Shown here: in pieces, positions 1 to 64,000 of the stretch
Numbering within the stretch: position 1 is the first letter of the stretch
How the letters are laid out: every line of letters starts with the position of its first letter
From: Pseudomonas versuta
GTDB taxonomy: Bacteria; Pseudomonadota; Gammaproteobacteria; Pseudomonadales; Pseudomonadaceae
Length of the DNA stretch: 64,000 nt
Direction: 5' to 3'
NCBI RefSeq assembly: GCF_001294575.1
Contig: NZ_CP012676.1
Coordinates: 3,880,001 to 3,944,000, forward strand
Made by a program: the position numbers and the translations under genes
Notes under the pieces: generated by a model
Databases searched by the model: none
What the model saw: the letters and a program-made list of their open reading frames with translations, nothing else
Told to the model about the DNA's origin: nothing

Positions 1-142
1 CATCAATAGCTTTTTGAATAGTCTCGCGACTGGCCAGTGGTACCTGGTGAATCACTTTACCGGTCGACGGGTTGTACACATCGGCAGTACGGCCAGAATC
101 ACTCACCATCTCGCCATTGATCAAATGTTGAATCGTGCTCAT
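1..142 (-). CDS. mmsA: Methylmalonate-semialdehyde dehydrogenase (CoA-acylating), N-terminal fragment
   Basis: Only the first 47 codons are in the window; the gene runs off the left edge. The visible protein begins MSTIQHLINGEMVSDSGRT and continues with DVYNPSTGKVIHQVPLAS, the typical opening of CoA-acylating aldehyde dehydrogenases of the MmsA family. The family oxidises malonate or methylmalonate semialdehyde to acetyl- or propionyl-CoA. The ATG is at 140-142 with GGAG six bases upstream. It lies downstream of bauA on the same strand after about 85 bp, the usual pairing in Pseudomonas: BauA makes malonate semialdehyde from beta-alanine and this enzyme (called BauC in that context) converts it to acetyl-CoA. 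Family assignment is good; the choice between a valine-pathway and a beta-alanine role rests on context. Confidence 0.85.
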   Translation of the reverse strand, partial: MSTIQHLINGEMVSDSGRTADVYNPSTGKVIHQVPLASRETIQKAID

Positions 143-227
143 TGGAGCTCCAAAAAGTTGTCCACAGGCGCGAACACTGCGCGCCTGTCAAAATTCAAAA
201 ATGCCTCTTCTATATAGATAGAAGAAA

Positions 228-1577
228 TCAGTCGATCTGATTAAGCGCTTCACCGACCGCATCGAACAGGCGATCCAGATCCTGCGGCTTGCTGTTGAAG
301 GTCGGCCCGAACTGCAAAGTGTCACCGCCGTAGCGCACGTAGAAGCCTGCCTTCCACAGCTTCATCGCCGCATCAAACGGCCGCACAATCGCATCGCCAT
401 CACGCGGAGCAATCTGAATCGCACCGGCCAGGCCGTAGTTGCGGATGTCGATGATGTTTTTCACGCCCTTCAGGCCATGCAACGCATTTTCGAAGTGCGG
501 GGCGACTTCGGCCACGCTCTGCACCAGGTTTTCTTTTTGCAAAAGATCCAGGGCCGCCAGCCCCGCAGCACAAGCCACCGGGTGAGCCGAATAGGTATAA
601 CCGTGCGGGAATTCAACTGCGTACTCAGGCGTCGGTTGATTCATGAACGTCTGATAAATCTCGCTGCTGGCAATCACTGCCCCCATCGGGATCGCGCCGT
701 TAGTGACCTGCTTGGCAATACACATCAAGTCTGGCGTTACACCGAAGCTGTCAGCACCAAACATGGAACCTGTACGACCAAACCCGGTTATGACCTCATC
801 AAAGACCAGCAGGATGTTGTGCTGATCGCAGATTTCACGCAGACGTTTCAGATAACCCTGCGGCGGTACCAGTACACCGGCAGATCCTGCCATCGGCTCC
901 ACGAACACGGCCGCAATGTTCGATGCATCATGCAGTTCGATCAGCTTCAGCAGCTCATCGGCCAAGGCAATACCGCCCAGTTCAGGCATACCGCGAGAGA
1001 ACGCGTTACTTGCCAGCAATGTGTGTGGCAAATGATCGACATCCATCATCGCCTGACCAAACATCTTACGGTTGCCGTTCACACCGCCCAGGCTGGTACC
1101 GGCAATGTTCACCCCGTGATAACCACGGGCACGCCCAATCATCTTGGTTTTGGTCGACTGGCCTTTCAAACGCCAGTAAGCACGGACCATTTTCACTGCG
1201 GTGTCCGCACACTCCGAACCCGAGTCAGTGAAGAACACGTGATTCAGGTTGCCCGGCGTCAACTCGGTAATCTTTTCAGCCAACTGGAACGACAGTGGAT
1301 GCCCGTACTGGAATGCCGGCGAGTAATCGAGGGTGCCCAACTGCTTTGAAACCGCCTCCTGAATTTCCTTGCGGGTATGCCCTGCGCCACAGGTCCACAG
1401 ACCTGACAGCGAATCGTAAATTTGCCGACCCTTATCGTCCGTCAGATAGCTCCCTTTGGCCCCAACGATAAAGCGCGGGTCACGATGGAAGTTACGGTTA
1501 GCGGTGTAAGGCATCCAGTGAGCATCCAGCTTGAGCTGGCTCGTCACTGTAATTTCGGCATTTTCGGGCATGTTCAT
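228..1577 (-). CDS. bauA: Beta-alanine--pyruvate aminotransferase (omega-aminotransferase, class III)
   Basis: A 449-residue PLP-dependent class III aminotransferase that moves the amino group of beta-alanine (and related omega-amines) to pyruvate, giving malonate semialdehyde and alanine. Visible hallmarks are GARGYHG-like RARGYHGVNIAGTS in the cofactor region, the FDEVITGFGRTG signature and the Schiff-base lysine in CIAKQVTNG (about residue 289). Length is normal for the family. A TTG six bases further upstream keeps the frame open, but the ATG at 1577 is preferred because CGAGG sits eight bases before it. It is followed by mmsA on the same strand and is divergent from a LysR gene, a regulator-plus-pathway arrangement familiar in Pseudomonas. 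Likely LysR-regulated through the shared 120-bp promoter region. Confidence 0.92.
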   Translation of the reverse strand: MNMPENAEITVTSQLKLDAHWMPYTANRNFHRDPRFIVGAKGSYLTDDKGRQIYDSLSGLWTCGAGHTRKEIQEAVSKQLGTLDYSPAFQYGHPLSFQLAEKITELTPGNLNHVFFTDSGSECADTAVKMVRAYWRLKGQSTKTKMIGRARGYHGVNIAGTSLGGVNGNRKMFGQAMMDVDHLPHTLLASNAFSRGMPELGGIALADELLKLIELHDASNIAAVFVEPMAGSAGVLVPPQGYLKRLREICDQHNILLVFDEVITGFGRTGSMFGADSFGVTPDLMCIAKQVTNGAIPMGAVIASSEIYQTFMNQPTPEYAVEFPHGYTYSAHPVACAAGLAALDLLQKENLVQSVAEVAPHFENALHGLKGVKNIIDIRNYGLAGAIQIAPRDGDAIVRPFDAAMKLWKAGFYVRYGGDTLQFGPTFNSKPQDLDRLFDAVGEALNQID

Positions 1578-1671
1578 GTGCAAAACCTCGCAAAGCAGAA
1601 AGCGGCGTGGGATTGAAAGCGTTGTTGCAGCTAAATTGCCATGGCTATAAAGTCGGTGAAATCCAACTCTT

Positions 1672-1686
1672 CTAACCTTTAGTTAG
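1672..1686. promoter_or_regulatory. Possible LysR-type operator between bauA and its regulator
   Basis: CTAAC-ctttA-GTTAG is a 5-bp arm palindrome with the T-N11-A layout expected of LysR-family binding sites. It lies in the divergent bauA/lysR intergenic region, 15 bp before the regulator's start codon, so a bound regulator would repress its own gene and contact the bauA promoter from a distance. Inference from symmetry and position only. Confidence 0.4.
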
Positions 1687-1700
1687 GCATTTACTAAACT

Positions 1701-2621
1701 ATGAGCAGCCGTCGCCCTGATGCACTGGCCCAAGTCAGCGACTTTGATATTCGCTTGCTACGCATTTTTCGCAGTGTCGTGGAATGCGGAGGCTTTTCGG
1801 CGGCCGAAACCGTGCTCGGGATCGGCCGCTCGGCCATCAGCCAGCAGATGAGCGATCTGGAACAGCGCTTGGGTTTACGCCTATGTCAGCGTGGGCGAGC
1901 GGGGTTTTCTCTGACAGAAGAAGGCCGTGAGGTTTATCAGTCATCGCTACAGTTGCTGGGTGCACTCGAAAGCTTTCGTACCGAGGTCAACGGCCTGCAT
2001 CAGCACCTGCGCGGTGAACTGACAATCGGGCTGACCGACAACCTGGTCACCCTGCCCCACATGCGGATCACCCATGCCCTGTCCCAACTCAAGGAGCGCG
2101 GGCCCGACGTACAAATTCACATTCGAATGATCGCCCCCAATGAAGTCGAGCAAGGTGTGCTGGATGGTCGCTTGCATGTAGGTGTCGTACCCCAGGCCAG
2201 TGCATTGTCCGGGCTTGAATACCAACCGCTGTACAGCGAGCGCTCACTGCTCTATTGCGCTGTAGGCCACCCATTGTTTTATGTTGATGATCGGCAACTG
2301 GCCGACCAGCGACTCAACGAACAGGATGCAATTGCCCCGACTTTCCGCCTGCCGTCCGAGATTCAGGCGCACTACCAGGCACTTAACTGCACCGCCAGCG
2401 CTTCAGATCGCGAAGGCATGGCCTTTTTGATTCTGACCGGGCGCTACATCGGTTATTTGCCCGATCACTACGCCAGCCTGTGGGTTCAACAAGGCCGCCT
2501 TCGGGCCCTGAAAGCCAACACGCGGTTCTATGACTTGAGCCTGGCCTCCGTTACCCGCAAAGGTCGACGCCCGCATCTGGTGCTGGAAAGTTTCCTTGAG
2601 AGCCTCGAAGCGACGCGCTAA
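1701..2621 (+). CDS. LysR-family regulator, divergent from bauA
   Basis: A 306-residue LysR-type transcriptional regulator. The N-terminal winged helix-turn-helix is clear (DFDIRLLRIFRSVVECGGF, then a recognition helix around GRSAISQQMSDLEQRLG, residues about 10-65) and is followed by the two-lobed effector domain starting near LRGELTIGLTDNLVTLP. Length is typical. The start codon ATG has little Shine-Dalgarno character but fits the family N-terminus well. It is transcribed away from bauA/mmsA and is therefore the probable activator of beta-alanine degradation; the inducer would be beta-alanine or a product of the pathway. The effector domain cannot be assigned a ligand from sequence alone. 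Confidence 0.88.
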   Translation: MSSRRPDALAQVSDFDIRLLRIFRSVVECGGFSAAETVLGIGRSAISQQMSDLEQRLGLRLCQRGRAGFSLTEEGREVYQSSLQLLGALESFRTEVNGLHQHLRGELTIGLTDNLVTLPHMRITHALSQLKERGPDVQIHIRMIAPNEVEQGVLDGRLHVGVVPQASALSGLEYQPLYSERSLLYCAVGHPLFYVDDRQLADQRLNEQDAIAPTFRLPSEIQAHYQALNCTASASDREGMAFLILTGRYIGYLPDHYASLWVQQGRLRALKANTRFYDLSLASVTRKGRRPHLVLESFLESLEATR

Positions 2622-2668
2622 CGTGAAAGTGCATTGAATATCCCTACAAAGATTGCTCTGGAAAACCC

Positions 2669-3319
2669 ATGACCTTTGAAATCCCCGCCCACGATGGCAA
2701 GCCGGCCGGCCGTATTCGTCAACAGAACGAAGAGATCATTCTCAAGGCCGCGGAGGATGAGTTTGCCCGTCACGGGTTCAAAGGCACCAGCATGAACGCC
2801 ATTGCGCTCAAAGCAGGCCTGCCAAAAGCTAACCTGCACTACTACTTCACCAACAAGCTGGGGCTCTATATTGCGGTTTTGAGCAATATCATCGAGTTAT
2901 GGGACAGCACCTTCAATAGCCTGAGCGCCGAAGATGATCCGGCTCAAGCACTCAGCAGCTACATCCGGGCCAAGATGGAGTTCTCACGCCGCCAACCCGA
3001 GGCTTCGCGTGTATTTGCAATGGAAATCATCAGCGGTGGCGCCTGCCTGACCGAATACTTCACCCAGGACTACCGCACCTGGTTCCAGGGCCGCGCTGCC
3101 GTGTTTCAAGCCTGGATCGATGCCGGAAAGATGGACCCGGTCGACCCTGTACACCTGATCTTCCTGTTGTGGGGCAGTACCCAGCATTACGCCGATTTCG
3201 CGACACAAATCTGCCGCGTATCGGGGCGCACGCGCTTGACCAGGCAAGACATGCAAGACGCCAGCGATAACCTGATCCGTATCATCCTCAAAGGCTGCGG
3301 CCTGACGCCCACAGTCTAA
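2669..3319 (+). CDS. TetR-family regulator resembling RutR
   Basis: A 216-residue TetR-type repressor. The N-terminal helix-turn-helix is in residues about 15-60 (EEIILKAAEDEFARHGFKGTS, then KANLHYYFTNKLGLY). The C-terminal ligand domain carries segments very like E. coli RutR as I recall it: PEASRVFAMEI, WIDAGKMDPVDPVHLIF and WGSTQHYADFA. RutR senses uracil and controls pyrimidine degradation. Beta-alanine is the end product of reductive uracil breakdown, so its position 48 bp after the bauA regulator and next to bauA/mmsA makes a role in pyrimidine or beta-alanine control likely. No pyrimidine-degradation genes are in the window, so the target is inferred. Confidence 0.8.
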   Translation: MTFEIPAHDGKPAGRIRQQNEEIILKAAEDEFARHGFKGTSMNAIALKAGLPKANLHYYFTNKLGLYIAVLSNIIELWDSTFNSLSAEDDPAQALSSYIRAKMEFSRRQPEASRVFAMEIISGGACLTEYFTQDYRTWFQGRAAVFQAWIDAGKMDPVDPVHLIFLLWGSTQHYADFATQICRVSGRTRLTRQDMQDASDNLIRIILKGCGLTPTV

Positions 3320-3332
3320 GTCCGGAACCGAC

Positions 3333-3935
3333 ATGCCTTCGACCCTCGTGGATCTTTGCGAATACCGCGAAGAAATCCGAAAAAGCCGCTTTATCACGCT
3401 TGCCGCACCCATCACCAACGCCCGACAGGCACAGGACTTTATCGAGCTGCACAGCGACCTGAACGCCTCCCACAATTGCTGGGCCTGGAAACACGGTGAT
3501 CAATATCGCAGCAGTGACGATGGCGAACCCGGCGGTACCGCTGGCCGGCCGATACTGTCAGCTATTGAGGCCCAGGACTGCGATCAGGTCGTGGTGCTGG
3601 TAATCCGCTGGTATGGCGGCATCCAGTTAGGGACCGGCGGCCTGGCTCGGGCATATGGCGGGGGCGCCAACAAATGCCTGCAAGGCGCAGAAAAACTGCC
3701 GCTGGTTAGCCGTGTAGCGCTGTACTGCTCCTGCAGCTTCGGCGAGCTGGCACTGATTAAACTGCGGTTAGCCGACTCAGGCGGCTTACTTGTCAATGAA
3801 ACCTTCACCGGCAATGGGGTTGACCTGCACTTGGCACTGGCCGAAGAACAGATAGCCCCCCTGCAGCAGCAACTGGCCGATATCAGTCGCGGCAGGATTT
3901 TGTTGCACAGAAACGATCCCGCCACGGCGAAGTAA
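3333..3935 (+). CDS. yigZ: YigZ/IMPACT family protein
   Basis: A 200-residue member of the UPF0029/IMPACT (YigZ) family. The N-terminal domain shows the family signature (SRFITLAAPITN, then HNCWAWKHG, DDGEPGGTAGRPIL and VIRWYGGIQLGTGGLARAYG, residues about 20-110), followed by a ferredoxin-like C-terminal domain. The family is linked to ribosome-related and translation-control functions in eukaryotes; the bacterial role is not well defined. It begins 13 bp after the RutR-like gene and may be co-transcribed with it. No unusual residues were seen. Confidence 0.88.
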   Translation: MPSTLVDLCEYREEIRKSRFITLAAPITNARQAQDFIELHSDLNASHNCWAWKHGDQYRSSDDGEPGGTAGRPILSAIEAQDCDQVVVLVIRWYGGIQLGTGGLARAYGGGANKCLQGAEKLPLVSRVALYCSCSFGELALIKLRLADSGGLLVNETFTGNGVDLHLALAEEQIAPLQQQLADISRGRILLHRNDPATAK

Positions 3936-3960
3936 AAGCGTTCTATCCACACCCCCATAC

Positions 3961-4060
3961 TTGCCCACAGTCACTGTGTACCCAGCTGTGGATAACCTGA
4001 GTACATACAGCTGCAGCCCTTATTCCACGGGCATCACACCGCTTTGTACATTTTTTGATC
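3961..4060. repeat. Tandem 100-bp repeat, copy 1, with DnaA box
   Basis: First of two gaplessly alignable 100-bp copies in the 482-bp gap between yigZ and the SDR gene. Shared landmarks at identical offsets are the palindrome CACAGT-n-ACTGTG, a perfect DnaA box TGTGGATAA at 3987-3995 (offset 26, TTATCCACA on the other strand) and TTTGTACrTTTTTT at offset 82. A further near-DnaA box (CTATCCACA) lies just before it at about 3943. No convincing ORF is present. It could be a DnaA-binding locus or a small RNA gene ending in the T tract. Confidence 0.6.
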
Positions 4061-4162
4061 TGTTTTTCTCATGCTCAGCTAAATTTGTTTAAAAACAATT
4101 ATTTAGCGGAGGTTATCGCGGTTAGAACAAAGCAGCCCAGTGCTTATATCTCTGCATCGAAG

Positions 4163-4262
4163 TTGCACACAGTAACTGTGGAACAACCTGTGGATAACCC
4201 GTGTAAATACCTCGCCGATTCAATCCCTGTAACGCCTGCTTACCTTTGTACGTTTTTTAACC
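4163..4262. repeat. Tandem 100-bp repeat, copy 2, with DnaA box
   Basis: Second copy, 202 bp after the first, with the same order of palindrome (CACAGTAACTGTG), perfect DnaA box TGTGGATAA at 4189-4197 and TTTGTACGTTTTTT. The middle of the unit is diverged, so the landmarks look selectively kept. The remainder of the gap (4061-4162 and 4263-4417) holds AT-rich sequence and, at 4404-4410, the GGAAGGA ribosome binding site of the SDR gene; nothing else was recognised. Confidence 0.6.
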
Positions 4263-4417
4263 AATCCAGTGCAAAGTGCACCCTGCCTCAACGCGTACTC
4301 AAACACTGCCGGGCCTGAAAAATAGTGCCCGTTCAAACCGCGAGGCTGGGCACCCGCACAACGATGGAGTAAAAACCCCTACGGTGAATTCCCTTTAGCT
4401 TTGGAAGGACGTTACTC

Positions 4418-5104
4418 ATGACAGCAAAACATGCACTGATTATCGGAGCCTCACGCGGATTGGGTCTGGGTCTGGTTAAAGAGTTGCTCAAGGACGGCTG
4501 GAAAGTTACTGCCACCGTGCGTGATCTCCAGAAAGCCCAGGCCTTGAAATCACTGGGCCAGGTAAACATTGAGCAACTGGACATGGATAACTACCAGGCC
4601 ATCAAGGCATTGAGCAACACATTGAACAACCAGGTCTTTGACCTGTTGTTCATCAATGCCGGTATCAAAGGCCCGGATGATCAATGGTCAGGTAACGCGA
4701 CGCTGGCTGAGGTGGGTCAGCTGTTTTATACCAACAGCGTGGCGCCGATTAATCTGGCGAAAGAGTTTGTCAGCAAAATACGTAAAGACAGCGGCGTGCT
4801 GGCATTCATGAGTTCTGTACTGGGCAGCATTGCTGTACCGGACGCACCTGAATTGGCGCTCTACAAAGCCAGTAAGGCGGCGCTCAACTCCATGACCAAC
4901 ACCTTTGTGCATCATGAGCTGGGTGACAACAATCCCACTGTGCTCTCCATGCATCCGGGCTGGGTGAAAACCGACATGGGCGGTGAAGATGCCCAGATTG
5001 ATGTCGAAACCAGCACCCGGGGCCTGGTGGAGCAAGTCAAAGCGTTCGCCGGTAAAGGTGGCCATCACTTCATCGACTATCAGGGGCAGACCATTCCCTG
5101 GTAA
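4418..5104 (+). CDS. Short-chain dehydrogenase/reductase (SDR)
   Basis: A 228-residue classical SDR oxidoreductase. The N-terminal nucleotide-binding motif GASRGLGLG is at residues 10-18, the NAG motif at 80-82 and the catalytic Tyr149-x3-Lys153 in LALYKASKAALN, with Ser132/Ser133 preceding it. Length fits the small, cytoplasmic C-factor-like SDR group. GGAAGGAC lies upstream of the ATG. It stands alone between a long repeat-containing gap and the convergent antiporter gene. The substrate cannot be predicted. Confidence 0.85.
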   Translation: MTAKHALIIGASRGLGLGLVKELLKDGWKVTATVRDLQKAQALKSLGQVNIEQLDMDNYQAIKALSNTLNNQVFDLLFINAGIKGPDDQWSGNATLAEVGQLFYTNSVAPINLAKEFVSKIRKDSGVLAFMSSVLGSIAVPDAPELALYKASKAALNSMTNTFVHHELGDNNPTVLSMHPGWVKTDMGGEDAQIDVETSTRGLVEQVKAFAGKGGHHFIDYQGQTIPW

Positions 5105-5146
5105 CAAACAGCTGAGCCCTTCCCGACGGGATTGGCTCAGCTTCGG

Positions 5147-6232
5147 TTAAAGCCCCAACAACGAGAGCATGATGAACGTCGCAAACAGCACGAAATGCGT
5201 CATGCCCTCAATGGCATTGGTCTCGCCGTCATTGAGGTTGATTGCGCAAATCACCAGGGTAATCAGCACCATTACCGTCTGCACCGGAGTCATGGCCATC
5301 TGAAACGGCTGACCGGTATACAGTGCCATTCCCTCCATCACGGGTACTGTCAGAATCACAGTCGACAGTGACGCGCCCAACGCGACGTTAACCACCGACT
5401 GCATGCGATTGGCCAAGGCCGCACGCAAGGCAGTGAGGATTTCCGGCGCAGCCGAGATGGCAGCCACCAGAATCGCCGTGATCACCGGCGGCGCCCCCGT
5501 GCCCTCAAGGCCAAGGTCCAGGGTTTTGGACATCACCTCCGCCAACGCACCGATCACGATAACCCCCAGTGCCAGCACGGTAACGGACAGCTTGAGGTTG
5601 GCCGGCTCTGCTTGCGGCTCGTTTTTGCGGCGTTTCTTTTCCGGGTAGCTGTAGCTGAAGAAGTAACTGTGTGGCCCGACCTGCATCCGTAAAAACACGG
5701 TATAGAGCAACACCATCGCACCAATGGTGAAGGCTGAATAAATTTTCCAGTCTGCCTCGGGGATAAATTCCGGCACCACCATGGACACCCCCATGGCCGT
5801 CATAATCATCACGGTGTAGGTGCGGGCCGAATCATCGTTGTACGGCTGTTCGCCATGCTTGATCCCGCCCATCAGTGCTGCCAGACCCAGAATGCCGTTG
5901 ATGTCGAGCATGACCGCGGAATAAATCGTGTCGCGCACCAGGGTCGGTGATGCTTCGTTGCTCATCATGATGGCCAGGATGACCACCTCAACCAGCACGG
6001 CGGACAACGTAAGGATCATCGTGCCATAGGGATCACCGACTTTTTCTGCCAGCACCTCAGCGTGATGAGCCACGCGCATCGAGGCACAAACAATCGCCGC
6101 AACCAGCACAACCCCTGCAATCAGGGCCGTAATCTGGCCGTTGCTCAGGAGCCAATGCTCCAGCGGGTAAGCCACCGCCACCATCACAATCGCCAGCAAC
6201 AACAGTTTTTCGTCTTTCAATAGAGTCAGCAT
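5147..6232 (-). CDS. chaA: Calcium/proton (cation:proton) antiporter, ChaA type
   Basis: About 361 residues with ten or so hydrophobic segments in two homologous halves typical of the CaCA (Na/Ca exchanger) superfamily. Each half holds an acidic-containing helix: GTMILTLSAVLVEVVILAIM in the first and AILVAAISAAPEILTALRAA in the second. A charged cytoplasmic loop (YPEKKRRKNEPQAEP) joins the halves. The family exports Ca2+ or Na+/K+ in exchange for protons at the inner membrane. The ATG at 6232 has AAAGG six bases upstream; a GTG 30 bases further out is open but lacks a site. It is convergent with the SDR gene. Confidence 0.85.
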   Translation of the reverse strand: MLTLLKDEKLLLLAIVMVAVAYPLEHWLLSNGQITALIAGVVLVAAIVCASMRVAHHAEVLAEKVGDPYGTMILTLSAVLVEVVILAIMMSNEASPTLVRDTIYSAVMLDINGILGLAALMGGIKHGEQPYNDDSARTYTVMIMTAMGVSMVVPEFIPEADWKIYSAFTIGAMVLLYTVFLRMQVGPHSYFFSYSYPEKKRRKNEPQAEPANLKLSVTVLALGVIVIGALAEVMSKTLDLGLEGTGAPPVITAILVAAISAAPEILTALRAALANRMQSVVNVALGASLSTVILTVPVMEGMALYTGQPFQMAMTPVQTVMVLITLVICAINLNDGETNAIEGMTHFVLFATFIMLSLLGL

Positions 6233-6400
6233 TGCGAACCTTTCGCCAGGGAACAAATACACGTTGATGGGTTACAGACTTCAGCAACTTGCTAACGTTT
6301 CGTTACATGTTAGTTCACAGACAAGCGCACCAAGCTCTGGCAGCCCTGGCGCCAGGTACGCTGCGACAAATAGCTTGGTCGGGTTTTACCAAATGTGTAG

Positions 6401-7408
<1,008 letters not shown>

Positions 7409-7414
7409 ACCTCT

Positions 7415-7442
7415 TGTGGGAGCGGGCTTGCCGGCTCCCACA
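7415..7442. repeat. REP-like hairpin / terminator
   Basis: TGTGGGAGC-N10-GCTCCCACA, a perfect 9-bp stem directly after the adenine deaminase stop and overlapping the 3' end of the convergent LysR gene. The sequence type is the Pseudomonas GTGGGAGC REP family. It probably stabilises or ends transcripts from both sides. Confidence 0.7.
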
Positions 7443-7443
7443 G

Positions 7444-8364
7444 TCAGGCCCCAACGCTGTCTCTGCCACGCGCCAGCACCTCGCACCGCTCAACAAGCAT
7501 GTCGCGCAATAACTTCACCGGCTTGCTCAATTGCGCACGATGGCCGCACAGCAGGTTCAAGGGTGCCCGCTCGCAGGTCAGCTCGGGCAACAGCACCTTA
7601 AGCCGCCCTGCAATCACATCCCCCGCCACGTCCAGCCAGGACTTGTAGGCAATCCCCGCCCCGGCCAACGCCCACAAGCGCACCACATCGGCATCATCAC
7701 TGAACCGGTCGCCAGCCACCGTCAACCCGAGCTCACGCTTGCCGTCATAGAATTGCCAATAGTCGTGGACCCGCGTGCCGAGCATGTACAGCAGGCAATT
7801 GTGTTGCAACAGCTGTTCAAGATGACGGGGCGCCGAGTGGCGCATCAGGTAATCAGGGGACGCGCACAGCACTCGGCGGTTGTCTGCCGCCACCGGCAAG
7901 GCCACAAGGCTCGAATCCTCCGGCTCACCGTAACGCAAGGCAATATCAACCGGCTGACGAAAGAGGTCGGCAATACGGTCTCCCAGTAACAGGCGCACCG
8001 TGAGCCCCGAGTGCTCACGCTGAAACTCATCCAGCCAGGGCAGCAGTAAATTACGCCCGAAGTCAGAAGGGGCCGACAGTTGCAGCACCCCACTGACCTG
8101 ATCTTGCCCACGAGCCAACAGCCGCCGCCCTTCATCCAGACTGCTTAATGCCGTACGCGCATACTCGAGAAAGCCATCACCCTCTGCTGTCAGCCGCAAA
8201 CTGCGGGTCGAGCGGGCCAGCAACCGCGTACCCAGCTGTGCCTCTATGCGTTTGAGTGCCGCACTGGCAACCGCGGGTGACATGTCCATCACTCGCGCAG
8301 CTGCCGACAAACTGCCCAGATCGGCGGCACGAACAAACAGTTGCAGGTCATTGAAGCGCAGCAT
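7444..8364 (-). CDS. LysR-family regulator, divergent from quinone oxidoreductase
   Basis: A 306-residue LysR-type regulator of the large CrgA-like group that commonly controls a neighbouring oxidoreductase. The winged helix-turn-helix covers residues 1-60 (MLRFNDLQLFVRAADLGSL, then SPAVASAALKRIEAQLG), and the effector domain begins at VSGVLQLSAPSDFGR with the usual VDIALRYGEPEDSSLVALPV pattern. It is divergent from the dehydrogenase gene at 8487, with a 122-bp AT-rich spacer that would hold both promoters. That gene is its likely target, as in many Pseudomonas LysR/quinone oxidoreductase pairs. The inducer is unknown. Confidence 0.87.
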   Translation of the reverse strand: MLRFNDLQLFVRAADLGSLSAAARVMDMSPAVASAALKRIEAQLGTRLLARSTRSLRLTAEGDGFLEYARTALSSLDEGRRLLARGQDQVSGVLQLSAPSDFGRNLLLPWLDEFQREHSGLTVRLLLGDRIADLFRQPVDIALRYGEPEDSSLVALPVAADNRRVLCASPDYLMRHSAPRHLEQLLQHNCLLYMLGTRVHDYWQFYDGKRELGLTVAGDRFSDDADVVRLWALAGAGIAYKSWLDVAGDVIAGRLKVLLPELTCERAPLNLLCGHRAQLSKPVKLLRDMLVERCEVLARGRDSVGA

Positions 8365-8486
8365 TCAAATTTATCCGCCAATTATCAAAAAAATATTGAA
8401 AGAGACTGCTGTTTTAGCCGGTTTTATCATCCGGCGAAATAGCTAATCATGACCTCACTTTCTTACCCTCCTTCAGGACTTGTCCC

Positions 8487-9500
8487 ATGAAAGCCATCGC
8501 CTATTACCAGTCGCTACCGGTGCAAGACCCACTGGCCCTGCAAGACATCGAATTGCCCGAGCCAGTGGCCGGCCCTCGTGACTTGCTGGTTGAGGTCAAG
8601 GCCATTTCCGTAAACCCGGTGGACACCAAGGTCCGTCAAAACGTACAGCCTGAAGCCGGCGCAGCCAAAGTCCTGGGTTGGGATGTGGCGGGTGTGGTCA
8701 AGGCGGTCGGTAGTGACGTGAGCCTGTTCAAGGTTGGCGACAAAGTGTTCTATGCCGGTTCCATCGCCCGCGCCGGGGCCAATAGCGAGCGCCATGTGGT
8801 GGATGAGCGGATCGTCGGGCACATGCCCAAGAGCCTCGGTTTCGCCGAAGCCGCAGCGCTGCCACTGACCGCAATCACCGCCTGGGAATTGTTGTTTGAA
8901 CGGCTTGGCATTAACGAGAACAAGGTCGACGAACAACAGAGCCTGTTAATCGTCGGTGCGGCCGGAGGGGTGGGCTCGATCCTGACTCAACTGGCCAGCC
9001 AGCTCACGACCCTCAAGGTGATTGGTAGCGCTTCGCGCCCTGAGACCCAAGCCTGGGTGCGCGAATTGGGTGCGCACGTTATTGTCGATCACCGCCAGCC
9101 GCTGAGCGAAGAACTCAAGCGTCAGGGCATCGACTCTGTGACCCACGTCGCCAGCCTGACTCAGACCGATCAGCATCTGGATCAACTGGTCGAAGCCCTG
9201 GCGCCCCAGGGCAAGCTGGCACTGATCGACGACCCCAAGGCCCTCGACATTACCAAACTCAAGCGCAAGAGCCTGTCGCTGCACTGGGAGTTCATGTACA
9301 CCCGTTCGCTGTTCGAAACCCCGGACATGATCGAGCAACATCATCTGCTCAATCGTGTCGCCGAACTGATCGACGCCGGCACATTGAGCACCACCGTGGG
9401 CGAGCACTTCGGCACTATCAATGCGGCCAACCTGCGACGCGCCCATACGCTGCTGGAAAGCGGTCAGTCCAAAGGCAAGATTGTGCTCGAAGGGTTCTGA
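8487..9500 (+). CDS. Zinc-binding-type alcohol dehydrogenase / NADPH:quinone oxidoreductase
   Basis: A 337-residue medium-chain dehydrogenase/reductase of the zinc-binding alcohol dehydrogenase family (ZADH subgroup). The N-terminal GroES-like domain includes ISVNPVDTKVRQ and GWDVAGVVKAVGSDV. The NADPH-binding Rossmann motif is VGAAGGVGSILTQLA, near residue 155. The catalytic zinc cysteines of true alcohol dehydrogenases are absent, which points to a zinc-independent quinone or enone reductase. Preceded by a plausible site (CAGGACTTGTCCC) and divergent from the LysR regulator that likely controls it. Confidence 0.87.
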   Translation: MKAIAYYQSLPVQDPLALQDIELPEPVAGPRDLLVEVKAISVNPVDTKVRQNVQPEAGAAKVLGWDVAGVVKAVGSDVSLFKVGDKVFYAGSIARAGANSERHVVDERIVGHMPKSLGFAEAAALPLTAITAWELLFERLGINENKVDEQQSLLIVGAAGGVGSILTQLASQLTTLKVIGSASRPETQAWVRELGAHVIVDHRQPLSEELKRQGIDSVTHVASLTQTDQHLDQLVEALAPQGKLALIDDPKALDITKLKRKSLSLHWEFMYTRSLFETPDMIEQHHLLNRVAELIDAGTLSTTVGEHFGTINAANLRRAHTLLESGQSKGKIVLEGF

Positions 9501-9591
9501 TCAAACCCGGCACCGGTGCGAAACAGCCAGGTTTGAACCGTCAGTCAGAGACTTGATCCCTGACATATTTCACCGGGGAGTGGGGGCTTAC

Positions 9592-9624
9592 ACTGGCCTC
9601 CTTTGCGAACCAAAGGAGGCCAGT
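9592..9624 (+). promoter_or_regulatory. Perfect 14-bp hairpin burying a ribosome binding site
   Basis: ACTGGCCTCCTTTG (9592-9605), loop CGAAC, then CAAAGGAGGCCAGT (9611-9624). The right arm contains AAAGGAGG, the Shine-Dalgarno of the small gene whose ATG is at 9626, so the site is completely paired in the folded RNA. There is no T tract after the hairpin, so it is not a standard terminator. Translation control is the simplest reading. Confidence 0.65.
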
Positions 9625-9625
9625 A

Positions 9626-9796
9626 ATGAAAATCCTGATCACTGCGTTAGCAAGATCCCAAGACTGCCAATGGCAGGTTCAACTTGACCGCCAGGCCGTT
9701 AATTTCCGCAGCGAGGCCGAAGCCCGCGCCTTTGTGGACAAACTGCAGTCCCGCCTGCAAGCCCCTCACACACTGCCCGCACGCTTGGCGGGCTGA
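9626..9796 (+). CDS. Small hypothetical protein, 56 residues
   Basis: An open frame of 56 residues starting MKILITALARSQDCQWQV and ending LPARLAG. It has a strong Shine-Dalgarno (AAAGGAGG, eight bases before the ATG) that lies inside a perfect hairpin. No membrane segment or signal peptide is visible. The protein is mildly charged, with a probable helix over SEAEARAFVDKLQSRLQ. I do not recognise the family. The stop is 2 bp from the end of the convergent bcr gene. The strong start signals and compact packing argue that it is real; no function can be proposed. Confidence 0.6.
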   Translation: MKILITALARSQDCQWQVQLDRQAVNFRSEAEARAFVDKLQSRLQAPHTLPARLAG

Positions 9797-9797
9797 T

Positions 9798-10994
9798 TCA
9801 GACCGGTTCTTCAGCAGCGATCCGTGCGTTGTAGACACGCCGGGTCGCCATCCCGATTGCCACCGCCAGGATCCCGCACAAGGTGATAACCATCGCCATT
9901 GGCATCGCCGTGCCATCGTGCAACACACCGACCAGTGAAGCGGCCGCTGCGGCCACACTGAACTGCAAGCAACCCAGCATCGCCGAAGCGCTACCGGCCC
10001 GCGCGCCCTGCCCGCTCATGGCGCAGGCAGACGCATTGGGGATGATGCAGCCCAGGCTGGCAATACAGATAAACAACGGGATCAGCAACGGCCACAGCTG
10101 CGCCGTGTGCAGTGCACTGATCCCCAACAACACCAGACCTGCTGCCAGATAGACCCACACCGTTCGCGCCAGCAAAAAGGCCGGCCCGCGTTTGGCCAGC
10201 AAACGGGCATTGACCTGCGCCACCAAAATAAAGCCTGCGGCGTTGCTGCCAAACAGCCAGCCGTAATGCTCGGCAGGTACGCCGTAGAGTTTGATAAATA
10301 CGAAAGGTGAACCCGCGATGTAGGCAAACATACCGGCCATTGCAATCCCGCCGGTGAGCGCGTGCCCCAGAAATTCGCGGTCCTTGAGCAGGCGTCCATA
10401 TTGACGCAATGCACCCGACAAAGGCTGGCGCGGCACATTGGCGGGCAGGCTTTCCGGCAAACCCAGCGCCACGGCCAGGGCTGCCAGAGCACTGAACACT
10501 GTCAACACGATAAAGATCGACTGCCAGCCATGCAGATTCACCAGCAAGCCACCGAGCATTGGCGCCAGAATCGGTGCCAGCCCCATCACCAGCATCAGTT
10601 GCGAAAACACCTTGGCCGAACCCACCGCGTCGCATTTATCGCTGACAATCGCCCGCGACAGCACCATGCCCGCGCAACCGCCAAGCGCCTGGACGAACCG
10701 GGCACCAATCAACCATTCCAGGGTGGGGGCAAATGCACACGCCAGGGATGCGGCGGTGAACAGGCCGACGCCCACCAGCAGCGGTATGCGTCGACCAAAA
10801 CGGTCAGCGATGGGCCCATAGGCCAGTTGGCCGATGGACAAGCCCAAAAAGTAAACCGCCAGCGTTAACTGGATGTGTTTTTCATCTGTGGCAAAAGCCT
10901 GTGCCATCGCCGGAAACCCCGGCAGATAGAAGTCGATCGCCAAAGGACCGAAGGCACTCAAGGCGCCTAGAATCAAGATTGTTCTAAAGTTCAT
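9798..10994 (-). CDS. bcr: Bcr/CflA family multidrug efflux MFS transporter
   Basis: A 398-residue major facilitator protein with twelve hydrophobic segments. The N-terminus (MNFRTILILGALSAFGPLAIDFYLPGFP) and the loop 2-3 motif GPIADRFGRRIPLL are typical of the Bcr/CflA drug:H+ antiporter subfamily, as is RFVQALGGCAGMVLSRAIVSD. The family exports bicyclomycin, chloramphenicol, sulfonamides or dipeptides from the cytoplasm. The final residues, RVYNARIAAEEPV, are cytoplasmic. It is monocistronic: the upstream gap of about 145 bp contains a small GCTGCG/CGCAGC hairpin and nothing else obvious. Confidence 0.87.
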   Translation of the reverse strand: MNFRTILILGALSAFGPLAIDFYLPGFPAMAQAFATDEKHIQLTLAVYFLGLSIGQLAYGPIADRFGRRIPLLVGVGLFTAASLACAFAPTLEWLIGARFVQALGGCAGMVLSRAIVSDKCDAVGSAKVFSQLMLVMGLAPILAPMLGGLLVNLHGWQSIFIVLTVFSALAALAVALGLPESLPANVPRQPLSGALRQYGRLLKDREFLGHALTGGIAMAGMFAYIAGSPFVFIKLYGVPAEHYGWLFGSNAAGFILVAQVNARLLAKRGPAFLLARTVWVYLAAGLVLLGISALHTAQLWPLLIPLFICIASLGCIIPNASACAMSGQGARAGSASAMLGCLQFSVAAAAASLVGVLHDGTAMPMAMVITLCGILAVAIGMATRRVYNARIAAEEPV

Positions 10995-11139
10995 CGGGTA
11001 TCCAAATCGAGCTGCGGTTAGCGCAGCCCGATAGTCTAGCCGTGGATACAGAACTTGAACACGACGATAGCCAGCTAACTAATAAATCAGTCAGGCCTGA
11101 AACCTTCAGCGGCGAGCCCGCTCCTGCAACGTATCGGAC

Positions 11140-11340
11140 TTAATGGGCGGTACGCGCTTCGAAGCCGGCATTGGTGATCGCGTCGATGATTTCCAGTGAA
11201 GACAATTTGCTCTCGACCTTGACGATATGGGTGTCCAGATCGACCTCGACGTTCGAGTTGGGGTCAATCCGCTGGACCGCGTTGGTCACACTGCGTACAC
11301 AGCCACCACAGGTCATTCCGTCTACTTTGAATGTTTGCAC
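11140..11340 (-). CDS. copZ: Copper chaperone CopZ (HMA domain)
   Basis: A 66-residue heavy-metal-associated domain protein with the Cu(I)-binding motif MTCGGC (Cys11 and Cys14) and the beta-alpha-beta-beta-alpha-beta fold length. It binds cytoplasmic Cu(I) and hands it to the CopA ATPase or the CueR regulator. The GTG at 11340 is chosen as start because AAGGAG lies eight bases before it; the frame stays open for 13 more codons with no better site. The promoter carries a CueR-type operator immediately upstream and cueR itself is about 570 bp away, so copper induction is expected. No copA gene is in the window. Confidence 0.9.
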   Translation of the reverse strand: MQTFKVDGMTCGGCVRSVTNAVQRIDPNSNVEVDLDTHIVKVESKLSSLEIIDAITNAGFEARTAH

Positions 11341-11370
11341 GATGATTGCTCCTTGGTTTGAGATACCTGC

Positions 11371-11401
11371 AGCTTTCACCTTCCCACCATGGCAAGGTCA
11401 A
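11371..11401 (-). promoter_or_regulatory. CueR-dependent promoter of copZ
   Basis: Reading the minus strand, the -35 box TTGACC (11396-11401) and a -10 region (11371-11376, AAAGCT) are separated by a long 19-bp spacer. The spacer region carries the dyad ACCTTgcCATGGtggGAAGGT (11378-11398, ACCTTCC...GCAAGGT on the plus strand). A long spacer holding an ACCTT/AAGGT dyad is the hallmark of MerR/CueR-activated promoters. The copZ start lies 31 bp downstream of the -10. Confidence 0.8.
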
Positions 11402-11487
11402 GCCCCCTTGTTGCTATCGCGCGCTGGCAATCTGCCCCCTGCTCGGCCAAGCTGCAAGCCATGCGATTTAACACAGGATACTTAGCC

Positions 11488-11868
11488 ATGCGCTGGTCCG
11501 CTCTGAGCCTAGTCAGCCTTTTAGCTCTTGCCAGTTTGCCGCTGTGGGCGAATGCCGATCAGGATTACGGCGTTCTGATCATCTCCCGTGAGCGCCTTGA
11601 AGTGCCGACCAATTGCGAAGTCGGCGTGTATATAGATGACCAGTTGGCCGGGCGATTGTTTCAGGAACAAACCCTGGCGTTCAATTTGCCACCGGCGACT
11701 GTCGGCATCCGCCTCAAACTTTTACCTGGCCAGGCGCCTGGCTGCTTGCCGGGCATGCTGGTGCCGCCGGCCCAACAATTCTCTTTAAAGGCCGGGGATG
11801 TACGCAAATACCGCATCGCATTGGGTAAAGACGGCATGTACCTCAAACCCGCCAGGCTGGAATATTAA
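11488..11868 (+). CDS. Small exported protein of unknown function in the copper locus
   Basis: A 126-residue protein with a clear signal peptide (MRWSALSLVSLLALASLPLWANA, cleavage after ANA) and a mature part of about 103 residues containing two cysteines (VPTNCEVGVYIDD and APGCLPG) that could form a disulfide. It ends YRIALGKDGMYLKPARLEY. I do not recognise a named domain; the mature part looks like a compact beta-rich periplasmic domain. The ATG at 11488 follows AGGA by nine bases; an in-frame ATG at 11461 would put extra residues before the signal peptide. It is 43 bp before cueR on the same strand, so co-transcription and a copper or envelope link are possible but unproven. Confidence 0.7.
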   Translation: MRWSALSLVSLLALASLPLWANADQDYGVLIISRERLEVPTNCEVGVYIDDQLAGRLFQEQTLAFNLPPATVGIRLKLLPGQAPGCLPGMLVPPAQQFSLKAGDVRKYRIALGKDGMYLKPARLEY

Positions 11869-11911
11869 TTGCGGTGCACACCCGAGGATCTTGAGTAATG
11901 AGGCGACTGTC

Positions 11912-12316
11912 ATGAATATCGGTCAGGCGGCAAGGCGCAGTGGCTTGAGTGCCAAGATGATTCGTTATTACGAGTCCATCGGGCTGCTCAAGCCCGCCAA
12001 CCGCAGCGACAGCGGCTACCGCCTTTACAGCGATGACGACCTGCACACCCTGGCGTTTATCAAACGTTCGCGGGACCTGGGGTTTTCACTGGATGAAGTC
12101 GGCAAACTGCTGACCCTGTGGCAAGACCGCCAGCGCGCCAGCGGCGATGTTAAAGCGCTGGCCCGCCAGCATATTGAAGAGCTGAATCAAAAAATTCGCG
12201 AACTCACCGGCCTGCGCGACACCTTGCATGAGCTGGTGCAAAGTTGTCAGGGCGACCACCGTCCCGATTGCCCGATCCTCAAGGATCTGGAGTCCGGGCC
12301 CTATTGTGCTCACTGA
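11912..12316 (+). CDS. cueR: Copper-responsive MerR-family regulator CueR
   Basis: A 134-residue MerR-type activator. The N-terminal winged helix (MNIGQAARRSGLSAKMIRYY, then SGYRLYSDDDLHTLAFIKR) is followed by the long dimerisation helix. The metal loop C-x7-C in SCQGDHRPDCPIL is near residues 112-120. That two-cysteine loop with Cys-Pro-Ile identifies CueR among MerR proteins; it senses Cu(I) (and Ag+) and activates copA/copZ promoters by underwinding a 19-bp spacer. The divergent copZ promoter has exactly such a site. The start ATG at 11912 has GAGG upstream. No departure from the family was seen. Confidence 0.92.
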   Translation: MNIGQAARRSGLSAKMIRYYESIGLLKPANRSDSGYRLYSDDDLHTLAFIKRSRDLGFSLDEVGKLLTLWQDRQRASGDVKALARQHIEELNQKIRELTGLRDTLHELVQSCQGDHRPDCPILKDLESGPYCAH

Positions 12317-12359
12317 AAAAAGCCCTCGCTGTCGCAAGCAAGCAGCAGTCATGTACGGC

Positions 12360-13163
12360 TCAAAACACCGTCATCAGCACTTTGCCGATCATCATCACGC
12401 TGACCACGGCGCACAGCACTGCGAACCCTTGCTGCAGCAGGCGTTCGCAGACCTTCGGTGCAATCACACGCCCGGCGATCATCCCGCCAAGGGTCGCGCC
12501 GATAAACAACACCGCCTCGCCCGAAAGACTGAAGCCCTGATACAGCAGATGCCCCACGGTGCCCAGTGACACCAGTGCCACCACCATCAGCGATGTAGCG
12601 ACAATGCCGTGCATCGGCACGTCGCTGAACTTGCGAAAGGCCGGGACGATCAAGAAGCCGCCGCCAACCCCCAGCAATCCGGTGAGCAAGCCTGACACCG
12701 CGCCGATCGAGGCCAGGGTGGTGGAACACTTTGCGTCCCACTCCAGACGGCCGGTTGATGGGTTCACCCGGCAGTTCTTGTCATGCGCAGCCTCTACAGC
12801 GCGTCTGCATTCAGGCCTGGCCTGCATGAACATGCGTCCACTGACGAACACCATCACACAACCAAACATCGCCATCAGCGCAGAACCCGGCAGCAGCTTG
12901 GCCAGGTGAAGTCCGAGCGGGGATGCCAGCCAGCCGGCACTCGCCATCAGCCCGGCAGCCTTGTAACGCACCAGCCCCTTGCGCAAACCGTCGAGCGCGC
13001 CGACTGCCGCAGCGATACCCACGGCCAGCAGCGCTACCGGTGTCGCCTCGACCAACGACCAGCCTAGGCCCAGCGTCAGGGCCGGGATGGCCAGAATACC
13101 TCCGCCTGCTCCCGTCAGCCCGAGCAGCAGGCCCACCAGTACACCCAATACGATGATCAACAT
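12360..13163 (-). CDS. TSUP-family sulfite/sulfur-anion exporter (TauE/SafE)
   Basis: A 267-residue membrane protein with about eight hydrophobic segments in two TauE/SafE repeats, each with the glycine-rich motif: GLTGAGGGILAIPAL near residue 20 and GLLGVGGGFLIVPAF near 165. A hydrophilic loop containing cysteines (ARPECRRAVEAAHDKNCRVN) separates the halves. The family moves sulfite, thiosulfate or sulfoacetate across the inner membrane. It starts 8 bp after the SQR gene on the same strand and completes the BigR-type sulfide operon, probably exporting the sulfite or thiosulfate formed when persulfides are oxidised. Confidence 0.87.
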   Translation of the reverse strand: MLIIVLGVLVGLLLGLTGAGGGILAIPALTLGLGWSLVEATPVALLAVGIAAAVGALDGLRKGLVRYKAAGLMASAGWLASPLGLHLAKLLPGSALMAMFGCVMVFVSGRMFMQARPECRRAVEAAHDKNCRVNPSTGRLEWDAKCSTTLASIGAVSGLLTGLLGVGGGFLIVPAFRKFSDVPMHGIVATSLMVVALVSLGTVGHLLYQGFSLSGEAVLFIGATLGGMIAGRVIAPKVCERLLQQGFAVLCAVVSVMMIGKVLMTVF

Positions 13164-13171
13164 ATTCTCGC

Positions 13172-14737
13172 TCAGTCCGGCTTGCAGTCAGTGAACCACT
13201 CGCGTCCTTTGAGCATGCCGTTCCAGTAAAACCAGGGGAGTAGCGTTGCCTTGAGCAACCAGGCCGATTTGCGCGCCACGGTCGGGTCCAGCGCGAAGGT
13301 CGGCAGCAGTTTGCCGCCATAACCGAACTCGGCCAGGATCACTTTGCCGTTTTCCACCGTCAGCGGGCAGGAACCGTAACCATCGTAGCGCTTGGGCAAC
13401 ACGGCCCCGTTGCGCAAGGCGAGCAGATTTTCGGCCACCACCACGACCTGCTTGCGGGCTGCCGCAGCCGTCTTGGCATTGGATGTGCCGCATACATCGC
13501 CAAGGGCGAATATCTCGGGATAGCGCGGATGCTGCAGGGTCGCCGGGTCGGTATCAAACCAGCCGGCTTTATCCGCCAGTTCACTGCGGCGGATTACATC
13601 AGGGGCCTGTTGCGGTGGTACCACATGCAGCATGTCGAACGTTTTCTCAACCCGCGTCACGCTGCCGTCTGCGCCCGTCACATCAAACCAGGCAGTTTTG
13701 TTCGGGCCATCGACCTTGACCAGCGTGGACTGAAAGGCCAACCGGGCGTTGTAGGCTTCAACGTATTTCATCAGCGGCGGGACAAACGCCGGAACGCCGA
13801 ACAGTACTGCCCCTGCCAGGTTGAATTGCACTGCAATCGAATCCAGCACCCCTTGTTTACGCCAATAATCGCAGGACAGGTACATGGCCTTTTGCGGAGC
13901 ACCGGCACACTTGATCGGCATTCCCGGCTGTGTGAACAACGCTGTACCGCCACGCAAAGAACGCACCAGTTCCCACGTGTAGGGCGCCAGGTCGTGGCGA
14001 TAGTTGGACGTGACAGCGTTTTTGCCCAGGGTCTCTTCCAGCCCCTCGATGTTCTCCCAGGCCAATTGCAGCCCGGGGCACACGATCAACTGCTGATAGC
14101 CCAGTTCAGAGCCATCACTGAGCAACACTACCTTGCGCTGCGGGGCAAAAGCGCTGAGTGACGCTTTAATCCACACCGCCCCTTTGGGCATCACTCTGGC
14201 AGTGGGGCGAACCGTGTCTTTGACATCGTAGGCACCGCCACCGACCAGGGTCCACGCAGGCTGATAATAATGTTCGGCATTGGGTTCGATCACCGCGACA
14301 CGCAGCGACGAATCGCGCTTCAACAGGCTTGCCGTCACCGAAATACCGGCCGAGCCGCCACCCACCACAACAACGTCGTACTGCTTGATTTCACGGGTGC
14401 CCAGCGTTGCCGCTTCATAGAGCCTGGAGGACCGGTTACCCGTTCGGCAGTACGCCAGAACAGGCTTTGGCAGCTCGCCAAGCAAGTGCTGCAACTGCTG
14501 CACTTGCTCTGGTGTTGCACCCGTGGTCAGCACCGGCAGGTAGGCGAAGCTCAGGCCCAGCGCTTGGGCGGCTTGCTGCATAGCCTCATGGTCAGGTTGT
14601 TCTGGCCCGCCTTCATGATCGGGGCGGTTGCAGATCACACTGCCAAACCCCTGCGCGGCCAAGGTTTGGAGATCAGACTGCTCGATCTGACCTGTCACAG
14701 AGAATGACGCGTCGATTCGCTTGATGATTTGCTCCAT
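13172..14737 (-). CDS. DUF442 phosphatase-like domain fused to sulfide:quinone oxidoreductase
   Basis: A 521-residue fusion. Residues 1-110 form a DUF442 (beta-lactamase-hydrolase-like) domain with the cysteine loop LAYCRTGNRSSRL. Residues from about 125 form a flavoprotein of the sulfide:quinone oxidoreductase type, with the FAD motif YDVVVVGGGSAGISVTASL and the active-site cysteine regions LIVCPGL and PIKCAGAPQKAMYLSCDYW. SQR oxidises sulfide to polysulfide or persulfide and passes electrons to quinone at the inner membrane. The ATG at 14737 is preceded by GGAG; another in-frame start seven codons earlier is poorer. It lies downstream of bigR and upstream of the exporter, in one operon. In the original bigR operons the DUF442 domain is joined to the dioxygenase instead. 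Confidence 0.9.
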   Translation of the reverse strand: MEQIIKRIDASFSVTGQIEQSDLQTLAAQGFGSVICNRPDHEGGPEQPDHEAMQQAAQALGLSFAYLPVLTTGATPEQVQQLQHLLGELPKPVLAYCRTGNRSSRLYEAATLGTREIKQYDVVVVGGGSAGISVTASLLKRDSSLRVAVIEPNAEHYYQPAWTLVGGGAYDVKDTVRPTARVMPKGAVWIKASLSAFAPQRKVVLLSDGSELGYQQLIVCPGLQLAWENIEGLEETLGKNAVTSNYRHDLAPYTWELVRSLRGGTALFTQPGMPIKCAGAPQKAMYLSCDYWRKQGVLDSIAVQFNLAGAVLFGVPAFVPPLMKYVEAYNARLAFQSTLVKVDGPNKTAWFDVTGADGSVTRVEKTFDMLHVVPPQQAPDVIRRSELADKAGWFDTDPATLQHPRYPEIFALGDVCGTSNAKTAAAARKQVVVVAENLLALRNGAVLPKRYDGYGSCPLTVENGKVILAEFGYGGKLLPTFALDPTVARKSAWLLKATLLPWFYWNGMLKGREWFTDCKPD

Positions 14738-14806
14738 TGAGCACTCCAGGCACAACAAAAATGAATGAACCAGGTCGGGTGGTGAACGCTGGCAGATGAG
14801 TAGCCG

Positions 14807-15136
14807 TCACTTTTTAAGCGCTTGCCCGCAGTACAAACCTGACAGGGTTTGCATCACAGAAACCACTTCAAAGCTGGCGAGCGAATAGAAAATGTACTTC
14901 CCCATCCTGCGGGTATTTACCATGCCTTCATCGCGCAACACACCCAGCTGTTGCGACAGCGTGGGCTGCCTGATGCCTGTAAGGGCCTCAAGCTCGCCGA
15001 CATTGCGTTCGCCTTGGGTCAGCTGGCAAAGCAACAGCAGCCTGTCTTCGTTGGCCAGGGCTTTGAGCAAGGTGCAGGCTTTGGAAGCGGAGTCGCGCAG
15101 AAGCCCGATTTCTTCGCTGGTTAGCTGAGCAGACAT
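14807..15136 (-). CDS. bigR: Sulfide/persulfide-sensing ArsR-family repressor BigR
   Basis: A 109-residue ArsR-fold winged-helix repressor (helix-turn-helix GIRQPTLSQQLGVLRDEGMV, residues about 52-72). Cys37 (LLLLCQLTQ) and Cys103 (LYCGQALKK) match in spacing the redox pair of BigR/SqrR-type regulators, which form a di- or tetrasulfide bridge with sulfide and leave the DNA. A further Cys21 is present. It heads the operon with SQR and the exporter and is divergent from the persulfide dioxygenase, so one operator region probably controls both directions. Confidence 0.88.
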   Translation of the reverse strand: MSAQLTSEEIGLLRDSASKACTLLKALANEDRLLLLCQLTQGERNVGELEALTGIRQPTLSQQLGVLRDEGMVNTRRMGKYIFYSLASFEVVSVMQTLSGLYCGQALKK

Positions 15137-15175
15137 GGAAAGCTCCGGGACATGATGATCGACAGTCTACGACCC

Positions 15176-15211
15176 GATAATATATGTTTCAATATATTGA
15201 ATATTTTCTGA
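15176..15211. promoter_or_regulatory. Probable BigR operator/promoter region
   Basis: An AT-rich stretch in the 92-bp divergent region with interlocking inverted repeats of ATATAT, AATATATT and AATATT around 15178-15206. AT-rich ATATTc/gAATAT-type palindromes are what is described for BigR boxes. It overlaps the likely -10 regions for both divergent transcripts, consistent with repression relieved by sulfide. Confidence 0.6.
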
Positions 15212-15228
15212 TCCATGCGAGGCCTCCC

Positions 15229-16092
15229 ATGCACGCCGAAATTCAAGGGTTCTTCGACGCCGCTACGTCGACCGTGAGCTATGTGGTCTACGAGGCTTGC
15301 GGTGGCGAATGCGCGATCATCGATCCGGTGCTCGATTACGATGCCGCCGCCGGACGTATCAGCACCACAGGTGCCGACAAAATCGTCGCCTTCGTGCAAG
15401 CCCATGACCTGAAGGTGCAGTGGTTGCTGGAGACTCACGCCCACGCTGACCACCTTTCTGCCAGCGCTTACCTCAAGCGCACCCTGGGAGGGCGGATTGG
15501 CATCGGCGCACCTATCACTCAGGTGCAGAGTGTATTCCGTGACATTTACAACCTTGAGCCCGAATTCAAACTCGACGGTTCGCAGTTCGACCACTTGTTC
15601 CAGCCCGACGAAGAATTCCGCATTGGCAACCTTCATGTGCAGGCACTGCATGTACCCGGGCACACCCCGGCTGACATGGCTTACCAGGTAGAACACAGCA
15701 ACCTGTTTGTCGGCGACACGCTGTTCATGCCCGACGTCGGCACGGCCCGTTGCGATTTCCCGGGGGGCGATGCGCAACAGTTGTATCTCTCGATCAGGCG
15801 TTTGCTGGCCTTTGCGCCGCAGACGCGCTTGTTCATGTGCCATGACTATCCGCCCGCAGAACGCTCGGCTACTTGGTCAACCACCGTGGGCGAGCAGCGC
15901 GCCAGCAATATCCATGTCAACGATGGCGTTGATCTGACAGCCTTCGTCGACATGCGTACCGCGCGCGACGCCACCCTGGGCGTTCCGGCACTGTTAATCC
16001 CCGCCATTCAGATCAACATTCGGGCCGGCAACCTGCCGCCTGCCGATGAAAGCGGACTGTGCAGCCTGAAGATACCGTTGAACCGGTTTTAG
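15229..16092 (+). CDS. ETHE1-type persulfide dioxygenase (metallo-beta-lactamase fold)
   Basis: A 287-residue metallo-beta-lactamase-fold protein. The iron-ligand motif is His70-x-His72-x-Asp74-His75 in ETHAHADHLSA, followed by HVPGHTPADMAY, GDTLFMPDVGTARCDFPGG and MCHDYPP. The DVGTARCDFPGG block is diagnostic of persulfide dioxygenases (Blh/ETHE1), which oxidise glutathione persulfide to sulfite. Start ATG 15229 is used because GAGG precedes it; an in-frame ATG at 15184 lies in the operator. Divergent from bigR and thus part of the same sulfide-induced set: SQR makes persulfide, this enzyme makes sulfite and the TSUP protein exports it. Confidence 0.9.
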   Translation: MHAEIQGFFDAATSTVSYVVYEACGGECAIIDPVLDYDAAAGRISTTGADKIVAFVQAHDLKVQWLLETHAHADHLSASAYLKRTLGGRIGIGAPITQVQSVFRDIYNLEPEFKLDGSQFDHLFQPDEEFRIGNLHVQALHVPGHTPADMAYQVEHSNLFVGDTLFMPDVGTARCDFPGGDAQQLYLSIRRLLAFAPQTRLFMCHDYPPAERSATWSTTVGEQRASNIHVNDGVDLTAFVDMRTARDATLGVPALLIPAIQINIRAGNLPPADESGLCSLKIPLNRF

Positions 16093-16112
16093 CCCCCAGG
16101 GCGCAGCAGCCC

Positions 16113-16173
16113 CTGTAGGAGCGAGCTTGCTCGCGAGTTCTTCCCTGGCAAGCTGAAAAGCTCGCTCCTGCAG
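16113..16173. repeat. REPIN (GTAGGAGCGAGC type)
   Basis: Two inverted REP halves: CTGTAGGAGCGAGCTTGCTC at the left and CTCGCTCCTGCAG at the right, separated by about 23 bp. The same family recurs at 61909-61973. It is situated between convergent persulfide dioxygenase and RIO kinase genes. Confidence 0.8.
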
Positions 16174-16193
16174 TGGGGTCGGGCAGCGCCCAT

Positions 16194-16221
16194 AAAAAAA
16201 TCCGGCCTGGGCCGGATTTTT
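16194..16221. terminator. Bidirectional intrinsic terminator
   Basis: AAAAAAATCCGGCC-TG-GGCCGGATTTTT: a 7-bp GC stem with A and T tracts on both flanks. It can end transcripts of the persulfide dioxygenase (plus strand) and the RIO kinase (minus strand, stop at 16233). Confidence 0.9.
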
Positions 16222-16232
16222 AATTCATCGAA

Positions 16233-17126
16233 TTACTGCATCCACGGTGGAGGCGGCTCTTCGGCTTTGCTCGGTGGCGCATCGTCCGCAGCACGGACTG
16301 CCTGACGGAACGCTTCGTCCAGACGTGCAGCTTCAATCTCGCGCATGACACCGCCGACATCTGCCAACTCGTCCGGCTCGTCAAACTCACCGGTCAACAC
16401 GCTGCCCGGGTGCAATGTGGCTGCTTCGTAAAGCGCCCACATTTCCTTGGCGTACTTGGTGGTCTTGAGCTCCGGAGCAAAACGCCCGAAGTAGGAAGCC
16501 ATGTTGCCCACATCACGTTCCAGCATGCTGAACGCGTGGTTGTTGCCCGCGGCATCGACTGCTTGCGGCAAGTCGATAATCACCGGACCTGTCGGCGTCA
16601 GCAACACGTTGAACTCGGACAAGTCACCGTGGACCAGACCGGTGCACAACATCAGCACGATCTGTTGAATCAGAAACGCGTGGAATTCACGGGCCTGATC
16701 CGGCTCCAGCACCACGTCATTCAAACGCGGCGCAGCATCACCGTACTCGTCGGCCACCAATTCCATCAACAGCACGCCCTCAAGGAAGTCGTACGGTTTG
16801 GGAACCCTGACACCGGCACCCGCTAAACGGAACAGTGCCGCTACTTCGGCATTCTGCCAGGCATCTTCGGTTTCTTTACGACCGAACTTCGAGCCCTTGG
16901 CCATCGCTCGGGCCTGACGGCTGTTGCGAACCTTGCGACCCTCCTGATATTCGGCGGCCTGGCGAAAACTACGTTTGTTAGCCTCCTTATAAACCTTGGC
17001 GCATCGCAGCTCATTGCCGCAGCGGACTACGTACACAGCTGCTTCTTTACCACTCATGAGTGGGCGCAGCACCTCGTCGATCAGACCGTCTTCGATCAGG
17101 GGTTCTAAGCGTTTTGGAGTCTTCAT
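16233..17126 (-). CDS. RIO-type serine protein kinase
   Basis: A 297-residue RIO1-family atypical kinase, matching the P. aeruginosa PA4780 type from memory. The ATP-binding region is MSGKEAAVYVVRCGNELRCAKVY (residues about 24-46, catalytic Lys in CAKVY). The catalytic loop is LVHGDLSEFNVLL and the metal-binding Asp is in VIIDLPQAVD. The C-terminal tail is acidic and proline-rich (DDAPPSKAEEPPPPWMQ). In eukaryotes and archaea RIO kinases act in ribosome maturation; the bacterial substrates are not known. Transcribed alone, ending at a strong terminator. The 272 bp between it and the AraC gene contain no recognisable signal beyond its own promoter. Confidence 0.85.
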   Translation of the reverse strand: MKTPKRLEPLIEDGLIDEVLRPLMSGKEAAVYVVRCGNELRCAKVYKEANKRSFRQAAEYQEGRKVRNSRQARAMAKGSKFGRKETEDAWQNAEVAALFRLAGAGVRVPKPYDFLEGVLLMELVADEYGDAAPRLNDVVLEPDQAREFHAFLIQQIVLMLCTGLVHGDLSEFNVLLTPTGPVIIDLPQAVDAAGNNHAFSMLERDVGNMASYFGRFAPELKTTKYAKEMWALYEAATLHPGSVLTGEFDEPDELADVGGVMREIEAARLDEAFRQAVRAADDAPPSKAEEPPPPWMQ

Positions 17127-17398
17127 CAGCTTTTATTGTGGGTCCTTTATTACCAAACACGCGAATGTCACTCGTTATACGGCAATCCACTCATCACGGG
17201 GAGAGGGGGGCCGTGTTAAGAGTCGCTTGTGCGCACTCCATGTGCCAACAAATCCGGAAAATCGCTTCCTGCGCCAGCCGCGATGAATGATAGACGAGCA
17301 CACACATTAGAGCATCGTCTAATCCAACCCGCGGTAAGCGCAGACACTGCCAGCCCCCCCCCTTGCACCCGGCGCGGGCCTCACCCTAAACAGACAGA

Positions 17399-18190
17399 TC
17401 AATGTCTGAATAACTCGCCCGGGGTGAACCCGAACATTTTTTTGAACGCAGCAATAAAGGCCGAGGTCGAGTCATAACCGCACGACAACGCGGCCCCCGT
17501 CACACTGCCGCCCTCCTCCAGTACCCGCAGCGAGGAAAGCAGGCGCATGCGCTGACGCCAACTGCGAAAGCTCATCCCGGTTTCACGGGTAAACAAACGC
17601 ATCAGTGTTTTCTCCGACGTACCCAGGCGCTCCGCCCACAAGCTGAGGCTGACTTCGCCATCCGGGCTTGCGATCAGCTCATTGCACAACGCCAGCAACC
17701 GCGCATGACGGGGCAATGGCAGCGAGAAACCGACCTGATTCAAGTCGGCCAATTGATCAAGCAACACCTGCACCAGGCGCTGCTCGGCGCTATCCCCTTC
17801 AGGGTACTCCACCGGTAAGGCGCAAAAGCGTTTGATCAACTCCCGGGCCAGCGGCGTGACCTCCAGTACGCGGCAATGATCGGGCGCCCACAGGCAATCA
17901 TCCCGCCGAATATAAAGACTGCGCATTTCTGCCCGCGTCGAGGTAACCACCTCATGCTCAAGCCCTGCCGGAATCCAGATCCCCCACTGCGGCGGCGCGA
18001 AGAAACTGCCTTCATCGGTATGCACACCCAGCACGCCACTGATTGCGTACGAAAACTGCACCCAGTCATGCCGATGACGGGGCGTCCATGAGCCCGCTCC
18101 CAGGCTTTCGGCGCGGGCATACAGCGGACGCGGCAACGTATCGAGGTATGGAATGCTGCGCTGGGCACCAGGTTGTCCGTTTGGCGGCAT
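17399..18190 (-). CDS. AraC-family regulator with cupin sensor domain
   Basis: A 263-residue AraC/XylS-type regulator. The N-terminal half is a cupin-like ligand domain (PRHRHDWVQFSYAISGVL, then PPQWGIWIPAGLEHEV). The C-terminal half has two helix-turn-helix motifs, the first around LSLWAERLGTSEKTLMRLFTRE and the second around AALSCGYDSTSAFIAAFKKMFG. The layout resembles the NimR/YdhB-like group that controls adjacent transporters. It is divergent from the BASS transporter gene at 18273, its likely target; the ligand is unknown. Confidence 0.87.
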   Translation of the reverse strand: MPPNGQPGAQRSIPYLDTLPRPLYARAESLGAGSWTPRHRHDWVQFSYAISGVLGVHTDEGSFFAPPQWGIWIPAGLEHEVVTSTRAEMRSLYIRRDDCLWAPDHCRVLEVTPLARELIKRFCALPVEYPEGDSAEQRLVQVLLDQLADLNQVGFSLPLPRHARLLALCNELIASPDGEVSLSLWAERLGTSEKTLMRLFTRETGMSFRSWRQRMRLLSSLRVLEEGGSVTGAALSCGYDSTSAFIAAFKKMFGFTPGELFRH

Positions 18191-18272
18191 TGGTTGGCCT
18201 TATATCGCAAGACGTCAGATAAATGCGACGTTAGGCTAAGTCATCATTTCTTACAATATCCCGGTGCCCGGA

Positions 18273-19301
18273 ATGCCTGTGTTCAAACATCTCAAACGAA
18301 TGTTCACCGACTGGTTTCTGTGCGGGATGCTGCTGGCGACATTTCTGGCGTATGTATTCCCCCATTTCGGCAGTACCGGCGGCGCCATGCATGCTGAGTG
18401 GGTCATCAATATCGGCGTGTTTCTGGTGTTTTTCCTGCATGGGGTCAACCTGTCCAGCGAACAAATCAGTCACGGTCTGAAAAACATCCGCCTGCACTTC
18501 ATGGTGCAAGGCTTCACCTTTATCGTCTTTCCGCTGATCTGGGTGGCGTTCAACAAACTGTTGGGCGCCCATATCCCGCCCTTGCTGATGCTGGGGTTCT
18601 TCTACCTGTGCGCCCTGCCCTCGACCATTTCATCCTCGGTAGCCCTCACCGGCAGTGCGGGCGGCAACGTACCGGCGGCCATTCTCAATGCCAGCCTGTC
18701 CAGCGTTCTGGGGATATTCCTGACCCCACTGCTGGTCAGCTTTGTGGTCGGCAGCGGCGCAAACGGCATTGATCTGGGCTCAACCCTGCTCGACCTGTGC
18801 GCCATGCTGTTACTGCCACTGGTACTGGGCCAACTGCTGCGCCCGCTGTTTGGACGCTTCTTCGCCCGCCACAAGCGCTACACCAGCATCGCCGACAAGG
18901 TGGTGATTCTGTTGCTGGTATACGCCGCCTTCTGCAATTCGATGGTCTCAGGCATGTGGCAACAACAAGGCACTTCGGTGATTTTCAGCGCCCTGGCCGG
19001 CAGTGCGATATTGCTCGCGATTATCCTGTGGCTGACCACCCGCACCGCCCGCGCCCTGAAATTCAGCACTGCGGATGAAATTGCCGCGGTGTTCTGCGCC
19101 AGCAAGAAATCACTGGCAGCCGGCGCTCCCATGGCAGCGTTGATCTTTGGTGCCAACCCGGGTCTGGGCCTGATTCTGCTACCGATCATGATCTACCACC
19201 CACTCCAACTGATCGTCTGCTCGGTCATGGCAGAAAACTACGCCACTCGCAATCGAGAGGAAGCGGCAGCGCAAAGCCCGGCCATAGTGCCCGCCCGCTA
19301 A
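18273..19301 (+). CDS. Bile acid:sodium symporter family transporter (YfeH-like)
   Basis: About 342 residues with roughly ten membrane segments, belonging to the SBF-like group of the BASS family (N-terminus FKHLKRMFTDWFLCGMLLATFLAYVFPHFG; conserved core CALPSTISSSVALTGSAGGNVPAAILNA near residue 115). Such proteins are Na+-coupled carriers for organic anions; the substrate here is unknown. Start choice is unsure: GTG 18264, ATG 18273 and a downstream ATG are all in frame and no good Shine-Dalgarno is present, so a leaderless message from the TACAAT box at about 18251 is possible. Likely regulated by the divergent AraC protein. Confidence 0.8.
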   Translation: MPVFKHLKRMFTDWFLCGMLLATFLAYVFPHFGSTGGAMHAEWVINIGVFLVFFLHGVNLSSEQISHGLKNIRLHFMVQGFTFIVFPLIWVAFNKLLGAHIPPLLMLGFFYLCALPSTISSSVALTGSAGGNVPAAILNASLSSVLGIFLTPLLVSFVVGSGANGIDLGSTLLDLCAMLLLPLVLGQLLRPLFGRFFARHKRYTSIADKVVILLLVYAAFCNSMVSGMWQQQGTSVIFSALAGSAILLAIILWLTTRTARALKFSTADEIAAVFCASKKSLAAGAPMAALIFGANPGLGLILLPIMIYHPLQLIVCSVMAENYATRNREEAAAQSPAIVPAR

Positions 19302-19320
19302 CAAGCGGCCTGAACAATTG

Positions 19321-19395
19321 TGTGGGAGCCGGCTTGCCAGCGATGCAGACGACTCGATCGAACTGAGCGCCATCGCGGGCAAGACCGCTCTCGCA
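19321..19395. repeat. REPIN (GTGGGAGCCGGC type)
   Basis: The left half TGTGGGAGCCGGCTTGCC (19321 on) and an imperfect inverted right half (19371-19395, CATCGCGGGCAAG...) form a 75-bp REP doublet between the convergent BASS transporter and thiolase genes. It is a different REP family from those at 16113 and 52779. Confidence 0.75.
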
Positions 19396-19403
19396 GGGCC
19401 GGC

Positions 19404-20678
19404 TCAGCGCTCAATAATCGCCGTCACTCCCTGGCCTCCTGCCGCACAGATCGAGATCAGGCCCCGGCCTTTCCCGGCAGTGGCGAGCAACTTGGACATA
19501 TTGGTCAGGATCCGCCCTCCCGTCGCGGCAAAGGGATGCCCCACCGCCAGTGAACTGCCCTTGACGTTGAGTTTGCTGCGATCAATCGACCCCAGAGGCG
19601 CTTCAAGACCCAGACGGGTTTTGCAATAGCCTGGGTCCTCCCAGGCTTTCAAGGTGCACAGCACCTGCGCAGCAAACGCCTCATGAATTTCGTAGTAGTC
19701 AAAGTCCTGCAACGTCAGCCCATTGCGCGCCAGCAACCGTGGTACGGCATACACCGGGGCCATCAGCAAACCCTCCGCCCCATGTACGAAATCCACTGCG
19801 GCCGTTTCGCCGTCGCGAAAATACGCCAGCACTGGCAAGCCTCGCTCCCTGGCCCACTCTTCACTGCCCAGTAACACCACAGACGCGCCGTCGGTCAGCG
19901 GTGTCGAATTGCCGGCCGTCAGCGTGCCCTTGGCGCTTCGCTCGAACACCGGTTTAAGGGCCGCCAGTTTTTCCAGCGTCAGGTCGGGGCGCAGGTTGTT
20001 ATCACGGCTCAAACCCAGAAACGGCGTAATCAAATCGTCTTCCCAGCCCGCGTGATAGGCGGCTGTCAGCGCCTGATGGCTGTGCAGGGCCAACTCATCC
20101 TGCTCAGTGCGGGGGATGTTCCAGGTCTGCGCCATCAACTCGCAGTGCTGCCCCATCGACAGCCCGGTGCGCGGCTCGCCGTTACGCGGAAACTCGGGTT
20201 TCAGAAAATGCGGACGCAACTGCAACAAGGCTTTGAGCTTGTCCACAGGCGCCTTGGTACGATTGAGTTGCAGCAGCCATTTACGCAGCCCGTCGTTCAG
20301 GCCAACCGGCACATCAGACGTGGTATCGACACCCCCGGCGATCGCGCAATCGATCTGCCCCAAGGCAATCTTGTTGGCCACCAGCAATGCCGCTTCAAGG
20401 CCGGTGCCGCAGGCTTGCTGCAGGTCATAGGCAGGGGTTTGCGGTGACAGCCGGGAACCCAGCACGCACTCGCGGGTCAGGCTGAAGTCCCGCGAATCCT
20501 TGAGTACCGCCCCGGCCACCACTTCCCCCATCCGCAGCCCGTGCAAGTTGTACCGCTCGATCAGACCTTCCAGCGCCGCCGTCAGCATGTCCTGGTTACT
20601 GGCGTTCGCATACGGTCCGTTGGCACGCGCAAACGGGATTCGGTTACCGCCAATAATGGCTACACGACGCACACTCAT
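19404..20678 (-). CDS. fadI: Thiolase (acetyl-CoA acetyltransferase / 3-ketoacyl-CoA thiolase, FadI-like)
   Basis: A 424-residue thiolase. The acyl-accepting Cys90 is in DLQQACGTGLEA, His in YEIHEAFAAQ, the second catalytic Cys in ISICAAGGQG, and the glycine loop is VGHPFAATGGR. The length and the QLRPHFLKPEFPR insertion fit the FadI/acetyl-CoA C-acetyltransferase branch found next to FabG4 in Pseudomonas (PA4785-type). It cleaves or condenses acyl-CoA thioesters in the cytoplasm. The ATG at 20678 follows AGGG; an in-frame GTG three codons earlier overlaps that site. It is divergent from the fabG/maoC pair, with which it probably forms a functional set. Confidence 0.86.
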   Translation of the reverse strand: MSVRRVAIIGGNRIPFARANGPYANASNQDMLTAALEGLIERYNLHGLRMGEVVAGAVLKDSRDFSLTRECVLGSRLSPQTPAYDLQQACGTGLEAALLVANKIALGQIDCAIAGGVDTTSDVPVGLNDGLRKWLLQLNRTKAPVDKLKALLQLRPHFLKPEFPRNGEPRTGLSMGQHCELMAQTWNIPRTEQDELALHSHQALTAAYHAGWEDDLITPFLGLSRDNNLRPDLTLEKLAALKPVFERSAKGTLTAGNSTPLTDGASVVLLGSEEWARERGLPVLAYFRDGETAAVDFVHGAEGLLMAPVYAVPRLLARNGLTLQDFDYYEIHEAFAAQVLCTLKAWEDPGYCKTRLGLEAPLGSIDRSKLNVKGSSLAVGHPFAATGGRILTNMSKLLATAGKGRGLISICAAGGQGVTAIIER

Positions 20679-20800
20679 ACGATTCACCCTATTCTCTTAC
20701 GGCCCATGATCGTTACAAGCGTAGGTCTTATCACTGATAGCGAACGACCCGCCTGTGTTTGTGGTCAACCCTTTGAACCCCATCTGTCGGAGAGTGTTCC

Positions 20801-22153
20801 ATGTCAGACCGTTATATCGACTTCGTCAACTCATCCCTCGGCCAGCGACTGGTCGGCGCGTTGGGGCTGCCGTCACCGGTGCGGCTGGAACGCTGGCAGG
20901 CCGGACGGTTACGTCCCATCGAAGGCCCGTTGCTGATTGGCGGCGGCGCACTGGCCGGGCAGGTGAACCGCTTTGCGGCAAAACTCACCGACGCGGTATT
21001 CAGTTATGGTCCTGAACCGTTGGTCGCAACATCGTGGATTCCAGGTAGTGGCCCCAAGCTCAAGGCTGTGGTGTTCGACGCCAGCGAGTTATTGCACACC
21101 GACCAGCTCAAGCAGTTACGCGAATTCTTCCAGCCATTGCTGCGCAGCCTTGAGCACAGTGCCCACCTGGTGATTCTGGGCCGGGCGCCGGAAACGTTAA
21201 GCGATCCGTTCGCGGCCAGCGCCCAACGCGCCCTTGAAGGCTTCAGCCGCTCACTGGCCAAGGAGTTGCGCAATGGCGGCACCTTGCAGTTGCTGTATGT
21301 CGGCGAAGGTGCCGAAGACCAGCTTGAAGGCGCGCTGCGGTTCTTCCTGTCCCCCAAAAGCGCTTATGTCAGCGGCCAGGTCATCCGCCTGAGCGCGTGT
21401 GCCGACCAGGTTCAGGACTGGACTCGCCCGTTGGCCGGACGCAAGGCGTTGGTCACCGGTGCCGCCCGAGGCATAGGCGCGTCAATTGCCGAAACCCTGG
21501 CCCGGGACGGCGCCGAGGTGATCCTGCTCGATGTACCACCGGCCAAAGCCGACCTCGACGCTCTGGCTGCACGCCTGGACGGTCGCAGTATCACCCTGGA
21601 TATTTGCGCCGCAGACGCCGCCACACAACTTGTCGAGCAATTGCCGGACGGCGTCGACATCGTGGTCCACAACGCCGGTATCACCCGCGACAAAACCCTG
21701 GCCAACATGACACCCGAATTCTGGGATGCAGTGCTCGCGGTCAACCTCAACGCCCCGCAAGTGTTGACCAAAGCCCTGCTCGACAGCGGCACCCTGCGCG
21801 ATAACGGCCGGGTCATTTTGCTTGCCTCCATCAGTGGCATTGCCGGTAATCGCGGCCAGACCAACTACGCCGCCAGCAAAGCCGGACTGATTGGCCTGGC
21901 GCAGGCCTGGGCACCGCTGCTCAGTGAACGCGGCATCAGCATCAACGCCGTGGCGCCGGGATTTATTGAAACCCAAATGACAGCGCACATTCCCTTTGCC
22001 CTGCGCGAAGCAGGTCGGCGCATGAGCTCGCTGGGCCAGGGTGGCCTGCCCCAGGATGTCGCCGAAGCCGTGGCCTGGCTCGCCCAGCCGGGCTCGGGTG
22101 CGGTCAGCGGGCAAGCGCTGCGGGTATGCGGCCAAAGTATTCTGGGGGCATAA
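20801..22153 (+). CDS. High-molecular-weight 3-oxoacyl-ACP reductase (FabG4-like)
   Basis: A 450-residue, two-domain SDR. The N-terminal 200 residues are a degenerate flavodoxin-like domain (VVFDASELLHTDQLKQLREFF). The C-terminal part, from about 208, is a complete SDR: GRKALVTGAARGIGASIAETL, NAGITRDKTL and the catalytic Tyr-x3-Lys in TNYAASKAGLIG. High-molecular-weight FabG proteins reduce 3-oxoacyl-CoA/ACP with NADH. The stop is 3 bp before the MaoC gene, so the two are co-transcribed. They are divergent from the thiolase, giving three steps of an acyl cycle. Confidence 0.88.
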   Translation: MSDRYIDFVNSSLGQRLVGALGLPSPVRLERWQAGRLRPIEGPLLIGGGALAGQVNRFAAKLTDAVFSYGPEPLVATSWIPGSGPKLKAVVFDASELLHTDQLKQLREFFQPLLRSLEHSAHLVILGRAPETLSDPFAASAQRALEGFSRSLAKELRNGGTLQLLYVGEGAEDQLEGALRFFLSPKSAYVSGQVIRLSACADQVQDWTRPLAGRKALVTGAARGIGASIAETLARDGAEVILLDVPPAKADLDALAARLDGRSITLDICAADAATQLVEQLPDGVDIVVHNAGITRDKTLANMTPEFWDAVLAVNLNAPQVLTKALLDSGTLRDNGRVILLASISGIAGNRGQTNYAASKAGLIGLAQAWAPLLSERGISINAVAPGFIETQMTAHIPFALREAGRRMSSLGQGGLPQDVAEAVAWLAQPGSGAVSGQALRVCGQSILGA

Positions 22154-22156
22154 ACC

Positions 22157-23011
22157 ATGAGTGTTAATTGGCTCGACCTCAGCAATCCGCCGCATTTACC
22201 CACGCTGTATGCCCACGCGGCGGCCAAACGCAAAATCACCGGCAACACCTTGCCTGAACAGGGCTTGCGCTGCTGGGTACTGGTGGAGGCCAAACCTCTG
22301 GCTGCCTTTCGTGGCGTTTGCGGGCTGGCACCCGGCCCGCTGCTGCCGCCAACCTGGCCCCAGGTGCTGGCTTTCGGCCTGCAAATGCAGCTGCTGACCG
22401 ACAAGCACTTCCCCTTCCCGTTGCTGGGGTTGATTCACCTGACCAACCGCATACGCGTGTTACGCCCCCTGGGCGGCGTGACGCAACTGCGCATCGGGGT
22501 CTTTGTCCACAACCTGCAAAAACACCCCAAGGGCGCGACCTTCGATGTCGTCACCCAGGTTGACGATTTAATCGGGCCATTGTGGGAGGCCGACAGCACC
22601 TTGTTGTGCAAAGGCGTGGAGCTCAGCGGCGATGTACCTCAACCCGGCACACAGCAGCCTGTGGCAATGAGCGAACTGACCCGCTGGTTCGCCCCGGCCA
22701 ATATTGGCCGCCGGTACGCCAGGGTGTCGGGCGACTACAACCCCATTCACCTCAGCGCTGCCAGCGCGAGGCTGTTTGGCCTGCCAAGCGCCATCGCCCA
22801 TGGCTTGTGGCTCGAAGCCCGGGCGCTGGCGGCCCTCGACTCGCATTTGCCCAAGGCCAATGTCGAGCTCAGCGTGGCCTTCAAAAAACCGGTACGCCTG
22901 CCCAGCGAGGTGATCCTGCTCAGTAGCGCGGCGGGCTCAAGCGGCGACTTCCAGCTCAATGGCCATGGAGATCTGGTGCACATGACCGGCAACTGGCGAC
23001 CGATCAGCTAG
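22157..23011 (+). CDS. MaoC-like acyl-CoA/ACP dehydratase
   Basis: A 284-residue double hot-dog protein. The C-terminal hot-dog carries the hydratase 2 motif with the catalytic Asp and His in VSGDYNPIHLSAASARLFG (about residues 192-210), followed by AIAHGLWLEARALAAL. The N-terminal half lacks that motif and is probably structural, as in eukaryotic-type hydratase 2 proteins. It would hydrate or dehydrate (R)-3-hydroxyacyl thioesters, completing the FabG4/thiolase set. Starts 3 bp after fabG. Confidence 0.85.
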   Translation: MSVNWLDLSNPPHLPTLYAHAAAKRKITGNTLPEQGLRCWVLVEAKPLAAFRGVCGLAPGPLLPPTWPQVLAFGLQMQLLTDKHFPFPLLGLIHLTNRIRVLRPLGGVTQLRIGVFVHNLQKHPKGATFDVVTQVDDLIGPLWEADSTLLCKGVELSGDVPQPGTQQPVAMSELTRWFAPANIGRRYARVSGDYNPIHLSAASARLFGLPSAIAHGLWLEARALAALDSHLPKANVELSVAFKKPVRLPSEVILLSSAAGSSGDFQLNGHGDLVHMTGNWRPIS

Positions 23012-23107
23012 CTCGCACAGGGCATGGCCAGCGGGTTGCAGCGCCTTTCACTTGCGCCAACTTCGGTTCGGCCGCAAGCTTTGCGCCTTCTGGAGAGCAC
23101 ACCCTCG

Positions 23108-23413
23108 ATGAACCTCGACGAACTGACCCAACGCCTGCACCGCATCCGCGATAACAACGACTGGAAACAGTTTCACAGCCCGAAAAACCTGGCCATGGCG
23201 GCCAGTGTCGAAATGGCCGAGCTGGTAGAAATTTTTCAGTGGCTGAGCGAAGACCAATCGCGCCAGCTCCCCGCCGACAAACTGGCCCACGCCGGGCAGG
23301 AAGTGGGGGATATCGTGTTGTATCTGCTGTTGCTGTGCAGCGAGCTTGGCTTGGACATGAACGAAGTGGTGCGCAACAAACTGGCCGACAGCGAAAGGCG
23401 TTTCAGCAAATGA
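23108..23413 (+). CDS. MazG-like nucleotide pyrophosphohydrolase
   Basis: A 101-residue all-alpha NTP pyrophosphatase of the MazG/RS21-C6 (dCTPase-like) family. The metal-binding pattern E-x2-E and E-x2-D is seen in AASVEMAELVEIFQWL and AGQEVGDIVLYLLLLCSELG; NDWKQFHSPKNLAMA is the typical N-terminal segment. Such enzymes remove aberrant or excess (d)NTPs. The ATG at 23108 is chosen because MNLDELTQRLHRIRD fits the family; an upstream in-frame start would add an unrelated 28 residues. Its stop overlaps the next gene's ATG (ATGA), so the two are translationally coupled. Confidence 0.86.
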   Translation: MNLDELTQRLHRIRDNNDWKQFHSPKNLAMAASVEMAELVEIFQWLSEDQSRQLPADKLAHAGQEVGDIVLYLLLLCSELGLDMNEVVRNKLADSERRFSK

Positions 23414-24159
23414 GTGACCGTCACTTCGATCAACTGGCGACCCGCTTCGCCGAAAAAATCTACGGCGGCGCCAAAGGTGCCATTCGCCTGGCCGTGCTTC
23501 AGGCCGACCTTACAGAGTCTCTGCCCGCCCGACCGCTGCGCGTACTGGATATCGGCGCCGGGCTGGGCCACATGTCTCTGTGGCTGGCCCAGCAGGGGCA
23601 CGATGTAACCCTGGCAGAGCCAGCAGGCCCCATGCTCGAAGGCGCGCGCCAGCGCTTTGCCGACGCGGGGCAGAAGGGCACTTTCATTCAGGCACCGTGG
23701 CAAGAACTGCTGGGCCAACTGACCGAGCCTTACGACCTGGTGCTGTGCCATGCCGTGCTGGAATGGCTGGCCGAACCTCACGCCATCCTGCCCGTGCTGC
23801 ACCAACTGACCACCAGGGACGGCTGGCTGTCGCTGGCGTTCTATAACCGTGATGCGCTGATCTATCGCAACCTGCTTAAAGGCCACTTCCGCAAAATGCG
23901 CAAGAACGATATGGCCGGCGAAAAACAAAGCCTCACCCCGCAGCAGCCCCTCGACCCGCGAGAGTTGGCGACCGCGCTCGAAGGCCTGTGGCAGGTCGAA
24001 GCCCAAAGCGGCGTGCGGGTATTTCACGACTACATGCCAGTGGAATTCCAGGCCCGCGCCGAACTGCAAGCGCTGGTAGAAATGGAGCTGGCCCACCGTC
24101 GCCACCCCGCCTTTGCCAGGCTGGGACGCTATCTGCATTGGGTGTGCCGCCCGGTATAA
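23410..24159 (+). CDS. cmoM: SAM-dependent methyltransferase (CmoM-like)
   Basis: A 249-residue class I methyltransferase. The SAM-binding motif I is [19 protein letters not shown] (residues about 47-65), followed by a motif II-like [11 protein letters not shown] and [11 protein letters not shown]. The N-terminal [28 protein letters not shown] closely matches CmoM (formerly SmtA), which methylates 5-carboxymethoxyuridine at the tRNA wobble position. Start overlaps the MazG-like gene by ATGA. A role in tRNA modification is inferred from similarity. Confidence 0.84.
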
Positions 24160-24181
24160 ACCGCCCGCTCGGGAGAACATC

Positions 24182-24805
24182 ATGCATCGCCGTTTAGCCT
24201 TAGTCGTTTTGAGCCTTGGCCTGGGGGCTTGCCAGAGTCCTAACCCGTATACCCCAAGCTCCATGCCGATGCCGCCAGCCCCGGCACAAGCGGCCAACAC
24301 CCTGGATTTAAGCGCCTACCCTGCTCCGCCACGGGATTACGGGCGCTATCAAAGCTGGGCCTGGCTCAATGGCCGACTGCCCGCCGGAACAGCCTGGGCC
24401 GACTCGGCACAAATCGCCGACGCGGTAAACAACGTGCTCGACCAGCGCGGCTTGCGGCCTGCGCAGCCCAATCGTGCGGCTGACTTGTGGGTGAGTGCTG
24501 ATTTACATACAGAAAAACGCCTGCGCCAGGTGCAGGACGACTATGGTTATGGAGCGGGTTACGGCAATGGTTACGGCCGTTACGGCCGTTACGGCAGTCA
24601 ATACGGGATGTACAACTCGGTCCCGGTTGTACGCACCTATGAAGTGGAAGTCATGGTTGTGCGACTCAATTTCTACGATGGTAAAACCGGTCAGCCCGTA
24701 TGGAGTTCCAGCGCAGAAACCAGCAGCAAAGGCAGCCTGAGCGAACGCAGTGACGCCTTGCGCGAATCACTGAAAAAGGCGGTGCAGGCTTATCCTCCTC
24801 AGTAA
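24182..24805 (+). CDS. DUF4136 lipoprotein (first of tandem pair)
   Basis: A 207-residue lipoprotein: signal peptide [19 protein letters not shown] with lipobox LGAC. A DUF4136 domain follows ([17 protein letters not shown], then [22 protein letters not shown]) and ends [20 protein letters not shown]. In the middle is a Gly/Tyr-rich, Arg-containing insert ([22 protein letters not shown]) not shared with the downstream paralogue. GGGAG precedes the ATG. The family is widespread in envelope lipoproteins of unknown function. Starts 22 bp after the methyltransferase and 28 bp before its paralogue. Confidence 0.82.
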
Positions 24806-24833
24806 GACGGAATGTTGAAGCGGAGAAATCATC

Positions 24834-25418
24834 ATGCTACGACGCATTGCATTATTGGGCCTGGCCCTGCTGCTCAGCGCCTGCGAAACAATGCAGGTCA
24901 CCAACGATTACAACCCTTCAGTGGATTTTGCCAAATTCCAGACCTGGGCCTGGAAAGACCCTGCACTGCAATACCAGCCCAATAGCCTGATGCTTAAAAG
25001 CGACCTGACCGAGCAGCGGATCATGCAGGCCGTGAGCAGTGGCCTGGATCAGCGCGGCCTGCGCCCGGCAGCCGCCGGCAGTAAACCGGATCTGCTGGTG
25101 CAAACCTATCTGATCGTCGCCAACCGCCAGGAACAGATCGTCACCAACTACGGCTACGGCGGTCCATGGGGCGGGCCCTGGGGTTATGCCGGCGGCCCAT
25201 GGGAAGGCTACTGGGGCGCACCGATGTACAACGAGACCCGTAACGTGGTCTATCAGGTGGGCACCCTGCAGATCGACTTGATCGATGCCAAAGACGGCAA
25301 ATTGGTGTGGCGCGGCAGCGCAGAAAAAATCGTCGACAACAGCCCGACCCCAGCCGAGCGCAATGCGGCCATTCATGAAGCGGTGAACAAAATTCTTGCT
25401 AACTATCCGCCAAAATAA
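24834..25418 (+). CDS. DUF4136 lipoprotein (second of tandem pair)
   Basis: A 194-residue lipoprotein with lipobox LLSACET after a short signal peptide, and a DUF4136 domain ([60 protein letters not shown]). It shares the domain plan and several motifs with the upstream gene ([18 protein letters not shown] near the end), so the pair arose by duplication. A Gly/Trp-rich segment (YGGPWGGPWGYAGGPWEGYW) takes the place of the Gly/Tyr tract. GGAG lies upstream of the ATG. Function unknown. Confidence 0.82.
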   Translation: MLRRIALLGLALLLSACETMQVTNDYNPSVDFAKFQTWAWKDPALQYQPNSLMLKSDLTEQRIMQAVSSGLDQRGLRPAAAGSKPDLLVQTYLIVANRQEQIVTNYGYGGPWGGPWGYAGGPWEGYWGAPMYNETRNVVYQVGTLQIDLIDAKDGKLVWRGSAEKIVDNSPTPAERNAAIHEAVNKILANYPPK

Positions 25419-25439
25419 AGTCACAGGTTTATACGCAAC

Positions 25440-25494
25440 AACTTACTCGCGATGTATATACCTCAGAAGGTATTAATACTTTCGCGAGTAAGTT
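25440..25494. repeat. Nested inverted repeat between the DUF4136 pair and tadG
   Basis: Outer arms AACTTACTCGCGA (25440-25452) and TCGCGAGTAAGTT (25482-25494) are perfect over 13 bp. Inside is a second stem ATACCT/AGGTAT. It starts 21 bp after the DUF4136 stop and could act as a transcription terminator, although no T tract follows directly. It overlaps the proposed PprB site of tadG. The rest of the 242-bp gap is the presumed tadG promoter region. Confidence 0.6.
25467..25482 (+). promoter_or_regulatory. Candidate PprB operator upstream of tadG
   Basis: AAGGTATTAATACTTT is a 16-bp palindrome with one mismatch, 178 bp before the tadG ATG. The core ATTAATACYTT recurs before pprB and flp. A symmetrical site fits a NarL/LuxR-type dimer such as PprB. 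Assignment is inference. Confidence 0.45.
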
Positions 25495-25660
25495 AGTTAC
25501 GCGACGGTCTTTCTTTTAATTTACTGATGACTTTTGATCAGTTGTTCACATCACGCCTATAAAACTGGCAACTGGCCAGCGCCTTGATCACTTTTTGGCT
25601 ACACTCGCTGAAACTTTGGAGAGTTAGCGCTGGACACAGTTCCAGCATCAGGAGTGCTCG

Positions 25661-27646
25661 ATGTCTCCCCGTCTACGCAGTATCGGTTTCAATAGCCCAC
25701 AGCAGCAACAAGGTGCAATCGGTTTAATGGCCGCTGTCACCCTCGGCGTGGTGCTGCTTTTCATGTTGTTGGTGATCGACAGCGGACGGCTGTACCTGGA
25801 ACAACGCAAGTTGCAACGGGTAGCGGACATGGCCGTGCTGGAAGCGGTCAGCCGGGGAGGGAGTTGTACCAGTGGCACTGCCGTAACCTACGTCAATGAA
25901 AGCGCCACGCGAAACGGCTTCACTCCCGGGGCGGTGCAAAAAATAACACCCACCTGCGGCACCCTTGTGACGGGCAGCGACAGCCTGCGTACCTTCAAAC
26001 TGGACCCCAGCCAAACCAATGCTATCCGCGTTATCGCCACCACCACTGTCCCCACAAGCGTGGCCGGGGGACTATGGAGCTTGTTTGCCAAGGATGGATT
26101 TAATCTTAATACCCAGTTGACGGCGAGTGCGGTAGGCGCTGCCCCTAAGGGGTTGCTGGCTCAACTTACGATTCGAAGTACTGCCGTTACGATAGACTCT
26201 TCAAAGTCTCAGATACTCAATGCGGTATGGGGCGGACTGCTTGGGGGATCGCTCAATCTAAGCGTTGCAGGCTGGCAAGGCCTGGTCGACAGCAAAATAA
26301 ACTTGCTGAGTTATTTGGATCAATTAGCTATCGACTTGAATATTAATGCCGGTAGTTACACAGACGTCCTGAACACCAAAGTACAACTCACAAAACTTAT
26401 CGACACAGCAATCAAAGTACTCACCGCAAATGGCAATACAGCCAATGTTGCAGTAGACGGACTCCTCGGGCTTAAAGCCGCGGTGGGCAGTGTCCAGGTA
26501 AAACTGGCAGACATATTGAAACTGCAGACAGGTACGAACAGCGCAGGGCTGGACACTAATTTGAACGTCTTCCAGTTAGTGGAGGCTTTTGTCCAGCTCG
26601 CCAACATTAACAACGGTGTCGTAGCGACAGTCCCCCTGAACGTCCCGGGTGTGATCAATGGCGTGGTTAAATTAAAAGTCATAGAGCCGCCTCAACTTTC
26701 GGCCATTGGTGACCCGGCAAAAGCCAAGGCTAACCCTACCGATCCTGCATCCAGAATCTACGTGCGTACGGCACAAGTCCGGGCAGGCGTTAGTATCGCT
26801 CTGCCACTTCTTGATACTCCGGCCGTCGAATCAGTTCTCACTAACCTGGTCGGCCCCCTGACCGATACGTTAAATAGTTTACTAAGCCTCAATCTTGCCG
26901 CCACACTTAAATCAGTCCTGTGCGCTGTAGCCTTTCCTTGCAAGCAAACAGACCTCAAAGTTCTGCCTACCGCATCGATCAACGTTATCCTTGAGGTCGC
27001 CAGCGCCAACTCATATGTCACGGACTACTCATGCCCCAGTACGACCACAAAAACCCTGACAGTCGCGAATAACGCAGCTTTGGTAAAGGTCAAATTTGGC
27101 AGTATTGATATGACCAATGCCTTCTCTTCATCGAACGATGTTACCGTCAAACCTTTACCTATTATTGATATTGGCTCGGTCACCTGCTCCGGGCTAATCC
27201 TATTTAAAGTATGTGATCCTAAAACCCGTGTGCCCTTTTATGGTGGCGGAGTGGGACTGATGGTAGACACCAGTATCGGCAGTCTTAGCGCTCCCTATCT
27301 GACTCATACTTACAATCAACCACCCGAAATAAAACAGGACCCGCTTTTTTCCCCGGTATCATCAACAAACCTGGTAGGCAGTCTTAAAACGACACTGCAA
27401 GGTATCCAGTTAGCGGTCTATCAACCCACAGGCACCAGCGCTTTGGGCAGTTTGCTTGTTAATACCGGGAACATACTGAGCGGTTTAATTACAGCCATCA
27501 GTAATATCATCGGTACTTTACTGAGCCCGATTGTCGACCCGCTGCTGAATGGCATCCTTAATTTACTAGGGATAACGATCGACAATGTCGACGTTGGCGC
27601 CAACCTCTCCTGCGGCCAGGGTGGCCGCGCCCAACTGGTGCTTTGA
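25661..27646 (+). CDS. tadG: Tad pilus assembly protein TadG
   Basis: A 661-residue protein with a TadE/G-type N-terminus (QQQQGAIGLMAAVTLGVVLLFMLLVIDSGRLYLEQRKLQRVADMA, a prepilin-like hydrophobic helix at about residues 18-45 without a leader peptide glycine plus E5 pattern of the pilin type). The long periplasmic region is rich in Val/Leu/Asn/Thr, has a few Cys, and ends LLGITIDNVDVGANLSCGQGG. TadG proteins are part of the Flp/Tad pilus machine and probably anchor it in the periplasm. The gene is on the opposite strand from the main tad operon and has its own promoter. Its base composition is visibly more AT-rich than that of its neighbours. GGAG lies upstream of the ATG. Confidence 0.82.
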   Translation: MSPRLRSIGFNSPQQQQGAIGLMAAVTLGVVLLFMLLVIDSGRLYLEQRKLQRVADMAVLEAVSRGGSCTSGTAVTYVNESATRNGFTPGAVQKITPTCGTLVTGSDSLRTFKLDPSQTNAIRVIATTTVPTSVAGGLWSLFAKDGFNLNTQLTASAVGAAPKGLLAQLTIRSTAVTIDSSKSQILNAVWGGLLGGSLNLSVAGWQGLVDSKINLLSYLDQLAIDLNINAGSYTDVLNTKVQLTKLIDTAIKVLTANGNTANVAVDGLLGLKAAVGSVQVKLADILKLQTGTNSAGLDTNLNVFQLVEAFVQLANINNGVVATVPLNVPGVINGVVKLKVIEPPQLSAIGDPAKAKANPTDPASRIYVRTAQVRAGVSIALPLLDTPAVESVLTNLVGPLTDTLNSLLSLNLAATLKSVLCAVAFPCKQTDLKVLPTASINVILEVASANSYVTDYSCPSTTTKTLTVANNAALVKVKFGSIDMTNAFSSSNDVTVKPLPIIDIGSVTCSGLILFKVCDPKTRVPFYGGGVGLMVDTSIGSLSAPYLTHTYNQPPEIKQDPLFSPVSSTNLVGSLKTTLQGIQLAVYQPTGTSALGSLLVNTGNILSGLITAISNIIGTLLSPIVDPLLNGILNLLGITIDNVDVGANLSCGQGGRAQLVL

Positions 27647-27660
27647 CCTGCTTACGACTC

Positions 27661-27751
27661 CTGTAGTCGCTGACGAGGAACGAGGCTGCGAGGGGTTACG
27701 CAGCAGCCTTGTTATCAGGCGGGTCCTGCAGACCCCCGCCAGCAGCTACAG
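27661..27751. repeat. REP-like element between tadG and pprA
   Basis: Bounded by CTGTAGTCGCTG and CAGCTACAG in inverse orientation, with an internal hairpin (AACGAGGCTGC/GCAGCCTTGTT) and a second (GCGGGTC/GACCCCCGC). The outer sequence belongs to the TGTAGTCGCTGmCGAGG REP family also seen at 52779. It sits between convergent genes and likely terminates both. Confidence 0.65.
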
Positions 27752-27763
27752 ATATGCCCGGCG

Positions 27764-30520
27764 TTACTCTTCAACCACCGGCAATTCCACGCAAAACCGG
27801 GCCCCGGGCCCGGTATTGCTCACGCTCAACCGTCCGCCCATGTTGTCGATAATGCCGTAGCTAACCGACAACCCAAGGCCGGTACCAATACCGATGGGCT
27901 TGGTGGTAAAGAACGGTTCGAAGATACGCTCCAGCAACCGCGGGTCGATGCCGTCGCCATTGTCCTGTACCCACAGCCGTACACAGTTGCCGTCTGTTTC
28001 GGCGCTCAGGGTTATCAGGGGCTGGAAGTCGCGATCTGTCTCGCGCTTGCTCAACAAGGCATCACGCGCATTGACCAGCAGGTTGATCAACACTTGCTCC
28101 AACTGGTCTGAATGACCGCGCACCTGCACGCTACACGCCAGCCCCTCGGCGTGGATCTCTACGCCTTTACAACGCAGACCTTCGCCCAGCAGGGCCAAAG
28201 TACCTTCCAGTGCCTGCACCGGGTTGAAGACCTGCTGCTCGATTTCGGAGCGCCGACCGAACACGCGCATATGGTCGACCACTCGCGCAGCGCGCTGGAT
28301 TTGCGAATCGATACGGGTGAGTTTTTCCTTCAGGTAATCAATCTGTACATCGCCGTTACTCAGGCGTTTGAGTACGTTGACGATAGCCATGCGCATCACA
28401 TTCAGCGGCTGGTTGATCTCATGCGCCAGCCCGGTGGCCATTTCGCCAAGCGTGGCCATTTTCGCGCCGTGGGTCAGTTGCTGTTGCGAGCGCCGTACCT
28501 CGGTATTGTCACGACCTACCGCCTGGACTTCGAGCAGTTGGCCCTGAGCGTCAAACACCCCCCGATCAGACCAGACCCACCACGCATGCTCACGGCCAGG
28601 CAGTTGCAGGCTGATTTCAGCCGTACTCACCGGGAACTCCGGGCTCAAGCTGGCAATACGCCGTTCAAACAACTCGCGCTGTTCGGCTGAGAGCCAGTCG
28701 CCCAGGTTGATCCCCGGCAGTAACTCAGGGGCGCACTCCAGATAATTGGCCAGCGGTCGGTTGCCGAAGGTCAGGGTCAAGTCTGGCAAGTAGCGGCAAA
28801 TCATCGCCGGGGAGTCTTCGACCAGAATCCGGTAACGCTCCTCACTGTGTTTAACCCGCTCGGCCGCTTCGGTGGTCTCGGTAATGTCCAGCCACAACCC
28901 TACTGCCTCAACGGGCAGCCCCAGGTCGTCGCGTAATAATTTGGCCTCGTCCAGCAACCAGTGATAGTCGCCAGCGCGGTCACGCAGACGGAAACGGCTG
29001 CGGGTGCTGCCTTCACGCAGCAACTGGCGCGTACGCTCGAAGTACTGCTCGCGGTCATCGGGGTGGATCCTGTCGATCAAGGCCGCCCCTGCACAGTCGT
29101 CCAGGCTCCAGCCCAGCAAAGGTTGCAAGCTGTCGCTGAAAAATGCCGGCAGCAATGCACCTTCGTCGTAGCGCTGCACGTAGATCACGGCAGGTGAACT
29201 GGCGATCAGGTTGTCCAGTCGCGCATGGGCGGCGGCGGCCTGCAGTTGCTGGTTTTTGATGTCGCTGATATCGAGCATGTAACCCACTGTGCGCCGGCTT
29301 GCACCTGTTCCCAGCACCTGGCCCTGAATCCGGTACCACCGGGTCGGTTGCGTATTTTGGGGCTGGTGCAGCCGCGCGCACAGCATCAGCGTTTTGCCAT
29401 GCTCCAGTAACGCATTGAAACCGCTGCTCAGTTCATCCCGATCCACGGGATGAAACAGCGCCAGCCACGCTTCACGGGTCAACGCCGAAGGTTCCAGCTG
29501 CGGCAATAAACTTGCGCTCAATTGCGGCGCCAGCTGCAATTGCCGGGAAGGCTGCAACCACTCCCACCACCCCGTACCCAACAGTTCCTGCAGCGCTTGC
29601 ATGCGCTCCTTTTGTTGTTCGTGTTGCTGCTCACGCAGACGATCCTGCAGCGGCCCGGCCATTGCCGCACAGACCAGCAACCAGTCGCTTTCGCTCATCA
29701 GCGATGGGTGCTGCGTGGCCGGGTAAAAACCCAGCAGCAACCACACGGACTGCCCTTGCTGGTCGCAGTAAGGCACCAGCCAACCGTCGGCATTGCCAAA
29801 CAGACTATTGAGCAAAGGGTTTCGGGTTCTCTCGACATCGGCGTTTATGGATCGGGGCCGTTTGGCATCCACACCATCCAGGACCTCGCCCAGGGTTTGT
29901 CCTGTGGTCCACAGCGCCGGCGCATCAAACCCGTGATACGCGCTGTATAGACGCCAACCCAGTGGCGTACCACTGCGCACGGCCAGTGCCACGCAGGGCA
30001 CACGCCATTGCTGCGCTACACGACACAGCGCCTCATGCATCACCTCAGGCAAGCGGGCGGCGCTGCACTGACGCAACTGTTCACCGATGCTCAGGGCCAG
30101 TTGCGCACATTGCTCGCGGCTGCCGGCTTGCTGGCTGTCGCGTAATAAATCGCCGATATCCAGCAGTTGTAATAACCAGCAGTCAGCCTGCGGCTGTACC
30201 CAGCCACGGGTGTGTAGCACGTTCAGTCCGGGGCCTTGAAAATCCAGATCAAGACAGTGTCCGACCCAGTCCGCCGGTCCCCCTTCCAGCGCCAGCGTGC
30301 TGCCCGACACCAAATAGTCCAGCAGCAGACGCGGTGTAGCGTCACCAGCATCGCGCCCCAGGCCATGGCGCTGCAGGCCGCTAGCATCAATAACCCGCCC
30401 CTGCTGATCGAGCAGCAGTTGCATGCACCCATCGGTGCGTGACTGCAAACCAGAAGATCCGGGCAGCTGCTCGGTGGCCCGCCCCGTCAGGCGCCTAAAG
30501 AGCTTTTCACCCTGGATCAA
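27764..30520 (-). CDS. pprA: PAS-domain sensor histidine kinase PprA
   Basis: A 918-residue soluble-looking histidine kinase. The N-terminal 300 residues form a GAF-like sensor region. Three PAS/PAC segments follow: one around 330-420, one with RIHPDDREQYFERTRQLL, and one starting YRILVEDSPAMICRYLPD. Then come HisKA (MATGLAHEINQPLNVMRMAI, His phosphoacceptor in AHEINQP) and HATPase with N box INLLVNARDAL, DNGDGID, FEPFFTTK and GTGLGLS. No clear membrane segment is present. It matches PprA, partner of PprB in control of the Tad locus. The best start is a TTG that overlaps the tadF stop (TTGA), implying coupling; no strong Shine-Dalgarno is seen and the true start could be further in. Confidence 0.86.
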   Translation of the reverse strand: MIQGEKLFRRLTGRATEQLPGSSGLQSRTDGCMQLLLDQQGRVIDASGLQRHGLGRDAGDATPRLLLDYLVSGSTLALEGGPADWVGHCLDLDFQGPGLNVLHTRGWVQPQADCWLLQLLDIGDLLRDSQQAGSREQCAQLALSIGEQLRQCSAARLPEVMHEALCRVAQQWRVPCVALAVRSGTPLGWRLYSAYHGFDAPALWTTGQTLGEVLDGVDAKRPRSINADVERTRNPLLNSLFGNADGWLVPYCDQQGQSVWLLLGFYPATQHPSLMSESDWLLVCAAMAGPLQDRLREQQHEQQKERMQALQELLGTGWWEWLQPSRQLQLAPQLSASLLPQLEPSALTREAWLALFHPVDRDELSSGFNALLEHGKTLMLCARLHQPQNTQPTRWYRIQGQVLGTGASRRTVGYMLDISDIKNQQLQAAAAHARLDNLIASSPAVIYVQRYDEGALLPAFFSDSLQPLLGWSLDDCAGAALIDRIHPDDREQYFERTRQLLREGSTRSRFRLRDRAGDYHWLLDEAKLLRDDLGLPVEAVGLWLDITETTEAAERVKHSEERYRILVEDSPAMICRYLPDLTLTFGNRPLANYLECAPELLPGINLGDWLSAEQRELFERRIASLSPEFPVSTAEISLQLPGREHAWWVWSDRGVFDAQGQLLEVQAVGRDNTEVRRSQQQLTHGAKMATLGEMATGLAHEINQPLNVMRMAIVNVLKRLSNGDVQIDYLKEKLTRIDSQIQRAARVVDHMRVFGRRSEIEQQVFNPVQALEGTLALLGEGLRCKGVEIHAEGLACSVQVRGHSDQLEQVLINLLVNARDALLSKRETDRDFQPLITLSAETDGNCVRLWVQDNGDGIDPRLLERIFEPFFTTKPIGIGTGLGLSVSYGIIDNMGGRLSVSNTGPGARFCVELPVVEE

Positions 30521-30960
30521 AATTTCATACTCGATTGCGCGGTCAAGGTAGTCGGCAGTTGAGGCACGCTGACAGTGCCCAACGTGAGTACCGGCATAAG
30601 GGTTGCCAACGCAGCGGACGGAAGAGAGACAGTGGCCGTTAGAACACCCGCAACGGGGTCATAAGATGCGGTTTTGACCAGACTTGGGGCCACGGCTGTA
30701 GGTACCCAGCGCAGTTTTTCGTCCAGCACGCCTTTGGCCACTGACTCGACTGCAGTTTTATAGGCCGCCGCCGTAAGCGTCGGATCAACCGCAACACTGC
30801 GCCGCACCGCCTCGGCTGTGGAGTTATTAAATGATTGCACCAGCAACAACGGCAGGCTGTAACTGAGCACGCCATAAAGAACAGCAAAAAAAATCACGAA
30901 CACCAACGCGAATTCAATTGCGGCGGCACCTTTTTGTTTCTTGGGAAGGCCTATTTTCAT
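30517..30960 (-). CDS. tadF: Tad pseudopilin TadF
   Basis: A 147-residue TadE/TadF-type pseudopilin. The N-terminus MKIGLPKKQKGAAAIEFALVF has the processing site KG|AAAIEFAL (Glu at +5), followed by a hydrophobic helix VIFFAVLYGVLSYSLPLLLVQ and a 110-residue periplasmic domain. It would be cut by the prepilin peptidase FppA encoded divergently next to it and contribute to Flp pilus assembly. The ATG at 30960 is preferred over an upstream in-frame start 13 codons earlier because of the pseudopilin leader. The end overlaps the pprA start. Confidence 0.86.
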   Translation of the reverse strand: MKIGLPKKQKGAAAIEFALVFVIFFAVLYGVLSYSLPLLLVQSFNNSTAEAVRRSVAVDPTLTAAAYKTAVESVAKGVLDEKLRWVPTAVAPSLVKTASYDPVAGVLTATVSLPSAALATLMPVLTLGTVSVPQLPTTLTAQSSMKF

Positions 30961-31031
30961 GACTGCGTCCACCCTGACAATCAAAAGTAATATCATCATA
31001 GAATCATCAGTAAAAAAGGGATGTTAATTAC

Positions 31032-31505
31032 GTGATTCACTTATCTGTTGTATTTATTTGGCTCTTTGTTTGCGCCACACAAGACCTTATCCAGCGCCAT
31101 ATTTCCAACATTCTGACCTTCGGCGGGGCGGCACTGGCGCTGCTGTATCTGCTCTGGACCGGTGACACCTGGCTGGGCGCCAGCGCTGAAGAAGGCGGCT
31201 GGGCACTACTGATCGCGTTGCTGTTGACCCTCCCCGGCTACGCCCTGAACAAGCTGGGCGCCGGTGATGTGAAGCTAATGATAGCCTTGGCCCTGGCAAC
31301 CGATCGTCTGACAATTCTGGGCACAGTGATTGGATCCAGTTTGTGTGCAGGGCTGTGGTGGTTAATAGCGTCAAAAATACTGCCTTTGTTGAATCAATGG
31401 TTTAACTCAGATGAATTTAAGGTGAAACGTTCAATGTCAAAAAAGCTTCCTTATGCACCTTTTTTGTTAGCCGGTTTTACCCTGACAACAATGCTACTTG
31501 GATAG
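31032..31505 (+). CDS. fppA: Prepilin peptidase FppA (TadV/CpaA)
   Basis: A 157-residue A24 aspartic prepilin peptidase of the short TadV type. The two catalytic aspartates are Asp18 in CATQDLIQRHISN and the Asp of the GxGD motif LGAGDVKLMIALAL (near residue 80). About four to five membrane segments. It processes Flp, TadF and other pseudopilins at the inner membrane. Starts with GTG after AGGGATG. Divergent from tadF with a 71-bp spacer and 117 bp before pprB, as in the P. aeruginosa locus. Confidence 0.88.
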   Translation: MIHLSVVFIWLFVCATQDLIQRHISNILTFGGAALALLYLLWTGDTWLGASAEEGGWALLIALLLTLPGYALNKLGAGDVKLMIALALATDRLTILGTVIGSSLCAGLWWLIASKILPLLNQWFNSDEFKVKRSMSKKLPYAPFLLAGFTLTTMLLG

Positions 31506-31513
31506 TCAGTTTG

Positions 31514-31528
31514 AAGGATTAATACCTT
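31514..31528 (+). promoter_or_regulatory. Candidate PprB operator upstream of pprB
   Basis: AAGGATTAATACCTT, an imperfect dyad 94 bp before the pprB start, shares ATTAATACYTT with sites before tadG and flp. It would allow autoregulation. Inference from recurrence. Confidence 0.45.
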
Positions 31529-31622
31529 GTACATAGTCGTAAAGTGGGTCTACGTTTAAATCAGTCACGTAAAACGTGTGGACCAAGATGTCCCAGATTG
31601 GTTTACCAGGATGGAGAACCGT

Positions 31623-32414
31623 GTGAATACACACCCCGCCCTTATAAAAATTCTCGTCGTCGATGATCAGCCCTTGATTGTCGAAGAACTCTGCGAGTTT
31701 CTGGAAAGCAGTGGCTACCGTTGCGTGCCTTGCCAGACAAGCCGTGAAGCCATCAGTGCGTTTATTGCCGACCCACTGATAGGTCTAGTGCTGTGCGACT
31801 TGCACATGCCGGACATGAATGGCATTGAACTCACCCAGCATTTGCAAAAAGTTGCCGGTAAGCAGCGGGTCTTTGAAAGCATTTTGCTGACCGGCCGCGC
31901 CGACAAACAGGATGTGATCAAAGCCTTGCGTATCGGTATCGCCGATTACTACCAGAAGCCGGTCGATCTGAACGAACTGCTTGAGGGCATCCAGCGCCAG
32001 GAACAGATCCTGCGCGAACAGCACAAGAGCAACCAACTGGGGCAACTGAACCAGAAGTTGCAATACCTGGCCGAGTCCATTGACGACCTCTATCAGGATA
32101 TGGAATACGCCCGTCGCCCTCCCCAGTCCAGCGCTGAAAACCCGAACAATCCCTCTTCGAACGACAGTACCTGTCCTCAGATCCCGAGCATTTTCAAACA
32201 GCTGTCACCGCGCCAGCTGGACGTCGCCAAACTGGTGAGCAAAGGCCAGACCAACTACCAGATAGCCTGCGATCTGGGCATCACTGAAAACACCGTAAAA
32301 CTCTACGTGTCGCAAGTGCTGCGCCTCACCCACATGAACAATCGCACCCAGCTGGCTCTCGCCCTGTCCCCCAACGCCTCAGTCCAGCATGGCCGGCAAA
32401 CGGCTGGCAGCTAA
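31623..32414 (+). CDS. pprB: NarL/LuxR-type response regulator PprB
   Basis: A 263-residue response regulator. The receiver domain (residues 8-125) has Asp14/Asp15 in LVVDDQPLI, the phosphoacceptor Asp59 in LCDLHMPDMNG, and Lys in YYQKPVD. A linker with coiled-coil character (QLGQLNQKLQYLAESIDDLYQD) joins it to a LuxR-type HTH (LSPRQLDVAKLVSKGQTNYQIACDLGITENTVKLYVSQVL). It is the activator of the Flp/Tad locus in P. aeruginosa, phosphorylated by PprA. The GTG at 31623 is chosen because GGAG lies six bases upstream and MNTHPALIKILVVDD matches the family start; two in-frame codons upstream are less likely. Confidence 0.88.
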   Translation: MNTHPALIKILVVDDQPLIVEELCEFLESSGYRCVPCQTSREAISAFIADPLIGLVLCDLHMPDMNGIELTQHLQKVAGKQRVFESILLTGRADKQDVIKALRIGIADYYQKPVDLNELLEGIQRQEQILREQHKSNQLGQLNQKLQYLAESIDDLYQDMEYARRPPQSSAENPNNPSSNDSTCPQIPSIFKQLSPRQLDVAKLVSKGQTNYQIACDLGITENTVKLYVSQVLRLTHMNNRTQLALALSPNASVQHGRQTAGS

Positions 32415-32475
32415 GCCCCCAACAAGCACGACCCCATCCCCCTACCCTCACACCGGGCGGGAGATGGCGTCACTA

Positions 32476-32742
32476 TCAATCCGACTTGGCTTTGCCGCCC
32501 TCATCCTGCTTGTAGTACTCAGGGATGGGGTGGGTGTAGCTGTCCAGCCAGCGCTGCAGGCTGCGCTCACGCTCCTGGGAAGTGGCCACCTGGTGTATCG
32601 GTGACCGGGCTTGCCCGCTGACCTGAAGCTGCAACCAGTTTTCGGTGTCCTGCTGGGATCTGGACACGGGTCCCGGCTCGATGGCAAAGGCGCCAAACGG
32701 CAGGACGGCTAACAACACACCTACTCGAATATACAAATTCAC
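32476..32742 (-). CDS. DUF3613 exported protein of the Tad locus
   Basis: An 88-residue protein with a signal peptide (MNLYIRVGVLLAVLPFGAFA) and a short mature region containing WLQLQVSGQARSP and RSLQRWLDSYTHPIPEYY, the pattern of the DUF3613 family that sits beside tadD in Pseudomonas. The start is GTG at 32742 because GGAGG lies six bases before it; an in-frame ATG six codons earlier overlaps the tadD stop. It is the last gene of the tad operon. Function unknown; conserved linkage implies a role in pilus assembly. Confidence 0.78.
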   Translation of the reverse strand: MNLYIRVGVLLAVLPFGAFAIEPGPVSRSQQDTENWLQLQVSGQARSPIHQVATSQERERSLQRWLDSYTHPIPEYYKQDEGGKAKSD

Positions 32743-32759
32743 GGCACACCTCCAACGCA

Positions 32760-33452
32760 TTATTTGATCGCAGCCACTTGATTGCTGGCTGTCTTGGCTT
32801 GGGTTTTAAGGGCTTGCGCCCTTGCCTGGGCATCACCCACTTGGGCGGGGGTCAATTCGGCACGACTGGCAAGCTCGGCTGCCTGGCTCCACTGGTCCTG
32901 ATAAATCAGCAAGGTCACCAGATTCAACGCGGCTAGCGAGTCCCCCTGCTTAAGCTCCAGAGAGGTCAAAAACTCAAAGCGCGCTTCGTCCAGCCGTAAT
33001 TGATTGAGATACACCACGCCCAGGTCATTGCGGATTTTTTCATCGGTCGGTGCCATACGTGCAGCCCGTTCCAGATGGGTCGTTGCCAGCGCGTTATCGC
33101 CCCGCCCGGCGGCCAGCTGACCCAGGCCATGTTCACCTTCCGCCGCCAGGCAAGTGCCTAGCAGCCCTTTGTACAAAGGTTCGGCTTCACTGCGGCCCAG
33201 TTGCCGATAGATTCGGGCCTTGCGCAATTGCACCTGCGCGTAGCGCTCCGGCAGACCTTGCAAGTTGGCCAGGCTGGCGTGCAGTTTGCCTTCCTTGGCC
33301 ATGTCGTCAGCCAGGTTCATGGACAGTTCCTGGTCGCTACTCAACTTGGCGCAACTGCTGCCAGTCAGGCCCGCCCATGGCGAATTACCCTGGCCCCCTG
33401 TCGCACAACCGCCCAACATCAGCAACGCACACGCGGCAATGACAGCTTTCAT
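32760..33452 (-). CDS. tadD: Tad lipoprotein TadD (TPR protein)
   Basis: A 230-residue outer-membrane lipoprotein: signal peptide MKAVIAACALLMLGGCATGG with lipobox LGGC, then a run of tetratricopeptide-like helices (residues about 60-215, e.g. ATTHLERAARMAPTDEKIRNDLGVVYL and SLAALNLVTLLIYQDQWSQAAELASRA). TadD acts as a pilotin-like factor for the RcpA secretin. The ATG at 33452 follows AGGAG by seven bases. Its end touches the next gene's alternate start, consistent with a tight operon. Confidence 0.85.
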   Translation of the reverse strand: MKAVIAACALLMLGGCATGGQGNSPWAGLTGSSCAKLSSDQELSMNLADDMAKEGKLHASLANLQGLPERYAQVQLRKARIYRQLGRSEAEPLYKGLLGTCLAAEGEHGLGQLAAGRGDNALATTHLERAARMAPTDEKIRNDLGVVYLNQLRLDEARFEFLTSLELKQGDSLAALNLVTLLIYQDQWSQAAELASRAELTPAQVGDAQARAQALKTQAKTASNQVAAIK

Positions 33453-33466
33453 ATTCATACTCCTGA

Positions 33467-34351
33467 TCACGAGCCAAAGGCCCGTGCAATAGCCATAAAA
33501 CTCGGGCCGGCCAATACAATCATCAGCGCCGGAAACAGAAAGACCATCATCACCACCGACATCTTGGCCGACATTTTCGAGATGTATTCCTCCATTCGCG
33601 TCAGGCGACGGTCATCGAGCAGCTCTTTAAGTGCTTGTAACGATTTCATCGCGCCACCGCCCTGCTGAATCAATTGCTGAAGAATCACGCAGGTGTCATT
33701 GAATTCATCTACATCCAGCAAGGCTGCGGTTTTGCTCAACTCCTGGCTCAACTCCAGTCCAGAGTCCACCCGGACCAGCATCACTCGCAGTTCCCCTGTA
33801 AGTACTGGCAGCAATTGCCGCCCCTCCTGGCTCAGCACCCGCAGCGCCTGCTCGACCGCCATGCCCGACTCAAACAGAATGCGCAGTAAAGGGATGAAGG
33901 TTGAAACCTCTACAGCCACTTCTTGCTGACGTTGTTTCGCCACGTAGGCCAACATCCGCTTGGGAATCAGATACCCCACGGCAAGCGCAAACAGCAGCAC
34001 AATCAGTAGATTCCCCGACCCGGGAAAGAACAGCTCGTGCCCCAGAAAAATCAGCCCGGCAAACGCTACCGGGGTCCCGATCTGGAAGGCGGCAAACAAT
34101 GAACGCTGGCTGGCTGTGCGCCAGCCAACGCGATTGAGCAAGAGCTGGGTTTCACTGTCCATCGAGACCGACCGCTGGCCGAACTTGCTGTTACCCACCG
34201 CCCGCATCCAGAGGCTTAACGTGCCAGGGCCGGTCTTGTCACCTTCCAGGCGCTGCATAACGCGCTGCTGGCTCAGCCGCTCCTGAATCACATGGTTAAT
34301 CAACAGCCCCAGGGCACCCAACAATAAAATCAAACAAATCAGCAAGGCCAT
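33467..34351 (-). CDS. tadC: Tad inner-membrane platform protein TadC
   Basis: A 294-residue type II/IV secretion F-domain protein (T2SSF). Membrane segments: N-terminal MALLICLILLLGALGLLIN, a central pair around GTPVAFAGLIFLGHELFF and GNLLIVLLFALAVGYLI, and the C-terminal MSVVMMVFLFPALMIVLAGP. The F domain includes STFIPLLRILFESGMAVEQALRVL. It forms the inner-membrane platform with TadB around the TadA motor. The ATG at 34351 lies one base after the tadB stop (TGAcATG), so translation is coupled; longer in-frame starts run into tadB. Confidence 0.88.
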   Translation of the reverse strand: MALLICLILLLGALGLLINHVIQERLSQQRVMQRLEGDKTGPGTLSLWMRAVGNSKFGQRSVSMDSETQLLLNRVGWRTASQRSLFAAFQIGTPVAFAGLIFLGHELFFPGSGNLLIVLLFALAVGYLIPKRMLAYVAKQRQQEVAVEVSTFIPLLRILFESGMAVEQALRVLSQEGRQLLPVLTGELRVMLVRVDSGLELSQELSKTAALLDVDEFNDTCVILQQLIQQGGGAMKSLQALKELLDDRRLTRMEEYISKMSAKMSVVMMVFLFPALMIVLAGPSFMAIARAFGS

Positions 34352-34352
34352 G

Positions 34353-35237
34353 TCATATGCTCCGCACCATGCGCCATAGTCCCAGGCAACCAATCGCCTG
34401 CAATGCAACGGCGGTAAGCAGCATGTGCTGACCGCTCGGATCGCTCCACACCTTGGTCAGGTAACTGGGGTTGGTCAGCATGAAATAACCACCCACTAAT
34501 AACGGCAACACCGCCAGAACCATCGCAGTGACACGTGTTTCACCGGTCATTGCCTTGAGCTTGCGAGCACCTTGATCACGCTCACGAATCAGCAGGATCA
34601 GGTTTTCCAGCAGTTCACTGGCGTTGCCGCCGTAGCGATGGTTGACCTTCAAGCCAAGGGCGAACATACGAAATTCATCGCGCTCATACAGCTCGGCAAA
34701 ATCTTCCACCGCCTCGGGCAAACTCACGCCCAACTGCACATTCCTCGAGACCCGGCTGATGCTGCTTTTAAGCGGATCGCTGGACGACTCAATCGCATGC
34801 AGCACCGCATCGGACAAGGTGCGTCCCGCTTTCAGGCTACGCACGCAGTGATCGAGCAACTGCGGCAATTGCTCCACCATGCGCCGTACCCGACGCTGAT
34901 AACGCCAACTGACATACAGCCTCAAAAGCAATGGCGGCAGGACCACAAAGATCAAGAAATACGCCCAGCCTCCCAACAAGCCCGCCAATACCGCTACCAC
35001 GGCCCATATCCCCAACCACAAGCCAAGACGATCGGAAGGGCGGCCCAGACCTGCCTGCAAAAAGGCCCGGTCCAGCCACGCCACACTCAGGGGCTTCTGT
35101 GCAATTACCGGCTGACCTTCACCTAAGCGGTCCAGCACCCTGTTGGTGGCAGGGTCACGCAATGCGCGGTAGACAAGACTCAGCGACATCACAAACATCA
35201 AAAAGCTGATCAGAAAAAGTATCAAGGCCGGGATCAT
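34353..35237 (-). CDS. tadB: Tad inner-membrane platform protein TadB
   Basis: A 294-residue T2SSF-domain membrane protein, paralogous to TadC. N-terminal helix MIPALILFLISFLMFVMSLSL, a hydrophobic pair at about residues 73-105 (LGLWLGIWAVVAVLAGLLGGWAYFLIFVVLPPLLL), the F domain QLPQLLDHCVRSLKAGRTLSDAVLHAIESS, and two C-terminal helices. It acts with TadC as the assembly platform for Flp pilin. GAGGTG precedes the ATG, nine bases after the tadA stop. Confidence 0.88.
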   Translation of the reverse strand: MIPALILFLISFLMFVMSLSLVYRALRDPATNRVLDRLGEGQPVIAQKPLSVAWLDRAFLQAGLGRPSDRLGLWLGIWAVVAVLAGLLGGWAYFLIFVVLPPLLLRLYVSWRYQRRVRRMVEQLPQLLDHCVRSLKAGRTLSDAVLHAIESSSDPLKSSISRVSRNVQLGVSLPEAVEDFAELYERDEFRMFALGLKVNHRYGGNASELLENLILLIRERDQGARKLKAMTGETRVTAMVLAVLPLLVGGYFMLTNPSYLTKVWSDPSGQHMLLTAVALQAIGCLGLWRMVRSI

Positions 35238-35246
35238 GGGAGCACC

Positions 35247-36521
35247 TCAGCCGTTTGCATTCAAAATGGGGTCGCGACGCAACTTGTCGCCTGCCGGGTT
35301 CAAGGCTTCGCGCATAAAACCAAAGCCCGTACGCTTATCCAGCCGGAACAGGGTGTTGGTGACATAAACATCGTCCCGTACTCCCACCACCTCCAGCACC
35401 TCACTGACGCAGCGTCGACCATCCGGCATACGCGTCAGCTGGATAATGACGTCCAGTGCGGCGCAGATCATCTGGCGCAAGGTTTTCTCCGCCACCGTGC
35501 GCCCGGTCAGGCCCACCAGAGTTTCCAGACGCAGCAACGCATCTTGCGCAGTGTTGGCATGCACGGTACTCATCGAACCATCGTGGCCAGTGTTCATCGC
35601 GGTCAGCACATCAAGCACTTCAACACCGCGAATTTCGCCAAGGATGATGCGGTCCGGACGCATCCGCAGGGCGTTGCGAATCAGATCGCTGGATTTGACT
35701 TCACCGTGCCCTTCAGCATTGGGCGGCCGGGTTTCAAGACGCACCACGTGGGGGTGGCCGAGCTGCAGCTCCGCCACGTCTTCGATGGTGACCAGACGTT
35801 CATGGGGGTTGATCAACTGACTCAAAATGTTGAGCAACGTGGTTTTACCGGTACCGGTACCGCCGCTGATCAAGATATTGCAGCGCTTGCCAACCGCCTC
35901 CTGGAAAAACTCAAAGATCGGCTGATCAATGGTTTGCATCGCGACCAGGTCGCTGCTTTTAAGCATGTCCTTGCGAAATTTCCGGATCGACAGGCAAGGA
36001 CCGTCCAAGGCAATGGGCGGAATGATCGCGTTGACCCGGCTGCCGTCAGGCATACGCGCATCGACCATCGGCGAGGACTCGTCCAGGCGCCGGCCCAGCG
36101 GCGCGAGAATACGCTGCATCACCCGCTCTACGTGATGATCATCGATAAAGCGCAGGTCACTTTGACTGAGCAGGCCTTCGCGCTCGACAAATACCCGGTG
36201 CGGTCCGTTAACCAGAATCTCAGTCACCGCCGGGTCGCGCAGCAGAACTTCAAGCGGGCCGAAACCGGTCAGTTCGTCGACGATTTCTTCAGCCAGGCGT
36301 TCCATCTCGTAACGCGAGATCGCCAGATGCAGGCGCGACACGTATTCCGCGACCCGCTCGATGACAAATTGCGACAGGACCTGGCGCGAATCTTCCAGCA
36401 GGTTTTTCCCGGTTTCCTCGATGGCATCAATGATGTAACGGTGCAGCACCAGTTTCAGGCCGTCATGGTCGGCGCGACCGTCCTTGTACAGGCCCGAGCC
36501 GAACAACTGTTCATTGGTCAT
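35247..36521 (-). CDS. tadA: Tad pilus assembly ATPase TadA (CpaF)
   Basis: A 424-residue secretion ATPase of the CpaF/TadA family. Walker A is GGTGTGKTTLLN (around residue 220), followed by the Asp box VTIEDVAELQLGHPHVVRLETRP, Walker B-like RMRPDRIILGEIRG and the His box GHDGSMSTVHANT. The N-terminal domain has LTGFGPLEVLLRDPAVTEILVNGP. It hydrolyses ATP on the cytoplasmic face to drive pilus assembly (and, in some species, retraction). The ATG overlaps the tadZ stop by four bases. Confidence 0.92.
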   Translation of the reverse strand: MTNEQLFGSGLYKDGRADHDGLKLVLHRYIIDAIEETGKNLLEDSRQVLSQFVIERVAEYVSRLHLAISRYEMERLAEEIVDELTGFGPLEVLLRDPAVTEILVNGPHRVFVEREGLLSQSDLRFIDDHHVERVMQRILAPLGRRLDESSPMVDARMPDGSRVNAIIPPIALDGPCLSIRKFRKDMLKSSDLVAMQTIDQPIFEFFQEAVGKRCNILISGGTGTGKTTLLNILSQLINPHERLVTIEDVAELQLGHPHVVRLETRPPNAEGHGEVKSSDLIRNALRMRPDRIILGEIRGVEVLDVLTAMNTGHDGSMSTVHANTAQDALLRLETLVGLTGRTVAEKTLRQMICAALDVIIQLTRMPDGRRCVSEVLEVVGVRDDVYVTNTLFRLDKRTGFGFMREALNPAGDKLRRDPILNANG

Positions 36522-37717
36522 TTAGACCCCCACAGGCGGTTGAGCCAACTGTCCGACTTGCCCTGCGAGCGACCCGGCAGTTCTGAGCGCAAGGCCAGCC
36601 GCTCGCCGAGTTTTTTCAAACCCAGGCTCAGGGGTTCTCGCGGGCCCAGTTCGAAAAGTGTCACGGCCTGATTTTTGGCATTGATGCGCAATTCCGGGCT
36701 CGCCGGGAGTGTGGCCAGCACTGGCAAGCCAAAGCTTTTGGCCAGTGCATCGGCATCGGGGGCCACGCCACGCAGGTAGCGATCAACCAGCAGCCCCGCG
36801 TGTTCGAGCTTCATTCCCTTAGTGCGCCAGACGCCAAGCACGTCCAAGTTGCGCCGGCAATCGAGTACGTTTTGATCGGTGTAAAACAGCAACTTGTCGC
36901 AATGGCTGACAAAGGTGCGCAGCGCTTCGCTGTCAGGCTGGCCCGTCAGGTTGACCACAATATGCTGGAAGTGCTGACGCAAGGCGCTGAGCAACATATA
37001 CAACTCGGCGGCGCTGGTTTGCTCCAGCGGTTCGTCGTTGTCGCTATGGACCAGGATTCGTAAACCTTCAGGGGTCTTGGTAAATGCACTGTCGATCAAG
37101 GTGCTGTCCAGCCGCCGTAAATGGCGCAGGGCATCTCCAAAAAAAAACGAGCTCTCCAGGCCCAACTGCGTCAGACCGTCGCCACGGGGCAAGCCCAGAT
37201 CCAGGAACAGGGTTTTTTGATCCTGCTTTTGCACCACCAGCCCCAGGTGGCAGGCGAGCAATGCACCGTCAGCATTGCACTGGGCGCTGAACAGTACGGT
37301 CAGCCCGCCCAGCTCTGCGTTAGGTGTGACCGGCGGCAAGCGTTTACTCAAGCGCCGTACCAGACCGGCCACCTCGCTGGAACGCGAACCGTAGGCGACA
37401 AAATCCCGAGCCCCGGCGCGCATCGCATTGAGCACCAACTGGTTATCCATGCCATCGCCCAGGGCAACCACGGCCAACATTGGCTTGGCCTCAAGCAGCC
37501 CCTCGATCAATGCGCACTGAGACACGACTTTCTCTCGGTCCAGCCCGACAAAAACCAGACCAGCGAAAGTTACGTCAATCAATGCCAACAACTCATCCAG
37601 ACTGCTCGTGCCTACGCCCACGACCTGGCCCAGGGGCGCCAATGCGCCTTGCAGCCACTCAAGATCAGTGTTGTTGCGCGTCAGCGCGAGAAATGTCTGG
37701 CTCAGGCTTTGGCTCAT
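36518..37717 (-). CDS. tadZ: Tad localisation protein TadZ (CpaE)
   Basis: A 399-residue protein with an N-terminal atypical receiver-like domain (residues 10-130, LTRNNTDLEWLQGALAPLGQ and LVFVGLDREKVVSQ) and a C-terminal ParA/MinD-like domain with a deviant Walker motif (GLTVLFSAQCNADGALLACHLGLV replaces the usual KGGVGKT). TadZ/CpaE proteins position the Tad machine at the pole. The receiver lacks the usual phosphoacceptor motif. Overlaps rcpA by four bases and tadA by four bases. Confidence 0.86.
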   Translation of the reverse strand: MSQSLSQTFLALTRNNTDLEWLQGALAPLGQVVGVGTSSLDELLALIDVTFAGLVFVGLDREKVVSQCALIEGLLEAKPMLAVVALGDGMDNQLVLNAMRAGARDFVAYGSRSSEVAGLVRRLSKRLPPVTPNAELGGLTVLFSAQCNADGALLACHLGLVVQKQDQKTLFLDLGLPRGDGLTQLGLESSFFFGDALRHLRRLDSTLIDSAFTKTPEGLRILVHSDNDEPLEQTSAAELYMLLSALRQHFQHIVVNLTGQPDSEALRTFVSHCDKLLFYTDQNVLDCRRNLDVLGVWRTKGMKLEHAGLLVDRYLRGVAPDADALAKSFGLPVLATLPASPELRINAKNQAVTLFELGPREPLSLGLKKLGERLALRSELPGRSQGKSDSWLNRLWGSK

Positions 37718-38940
37718 TGGGATAGCCCGCTACGGGTATTGAACTTACCGTTTTCAAGGAAATACAGTCGATACCAGTTAGGGTCGTAATTGCGCAGTTT
37801 TTCACCAGGCAGGGCTGGTAACTGCGCATTGGCCGCCAGTGGTTGAACCAGATGCGGCGTCACAATCATCAACAGTTCTTTTTCTTCGCTGGTGGTGTTG
37901 GAGTCGCGGAAAAAGGCGCCAAGAACGGGGATGTCCCCCAGCCCCGGGAATTTGTTGACCTGAGCACTGTTGCGCGAGCTGATCAAGCCGCTGATGACAA
38001 AGCTCTCGCCATCGGCCAGGGAAATACTGGTATCGGTACGGCGAACATTAAGGCCAGGGACTAATGTCCCGGCGATATTCACCGCGTTGGTGTAGTCCAG
38101 CTCGCTCACTTCGGGGGCGACTTTGAGCATGATGCGGTCACGCCCGACCACGGTCGGCGTCAACGTAAGACGGATACCGAACTCCTTGTACTCAATCGAC
38201 ACGTTGTCACTGCCGCTGCTCGGTACCGGGATAGGGACTTCACCGCCGGCGAGAAAGGTCGCACTCTGGCCGCTTAACGCCACCAGACTCGGACGCGCCA
38301 GGGTGTAGGCAAAACCGCTGCCCTCAAGTGCGTTAATCAACGCTTTGACCCGGCCACCGCCGAAGCCAATGTTGAAATACTTGCCGTTAGCTACCGGGCC
38401 ACCGGTAATCACGTTTTCCGCATTGGAAATGAACGATCCGGGCGAGCCAAACAAAAAGTCTTTACCCATGCCAAAGATCGAAGTACTGGCTTCCTGCATC
38501 TTGGTGCGATTGACTTCGACAAAGCGAATATCGGTTTGCACCTGGCTGGGCAACGTCGGATCTTCAGAAGGCAATATTGAAACGCTGGTATAGCTGGTGG
38601 CGGCTTTGCCCTTGACGAACACCATGCTCTGGCGCGGTGATTTCGAACAGGCGGTCCAGACCATCAGGCTGGTGGTGCCCGGCGCAACGCCTGTGAGCAA
38701 GAAGGCGTTGCTGCCATTGGCGTGAACATCCGCAACAGTAGGATCCCCCACTGCAATGCGGGTAATGCTGACTGGCGAATCCAGTGCTTGCTGGGCCCCT
38801 TGGGCCACTTCCAGTACCGAGGGTAACTGACCGAGAGCAGCGCAATTGTTTGAAGCAGCCAAGGCCATTTCAAAGGGCAAGCTGCTTAAAATCAGCGTCC
38901 AGACAGCTCGTTTATACAGCGCAACGCCAGGATTTCTCAT
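37714..38940 (-). CDS. rcpA: Outer-membrane secretin RcpA (CpaC)
   Basis: A 408-residue type II/III secretin of the RcpA/CpaC family. Signal peptide-like N-terminus (TLILSSLPFEMALAA), a pilus-specific N domain (SVLEVAQGAQQALDSPVSITRIAVGDPTVADV), a BON-like region (DIRFVEVNRTKMQEASTSIFG) and the secretin core (FLAGGEVPIPVPSSGSDNVSIEYKEFGIRLTLTPTV ... FPGLGDIPVLGAFFRD ... ELLMIVTPHLVQPL). It forms the outer-membrane pore for the Flp pilus; TadD is its likely pilotin. GGGA precedes the ATG. Confidence 0.9.
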   Translation of the reverse strand: MRNPGVALYKRAVWTLILSSLPFEMALAASNNCAALGQLPSVLEVAQGAQQALDSPVSITRIAVGDPTVADVHANGSNAFLLTGVAPGTTSLMVWTACSKSPRQSMVFVKGKAATSYTSVSILPSEDPTLPSQVQTDIRFVEVNRTKMQEASTSIFGMGKDFLFGSPGSFISNAENVITGGPVANGKYFNIGFGGGRVKALINALEGSGFAYTLARPSLVALSGQSATFLAGGEVPIPVPSSGSDNVSIEYKEFGIRLTLTPTVVGRDRIMLKVAPEVSELDYTNAVNIAGTLVPGLNVRRTDTSISLADGESFVISGLISSRNSAQVNKFPGLGDIPVLGAFFRDSNTTSEEKELLMIVTPHLVQPLAANAQLPALPGEKLRNYDPNWYRLYFLENGKFNTRSGLSQ

Positions 38941-38967
38941 GCTGTGCTTCCCTTGCAGATCGTATTT

Positions 38968-39903
38968 TTATTGAGCCGGCTGTTGCGTGGTTTGGTTGCC
39001 GCGAATGATTTCAATCCCGCGCACCCTTTGAACCCCGGGGCTACCCGCCACAGGTGTGCGCACCGGGCTGGCCATGGCTAACTGGTTGAACTGGTAAAGA
39101 CTGCGTTTGGCGTTCTCAAGGTTGCCTGGAGCATCCTTCTCACCCGCCCAGTACTTGCTCAAACGCTGCTCCTGGGCGCTGCGCACGGCCAGACGCAAGG
39201 TGCCGGCCTGAGTGGCCAGCATCAGTTGATTGATCAAAGGCTCTGGAACTGCCAGCACCGCCGTGCGCGCACCGACACGGCGCTGCGCTTGTTTGAGGGC
39301 TTCTTCGGCATTCAGCGGTTCACTGGCCAGTTGACCGTCGCTGGTCATGCCCAACTCATCACCCACGCTCAGCACCCGTACTGCCGGCAACACTGTTTGC
39401 GCCGACTGCTGCGGATTGGCCGTGTCCTGACGCAAAAACAGCAAGATATCGACGTAGTCACCAGGCGTTAGCTGCCCTGCTGCACCGGTCACTTCATCGA
39501 TGGCCACTGCCAGTGCACGTTCATCAGGGCGAATCATGCGAGCAAGAGGGCCGCCGATTTCAAAGCTTTGCTTGGTCAGCCAGGTACCCGCACTCAACGC
39601 TCGCCATGGGGTAAGGCCAACCGCCTGATCGATAGCCGTAAGGCTGCCGGCGGGTGCGGTCTTGAGTTTTTCCAGGGTCAAGTCTTCGGCGGTCAGGGCC
39701 ACATGCGGGGGAACATCACGGACCAATACCACCACTGGCTGTCGGGTCTGATCCTCAACCGAGGCGACACTTTGCTCCACCACCTGCGTCACCGGAACTT
39801 CAGCTACCGGCTGCTGACGAGTCAATACCAACCCCCAATAACCGGCCGCAATAGCCCCGATAAACAAAATGGCCGCCAGTACTAAACTGCGTCGATTGTT
39901 CAT
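38968..39903 (-). CDS. rcpC: Tad assembly protein RcpC (CpaB)
   Basis: A 311-residue CpaB/RcpC protein: one N-terminal membrane helix (MNNRRSLVLAAILFIGAIAAGYWGLVL), then a SAF-like domain (VLVRDVPPHVALTAEDLTLEKL; GAAGQLTPGDYVDILLFLRQD) and a C-terminal extension (RVRGIEIIRGNQTTQQPAQ). It interacts with the secretin and peptidoglycan. First gene of the rcpC-rcpA-tadZABCD-DUF3613 operon. ATG 39903 follows GGGAG by seven bases; a TTG two codons earlier is discounted. Confidence 0.86.
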   Translation of the reverse strand: MNNRRSLVLAAILFIGAIAAGYWGLVLTRQQPVAEVPVTQVVEQSVASVEDQTRQPVVVLVRDVPPHVALTAEDLTLEKLKTAPAGSLTAIDQAVGLTPWRALSAGTWLTKQSFEIGGPLARMIRPDERALAVAIDEVTGAAGQLTPGDYVDILLFLRQDTANPQQSAQTVLPAVRVLSVGDELGMTSDGQLASEPLNAEEALKQAQRRVGARTAVLAVPEPLINQLMLATQAGTLRLAVRSAQEQRLSKYWAGEKDAPGNLENAKRSLYQFNQLAMASPVRTPVAGSPGVQRVRGIEIIRGNQTTQQPAQ

Positions 39904-40240
39904 TAGCAAACTCCCTTTACCACAACGTAGCGCAGATAAAAAAAATCATTCGCAATCAGGCAGCCATAACCCAATAACGCTGTTTGAACCATTTCGCTAT
40001 TTGAACGTAGCGCAGGTAAATCAAAATGCCATTAGTGACTTTAAAAATCTCTATTTAATTTTGAATTGTTTGATTTACCACACATTTTTTTTACACGCAT
40101 CATTTGGATTAATACTTTGTGATTAGTGCTTTTTTACAGTTGCCTTAAACTGAATTATTGCCAATGCTGTAATGGCAGAAGGAAATCACGCAATATAATT
40201 GTTAAGCGGTGCCCGACCCGGTGCACGAAGGAGAAGTCAG
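39904..40240. promoter_or_regulatory. Divergent rcpC/flp control region with 17-bp direct repeat
   Basis: This 337-bp AT-rich gap has no gene. AACGTAGCGCAGrTAAA occurs at 39924-39940 and again at 40004-40020, exactly 80 bp apart with one mismatch; both copies are nearer rcpC. A good -10 box TATAAT is at 40194-40199 for flp, with no matching -35, which suggests an activator-dependent promoter. The flp message would have a leader of about 35 nt ending in GAAGGAG. Confidence 0.55.
40104..40118 (+). promoter_or_regulatory. Candidate PprB operator upstream of flp
   Basis: TTGGATTAATACTTT shares the 11-bp core ATTAATACYTT with sites before tadG and pprB. It lies 122 bp before the flp start and about 75 bp before the TATAAT box, a position suited to an activator. 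It could serve both flp and the divergent rcpC operon. Confidence 0.45.
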
Positions 40241-40465
40241 ATGTTTTTAAATACTGTTCTTAAAGTGTATGTACCGACGCAGGTATTCCTGACTCGCCAG
40301 GTCAAATTATTTGCACAGCGCACGGAGGGCGCTTCAGGTATTGAATATGCGCTTATTGCAGGAATGGTTGCAGTGGCAATTGTAACTTTTGTAGCCCCGA
40401 TCAAAACCGAGGTCATTGCAATATTCACATCGATTAAAACTGCACTAACCAGTGCCGCAACTTAA
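40241..40465 (+). CDS. flp: Flp type IVb major pilin
   Basis: A 74-residue prepilin. The leader ends in RTEG and the mature protein starts ASGIEYALIAGMVAVAIVTF, which places Glu at +5 and Tyr at +6 as required for FppA processing. The mature pilin is 44 residues: one hydrophobic helix plus a short KTEVIAIFTSIKTALTSAAT tail. Flp subunits form the thin adhesive Tad pilus. The leader (30 residues) is longer than in many Flp proteins. GAAGGAG precedes the ATG at 40241. The next gene starts 5 bp after the stop. Confidence 0.92.
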   Translation: MFLNTVLKVYVPTQVFLTRQVKLFAQRTEGASGIEYALIAGMVAVAIVTFVAPIKTEVIAIFTSIKTALTSAAT

Positions 40466-40470
40466 ATAGT

Positions 40471-40860
40471 GTGAGTATCTCACTTCTTCGCCAACAGCTA
40501 CTTTTAGTTGATGACGAGGAGGATGCACTACTGGAGTTGGCCGAGCTGCTAGAGGGCGAGGGCTTTTGTTGCTATACCGCAACATCAGTCAAACTCGCTC
40601 TTTTGCAGTTGACCCAACATCCGGACATTGCGCTGGTCATCACAGACCTGCGCATGCCGGAACAAAGCGGTATAGAACTGATCAGGCGCCTGCGCCAGCA
40701 CACACAACGCCAGCATTTACCGGTGATTGTCATTTCCGGACACGCCGATATGGACGATGTAAGCGACCTGCTCCGCTTGCAGGTACTGGATCTGTTCCGT
40801 AAACCCATCTACCACGTGCGCCTGCTCGATACCCTCGACAGCCTCTTCCCGAAGCCCTAG
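40471..40860 (+). CDS. Stand-alone receiver-domain response regulator beside flp
   Basis: A 129-residue protein consisting only of a CheY-like receiver: acidic pair Asp14/Asp15 in LLLVDDEEDALLE, phosphoacceptor Asp59 in VITDLRMPEQSGIEL, Ser/Thr in VIVISGHAD and Lys in LFRKPI. No output domain is present. The DLxMPxxxGIEL block and overall spacing resemble the receiver of PprB, so it may be phosphorylated by PprA and act as a phosphate sink, or interact with the pilus machine. Starts with GTG 5 bp after flp and must be co-transcribed with it. I do not recall this gene in the P. aeruginosa locus. Confidence 0.82.
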   Translation: MSISLLRQQLLLVDDEEDALLELAELLEGEGFCCYTATSVKLALLQLTQHPDIALVITDLRMPEQSGIELIRRLRQHTQRQHLPVIVISGHADMDDVSDLLRLQVLDLFRKPIYHVRLLDTLDSLFPKP

Positions 40861-40902
40861 TCACCCGCCTCAGGCACGGGCTCCCCCTCATATGCTTACC
40901 TG

Positions 40903-40936
40903 AAAGCCTGTGGCTGCGTGCTTAGCCACAGGCTTT
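40903..40936. terminator. Stem-loop between convergent receiver and transporter genes
   Basis: AAAGCCTGTGGCT and AGCCACAGGCTTT, a perfect 13-bp stem with an 8-nt loop. The AAA/TTT ends give it intrinsic-terminator character in both directions for the converging flp-receiver and TpsB transcripts. Confidence 0.75.
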
Positions 40937-41016
40937 ATGCGCGTATCGCTTATACCCCCTTTGCAGGGCGGGCAATGCAGCCCACTTGAGTGAACTGCAT
41001 TGCGCAAGAGACGGCC

Positions 41017-42699
41017 CTACAACTGATAACTGAAGCTCAAGGTGTAACGCGGCCGACGGTTAAAGCTGTCCAGCGCGACGTCTGACATCGGCTTGGCAAC
41101 TTCCAGGGCAATGTTGTAGTAACGCTTGTCACCAAAGCGCAGCCCCACCGCCGCCGAAGACATATCCGAACCCTTCAGGGGCAGTTCGTTGAACCAGGTT
41201 TTGGCCTTGTCCAGTACCGCATAGGGTTGCAGCAATTTCACCCACTCCCCGTCGCGGTTGAAGCTGTAGTTCAGCTCGTAAGCCACGCCCCAGCCCTTGT
41301 CCCCCGAGGCCTGGTCGTCCGGGTAGCCGCGGCCGAAGTTCTGCCCGCCGAAGACCGCCCGCTCGCTGTCGGGCAAACTGTCGTCGCTCCAGTACAAGGC
41401 CGCGGACGCCACGCCCTGCCAGTCACCGAAGAAACCGTCGCTCTGCACTCCCGACAAACGCAAGCGGAAGAAGTCCAGGTCATAGCGGCTGCCGGTCAAA
41501 TCGGTCTCGGTCTTGGCTCCCAGGCCATTGATGCCTTGATACAACCCGCCGCTCACAATGCGTAACTGTTTGTCATTGGACTTGCGCCACTCACCTTCAA
41601 ACGCCAGCGCACGCACGTTGGTTTTATCGCTGATGGTCTGGGAATATCCGACCACGTCGTAGTCCGTGTTGTCGTTGACCCCATACAGCCTTGCCGCGAC
41701 GTTGAGCAATTGATCGGGGGCCGCGATCAGCGGGTGGCTGACACCCACCGAAAAGCGGTCATTCTCACGATGGGGCTTGAGTTCAAAGCCATCGCTGGTC
41801 GCGATGTTGGTGCCGGGATCACTGCGATATCGCGCGCCATACAGGCTCAATTGAGTACCTTCAGCATTAAGGAACTGGCTGTAATCAAGGCGGTAGTAGT
41901 GCTCCTTGTCATTGCCCGGCGGGAACAACCCGCTCAAGGAAAGCTGTTCTGCCATGGCTGTCTGTGAATTGCTGCTGACCCCGAACAGTGCCTGGGTACT
42001 GTCGCGACTGCCTTCAGTGAGGCTCATGCTGGTGGTGTAAGGTTTGCGGCTGGCATTGACTTGCAGGGTTGCAGCACCGTCGGTGGTTGCAGGCGGCGGT
42101 ACTTGCGCCTGCAGGGTCACACCCGGAATCCGGCTCATCAGGGTGGTATAGCGCTCAAAGGTTTTACGGGTCAACGGCCGCTCGCCTTTGAGTTTATCTA
42201 CCAGTTCATCGATAAAACCCTTCACGCGCCCGATATCACCGTCTACCCGGTAATCCTTGATATACCCTTCGACCAGTACGACGCGCACCAGCCCTTGATC
42301 AAAGTTCTGCGGCGGTAAAAACGCATAGGACAATAAATAACCGTCGGCCTGATAACGTTGCGTGATACTGCGCGTGGCTTCAATCAACTCGCTCAGGGTA
42401 ATTTCATGATTCAACAAAGGCTTATACGCCGCCCCCAACTCCTGGAGCGGATAAACAGTACCCCCTTCAATCTGCAACTTACGGATCGTCAACTTGGTGC
42501 CCATCACTAATGGCTGGGACTCGGCAGCACCGGGCTTGGGTAATTCCAAGGCAGGCGTTTGTGGCCGATAAGCATCCACCGGCAAGTTGGGGGACGGCAA
42601 GTTCTGGATACTTTCATTGCTGTTCAAATAACGTGGAAGCGTTTCAGCACTCACATAAGGGGTAAGGGCCAATAATAAAAAGGGGACGCAAGTACGCAT
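41017..42699 (-). CDS. ShlB/FhaC/HecB-family two-partner secretion transporter (TpsB)
   Basis: A 560-residue Omp85-superfamily TpsB protein. Signal peptide MRTCVPFLLLALTPYVSA; a proline-rich linker; two POTRA domains (LTIRKLQIEGGTVYPLQELG and VRVVLVEGYIKDYRVDGDIGRVKG, residues about 70-215); and a 16-strand barrel ending RPRYTLSFSYQL with a terminal aromatic/Leu as needed for Bam insertion. The lid-loop motif is GGQNFGRGYPDDQASGDKGW. It would export a TpsA exoprotein, but no TpsA gene (haemagglutination domain) lies next to it. CdrB of P. aeruginosa is a comparable protein. The ATG at 42699 follows GGAG; longer frames are less likely. Confidence 0.87.
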   Translation of the reverse strand: MRTCVPFLLLALTPYVSAETLPRYLNSNESIQNLPSPNLPVDAYRPQTPALELPKPGAAESQPLVMGTKLTIRKLQIEGGTVYPLQELGAAYKPLLNHEITLSELIEATRSITQRYQADGYLLSYAFLPPQNFDQGLVRVVLVEGYIKDYRVDGDIGRVKGFIDELVDKLKGERPLTRKTFERYTTLMSRIPGVTLQAQVPPPATTDGAATLQVNASRKPYTTSMSLTEGSRDSTQALFGVSSNSQTAMAEQLSLSGLFPPGNDKEHYYRLDYSQFLNAEGTQLSLYGARYRSDPGTNIATSDGFELKPHRENDRFSVGVSHPLIAAPDQLLNVAARLYGVNDNTDYDVVGYSQTISDKTNVRALAFEGEWRKSNDKQLRIVSGGLYQGINGLGAKTETDLTGSRYDLDFFRLRLSGVQSDGFFGDWQGVASAALYWSDDSLPDSERAVFGGQNFGRGYPDDQASGDKGWGVAYELNYSFNRDGEWVKLLQPYAVLDKAKTWFNELPLKGSDMSSAAVGLRFGDKRYYNIALEVAKPMSDVALDSFNRRPRYTLSFSYQL

Positions 42700-42799
42700 A
42701 TGAGACTCCATGCTCAACAACCGCGGCACAACTAAACCAGGGGCAACGCATCATAGTGTGGCGAAGCTACCCGGCATTAACCTTACAATCCTGCAAATG

Positions 42800-42833
42800 A
42801 AAAAAGACGAGAGATTCATTTGAATCTCTCGTC
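42800..42833 (-). terminator. Intrinsic terminator after the glycine-rich lipoprotein gene
   Basis: On the minus strand GACGAGAGATTCA-aa-TGAATCTCTCGTC is followed by a run of T (42800-42805 on the plus strand is A-rich). The 13-bp stem ends 56 bp after the gene's stop and separates it from the transporter gene. Confidence 0.88.
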
Positions 42834-42888
42834 TCAACCAAGCGTAGGCGCTGTAGGTAAGGCCGTCGAACCGGCCAGGTGCAATTAG

Positions 42889-44703
42889 TTAGTTTTTCTT
42901 GCCCAGGTTACCAAGCCCGCCCAGTACTGTGCCAAGACCACCCAAGCCTCCAGTTGTAGTGCCCCCGGTTGTATTGTCAGCCTTCACTAAACCGCCTAAT
43001 GCACCCACTGTTCCACCAACGGTACCTACCAATTGACCCACCGCACTGCCGACCGGGTTTGCAGTGCCGCTATCAACCTTGGCACCCACACTGCTCACCG
43101 CGCCGCCAACTTGAGTCAGCAAGCCGCTGACGGGAGTCCCAAGACCGGTTGCTGCTCCGACATTTTGGGTAATGGTGGTCACAGCACCCGTTACCGGATT
43201 AAGCGCCGTACCTACAGTGTTGCCCACTGCCGCCAAAGGAGCCCCGGCAGCGTTGTTCGCTATACCGGTGCCGCCTACCACGCTACCGAGGGAGGCCACG
43301 ACATTACCGCCACCGACAACGTTGCCGCCACCCGCCTGAACCACACCGCTGGTGCTGCCGGCCACCAGGCCTGAACCAACACCATTAACGACCCCGCCCA
43401 CTGTCTCCAGCAAACCGCTGCCGCCCAGCCCTGGCAGGCCGCCGATACCACCTGTGCCACCTGTGCCGCCTGTGCCGCCAGTTGCAGCTGGTGGATTGAC
43501 GTAGCCGCCGGCTTTATCAGCCACACCGCCCACACCACCCAGCACACCGCCTACCAGACTGGTTACAGGATTGTTACCCGTAGCCGCCACTTTCTGGCCC
43601 AGGTCTGTAACGACACCGCCGACCTTGTTCAGAACGCCATCCACCGGAGCACCCAGGCCGGTAGCCGTTCCCACCTTGCCGGTGACGCCCTCGACCATCG
43701 AAATCACTGGCACCAGTACCTTGTCATTGACCCCGCCAGTCACCTTGCTCAAAGCCCCGGTATTCACGGAGCCGGTCAGCGTGTTGCCAAGCATGGTGAC
43801 GGTGGTACCCACCTGGTTCACCAGCCCGCCCGCCACATCCGTGACTTTGCCCGTTACCCCACCTACGACCGGAATCTGACTGATGGGCGTGTTGTCGAGC
43901 AAGGTACTGACACCTGTGCCCACTGATGAAACACCCTTGCCGACATCTGCCACTGCATTGGTCACGCCCGCCGCGGTAATGCCCAGGGAGTCTTTGTCGG
44001 TGCCGATCGAGCCGACGCCATTGGTTAAACCACTGCCTACGGAGGACACCGCATTGCCGGTATTGACCACCAGCCCCCCGCCCAACGTGCCCACTACCGG
44101 AACAGTGGTCAGTGTGCCGCCAATACCGCTGACCGTGGAGCCGACACCACTGACCACTGGACCCACTTGCCCAACAATCTGACCTGTGACCAGAGGCGTG
44201 GTACCTGCTCCAGTGCCGCCACCGGTGCCACCGCCTGTGCCACCGCCGGTACCGCCACCTGTACCGCCGCCTGTACCACCACCGGTGCCGCCACCATCGC
44301 CGCCGCCAGTACCACCACCGGTGCCGCCACCTGTACCACCGCCAGTACCACCACCGGTGCCGCCACCATCGCCGCCGCCAGTACCACCACCGGTGCCGCC
44401 ACCTGTACCACCGCCAGTACCACCACCGGTGCCGCCACCATCGCCGCCGCCAGTACCACCACCGGTACCGCCACCAGTGCCACCATCCGTACCACCACCT
44501 GTGCCACCGCCAGTGCCATCACCGCCGCCTGTACCGCCACCCGTACCGCCGCCATCGGTACCACCAGTACCCGCACCGCTGTCAGGAGTGCTTGCCGATA
44601 CATGGCTCTTGGAGCCGCCACCGCCGCTGCTGCAACCCGCAAGGCTCACGGTCATGACTAACAGGAGGGCTGTACTGGTTTTTAACCACAGTTGAGTGTT
44701 CAT
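42889..44703 (-). CDS. Glycine-rich lipoprotein, bacterial 'collagen-like' family
   Basis: A 604-residue surface-type lipoprotein. Signal peptide MNTQLWLKTSTALLLVMTVSLAGCSS (lipobox LAGC), a Gly/Ser stretch, then about 120 residues of GGGT/GGGD tetrapeptide repeats (residues about 42-165). The next 430 residues are Gly/Val/Thr-rich with repeated VGG-V-x-VG patterns and little charge, ending LGGLGTVLGGLGNLGKKN. The non-repeat part is what annotation pipelines call the bacterial collagen middle region. The repeat is a four-residue period, not the Gly-X-Y triplet of a true triple helix. Upstream of the TpsB gene on the same strand, with a strong terminator between. Function unknown; a matrix or adhesin role is a reasonable guess. 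Confidence 0.72.
   Translation of the reverse strand: MNTQLWLKTSTALLLVMTVSLAGCSSGGGGSKSHVSASTPDSGAGTGGTDGGGTGGGTGGGDGTGGGTGGGTDGGTGGGTGGGTGGGDGGGTGGGTGGGTGGGTGGGTGGGDGGGTGGGTGGGTGGGTGGGTGGGDGGGTGGGTGGGTGGGTGGGTGGGTGGGTGAGTTPLVTGQIVGQVGPVVSGVGSTVSGIGGTLTTVPVVGTLGGGLVVNTGNAVSSVGSGLTNGVGSIGTDKDSLGITAAGVTNAVADVGKGVSSVGTGVSTLLDNTPISQIPVVGGVTGKVTDVAGGLVNQVGTTVTMLGNTLTGSVNTGALSKVTGGVNDKVLVPVISMVEGVTGKVGTATGLGAPVDGVLNKVGGVVTDLGQKVAATGNNPVTSLVGGVLGGVGGVADKAGGYVNPPAATGGTGGTGGTGGIGGLPGLGGSGLLETVGGVVNGVGSGLVAGSTSGVVQAGGGNVVGGGNVVASLGSVVGGTGIANNAAGAPLAAVGNTVGTALNPVTGAVTTITQNVGAATGLGTPVSGLLTQVGGAVSSVGAKVDSGTANPVGSAVGQLVGTVGGTVGALGGLVKADNTTGGTTTGGLGGLGTVLGGLGNLGKKN
44212..44572. repeat. Tandem GGGT-coding repeats with an exact 72-bp unit
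   Basis: Codes (minus strand) for the glycine tract. Units of 72 bp start at 44293, 44365 and 44437 (landmark ACCATCGCCGCC); the first two copies look identical and the third diverges after about 30 bp. The 24-residue unit is one GGGD followed by five GGGT. Flanking parts are degenerate 12-bp versions of the same element. Length variation by recombination or slippage is likely. Confidence 0.85.
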
Positions 44704-45057
44704 AATTAATATCCATGCACCTGGAACGCCTAGGTTCGAAAGTTCTCTGTTCTGATGTCAGAGATACATTTCACTCGTGTAGACATCACAACCCCAGGGG
44801 CCTTTTCGAACAATCCGCTACTTGGTATTAACGCCTTATATAATAAATCTACGAATTAATTAAAAGCCTTATAAATCAATGGCTTGTATAAATAAAAAGC
44901 CACTGAAAAGCAGACACTCACTAAAGTTATAACGCTATTTAACAGGCCTGAATCCCCGGGCATGCTTATTCCGACCTGCTCGCCCGGCGGTTGCCATGAA
45001 GAGGGGCACGCGCGGCCTGGGCGAAATCAGGGGTGGCCGCTACCGGCATTGGCCCTT
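44704..45057. other. AT-rich intergenic region upstream of the glycine-rich lipoprotein gene
   Basis: A 354-bp stretch without a supported gene. It holds the promoter of the minus-strand lipoprotein gene, probably in the AT-rich part (44830-44910). On the minus strand GTTAATACC at about 44823-44832 resembles the core of the tadG/pprB/flp site and lies about 120 bp before the start codon, the same distance as in flp. The right end is the 3' flank of pbpC. Confidence 0.5.
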
Positions 45058-47394
45058 TCAGTCCACCACGCTGAACTCAACGCGTGCGGTTTGCCCGCTT
45101 TCGTCGAGGACGCTCAGCTCATACCGCCCCTGGTGTTCAAGTGGGGTGTTGAGCGCAGCCTGATGGTCGCTGTCGCCCACCGGCTCACCATTGAGAAACC
45201 ACCAGCGCCGACCCTCTCCGCCCAGGGCCGAGACCGAGAGCCGAAGCTCGGTCTGACTTGCCGCCGGGCGGCGCAGACGATCGCCGTCGCGAACCCCTGC
45301 AATTGACAGCCCTGTCACCGAATTCAAGGGCGGTGGCGGACATTGCGCCGAAGCCATTGGCAGCCGTGCCTCACGCCGCTCAATACGCGGCAACCAGGGT
45401 TCAAGCGGTGCTGGCCACAACGCCACTTGGCGCATTTGTGCTGCGGGGCATTGCGGGCCAACACGCAGCCCCTGTGCATCGACCCAAATGGTCTCCCGCA
45501 GCCCTGTGCCCAATGGCTGATCGGCGGCAAGCAAGGTAGGCGGCGTGGTGTGATCCAGCGTCCAGGCAAAGCGCTGACGCCGGCAATTGGGGTCGTTTCT
45601 GTTCAGCGGCTGACCCAGCGGCCAGCAAATGGCCGCCACCCCGACCGTAGCCGGCACCGGCTCCACTGGCGCTACAATGCCGCGCTGACTGTCGCGATTA
45701 CTCAGCACATCGTGTACTTGCAGCATCAGCGGCGCGGCCGAAGCCAGGCCAAACTGCCCGGGCACCGGCGTACCATCCGGACGCCCGATCCAGACACCGA
45801 TCAAGTAACGCGGCCCCACACCAATGGCCAATGCGTCGCGAAAGCCATAACTGGTACCGGTTTTCCAGGCCAGCAACGGACGCTGCACCAGTTCGGCACG
45901 CGGATCGCGATCAGGTCGGGCCTGCCCGCTGAGGATGCGCCGGATGATCCACGCCGAGCCGGGCGACAGCATGCGTTTCTCGTGCAACGCGTCCTGGGGC
46001 TGCAAGCGCAAACTGGCGCTTTTCCCACCACGGGCCAGCGCGCTATAGCCGCTGACCAGATCCTCCAGGCGACTGCCTGCACCGCCCAGAATCAACGCCA
46101 GATTGGGCTCGGCCAACGCCGGCAGACTCAGCGGTATACCGCCGTTGCGCAGGTCTGCGGCAAAGCGTTTCGGTCCATAGGCTTCAAGCAACTGCACCGC
46201 TGGAAGGTTCAGCGACAGGGCCAATGCCGAGCTGGCCGACACCGGGCCACTGAAGCCCATGGAGAAATTGCCCGGACGGTAATCGCCATAACGCCGGGGC
46301 ACGTCCTGCAACAGTGACTCGGAGTGAATCAGACCGGCATCCAACGCCATCCCGTACAGGAATGGCTTGAGCGTGGAACCCGGCGAGCGCATGGCGCTGA
46401 TCATGTCGACATGGCCAAAACGCCGCGTATCGTTGATGTCAACCGAGCCCAGGTACGCACGCACCGCCATACTGCGGGTTTCGACCACCACAATGGCGGC
46501 CGAGGTGTGCTCGGGCAAGCGGGCGCGCCAGCCCAATAACAGGTCTTCAAGACGGCGCTGCAAACCGGCATCGATGGTGGTGCGAATCAGCGGCGGGCTG
46601 TGGGGCCGGTTTAGCCGTCGCGCCAGTAACGGCGCCAGGCTCGGCTCCAGTCGCGGCGCCAGCAACAAGGGTTCTTCAAGTGCCTCTTGCACCGCCGGCT
46701 GCGGCCACACCTGATACTCGGCCAGACGCCGCAGCACCTTGTCCCGCGCTATTTGTGCGCGCTCCGGATGACGGTCCGGGCGCAAGCGGCTCGGTGCCTG
46801 TGGCAGCACCGCCAGCAGCGCTGCTTCAGAGCGTGTGAGCTGCTGCGGCGATTTGCCCAGATACGCCCAACTGGCCGCCGCCACCCCCTGCAGGGTGCCG
46901 CCGAACGGCGCGCGATTGAGGTACAGGTTGAGAATCTGCTCCTTGGACAGATGCCACTCCAGCTGCGCCGTGCGCCACAACTGGCGCGACTTGCCGAGCA
47001 ACGTACGCTCATGGGGATCGAGCAAGCGGGCGACTTGCATCGACAAGGTGCTGCCACCCGACAGCACCCGGCCACCGCTCAGGTTCTGCCAGGCCGCCCG
47101 GGCCACTGCCAGGGGATTGACCCCGGGGTGCTGATAAAACCAGCGGTCTTCGTAGGTCAGCAACGCCTCCAGGTAATAGGGCGACACCTCATCCGTGCGC
47201 ACCGGATAGCGCCACACGCCATCGGCGTCGGCAAAGCGCCACAGGGGCGTACCGTCTTCAGCCAACACCACACGGGCCAGGCCATCTGCGGGCAAGGGCA
47301 ACGGCCAGAGCCGGTCAGCCAGCCACAGCAACGCGCACGCCAGCAGCAGGCTGACGGCGGTCCGGCCCAGTATTTTTTTAATGTTTGAACCCAC
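45058..47394 (-). CDS. pbpC: Penicillin-binding protein 1C
   Basis: A 778-residue bifunctional class A penicillin-binding protein of the PbpC type. N-terminal membrane anchor (GRTAVSLLLACALLWLADRLW). Glycosyltransferase 51 domain with LLTYEDRWFYQHPGVNP and GGSTLSMQVARLL (residues about 75-245). Transpeptidase domain with the active-site SxxK in SPGSTLKPF and the KTGTS motif in LLAWKTGTSYGFRDA. A C-terminal BiPBP_C domain (VRDGDRLRRPAAS ... WFLNGEPVG) ends the protein. PbpC acts in the periplasm and is typically encoded next to an alpha-2-macroglobulin, as here (separated by one small gene). The GTG start follows AAGG. Confidence 0.92.
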   Translation of the reverse strand: MGSNIKKILGRTAVSLLLACALLWLADRLWPLPLPADGLARVVLAEDGTPLWRFADADGVWRYPVRTDEVSPYYLEALLTYEDRWFYQHPGVNPLAVARAAWQNLSGGRVLSGGSTLSMQVARLLDPHERTLLGKSRQLWRTAQLEWHLSKEQILNLYLNRAPFGGTLQGVAAASWAYLGKSPQQLTRSEAALLAVLPQAPSRLRPDRHPERAQIARDKVLRRLAEYQVWPQPAVQEALEEPLLLAPRLEPSLAPLLARRLNRPHSPPLIRTTIDAGLQRRLEDLLLGWRARLPEHTSAAIVVVETRSMAVRAYLGSVDINDTRRFGHVDMISAMRSPGSTLKPFLYGMALDAGLIHSESLLQDVPRRYGDYRPGNFSMGFSGPVSASSALALSLNLPAVQLLEAYGPKRFAADLRNGGIPLSLPALAEPNLALILGGAGSRLEDLVSGYSALARGGKSASLRLQPQDALHEKRMLSPGSAWIIRRILSGQARPDRDPRAELVQRPLLAWKTGTSYGFRDALAIGVGPRYLIGVWIGRPDGTPVPGQFGLASAAPLMLQVHDVLSNRDSQRGIVAPVEPVPATVGVAAICWPLGQPLNRNDPNCRRQRFAWTLDHTTPPTLLAADQPLGTGLRETIWVDAQGLRVGPQCPAAQMRQVALWPAPLEPWLPRIERREARLPMASAQCPPPPLNSVTGLSIAGVRDGDRLRRPAASQTELRLSVSALGGEGRRWWFLNGEPVGDSDHQAALNTPLEHQGRYELSVLDESGQTARVEFSVVD

Positions 47395-47486
47395 TAACCT
47401 TCACCCGGTACGCAACTTTGCATCATGACTGGTTGCCCAATGCGTATCTCTGGCACAGTGGCCACCTTATTGATCGGGACATACCC

Positions 47487-47780
47487 ATGCACGTCGAAAG
47501 CTTTGTTGGAAATCTGGGCCTGTGGCTTGGCACCTTTGTGCGTTTTATCGTCGAAAGCCTGAACGGACTGTTCAATACCATCACCCAGGCCGGCAGTAAC
47601 TTCATCGATGGCATGGCCCGCGCACTGGGCATGGACACATCGATCGTGAGCATTGCCGTGCTGGTCATCGGCCTGCTGTTTTTGTACAACGCAGTGCGCG
47701 CCTTCATGCGTGCCTCGATCATTGGCGGGGTGATCTGGTTACTGTTGGGGCTGTGGGTACTGAGCTGGATCATCAGCTAA
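47487..47780 (+). CDS. Small membrane protein between pbpC and the macroglobulin gene
   Basis: A 97-residue protein with an amphipathic N-terminal half (MHVESFVGNLGLWLGTFVRFIVESLNGLF) and two hydrophobic segments at the end (IVSIAVLVIGLLFLYNAVRAF and SIIGGVIWLLLGLWVLSWIIS). I do not recognise a named family. The ATG at 47487 has GGGA eight bases upstream; longer frames start inside the pbpC promoter. It is transcribed divergently from pbpC and convergently with the macroglobulin gene, so it interrupts that pair on the other strand. Confidence 0.6.
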   Translation: MHVESFVGNLGLWLGTFVRFIVESLNGLFNTITQAGSNFIDGMARALGMDTSIVSIAVLVIGLLFLYNAVRAFMRASIIGGVIWLLLGLWVLSWIIS

Positions 47781-47791
47781 CTACTGTCCCC

Positions 47792-47818
47792 GTAGGAGCG
47801 TCGACCGGCTGCTCCTAC
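47792..47818. repeat. REP-like hairpin
   Basis: GTAGGAGC-N11-GCTCCTAC, a perfect 8-bp stem between the convergent small membrane protein and macroglobulin genes; related to the GTAGGAGC REP family at 16113 and 61909. Probably a transcript end. Confidence 0.65.
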
Positions 47819-47832
47819 AGGTCAGGTCAGGG

Positions 47833-50800
47833 TCAGCGGCCCTTGATCACCATCTCTCCCGGCGTCTGGCCTACGGCTTGCCAGTCAGGGCGATACATCG
47901 ACTCCACTTGCGGCGGCGGTACGCGGTAGGTGCCCGGGGTCACGGCACGAGCCAGGTACAGCAAGTGCGTGGTGCCGTAGCCATCGAGTTTCAGCGCAGC
48001 CACGTAACGATCATCCCGGTATTCCTGATGCTGCACGCTGGCGTTCTGCATCGACTCGCGCCATTGCTTGACCTGGGAACTGGCGTTTTCAAGGCTCGCG
48101 GCGCTTTGGCCCAGGTTCTGGTTCTCCAACTCCAGGCCCGCCGGCAGCAAATCGACCACCAGCGCATCGGGCACCTGCTGGCTGGCCGTCACTGCCAGAT
48201 GCACCAGCACCAGATCACCACTTTTCAGCGTATTGAGATCAAGCGGCTCGCCATTCATACCCAGGTAATCGCGGCGAATGCTCATGTTCTGGCCGCCCGC
48301 CACCGGCGCCTGCTGTGGATAACCCGAAATCGTCAGCTGTTGATAAACCGCTTCGCTTCCCTCATTGCGCAGGGTCAGCGGCGTGTCCAGCAATGCCCCG
48401 TCCAGCTTGAGCCCCGGCTGGCTGTTGTTCAGCTCGCGGGACTGGCCACCGCTGGCAAGCCTGGCCGTCCAGCTGGCTTCAGGTTTGCCCAGCAACTCAC
48501 GCCCCGCCAGGAACAGCGAGTTACGCTCTTGAGTCGACAACCACGGACTGGCCGCCAGTTGATCCGACAGCTCAAACAGCCGCTGCTCACGCTGGCCGTC
48601 GAGCAAATTGTTTTCTTCCAGCAGCGCCAGAATCAGCGCCTGATCACGCAGCGGGCTGCCGTAATCGCCCAGCCACTGATCGGCTTTACGGGTGACGGCC
48701 AGGCCTGCCACCAGGGCCTGATCGGCCCGCGGCTGATCCCCCATCTTCTGCAGGGCAATCGACAGTTGCACCAGTGGCAACCCGGAACGGGCATCACTGC
48801 GCCGTTCAAAAATACTGCGTAGCGCGCCCAATGGCGCCTGCTGGCTGCGGGCCAGAACCAGCGCGGCATAGGCCTGAACCGCAAAGCGGGTGTGATCGAG
48901 GTTTTCGCTGTAATCGGCTTCGATCAGATTGCGTTCCTGCACATAACGCAGCAGGCGCTCGCTGGCTTTTTTCAAGGCTTCAGGTGGTACCGCGTAGCCC
49001 TGGTCCCGTGCACGCAGCAGGAAATCGGTGACGTAAGCGCTCAGCCAATACTCTTCCTGGCCGTCGGCGCCCCATAGACCAAAGCTGCCGTTGTAGCGCT
49101 GCATCCCCAGCAGGCGCTCGATACCCAGTTCGATTTTGCGCTTGCGGTCGGCATCCGGCTCGCCTTCAAGGCCCAGCCGTTTGAGTAATGCCGCGTCGGC
49201 GTACAGCGCCGGGTACAGGCCGCTGGTGGTTTGCTCCGAGCAGCCATACGGATAGGCCTTGAGTGCGCGGATTTGCTCGCCCAGGTTCAGCGGCGGGCGG
49301 CTCGATAAACTCAGCATGGCTTCACGCCCCGCCGGCTCAAACACTTGCAACGCACCTTCGGGCAAGCTCCATGGCTGATCCTTGAGTACCGCGCGGTAAT
49401 GCTTGAGCAGCGCCGGGTAAGCCGGGCGCACGCCCAGTGTCCACTCGCGGGTAAAGGGCGCTAGCGTTTCACCCGGCAGCTCCAGACCGTTGACCGTAAC
49501 CTTGACCACTCCCGTGCCGAAACCGCCCAAGGCTTTGACCGGGATCTGCAAGGTGCTGCGCTGGCCGGGGCTCAGGGTGACGGGTTGCGCGGTATCGCCC
49601 GGCAGGCTCAACAGGCCTTGGGTATCGAGTTTCACTTCCAGTATTTGCGGCTTGTCAGTGAGGTTGGACAGGTCCAGCGCCAACCGGGTCTCGTCGCCAC
49701 CGGCCAGAAAGCGCGGTGCTGCCAGCTCGGCGACCAGGGGGGCGGCGACAACTGTTTTGGCTTGGGCCATGCCATAACGGTCATCGGTCCAGGCCTGCGC
49801 CATCAGACGCAGCTCACCGTTAAAGTCGGGAATATCGACGCTGACTTCGCCTTCGCCCTGCTCATTCAAGGTCACGGGCGCGCTTTGCAACGCCACGATG
49901 GTCACGCTGGTGGCTGGCCGCTTGCCGCCTTTGGCCAGTGCCGCATCACCGCCAAACGCCAGGCTGGCCAGACGACCCTGCCCGGCTTCGATCAACTGCC
50001 CGTAAATATCCAGCTGATCGGCACCGTAGGCCTTGCGCCCGAACAGGCTGGCGTAGGGGTCCGGGGTTGGGTAGTCGGTGATATTCAGCACCCCGACGTC
50101 CACCGCGGCCAGCAGTACATGGGCCCGCTCTGGAATGCTGCCATCGGCGTTTTTGGCGTGGATCTTTACCGTCAACGGCTGCTTGGGGCGCATTTTTGCC
50201 GGCGCATCAAGGGTCAGCGCCAACTTGCGCGCAGTGCGGTCGAGCGGCAGATGCAGCACACCCACGGCCCGTTTGGGGGTGATATTGGTCTTGCGCTCGC
50301 CGGGGCGGATCACCAGTGCACTCACATACAGATCGTGACGGGCCCAGGCCGGATCAAGCTTGATGTCGAAAGTTTTGCCGTCGGCCGGCACCTCGATTTC
50401 TTCCCACCACAGCGGGCCATCACTGCCTTCGACCAGCAAATACCCTTTGCCGGCTGCAGGCGGCGTGACCGTCACCTTGGCGGTGTCACCATCGGCATAC
50501 GCGGCCTTGTCCAGCGCCAGCTTGACCTGATCGGGGCGCACGGCACCGCCTTCTGTATTGTCCTGGGCACGATAACCGGCCCAGAAGCGCAAGCTGCTGA
50601 TCAGCCCGGTTTGCGGGTCTTCGACTTCAACCCGATACGGGCCCCACTCCACCGGGAAGCTGACCTTGGCAGTTTCTCCGGCCTTGAGGCTGACCGTTTC
50701 TTCGTTGAGGTTCAGAAACTTCTCGTTGAAGTGATAGCTCCAGCCGTCATTGTCCGAGTAATTCCAGTAGTAATCGCGGCGCTCGCGCACCAGCCTGATC

Positions 50801-52722
50801 TTGAGGTTTTCAGCCGCCAGCTTGTGCCCTTCGCGGTCAGCCACCAGCAGTTCGAACTCAACCGGGCCATCGCCATCGGTTTGCGTGCCATCAAACAGAC
50901 CGCGCAGCCCCGGCAAGCGCTCAGCGGGCCACACGGGCTGGACCAGACGCCGGGTAATCGGGCGCCCGCCCGACTCTTGCAAACTGGCCTGAACAATCAG
51001 TTGCAGCGGCGATTTGGCATCGCTCCACTGGCTTTCCAGGCTGATGGTTTCCTCGCCTTCGGCGTTGAGGACGCTTTCGTCCAGCTCCAGGTCCTGAGTC
51101 AACTCGGGCTCTGTTACTGAACCGAACTGATAACCCGGCAGCGCGCTGACCGCATCACGCAACGGGCGCACATAAACCTGGCCGCTGAGGCGATTGCCCG
51201 CAGCCGGGGCACCGTACAAATAACGGCCATTGACCTGGATTTCGGCCGTCTGATCGGGGCGCAGCGGTGTGTCGCTGCCCTTGAGTTCCAGCGCCAGGCG
51301 CTCGGGCAGGAAGTCTTCGACCAGAAACTCATACAACTGCGGTTTGCCGTCGCCCAGATCAAACACCAGTTGCCAGCGCCCGGTCGGGGCTTGAGCCGCC
51401 AGTTGCAGCGGGTATTGATAAAAGCCCGAAGCATCAGGCGACCAGACAAACTTGCGGCTCACCTGCTCGTCGGGACGACGCACCTCGACACTCACCGGCT
51501 GTGGCTTGACCGGGTTGGCGTCGCGGTCGCGCAACAAGGCATTGAGCAGCACGGTTTCGCCGGGGCGATACAGATCACGCGGGCCAAACACAAAAAATTG
51601 CAGCGGGTGCGCCTGCGGCCCGCCAATGTCGAACTCGGCCAGATCCAGCGCCGCAGTATTCAAGCGCAGCACGCTGGTCTGGTCGCCCTGACGCGCCACC
51701 AACACTTCAGCCTTGGGCGGCAACGCCAGTTCGGCGTGGCCCTGCTTGTCGGTCTTGCCCTGGGCCAGCATCTTGCCCTTGCCGTCCAGCAGTTCCAGCT
51801 CCACGCCGGCCAGGGCACTGCCACCTTCCAGCGCCTGGGTGAACACATCCAGACGTTTCTGATAACGATGCACAGAAAGGCCGATATCGCTGAGGGTGAA
51901 CAACGTGGCGGGCGTCGAATAGTTGTAACTGCCGGACGCCTTCATCACTGCCAGGTAAACACCCGGCTGCTGCAACGGCTTGATCCCGGAAGTCGGCAAG
52001 ATCAGGGTCTCACGGGTATTGCGCGCAGGGTTCAGGTCAAAGCGCCCGCCATACACCAGATCAGCCATGCTCAGCAGGTCCTTGGCTTCGTAGCTTTGCA
52101 GGGTGCTGTTGCGGCCCCATTGGCTGAGGAACGTCGGCAACGACTCGGGTTTGACCCGGAAGAACTCGACATCCACTTTGTCGACGTTCAACGCGATCAC
52201 CGGCAAACCTTCGGCCAGGCGTGTGGGCAACAGGTTGCCGCGACTGGCAAAGCCGACAGTGGGCTGCAGGTCACGGGTTTCCAGGCGGCTGACGTACTCG
52301 GCGGCGAGCGCGGTGCCGTTGACTGCGCGCAGGCCGGGGTCGACGGTGAGGATCAATTTGCGCTGCGGTTCCAGATGGCGCAGATGCAGTTCCATCAGGT
52401 TGTCCGACAGCTCCCAGGCGCCATCGACCTTGCCGGTTTTGGCGTCGACCAGGTGCAATTTGTCGGCGAAGTTCTGCTCCGGGTCCAGCGGCACCGAAAA
52501 GCTGACGGACAAGGTGCTGGCACCGTCCAATTGCACTTCGGATACATCCACCACACTCAACTCGCGCCCGGCATAGCGCTCGGCCAGCACCTTTACGTCC
52601 TGTACCGGTCTGGCCGCCTGCGCGCTGACAGCCGCCGGTGCCACGGGTTTGCCGGAGGACGATGAATCACAAGCGCTCAGCAGCGCCAGCGCACAGGCCA
52701 GGAACAGTCCTTTGTTAAGCAT
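47833..52722 (-). CDS. yfhM: Bacterial alpha-2-macroglobulin (YfhM type) lipoprotein
   Basis: A 1629-residue lipoprotein (signal peptide MLNKGLFLACALALLSACDS, lipobox LSAC). It has the multi-domain macroglobulin plan: MG domains in the first 900 residues (e.g. GRYLYGAPAAGNRLSGQVYV; YRPGETVLLNALLRDRDAN), the bait and ANA regions, and an alpha-helical thioester domain with the reactive thioester Cys1161-Ser-Glu-Gln1164 in YPYGCSEQTTSG. The thioester traps proteases. With PbpC it forms the known periplasmic pair that protects and repairs the cell wall during attack. No frameshift was seen over the whole length. Confidence 0.92.
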   Translation of the reverse strand: MLNKGLFLACALALLSACDSSSSGKPVAPAAVSAQAARPVQDVKVLAERYAGRELSVVDVSEVQLDGASTLSVSFSVPLDPEQNFADKLHLVDAKTGKVDGAWELSDNLMELHLRHLEPQRKLILTVDPGLRAVNGTALAAEYVSRLETRDLQPTVGFASRGNLLPTRLAEGLPVIALNVDKVDVEFFRVKPESLPTFLSQWGRNSTLQSYEAKDLLSMADLVYGGRFDLNPARNTRETLILPTSGIKPLQQPGVYLAVMKASGSYNYSTPATLFTLSDIGLSVHRYQKRLDVFTQALEGGSALAGVELELLDGKGKMLAQGKTDKQGHAELALPPKAEVLVARQGDQTSVLRLNTAALDLAEFDIGGPQAHPLQFFVFGPRDLYRPGETVLLNALLRDRDANPVKPQPVSVEVRRPDEQVSRKFVWSPDASGFYQYPLQLAAQAPTGRWQLVFDLGDGKPQLYEFLVEDFLPERLALELKGSDTPLRPDQTAEIQVNGRYLYGAPAAGNRLSGQVYVRPLRDAVSALPGYQFGSVTEPELTQDLELDESVLNAEGEETISLESQWSDAKSPLQLIVQASLQESGGRPITRRLVQPVWPAERLPGLRGLFDGTQTDGDGPVEFELLVADREGHKLAAENLKIRLVRERRDYYWNYSDNDGWSYHFNEKFLNLNEETVSLKAGETAKVSFPVEWGPYRVEVEDPQTGLISSLRFWAGYRAQDNTEGGAVRPDQVKLALDKAAYADGDTAKVTVTPPAAGKGYLLVEGSDGPLWWEEIEVPADGKTFDIKLDPAWARHDLYVSALVIRPGERKTNITPKRAVGVLHLPLDRTARKLALTLDAPAKMRPKQPLTVKIHAKNADGSIPERAHVLLAAVDVGVLNITDYPTPDPYASLFGRKAYGADQLDIYGQLIEAGQGRLASLAFGGDAALAKGGKRPATSVTIVALQSAPVTLNEQGEGEVSVDIPDFNGELRLMAQAWTDDRYGMAQAKTVVAAPLVAELAAPRFLAGGDETRLALDLSNLTDKPQILEVKLDTQGLLSLPGDTAQPVTLSPGQRSTLQIPVKALGGFGTGVVKVTVNGLELPGETLAPFTREWTLGVRPAYPALLKHYRAVLKDQPWSLPEGALQVFEPAGREAMLSLSSRPPLNLGEQIRALKAYPYGCSEQTTSGLYPALYADAALLKRLGLEGEPDADRKRKIELGIERLLGMQRYNGSFGLWGADGQEEYWLSAYVTDFLLRARDQGYAVPPEALKKASERLLRYVQERNLIEADYSENLDHTRFAVQAYAALVLARSQQAPLGALRSIFERRSDARSGLPLVQLSIALQKMGDQPRADQALVAGLAVTRKADQWLGDYGSPLRDQALILALLEENNLLDGQREQRLFELSDQLAASPWLSTQERNSLFLAGRELLGKPEASWTARLASGGQSRELNNSQPGLKLDGALLDTPLTLRNEGSEAVYQQLTISGYPQQAPVAGGQNMSIRRDYLGMNGEPLDLNTLKSGDLVLVHLAVTASQQVPDALVVDLLPAGLELENQNLGQSAASLENASSQVKQWRESMQNASVQHQEYRDDRYVAALKLDGYGTTHLLYLARAVTPGTYRVPPPQVESMYRPDWQAVGQTPGEMVIKGR

Positions 52723-52778
52723 GGTGTACTCGTTGACTAGGCATTGAAGGGCTCGACTATATAACAGCGCACCGCATT

Positions 52779-52929
52779 ACCTGTAGTCGCTGCCGAGGTA
52801 CGAGGCTGCGATCGGGGACGCAGTCACCGTGAACCCGATTATCACGATACTTCTGAGATACCGGGCTGCATGGTTTCGCGACTGCTACGCAGTCGATCGC
52901 AGTCTCGTACCTCGGCAGCGACTACAGGT
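52779..52929. repeat. Large REPIN upstream of the MATE pump
   Basis: 36-bp arms at 52779-52814 and 52894-52929 (both outer ends ACCTGTAGTCGCTGCCGAGG, the right one inverted) match at 35 of 36 positions, separated by 79 bp. It is the TGTAGTCGCTGmCGAGG REP family. The right arm ends 39 bp before the dinF start codon, so it lies in the promoter/leader region of that gene and could form a strong hairpin in the message. Confidence 0.85.
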
Positions 52930-52968
52930 TCACCATACCGCTACAATGCGCTCCCCAAAGGAGCCTGC

Positions 52969-54315
52969 ATGTCTTCCCTATTAGCTGACTGGCGTGATCG
53001 CCCGACCCACCGCCGGGTATGGGCGCTGGCAGCACCGATGATGCTGTCCAATATTTCCGTGCCCCTGGTGGCACTGGTGGACAGTACGGTAATTGGCCAT
53101 TTGCCCCACGCCCATCAACTGGGCGCAGTAGCCGTGGGTGCCAGTCTGTATATCTTCCTGGCCTGGATGATGGGCTTTTTGCGCATGGGCACCACGGGCT
53201 TTGCTGCACAGGCCGCCGGGCGTGAAGATGGCACTGCGCTGCGGCAGATCCTGCTGCAGGGTTTGTTGCTCAGTGTGCTGCTGTCGATGCTGCTGGGGGC
53301 GATTGCCGCTCCTTTCAGCAGCCTGGCCCTGAGTGTGATGCAACCGTCAGCCGAGCTACGTGCACTGGCCCTGGACTTCTTCCATATCCGCCTGCTTGGC
53401 TTGCCCGCGGCTTTGGCCAGTTATGCACTGGTGGGCTGGTTTCTGGGCACGCAAAACGCGCGGGCGCCACTGGCCATTCTGCTGACCACCAACCTGATGA
53501 ACATTGCACTTAACCTGTGGTTTGTACTCGGCCTGGACTGGGGCGTAGCCGGTTCGGCACGGGCCTCGGTGATCGCCGAATGGAGCGGCGCGCTGCTCGG
53601 CCTGTGGCTGACCCGCGGCGCGTTGCGCAAATATCCGGGCACGATCATGTGGGCCGCCTTGCGGGTCTGGCATAACTGGCAACCGCTGCTGGGGGTCAAC
53701 CGCGACATTTTCATTCGCAGCCTGATGCTGCAACTGGTGTTTTTTTCCATCACCTTGCAGGGCGCCCGGCTGGGGGATGCCACCGTGGCGGCCAATGCCC
53801 TGCTGCTCAATGGTTTGCTGCTGGCCGCCCACGCGCTGGATGGCCTGGCCCACGCCGTGGAGGCGCTGTGCGGGCATGCCATCGGCGCCCGGGATCGCCA
53901 CGCGTTGCGCCGTTCAATGGTGGTTGCGTGCGGCTGGTCACTCATGGCCAGCACAGCGTTCGCGCTGTTATTCCTGTTTGGCGGGCATCTGTTTGTGGAG
54001 ATGCAAACCGACATTGCGAGCGTGCGTGAAACTGCCTTCCAGTACCTGCCGTATCTGGCGCTGCTACCGCTGATTGCGGTGTGGAGTTACTTGCTCGACG
54101 GACTGTTTATCGGCGCCACCCGCGCCAGGGAAATGCGCAACGCGATGCTGGTCAGCGTAGTCATCGCCTTCCCCGCCGCCTGGGCGCTGCACGGTTATGG
54201 CAACCATGGCCTGTGGGTAAGTTTTCTGCTGTTTATGGTGCTGCGCAGCCTGACCCTGGGTGTGTATGCGTGGAAGATGCAGCGCAGGGATGAGTGGTTT
54301 ACTCCAAGAGCTTGA
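52969..54315 (+). CDS. dinF: MATE-family efflux transporter DinF
   Basis: A 448-residue MATE (multidrug and toxic compound extrusion) protein of the DinF branch with twelve hydrophobic segments. The N-terminal helix block is RVWALAAPMMLSNISVPLVALVDSTVIGHL; the conserved GASLYIFLAWMMGFLRMGTTGFAAQAAG follows; the second half carries NALLLNGLLLAAHALDGLAHAVEALCGHAIGA. It exports cationic or oxidative toxins using the Na+ or H+ gradient. AAAGGAG precedes the ATG. In P. aeruginosa-type genomes dinF can be SOS-linked; here no LexA box was seen and a REPIN occupies the upstream region. Confidence 0.86.
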   Translation: MSSLLADWRDRPTHRRVWALAAPMMLSNISVPLVALVDSTVIGHLPHAHQLGAVAVGASLYIFLAWMMGFLRMGTTGFAAQAAGREDGTALRQILLQGLLLSVLLSMLLGAIAAPFSSLALSVMQPSAELRALALDFFHIRLLGLPAALASYALVGWFLGTQNARAPLAILLTTNLMNIALNLWFVLGLDWGVAGSARASVIAEWSGALLGLWLTRGALRKYPGTIMWAALRVWHNWQPLLGVNRDIFIRSLMLQLVFFSITLQGARLGDATVAANALLLNGLLLAAHALDGLAHAVEALCGHAIGARDRHALRRSMVVACGWSLMASTAFALLFLFGGHLFVEMQTDIASVRETAFQYLPYLALLPLIAVWSYLLDGLFIGATRAREMRNAMLVSVVIAFPAAWALHGYGNHGLWVSFLLFMVLRSLTLGVYAWKMQRRDEWFTPRA

Positions 54316-54321
54316 TCCGGC

Positions 54322-55188
54322 TCAGTGATCACTGACGAACTCGCCAATGTTATCCAGCACCGGGGCCAACCAACGTAACGGACGTGAAAGCGCCGCCACC
54401 AGGGTCACGTGGCTGGTGCGCGAGAAATAGAGTTCCTGAACCGGCACCCCGGCGCCCCGCAACGCTGTTGCCAGCCCCCCGGTATTGCGCGTCGGGTTGA
54501 CCAGCGTGTCCGTCTTGGCCGCCATCAATAACGTCGGCGGTGCTGCTCGGCTCACATGCCGCACAGGTTGCGACTCGGGTGGAGAGTCCGGGTAGAAAAA
54601 TACTGGCCTTACCGCTTCGTCCTTGATCGGCAAAAAGTCATACGGCCCTGCCAGACCCATCCATCCGCGCAAACTGGCAGGGCTCATGCCTACAGCCCGC
54701 AACCATTGCGGATCAAGGGCAAGCATTGCTGCGTTGTACGCCCCGGCGCTGTGGCCCATCAAAAACAGACGCTGCGGGTTGCCGCCATAGTCTGCGATGT
54801 GTTGATAAGTCCAGCCTGTGGCCTGGGCGCTGTCTTGCAGAAACTGCGGATAACGCACCTGTGGATACAGTCGGTAATCGGCGATCACCGTCGTTATCCC
54901 CCGCGAAGCCAATGCTTCACCGACAAACAAATAATCGCTGCGCGAGCCGCTGTTCCAGCTGCCACCATAGAAAAAAATCACCACGGGGGCTCCGGGGGCG
55001 GGCTGCTTGGGGCGATAGATATCGAGGGTCTGGCGCGGGTCTGCGCCGTAGGCAATATCACTGGTTTTATCGAAGCTGGCGGTCGGGGTCAGGCCGTTAA
55101 TGATGCGTACCGGCGAGCAAGCGCTGAGCACCCAGCCCATCAGGCCTGCGCAAGCCAGTCCCGCTGCACGCTTGAAGCTGATCAACAT
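54322..55188 (-). CDS. Alpha/beta-hydrolase (esterase) lipoprotein
   Basis: A 288-residue lipoprotein esterase of the carboxylesterase/BD-FAE type. Signal peptide MLISFKRAAGLACAGLMGWVLSACSP with lipobox LSAC. The oxyanion-hole motif is VVIFFYGGSWNSG, the nucleophile Ser is in LFLMGHSAGAYNAAML (GHSAG), the acid in TDTLVNP and the His in RTSHVTLV near the end. It would hydrolyse short acyl esters in the periplasm or at the membrane. The ATG at 55188 follows GGAGG; a longer frame is open but unlikely. Convergent with dinF (6-bp gap). Confidence 0.84.
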   Translation of the reverse strand: MLISFKRAAGLACAGLMGWVLSACSPVRIINGLTPTASFDKTSDIAYGADPRQTLDIYRPKQPAPGAPVVIFFYGGSWNSGSRSDYLFVGEALASRGITTVIADYRLYPQVRYPQFLQDSAQATGWTYQHIADYGGNPQRLFLMGHSAGAYNAAMLALDPQWLRAVGMSPASLRGWMGLAGPYDFLPIKDEAVRPVFFYPDSPPESQPVRHVSRAAPPTLLMAAKTDTLVNPTRNTGGLATALRGAGVPVQELYFSRTSHVTLVAALSRPLRWLAPVLDNIGEFVSDH

Positions 55189-55206
55189 GCGGTTCGACCT
55201 CCAGGC

Positions 55207-55245
55207 AAAAAAAAACGCTGATCTGCACATAGCACAGATCAGCGT
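55207..55245 (-). terminator. Intrinsic terminator of speA
   Basis: On the minus strand, stem ACGCTGATCTG/CAGATCAGCGT (11 bp, 9-nt loop) is followed by eight T. It lies 30 bp after the speA stop and before the esterase gene. Confidence 0.9.
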
Positions 55246-55275
55246 AGTTCAGTCACCAGAGACCTGGTCGGGCTA

Positions 55276-57192
55276 TCAGTGGCTCGACAGGTACGACGAA
55301 CGGGTCAGGCCAAGACGCAGTGCATCGAGGTACTGGGTACGCTCTTTGGCACTGATATTGGCGCTGGCCACTTTGTCGCGGTAGTGGTTCATTAACTCTT
55401 CCGGCGACAAGTGCACGTAGCGCAGCATGTCTTCGATGGTGTCATGGGTCTCGATCCCGGCGTGGTACACACTGCCGTCGTCGTTCTGGTAGATGTTCAC
55501 CGAGTCGGTGTCACCGAACAGGTTGTGCATGTCACCGAGAATTTCCTGGTAAGCGCCCACCAGGAAGATACCCAGCAAGTAATCTTCGCCTTCGTTCAGC
55601 CCGTGAACCGGCAGGCTGGTTTCGATGCTCTGCTCGTCGACGTACTGCTTGATCTTGCCGTCGGAGTCACAGGTCAGGTCTTGCAGTACGGCGCGGCGCA
55701 TCGGCTCTTCATCAAGGCGGTGCAGCGGCAGAATCGGCAATACCTGGCCAATCGCCCAGGTGTCCGGCAGGCTCTGGAAAACCGAGAAGTTGCAGATGTA
55801 CTTGTCGGCCAGCTTGTCGTTGAGTTCGTCGAGCACCTGGCGATGGGAACGCTGACGCGCTTTCAACGAGTTGTGCAGGCGACGGCAAACAGCGAAGTAG
55901 CACTGCTCGGCCAGGGCTTTTTCAGCCAGGGTGATTTTGCCGTCGGCGTACTGGGCAGCGATGTCGCTCATGTAGTGCGTGGCACGCCAGTAGGTTTCGG
56001 TGACCATCTCGATATCGGTGGGGCCCAGCAGGTCCACCAGCCATTGCACGGTTTCCGGCAGGATGTCTTTGTTCTCGATCACCGGCACGTCGTCGTTGTG
56101 TTTCTCGACGTCGGTGACCTGCACCACCAGCATGGCGTGGTGCGCGGTCAGGGAGCGGCCGCTTTCGGAGAAGATGTTGGGATGCGGCAGGTTTTGCGCA
56201 TCGCAGAACTCTTTGAGCATGCCCACAACTACGCCGGCATAGTCGTCCATGTCGTAGTTGATCGAGCTGGCATTGCGCGAGTGAGTGCCGTCGTAATCCA
56301 CGCCCAGACCGCCGCCCACGTCGATGTGGTCAACCGGCAGGCCAAGGTTGCGCAGTTCGCCGTAGTAGCGAATCGCTTCTTTGAAGCCGTGCTGGTAGTC
56401 CGCCAGGTTGGCGATCTGCGAGCCCATGTGGAAGTGCAACAGGCGGATGCCCTGATCCAGACCGGCCACCCGGAAGCGCTCAACCACCGACAGCAACTGC
56501 GCGGCAGACAGACCGAACTTGGATTTTTCACCGCCGGTGTCAGCCCACTTGCTCGAAGCCAGGGACGACAGACGTACGCGCAGGCCTACCTGTGGCTTGA
56601 CCTTGAGCGAGGCGGCCTCTTCGATGACCAGGTCTACTTCGGATTCTTTCTCGATCACGATGAAGACATTGTGGCCGAGCTTCTGGCCCATGAGCGCCAG
56701 ACGAATGAATTCGCGGTCCTTGTAACCGTTGCAGACGATGGTGCCGCCCTTGGGCGCCAGCGCCAGCACGGCCAGCAGCTCAGGCTTGGAGCCGGCTTCA
56801 AGACCGATCGACACGTCTTTGGTGGCGATGATGTTTTCGATCACGGCTTCTTGCTGGTTCACCTTGATCGGGTACAGCGCGGTGTACTTGCTCTGGTATT
56901 CCAGACGCTCGATGTTGGCATCGAAAGCGCCGGTCAATTGGCGTACGCGGTCTTGCAAGATATCGGGAAAACGCACCAGCAATGGCAGGGACAAACCACT
57001 TTTGCGCAGTTCGTCTACTTGCTCGTACAGATCGATGGGCGAGCTGTTCGGGCCGTTCGGACGTACTTCTACGCGACCGGCTTCATTGATCGCGAAATAC
57101 CCGGCCCCCCAATGGCGAATCCCGTAAACACTGCGGCTGTCCGCAACTGTCCATTGGCTGCCATCGTCTTTGCGTGTGCGTCGTACGGACAT
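55276..57192 (-). CDS. speA: Biosynthetic arginine decarboxylase
   Basis: A 638-residue PLP-dependent decarboxylase of the alanine-racemase-fold (SpeA) family. The cofactor Lys110 is in [45 protein letters not shown] and [15 protein letters not shown] are typical of the barrel domain; the C-terminal part carries DGYPDLH-equivalent residues around [22 protein letters not shown]. It converts arginine to agmatine, the first step of the arginine route to putrescine. Length is normal. It lies after sui1 (197-bp gap) on the same strand and ends at a strong terminator. Confidence 0.92.
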
Positions 57193-57328
57193 CGAAGTCC
57201 CCTATAAAGAAGTCAAATAGCCCAACCTGAAGGCAGGCTGGCGCAGTCTAAAGAGTAAATATGAAGATTAGTCTGCGCAGGGGTAGACCCTGACAACAGC
57301 GCGGAGTTTAGAAACCGGTCAGAACAGG

Positions 57329-57384
57329 CTCTGTGAAAACCATGGCGAGCGACAAAAACACACTCGGCGGTGGTCTTCACAGAG
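57329..57384. repeat. Inverted repeat in the sui1-speA gap
   Basis: CTCTGTGAA (57329-57337) and TTCACAGAG (57376-57384), extended by ACCA/TGGT with a mismatch, separated by about 30 bp. It sits immediately after the sui1 stop and could end that transcript or fold in the speA leader. The remainder of the 196-bp gap holds the speA promoter. Confidence 0.4.
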
Positions 57385-57388
57385 GCTG

Positions 57389-57760
57389 CTAGCCGCCGGA
57401 CTTCTTGGCTTTGAACCCGTGCTTGACCAGCTCGGCCAATAGCAAGTCGACGTGATCGCCCTGGATCTCGATGATGCCGTCTTTCAACGCACCACCGGTG
57501 CCACAGCGTTTTTTCAACGCCGTTGCCAAATCCTTGAGCGCGTCTTCAGCCAGCGGCACGCCGGTCACAGTGGTGACTGTCTTGCCGCCACGGCCCTTGC
57601 TTTCGCGACGTACGCGAGCAATGCCATCGCCATCAGGGATGCGGGTTTGTTTGCAGGTACAGGCGTCCACCGGCTGACGACAGTCCGGACAGTGACGACC
57701 TGCGTCGGTGGAAAATACCAGGCCACCAAGGGCGGCGAAGGATGCGGCTTTTTTGGCCAC
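57389..57760 (-). CDS. sui1: Sui1/YciH-family translation initiation factor-like protein
   Basis: A 123-residue eIF1/Sui1-fold protein. N-terminal segment MAKKAASFAALGGLVFSTDAGRHCPDCRQPVDACTCKQ has four cysteines (a zinc-ribbon-like pattern C-x2-C-x6-C-x-C); the Sui1 domain is GIARVRRESKGRGGKTVTTVTGV ... CGTGGALKDGIIEIQGDHVDLLLAELVKHG. Homologues influence start-codon selection in vitro, but the bacterial role is unclear. GTG at 57760 is preferred: GAGG seven bases upstream and MAKK is the family start. Conserved neighbour of speA in Pseudomonas. Confidence 0.88.
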   Translation of the reverse strand: MAKKAASFAALGGLVFSTDAGRHCPDCRQPVDACTCKQTRIPDGDGIARVRRESKGRGGKTVTTVTGVPLAEDALKDLATALKKRCGTGGALKDGIIEIQGDHVDLLLAELVKHGFKAKKSGG

Positions 57761-57974
57761 CGGCAATCCTCATATGGAGGACAAAAAATTGGCCGGTACC
57801 TGACACTGTTGCGCCAAGGTATACCGACCGCGAAGCCCCACTCTGGCAGGGGCAGCGCAACTCAGGGCGGGGAAACCGCCTGAGCCTGAAAAAGGTCGCG
57901 CAGTGTAACGACAAATGCGCTGGCGCCCAATAGCCAATCGGCGGCAATTTTAAAACCAAAAGCACAGCTCGCTC

Positions 57975-58514
57975 CTACGGTTTGATCTGCGCCAGGTAAC
58001 GCTTGAGGGCCGCCAGCGAATCAGGGCAATAGGGCTGGGTTTGGCTCAGATGCAAGGCTTGGTCGACGCTCATGAAGCTCGCATGCTGAACTTCTTCCGG
58101 CTGCACCTGCAACGGGCCATCCCATACGGCCGAAAAAACCGCGCACCACAGGTGGTTTTCTTCACCCTCGAAGTAAAAGCGCTCGTGGGCCGTCAGCGCT
58201 ACACCGCTGACGCCCAACTCTTCTTCCAGTTCGCGGGCTGCCGAGTCGGCGTAACTTTCATCAACCCCCACCATGCCACCCGCCGCCACATCCCAAAATC
58301 CGGGATACAGCGCTTTGCTCAGGGTGCGCTGATGCACGCACAACTCACCGGCAGAATTGAACAGCAGAATAAAAGTGCCACGCCCGATCAGCCCCTGCTC
58401 TCGCAATTGCTGACGGGGCAAGCCGCCCAGCAGCCGGTCATCACGATCGACCCAGGCCACCATTTCTAGATCAGAGGCCGCACGGTGTGCGGCCTCCTTC
58501 GCTGAAATCGGCAT
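57975..58514 (-). CDS. NUDIX hydrolase (YfcD-like)
   Basis: A 179-residue Nudix protein. The Nudix box GGMVGVDESYADSAARELEEELGV (about residues 80-103) has all the key Glu residues; FWDVAAGG precedes it and the N-terminal EMVAWVDRDDRLLGGLPRQQLRE is typical of the YfcD group. It hydrolyses a nucleoside diphosphate derivative; the substrate cannot be given. It starts 3 bp after the DUF2333 gene (ATG 58514, with a GTG one codon before). The 208 bp between it and sui1 hold no recognised signal. Confidence 0.86.
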   Translation of the reverse strand: MPISAKEAAHRAASDLEMVAWVDRDDRLLGGLPRQQLREQGLIGRGTFILLFNSAGELCVHQRTLSKALYPGFWDVAAGGMVGVDESYADSAARELEEELGVSGVALTAHERFYFEGEENHLWCAVFSAVWDGPLQVQPEEVQHASFMSVDQALHLSQTQPYCPDSLAALKRYLAQIKP

Positions 58515-58517
58515 CAC

Positions 58518-59588
58518 TCAGCCTTGTGACAGCAGTTGGCGCAGGTCCATGACTGCCGCGTTGGCGCGCGAAATATAGTTGGCCATGACCAGCGAGTGGT
58601 TCGCCAGAACGCCGTAGCCGCTGCCATTGAGAATCATCGGGCTCCAGACCGGCTCCTGGGCCGCCTCCAGTTCGCGAATGATCTGACGCACACTGACCGT
58701 GGCATTCTTTTTCGCCAGCACGTCAGCGAAGTCGACTTCAATCGCCCGCAGCAAGTGCGACAACGCCCATGCCTGACCGCGTGCTTCGTAGAACACGTTG
58801 TCGATTTGCATCCATGGGGTTTCTTCTATTTCCTCATCAACCACGGGCACCTGGCCGGGTTGCAGGCTTTCTGTCTTCAGTGCGCCATTGAGCTTGACCC
58901 GGCCCACACTGGCTGACAGGCGTTGCGACAGCGAACCCAGGCGGGTCCCCACATCCCCCAGCCAGTTATTCAGGTTATCGGCGCGCGCATAGAACAGGGC
59001 GTTCTTCTGATTGGGATCGGACAAACGTGCCTGGTAGCGGCTAAGGGAGTTGATCCCTTCCTGGTACTCCGACTCACTGGAAGGCAGCATCCAGCTCTTG
59101 TTGTCGAAGTTGAAGCGCGGTTCGGCCTTGGCCAGATCGGCATCTTCAGCCGACTGCGACTGTGAACGGGCAAAGTCCTTGCGCAGGGCACGGGTCAGGT
59201 CACGCACCTGTACCAGTACGCCATATTCCCAGCTCGGGATGTTGTCCAGAAATACGCCCGGCGGGAAACGGTCGTTTGACAGATAACCACCCGGCTTGTT
59301 GAGCAGGGTACCGGCAACTGATTTAAGGGTTTCGACAGTGGTGAAGCCCGGGACCATTTGCTTGCCATTTTTCTCGGCAGCCAGCTGGGCGTTTTGCTGC
59401 ACCGGGAACAAGTCCGGTTCCTGGCTCCAGTACCAGCCCAGCCCCAGGCACACCACCACGTAGATTCCCACCAGCACAGCAATTGAGCGGCTAAACAGAA
59501 TGCTTTTGAAATAGCCACGCGACGGGGCACGGGTCTCCCTGACCGACTCACGGGCACTGCTGCCCTCACGTTTTTTCCAGTCCAGCAT
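58518..59588 (-). CDS. DUF2333 membrane-anchored protein
   Basis: A 356-residue protein with a basic cytoplasmic N-terminus (MLDWKKREGSSARESVRETRAPSRG), one membrane helix (SIAVLVGIYVVVCLGLGWYW, about residues 36-55) and a large periplasmic domain of the DUF2333 family (GYLSNDRFPPGVFLDNIPSWEYGVLVQVRDLTRALRKD). Conserved in Pseudomonas next to the Nudix gene (PA4842 group). Function unknown; a role in envelope maintenance is only a guess. Stop and the next start nearly overlap, so the two are one operon. Confidence 0.82.
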   Translation of the reverse strand: MLDWKKREGSSARESVRETRAPSRGYFKSILFSRSIAVLVGIYVVVCLGLGWYWSQEPDLFPVQQNAQLAAEKNGKQMVPGFTTVETLKSVAGTLLNKPGGYLSNDRFPPGVFLDNIPSWEYGVLVQVRDLTRALRKDFARSQSQSAEDADLAKAEPRFNFDNKSWMLPSSESEYQEGINSLSRYQARLSDPNQKNALFYARADNLNNWLGDVGTRLGSLSQRLSASVGRVKLNGALKTESLQPGQVPVVDEEIEETPWMQIDNVFYEARGQAWALSHLLRAIEVDFADVLAKKNATVSVRQIIRELEAAQEPVWSPMILNGSGYGVLANHSLVMANYISRANAAVMDLRQLLSQG

Positions 59589-59951
59589 GGCTATATCCTT
59601 TCAAATACCAAGTTCAATCGTTCGACCACAACCCTACCTCATAGTGCCTAGGGTCTGTTGGCGTTTCATTGCGTACGGGGTTTTTAATCAAGCCCTGACC
59701 ACGCAGTTCGCAGGCAGCGCCACGTACGCCCGGCACTATAGAACATGGATGTGCGAACGATGAAAAATATGCCTGCACGGCCGTCAGTTGCAATCCGGGA
59801 CAGCTTCATTCGAAACCCACAGGCCCAGGCAGCCATCACGGGAAGGCAAAAAGCCACTATTTGTACGAAATACCACTGATGCCGTCACACCGATGTCATA
59901 CAAACGCAATAACTTCAGCCGCTTCTTACTGCGTTGTAGGCAAAAACCCGG
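59589..59951. other. Intergenic region between DUF2333 and ctpL
   Basis: A 363-bp gap between divergent genes. The left part is the DUF2333 promoter side; the right part carries the candidate Pho box. No ORF, tRNA or clear hairpin was found. The ctpL ATG has only a weak Shine-Dalgarno (TAGG, well upstream). Confidence 0.5.
59882..59899 (+). promoter_or_regulatory. Candidate Pho box upstream of ctpL
   Basis: CCGTCAC-accg-ATGTCAT: two 7-bp half sites with 4-bp spacing, matching CTGTCAT-N4-CTGTCAT at 5/7 and 6/7 positions. It lies 52 bp before the ctpL start, with a weak AATAAC -10 about 11 bp after it. CtpL in P. aeruginosa is a receptor for phosphate taxis at low phosphate, so PhoB control would make sense. 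Confidence 0.5.
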
Positions 59952-61913
59952 ATGCGCCTGAAACTGCTAACCAACTTGAACACACTGTTGCTGGTCGCCG
60001 TTTGCCTGGCGCTGGGCGCAACCCTATGGTGGTCGCAAAGGGCTCTGGAGCGGCCCTTTCTGTTGATGGAGCGCTACTTGAGTCTCTCTCAACAGTTCCA
60101 GAACCAGGTGGCGCGCAACGTTGAGGACTACCTTGGCAGCGGCGACGCCGTGCGCCTGAGCGATGCCAACAGTGCTCTGCACACACTCAAGACAGAACTC
60201 GTCTCACTGCCCCCGGCCATGGCCGACGCCTTGCGCCCCAGCCTTGATGACCTGAGCACCTTCAGCAATAGCCGACTGCTGGCCGCTGGCAAATTGGCCG
60301 GTGACCCGCAAGCGTTGCTGTTGCAGGCCGAGCGCGAGCTGGCGGCCAACCTGGAGCAACTGAGCCAGTACGCCAATCAGGCCGACTCTACCCAAGCCCG
60401 TCTCTATTTACCGCACCTGCTGACCGCCTCCCTGCACCTGGCCAGGCTGTCCTTGAGCCGTGACAAACTGGTCAGCAGCGCACGCAGCGAGCTGGCAGGC
60501 GACGTAGAGCGCGAACTCAGCGGCATCAAGGCCCAGACACAACAGATCCAGGCCCTGCCCTTGCTCGGGATCAGTGCTCAGAGCACTTCGGGCAGTGACG
60601 ACTTTGCCGCATTGATGGGGCTCGAAGCCGATCACACGGCCCAGGCCGAAGATTCCGGGCTCGGATTCAAGCGTGAACTCAACAACCTGCTGAGCCGCTA
60701 CCCCACCGAACTCAAGCGCACCCAGGAGCAAATCGAACAACGCGCCCTGCTCAGTAACAGCACTCACCAGAAACTCGGCGCCGTGCAACAGGCAATTGCC
60801 GCACTGGAACCGCAGGTGCGCGCCGAGCATGGGCACATTCAGAGTGAAGTGCGGCTGATCCAGGGTGTGATGATTGGCCTGATTCTGCTGATCGCGCTCC
60901 TGATCGACACGCTGCAGCGCAGGCTGGCCAGGGTTCTGACCTGCCTGGCCGGGCTGCTGTCGACCTGGGCAGACGGAGACTTCAGCCGCAATATCCAGCT
61001 GGGCAAGACCAATCGTGAACTGCATGACATCGAGGCTTCGCTCAATCGTCTTCGCGTATATCTGGTGAATCTGGTGGGCACCTTGCGCCTGAATGCCGAA
61101 CAGGTCGCCGCCAGCAGCCAGACCCTGGCCGGGCTCAGCAGCGGTCTGCACAGCGGTGCCGAACGTCAGGCCGGTGATACCGCCCAGATCCGTGACGCGC
61201 TGGGCGAGCTGGAAGCAACCATCACACAGGTGGCGGGCGATGCCAGCCATGCCGCCGACGCCAGTCGCAGCGCAGGTACGGCCGTGGCCCAGGGGCAGCG
61301 GGTCATCGGCCAGAGCCTGAGCGGGTTACACGCACTGGTCACGGAAGTACAAGGCAACGCACAGAGCATCGAACATCTGGCAGAGGAGTCGGCAACCATC
61401 GGCGGGGTATTGACCGTGATTCGCTCCATCGCCGACCAGACCAACCTGCTGGCGCTTAATGCCGCCATTGAAGCCGCCCGCGCAGGAGAAATGGGCCGCG
61501 GCTTTGCCGTAGTGGCCGAAGAAGTGCGCTCCCTTGCCCAGCGTACGGCAGGTGCCACCAGCGAGATCCAGACCCTGATTGGCGGGCTGCAACTGGCCGC
61601 CCGCCAATCGGTTGAGGGCATGCGCATACAAGTTGAACATGCCCGGGCCACCGCGCAAAAAGCCCAGGACGCTGAAGGCGCGCTGGATGAAATTGTCGGG
61701 GCCATCACCACCATTTCCGGCACCGCAGTGCGCATCGCCGAGGTCACCGCGCAACAAAGTGCAGCGGTCGCCGAAATACGCGACCACAGCGAACGCATTC
61801 ACCAATTGGGCGACGACAACCTGCAACGCATCGGCATCGCACGGGATCAAAGCCAGCAACTGCTGGAGCTGGGCGGCAAATTGAATGCAGCCGTGCACAC
61901 CTTCCGCCTGTAG
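59952..61913 (+). CDS. ctpL: Methyl-accepting chemotaxis protein, CtpL type
   Basis: A 653-residue chemoreceptor. Membrane helix 1 at about residues 8-28 ([21 protein letters not shown]), a long all-helical periplasmic ligand-binding domain to about 300, and helix 2 ([17 protein letters not shown]). A HAMP region follows, then the signalling domain with the hairpin tip [21 protein letters not shown] and [32 protein letters not shown]. No C-terminal CheR pentapeptide is present. By neighbourhood (between DUF2333 and dsbD) and domain plan it corresponds to CtpL, receptor for inorganic phosphate and some aromatic compounds. The stop TAG lies inside a REPIN. Confidence 0.86.
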
Positions 61914-61973
61914 GAGCGAGCTTGCTCGCGAGCCGTTTGCGATTTAAAAGCTCGCGAGCAAGCTCGCTCCTAA
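61909..61973. repeat. REPIN overlapping the ctpL stop codon
   Basis: CTGTAGGAGCGAGCTTGCTC from 61909 and its inverted partner GAGCAAGCTCGCTCCTA to 61973, separated by 20 bp. The TAG of the left half is the ctpL stop codon. Same family as the element at 16113. Lies 58 bp before dsbD. Confidence 0.85.
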
Positions 61974-62031
61974 AGGGCATCTGCGCATTCAGTCCGCTAT
62001 CATGCGCCCACGTTTGATTTGCGAGATTCCT

Positions 62032-63810
62032 ATGCGCCGCCTGCTCCTTCTTTTGTGTCTGCTGTTCGCCGTACCGGTCATGGGCGCCGGTCTGCTGGAT
62101 AACCGGCCCAGTTCTACGCTGGGCGCAATCAATAACAGCAACGACTTTTTACCGGTGCGTGACGCGTTCAGGCTCAACCTGATCGACACCACGCCCGAGA
62201 CGATCAAGCTGCGCTTTGTGCCGACTGAAGGCTATTACCTGTATCGACACAAGTTCGCGTTTAAAACCGAACCGGCCGATATCGCCCTGGGCACGCCACA
62301 GCTGCCGCCCGGCGAGCAAAAACACGATGAGTACTTCGGCGACGTCGAGGTCTATCACGGCATTCTCGATGTCGACATCCCGCGCCCGGCCAATGATCAG
62401 CGCCCGTTCACCCTGCTGGTCACTTACCAGGGCTGCGCTGACAAGGGGTTGTGCTATCCGCCGGAAACCGAACGCCTGAACATCGGCGGCACACCGGTTT
62501 CGACCGCTGTTGCCGAGGCTGCAGCGCCCGCAGCAAAAAGTTGGGGCTGGCGCGAGCTGGCACTGTTTTTCCTCGCCGGGCTGGGCCTGACCTTCACTCC
62601 CTGTGTGTTGCCGATGCTGCCGATACTGTCGGGGGTGGTGTTGCGCGGCCAGGTGGGCGGGCTTCGCGGCTTTAGCCTGTCACTGGCCTACGTGCTGCCC
62701 ATGGCCGCCTGCTTTGCATTGCTTGGCGCGCTGATGGGGATGTTCGGCGCCCAGCTCAATCTTCAGGCACGCCTGCAATCGGTGTGGGTGCTGGCGCCGT
62801 TTGCGCTGTTTTTCGCGATTTTTGCCCTGGCCATGTTCGGCGTATTCGAGCTGAAGCTGCCGCAAGCCATCAGCAACCGCCTCGATCGCGTCGCCAATCG
62901 CACCCAGGGTGGCTCGCTATGGGGCGCTGCCGTGCTGGGGGTTGTGTCCAGCTTGCTGGTGTCGCCCTGCGTCTCGGCCCCGCTGGCCGGAGCGTTGCTC
63001 TATATCAGCGCCAGTGGCGATGCACTGGGCGGCGGTTTGAAATTGTTTGCCCTGGGGCTGGGTATGGGTGCGCCCCTGCTGCTGCTGGCCACAGGCGGCG
63101 CCGCCTGGTTGCCAAAAAGCGGGCCGTGGCTGGTCAGCGTCAAAAATGCCATTGGCGTGCTGTTGCTAGGACTGGCCATCGGCCTGCTCAGCCGCGTGCT
63201 GCCCGGGCCCATTATCTTGCTGCTGATTGGTCTGCTGGCGGCCGGGGTGAGTCTGTTTCTCGGCACTCTGGAGTTCGGCTACAAAGCACCGCGCCAACGT
63301 CTGGCGCAGTTGCTTGGCCTATTTCTGCTGGTCTATGCACTGGCCTGCTGGTACGGCGCACTCAGTGGCCAGAGCGATCCGTTTAACCCTGTGGGGCACT
63401 CACAGTCGTTGGCACGTGCCGCCAGCGCGCCTCAGACCGAGGATCAGTGGCAAACCGTCAGCACCGCAGGTGAGCTGGACAAGGTGTTGGCACAAGCCAG
63501 TGCCGCTGGCCAGCCGCTGTTGCTGGACTGGTACGCCGACTGGTGCGTCAGCTGCAAGGTGATCGAGCACGGGGTCCTGAACAACCCGCAGGTGCTGGAC
63601 CGGCTCAAAGGCTACCGGCGGGTACGGTTTGACATGACCGCCAGCAATGCCGGGCAACGTGCCCTGCTCGATCGCTATCAATTATTCGGGCCACCGGCAC
63701 TGATGTTCTTTGGCAAAAATGGCCACGAAATAAGTGACCAGCGGGTCATCGGCGAGATCAATGCAGCGGACTTCGCCGAACGTGTCGCCAACGCGAATGA
63801 CCAGATCTAG
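62032..63810 (+). CDS. dsbD: Thiol:disulfide interchange protein DsbD
   Basis: A 592-residue three-domain reductase. Signal peptide MRRLLLLLCLLFAVPVMGA. The N-terminal periplasmic domain has the redox pair in YQGCADKGLCYPPETERL. The central eight-helix membrane domain has a conserved cysteine in GLTFTPCVLPMLPILSGV and another in LLVSPCVSAPLAGALL. The C-terminal thioredoxin domain has active site CVSC in DWYADWCVSCKVIE. DsbD carries electrons from cytoplasmic thioredoxin to DsbC, DsbG and CcmG in the periplasm. GAG eight bases before the ATG serves as ribosome site; an in-frame ATG 10 codons upstream is less likely. Confidence 0.92.
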   Translation: MRRLLLLLCLLFAVPVMGAGLLDNRPSSTLGAINNSNDFLPVRDAFRLNLIDTTPETIKLRFVPTEGYYLYRHKFAFKTEPADIALGTPQLPPGEQKHDEYFGDVEVYHGILDVDIPRPANDQRPFTLLVTYQGCADKGLCYPPETERLNIGGTPVSTAVAEAAAPAAKSWGWRELALFFLAGLGLTFTPCVLPMLPILSGVVLRGQVGGLRGFSLSLAYVLPMAACFALLGALMGMFGAQLNLQARLQSVWVLAPFALFFAIFALAMFGVFELKLPQAISNRLDRVANRTQGGSLWGAAVLGVVSSLLVSPCVSAPLAGALLYISASGDALGGGLKLFALGLGMGAPLLLLATGGAAWLPKSGPWLVSVKNAIGVLLLGLAIGLLSRVLPGPIILLLIGLLAAGVSLFLGTLEFGYKAPRQRLAQLLGLFLLVYALACWYGALSGQSDPFNPVGHSQSLARAASAPQTEDQWQTVSTAGELDKVLAQASAAGQPLLLDWYADWCVSCKVIEHGVLNNPQVLDRLKGYRRVRFDMTASNAGQRALLDRYQLFGPPALMFFGKNGHEISDQRVIGEINAADFAERVANANDQI

Positions 63811-63940
63811 AGGGCTGGTCACAAACTTTTCGCGAACATCGGTCATCGTGCTGGCTATTGCAGTTAACTGGACAGCGAATCCTCTTTTCGGCATAGTCGC
63901 CCGGCACTGATACCTGCACACACATAACAAGGAACAGCAG

Positions 63941-64000
63941 ATGGCGACTTTTCTGGTTCTGCACGGCCCCAACCTGAATCTGCTTGGCACCCGTGAGCCG
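63941..64000 (+). CDS. aroQ: 3-dehydroquinate dehydratase type II, N-terminal fragment
   Basis: The first 20 codons (MATFLVLHGPNLNLLGTREP) are in the window and match the start of type II dehydroquinases exactly, including the LHGPNLNLLG motif. AAGGA lies upstream of the ATG. It acts in the shikimate pathway. The gene order dsbD-aroQ, with accB/accC usually following, is standard in Pseudomonas. The 130 bp between dsbD and aroQ contain no feature I can name beyond the likely promoter. Confidence 0.9.
   Translation, partial: MATFLVLHGPNLNLLGTREP

Follow-up and report, generated by a model that had tools for sequence, protein, structure and literature searches.

Putative PprB boxes of asymmetric half-site type in the tad/flp/pprAB locus of Pseudomonas versuta

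Introduction

NarL/NarP operators are built from heptamers in a 7-2-7 arrangement (TACYYMT), and REP/BIME palindromes are known from Pseudomonas. The closest described system is that of PprB in P. aeruginosa: flp and pprB are reported to be PprB-regulated there, the pprB promoter carries a predicted PprB site, GGCTAATAC, and mutation of this site relieved the repression exerted by overproduced PprB (PMC6821963). A second report gives PprB binding to the bapA promoter by EMSA and to the cupE promoter as data not shown (PMC3510237). A search by titles found no published PprB box outside P. aeruginosa, and no published collagen-like protein associated with Tad in Pseudomonas. Here we describe putative PprB boxes in a window of P. 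versuta DNA, the window being the whole stretch of 64,000 nucleotides that was analysed. The reading of these sites as PprB sites is well supported yet not new in kind, such a site having already been predicted in P. aeruginosa; it gives a testable definition of the PprB box across the genus.

Results and Discussion

The locus and its regulator

The window contains a Pseudomonas tad/flp/pprAB cluster, close to P. fragi/psychrophila, with the following genes.

25661..27646, plus strand: tadG (domain search)
27764..30520, minus strand: pprA, PAS-domain sensor kinase (named by domains and locus order)
31623..32414, plus strand: pprB, response regulator with LuxR/NarL-type HTH (named by domains and locus order)
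32760..39909, minus strand: rcpC-rcpA-tadZABCD block (domain search)
40241..40465, plus strand: flp pilin (domain search)
42889..44703, minus strand: glycine-rich lipoprotein (Pfam PF15984, Collagen_mid; LAGC lipobox identified by eye)

The PprB of the window comprises a PF00072 receiver and a PF00196 LuxR-type HTH, and NarL (1a04) is first among PDB sequences via the C-terminal domain; of the 25 NCBIfam models listed, none attained its cut-off. This protein shares an identical HTH stretch, ITENTVKLYVSQVLRL, with a P. fluorescens PprB (L020) and with the PprB of a further genome, G270.

A rare motif upstream of tadG, pprB and flp

The preliminary description had noted three related strings upstream of tadG, pprB and flp, and all three are present on the coding strand. 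Their distances from the respective gene starts (25661, 31623 and 40241) are 178, 94 and 122 bp.

25467..25482, plus strand: tadG candidate box, AAGGTATTAATACTTT (window match, shuffles)
31514..31528, plus strand: pprB candidate box, AAGGATTAATACCTT (window match, shuffles)
40104..40118, plus strand: flp PprB-box half-site 1, TTGGATTAATACTTT (window match; genus-wide conservation)

The claimed rarity of ATTAATACYTT is borne out, with four matches at three window sites (the tadG copy is counted once per strand), whereas 100 dinucleotide shuffles gave a mean of 0.00. Genome-wide (5.15 Mb) there are six matches, four of them in the window and two elsewhere, at 2208663 within an ORF and at 1295742, ~17 bp upstream of an ORF that we take, from its sequence and without a family assignment, to be transaldolase. 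The three window sites are thus real and far from chance. A looser search with the 16-mer dyad (up to 3 mismatches) exceeds chance only modestly, giving 11 window matches against 3.13 (sd 2.27), a number reached in 1 of 100 shuffles. The pattern TTAATACYWWG, which was composed after the sites were known, has five genome matches against one for its reversed control, and its only three intergenic copies (pprB, flp and the lipoprotein gene) all lie inside 13.3 kb. When one mismatch is allowed, GRYTAATACYTT shows no genome-wide enrichment (73 matches, 88 in the control). Off-locus exact matches were considered and rejected, the one at 2208663 among them: 13626 falls in a sensor-kinase-like ORF, 4082337 in an ORF, and 5039669 beyond the L7/L12 gene, in what is presumably rpoB by position.

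The shared unit is a half-site

The same strings had been proposed to form a common dyad, AAGG-n-ATTAAT-n-CCTT. This holds for the tadG copy, which is symmetric about ATTAAT and readable on both strands, and for no other; the flp and pprB copies have only the right half in common, TTAATAC-YTT. In the alignment of relatives the AAGG flank columns carry little information at flp, and for want of a conserved left flank the dyad model is rejected. Judged from the aligned sites, the shared feature is an asymmetric half-site, YTAATAC-YTT. Its TAATAC core is present in all four sites (flp, pprB, tadG and the lipoprotein gene), and a GG placed 1 bp before YTAATAC occurs only at flp and pprB (GGATTAATAC), being absent at the lipoprotein gene (GCGTTAATAC) and at tadG (GTATTAATAC). 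The functional unit would be YTAATAC with either YTT or CAA after it, and it is often found in multiples. An inverted reading of the flp site, TTAATAC-N4-GTATTAA, was discarded as it fits only some relatives.

Putative targets that are widely kept: flp and a collagen-like lipoprotein gene

Further elements of the flp promoter lie downstream of half-site 1.

40121..40129, plus strand: flp half-site 2, GATTAGTGC (repeats half-site 1 in direct orientation, 14 bp further downstream)
40134..40142, plus strand: TTACAGTTG, element downstream of the flp sites (nearly invariant in relatives)
40165..40173, plus strand: candidate extended -10 of flp, TGC-TGTAAT (by consensus)

Half-site 2 appears in relatives as ATTAATCC/ATTAATGC, and a loose form of TTACAGTTG served as the alignment anchor in one flp comparison. 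With up to one mismatch, YTAATACTT was found in 61 of 64 flp regions, against 9/64 on the other strand and 5/64 for the reversed pattern, and a weight matrix built solely from sequences outside the P. fragi clade recovered a flp site in all 16 clade members at p<=0.02 (matrix p-values come from 200 approximate dinucleotide shuffles each). At flp it is the half-site that is conserved across the genus, not the dyad. Of 149 genus genomes, 37 have the double site with up to one mismatch (1 for the reversed control), and these 37 are among the 101 genomes with a PprB homologue versus 0/48 without one (Fisher 7e-8, uncorrected for relatedness or tad presence). This contrast is confounded, since genomes that lack tad also lack the flp promoter in which the site would lie. 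When 30 double-site matches were fetched, 28 fell within the rcpC-flp gap; two matches outside tad (L107 and L111) gave no convincing target.

Two weaker forms had also been suggested, and they fared differently.

44821..44831, minus strand: TTAATACCAAG, PprB box upstream of the gene for the glycine-rich/collagen-like lipoprotein (pattern match)
44777..44783, minus strand: candidate RpoS-like -10 of the lipoprotein gene, TCTACAC (by consensus)

The first, placed near 44823, exists and is strongly conserved; this lipoprotein site is among the best conserved of all and had been missed as such by its weighting as "weaker". The sequence TTAATACCAA precedes the lipoprotein gene in five of five relatives chosen independently of it, and the bipartite pattern TGGTATTAR-N36-TTAATACCA is found in 21 of 249 genomes, in every case at the lipoprotein gene, with none for the reversed control, the 21 loci being selected by the bipartite pattern itself. 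Many relatives have inverted copies 42-43 bp apart at this gene, and the window retains the proximal one only. The TCTACAC pattern is confined to the window, being absent upstream of the lipoprotein gene in the relatives compared. The second form, GGTTAATGCC near 42775 before the TpsB gene, is present and not conserved: it was seen in none of nine relatives with 400 bases upstream, and 14 further rows had only 0-6 upstream bases.

PprB as the probable ligand

Going by sequence and locus context, it is quite probable that the sites are PprB boxes bound by the NarL/FixJ-type regulator of the locus itself. The reading is upheld in part: the near-exact motif is locus-specific, is conserved at flp across the genus and at tadG in the clade, and agrees with the published site; the dyad, general autoregulation (see below) and the TpsB target are not supported. 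Likeness to the P. aeruginosa site includes the TAATAC core, the GG ahead of it at flp and pprB, an identical HTH stretch and the same tad locus, whereas the window comes from another Pseudomonas clade and has its sites at flp (in tandem), tadG and the lipoprotein gene. With NarL/NarP operators the window shares the NarL-like regulator and short units in pairs; it differs in that 7-2-7 TACYYMT is not seen and in that direct units are spaced by 14 bp and inverted ones by 42-43 bp.

We infer that PprB, when active or abundant, would occupy these upstream sites and bring RNA polymerase to the pilin and surface-protein genes. At flp and at the lipoprotein gene the distance from site to inferred start is ~55-70 bp, which would suit a class I activator; at flp PprB would meet direct repeats 14 bp apart, and at the lipoprotein gene of many relatives a pair of inverted boxes, separated by 42-43 bp or some four helical turns, may bridge or loop. 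It appears somewhat more probable than the contrary that the PprB regulon of non-aeruginosa Pseudomonas includes the collagen-like lipoprotein gene, with a bipartite operator in many species; bridging or looping there, if true, would switch the pilus and the collagen-like matrix protein on together. The prediction is of a new surface protein, co-regulated with the pilus in species other than P. aeruginosa; the data also suggest that some targets are widely kept (flp, collagen-like lipoprotein) whereas others are clade-specific (tadG, pprB).

The pprB copy and autoregulation

Autoregulation had been proposed from the pprB copy. This clade-level feature sits at about -44 relative to an inferred RpoS-like promoter, and could activate or repress.

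31549..31559, plus strand: candidate RpoS-like -10 of pprB, TCTACGTTTAA (by consensus)

As the copy is kept in only 6 of 16 clade members (2/16 at p<=0.01; two more are degenerate, TTAACACC), the case for autoregulation is weak; elsewhere 1 of 65 loci passes at p<=0.01 and three at p<=0.05, and the element of the pprB promoter that is conserved genus-wide is TATGTACATAG-TCGGAAAGTA. That the copy is a chance or transient site, through which no general autoregulation operates, is accordingly a serious possibility, though not the favoured one, since where present it keeps a constant position (59-61 bp ahead of the ORF start used) and has an extended stretch in common with the flp site, and the pprB promoters of G270 and G302 have GGCTAATAC, although at another position. 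The P. aeruginosa box follows an RpoS-like CTATATG and is reported as repressing, whereas the window box is upstream of the inferred promoter; pprB promoter activity in a P. aeruginosa pprB mutant is reported to be like wild type, with repression only on overproduction (PMC6821963). The pprB autoregulation known from P. aeruginosa may thus not extend to relatives.

The tadG copy and its hairpin

25440..25494, strand not assigned: REP-type hairpin around the tadG box (arms 25440-25452 and 25482-25494)
25598..25605, plus strand: candidate RpoS-like -10 of tadG, GCTACACT (by consensus)

Thirteen of the 16 members of the P. fragi clade carry the tadG copy, which is specific to that clade and lies inside a hairpin that the preliminary description had not noted. 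It is less likely than not, though a serious rival reading, that the copy is no operator and simply forms the inside of an intergenic REP-type hairpin, a DNA or RNA element. The arms that flank it, CTTACTCGCGA/TCGCGAGTAAG, are of a type repeated at 71 genome places, this one included; the RNA fold is -37.2 kcal/mol (z -5.0); in an alignment of 13 sequences, both partners had changed in 5 of the 17 pairs (reached in 8 of 500 shuffles), with a covariation score reached in 0/500 and a number of further pair types reached in 450/500; and ~135 bp from the inferred tadG start is far for an activator. Against this, ATTAATACTTT is invariant across the 13 aligned sequences (chosen for carrying TTAATAC; L009-L011 lack the site) despite the changing arms, part of the invariant stretch itself pairing within the hairpin; it is identical to the flp site; and it occurs at no other REP of this genome. 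The hairpin resembles the REP/BIME palindromes in its repeated arm type and differs from them in having its own loop, with ATTAATACTTT. Matrix passes upstream of tadG outside the clade (12/65, p<=0.05) were dismissed as lying at the AAGGAGTGC ribosome site, and most of those in tadF-fppA (17/65) as lying, by offset, within tadE coding sequence.

Other regulators and promoter hexamers

A second PprB-like regulator is encoded in the genome (C1:1031007-1031789, 60-61% identity), and since its HTH stretch is identical to that of PprB, the boxes might be real operators bound or shared by this paralogue or some other regulator. We consider this improbable, as the paralogue is distant from the tad locus, beside an asparagine-synthase cluster, no YTAATAC was found in a scan upstream of it, the near-exact intergenic boxes sit in the tad locus next to pprB, and the published mutation links GGCTAATAC to PprB in P. 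aeruginosa (PMC6821963).

The -10 consensus is TATAAT. That TAATAC is simply a -10 hexamer, agreeing with this consensus at four of six positions, is hardly credible given that no conserved -35 was seen by eye at the right distance upstream of flp, that the sites come as tandem or inverted multiples, and that other -10 candidates lie downstream of them.

Counts of RYTAATACYWW do not rise above the control in G270 (10 vs 8) or in G302 (7 vs 7), and neither cupE nor bapA was recognised by eye among its matches, despite the reported binding of PprB to both promoters. The published GGCTAATAC arrangement is itself present in both G270 and G302.

The Flp/Tad locus and occurrence of the motif

The Flp/Tad locus of the window comprises tadG, a PAS sensor kinase gene (pprA), a TadE-like gene (known as tadF in P. 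aeruginosa), fppA for the prepilin peptidase and a response regulator gene (pprB), followed by tadD-tadC-tadB-tadA-tadZ-rcpA-rcpC, flp, an orphan receiver gene, the TpsB gene and the gene for a lipoprotein that is rich in glycine and has a Collagen_mid domain. Domains and locus order are the basis for calling two of these genes pprA and pprB, names that none of the family models shown bears. PprB consists of a receiver and a LuxR-type HTH, and NarL tops its list of solved-structure sequences with a match that spans the HTH part.

The preliminary description had proposed a rare ATTAATACYTT dyad before tadG, pprB and flp as a candidate PprB operator. The strings are present at exactly the positions claimed, and the rarity is borne out by four matches at three window sites versus none in 100 shuffles. 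The genome (5.15 Mb, single contig) holds six matches, four of them inside the window. The slightly wider pattern TTAATACYWWG, composed once the sites had been seen, occurs five times in the genome versus once for the reversed control, namely at pprB, flp and the lipoprotein gene and twice within ORFs, so that its intergenic copies are confined to a single 13.3-kb stretch. At one mismatch GRYTAATACYTT shows no genome-wide enrichment (73 versus 88 in the control), and near-exact copies alone are therefore informative.

The flp promoter carries a conserved double site

A PprB similarity search, in which the closest named relatives (P. psychrophila, P. fragi and P. bubulae) are 84–85% identical, found 288 loci, of which 80 were fetched: 63 with a usable gap between rcpC and flp that is oriented as in the window, 12 of rearranged order and 5 not covered. 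In these 63 and the window, YTAATACTT is found on the flp strand within one mismatch in 61/64 regions (45 exact), as against 9/64 on the other strand (1 exact) and 5/64 in reversed sequence (0 exact), counts that are non-independent as the loci are related to each other. The regions without it are L027, L043 and L072. Among the rearranged loci, 9/12 have the flp element followed by TTACAGTTG, and the exceptions (L061, L065 and L071) hold a one-mismatch YTAATACTT match within their longer gaps. The conserved unit, anchored in 62/64 regions, is GAYTAATACTTTGTGATTAATCCGTTCTTACAGTTG, in which two half-sites (YTAATAC followed by YTT or CAA) form a direct repeat 14 bp apart and are followed by the further element TTACAGTTG (window 40134–40142, 3′ of the boxes), near-invariant genus-wide. 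Because the columns expected for AAGG carry little information, the dyad is rejected as a shared feature. The expected conservation holds at flp (61/64) and is lacking for tadG outside the P. fragi clade (16 members including the window) and for pprB outside part of that clade. A weight matrix trained only on 48 loci outside the clade, with 200 approximate dinucleotide shuffles per region as background, passes at flp in 16/16 clade members (p ≤ 0.02). Two direct copies of AACGTAGCGCAGRTAAA, spotted by eye, lie in the rcpC-flp gap (39924–39940 and 40004–40020).

A predicted site upstream of the lipoprotein gene

42889..44703, minus strand: glycine-rich, collagen-like lipoprotein gene
44821..44831, minus strand: its predicted PprB box

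The weak form GTTAATACC, noted near 44823 before this gene, proves conserved. Ten tad regions were fetched regardless of the lipoprotein site, from genomes of which nine had the flp double site; the lipoprotein gene is present in five, with TTAATACCAA upstream of it in 5/5 and an inverted GTATTAR 42–43 bp further upstream in 4/5. In the window the proximal box is kept and the inverted partner is absent. The bipartite pattern TGGTATTARN{25,40}TTAATACCA matches in 21/249 genus genomes with no control matches; a lipoprotein match lies beside it in all 21 loci, and in 20 of them a suitable ATG follows within 260 bp. By eye, the pattern spans 54 bp in 20/21 and TATATAA stands 5′ of the proximal box in 18/21. 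As judged from sequence, the evidence here is stronger than at pprB or tadG, and the lipoprotein gene appears to be a new predicted target, with an unusual bipartite operator in many relatives, that adds a collagen-like surface protein to the predicted regulon. The weak form reported before the TpsB gene is absent in all nine relatives with enough upstream DNA. Between the two genes (42800–42835) a hairpin followed by a T run, terminator-like by eye, suggests that they may be separate units.

The tadG and pprB copies

The tadG site is at about the same place in 13/16 clade members and missing in L009–L011. The hairpin that encloses it is strong (−37.2 kcal/mol, z −5.0), and its arm type occurs at 71 places in the genome, that of tadG included. 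In the 13 sequences with the site the arms covary, with 5/17 pairs changed on both sides (reached by 8/500 shuffles) and a covariation score of 0.228 (reached by 0/500), and further pair types are not above shuffles (450/500). ATTAATACTTT is invariant in these 13, which were picked for carrying TTAATAC, and pairing could be the source of part of this invariance. In our reading, the tadG copy is a putative box that was captured by a REP-type hairpin or forms a built-in part of one. The REP-type doublets at the 71 places have the form CTTRCTCGCGA...TCGCGAGYAAG. In the 65 non-clade loci, weight-matrix passes at tadG are instead the ribosome-binding site, and most of those between tadF and fppA are apparently tadE coding sequence.

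At pprB, the site is present in 6/16 clade members (2/16 at p ≤ 0.01) and two more copies are degenerate, while in the 65 other loci one passes at p ≤ 0.01 and three at p ≤ 0.05; the claim of general autoregulation fails on these counts. Most of the 80 loci have TATGTACATAG and TCGGAAAGTA 5′ of an RpoS-like −10 (window 31529–31559); the former reads CTATGTACATAG, a perfect palindrome, in many loci and TTGTACATAGTCGTAAAGT in the window.

Promoter geometry

With starts inferred from the −10 consensus, the flp and lipoprotein boxes would lie ∼55–70 bp upstream of them, where a class I activator would sit. The pprB box would lie near −44 of the RpoS-like TCTACGTTTAA (candidate −10), and the tadG box ∼135 bp away from the start that GCTACACT implies. 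In P. aeruginosa, one study describes PprB as activating flp and rcpC and as able to repress itself, with pprB RpoS-dependent (PMC6821963), which would fit activation at flp. Starting from a consensus predicted earlier, the same study maps a putative site for PprB, GGCTAATAC, just after an RpoS site in the pprB promoter; overproduced PprB cut this promoter to 20%, site mutation relieved the effect, and in a pprB mutant the promoter was similar to wild type (PMC6821963). In the window, by contrast, the inferred promoter is downstream of the box, so that control of pprB may be of either sign.

PprB as the probable regulator

Within one mismatch, the flp double site is found in 37/149 genus genomes, with one match in all for the reversed control. 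It occurs in 37/101 genomes with a PprB homologue (E ≤ 1e-40; some without tad nearby) versus 0/48 without (Fisher 7e-8, relatedness ignored), a contrast weaker than apparent since it is confounded with tad, a tad-less genome having no flp promoter. Thirty of the 37 were fetched, and 28 of these matches lie between rcpC and flp, those of L107 and L111 elsewhere.

The published pprB-promoter arrangement, RpoS site then PprB site, is present in 2/298 family genomes (G270 and G302). GGATTAATACTTT recurs in G270 just upstream of tadF, and the direct repeat of its flp promoter is looser, reading GACTAATCC...ACTAATGCC. RYTAATACYWW is at control level in both genomes (10 versus 8 in G270, 7 versus 7 in G302), and 5 of these 17 matches are presumably 16S rRNA. 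By eye, neither cupE nor bapA was recognised among the matches, although PprB is reported to bind their promoters (PMC3510237).

The HTH stretch ITENTVKLYVSQVLRL is identical in PprB of the window, of P. fluorescens (L020) and of G270, and a shared target sequence is thus expected. It is also identical in a paralogue encoded in the window's genome (G000 C1:1031007–1031789; L116:9493–10275), 60–61% identical to PprB and adjoining an asparagine-synthase/acetyltransferase-ATP-grasp/M42 peptidase cluster; this paralogue could therefore share the target. Owing to the confounding with tad, the paralogue gains some weight as binder, or co-binder, of the boxes and confidence in PprB is slightly lowered; such a role nevertheless seems unlikely. 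From the sequence comparisons, we regard the sites as probably a real, specific operator set of known kind, and PprB as very probably the regulator. In five loci with PprB homologues (L117, L120, L122, L129 and L130), where no tad genes were found in the fetched 17.5–19 kb, a DUF4136 gene lies near the homologue in all five and fppA in three.
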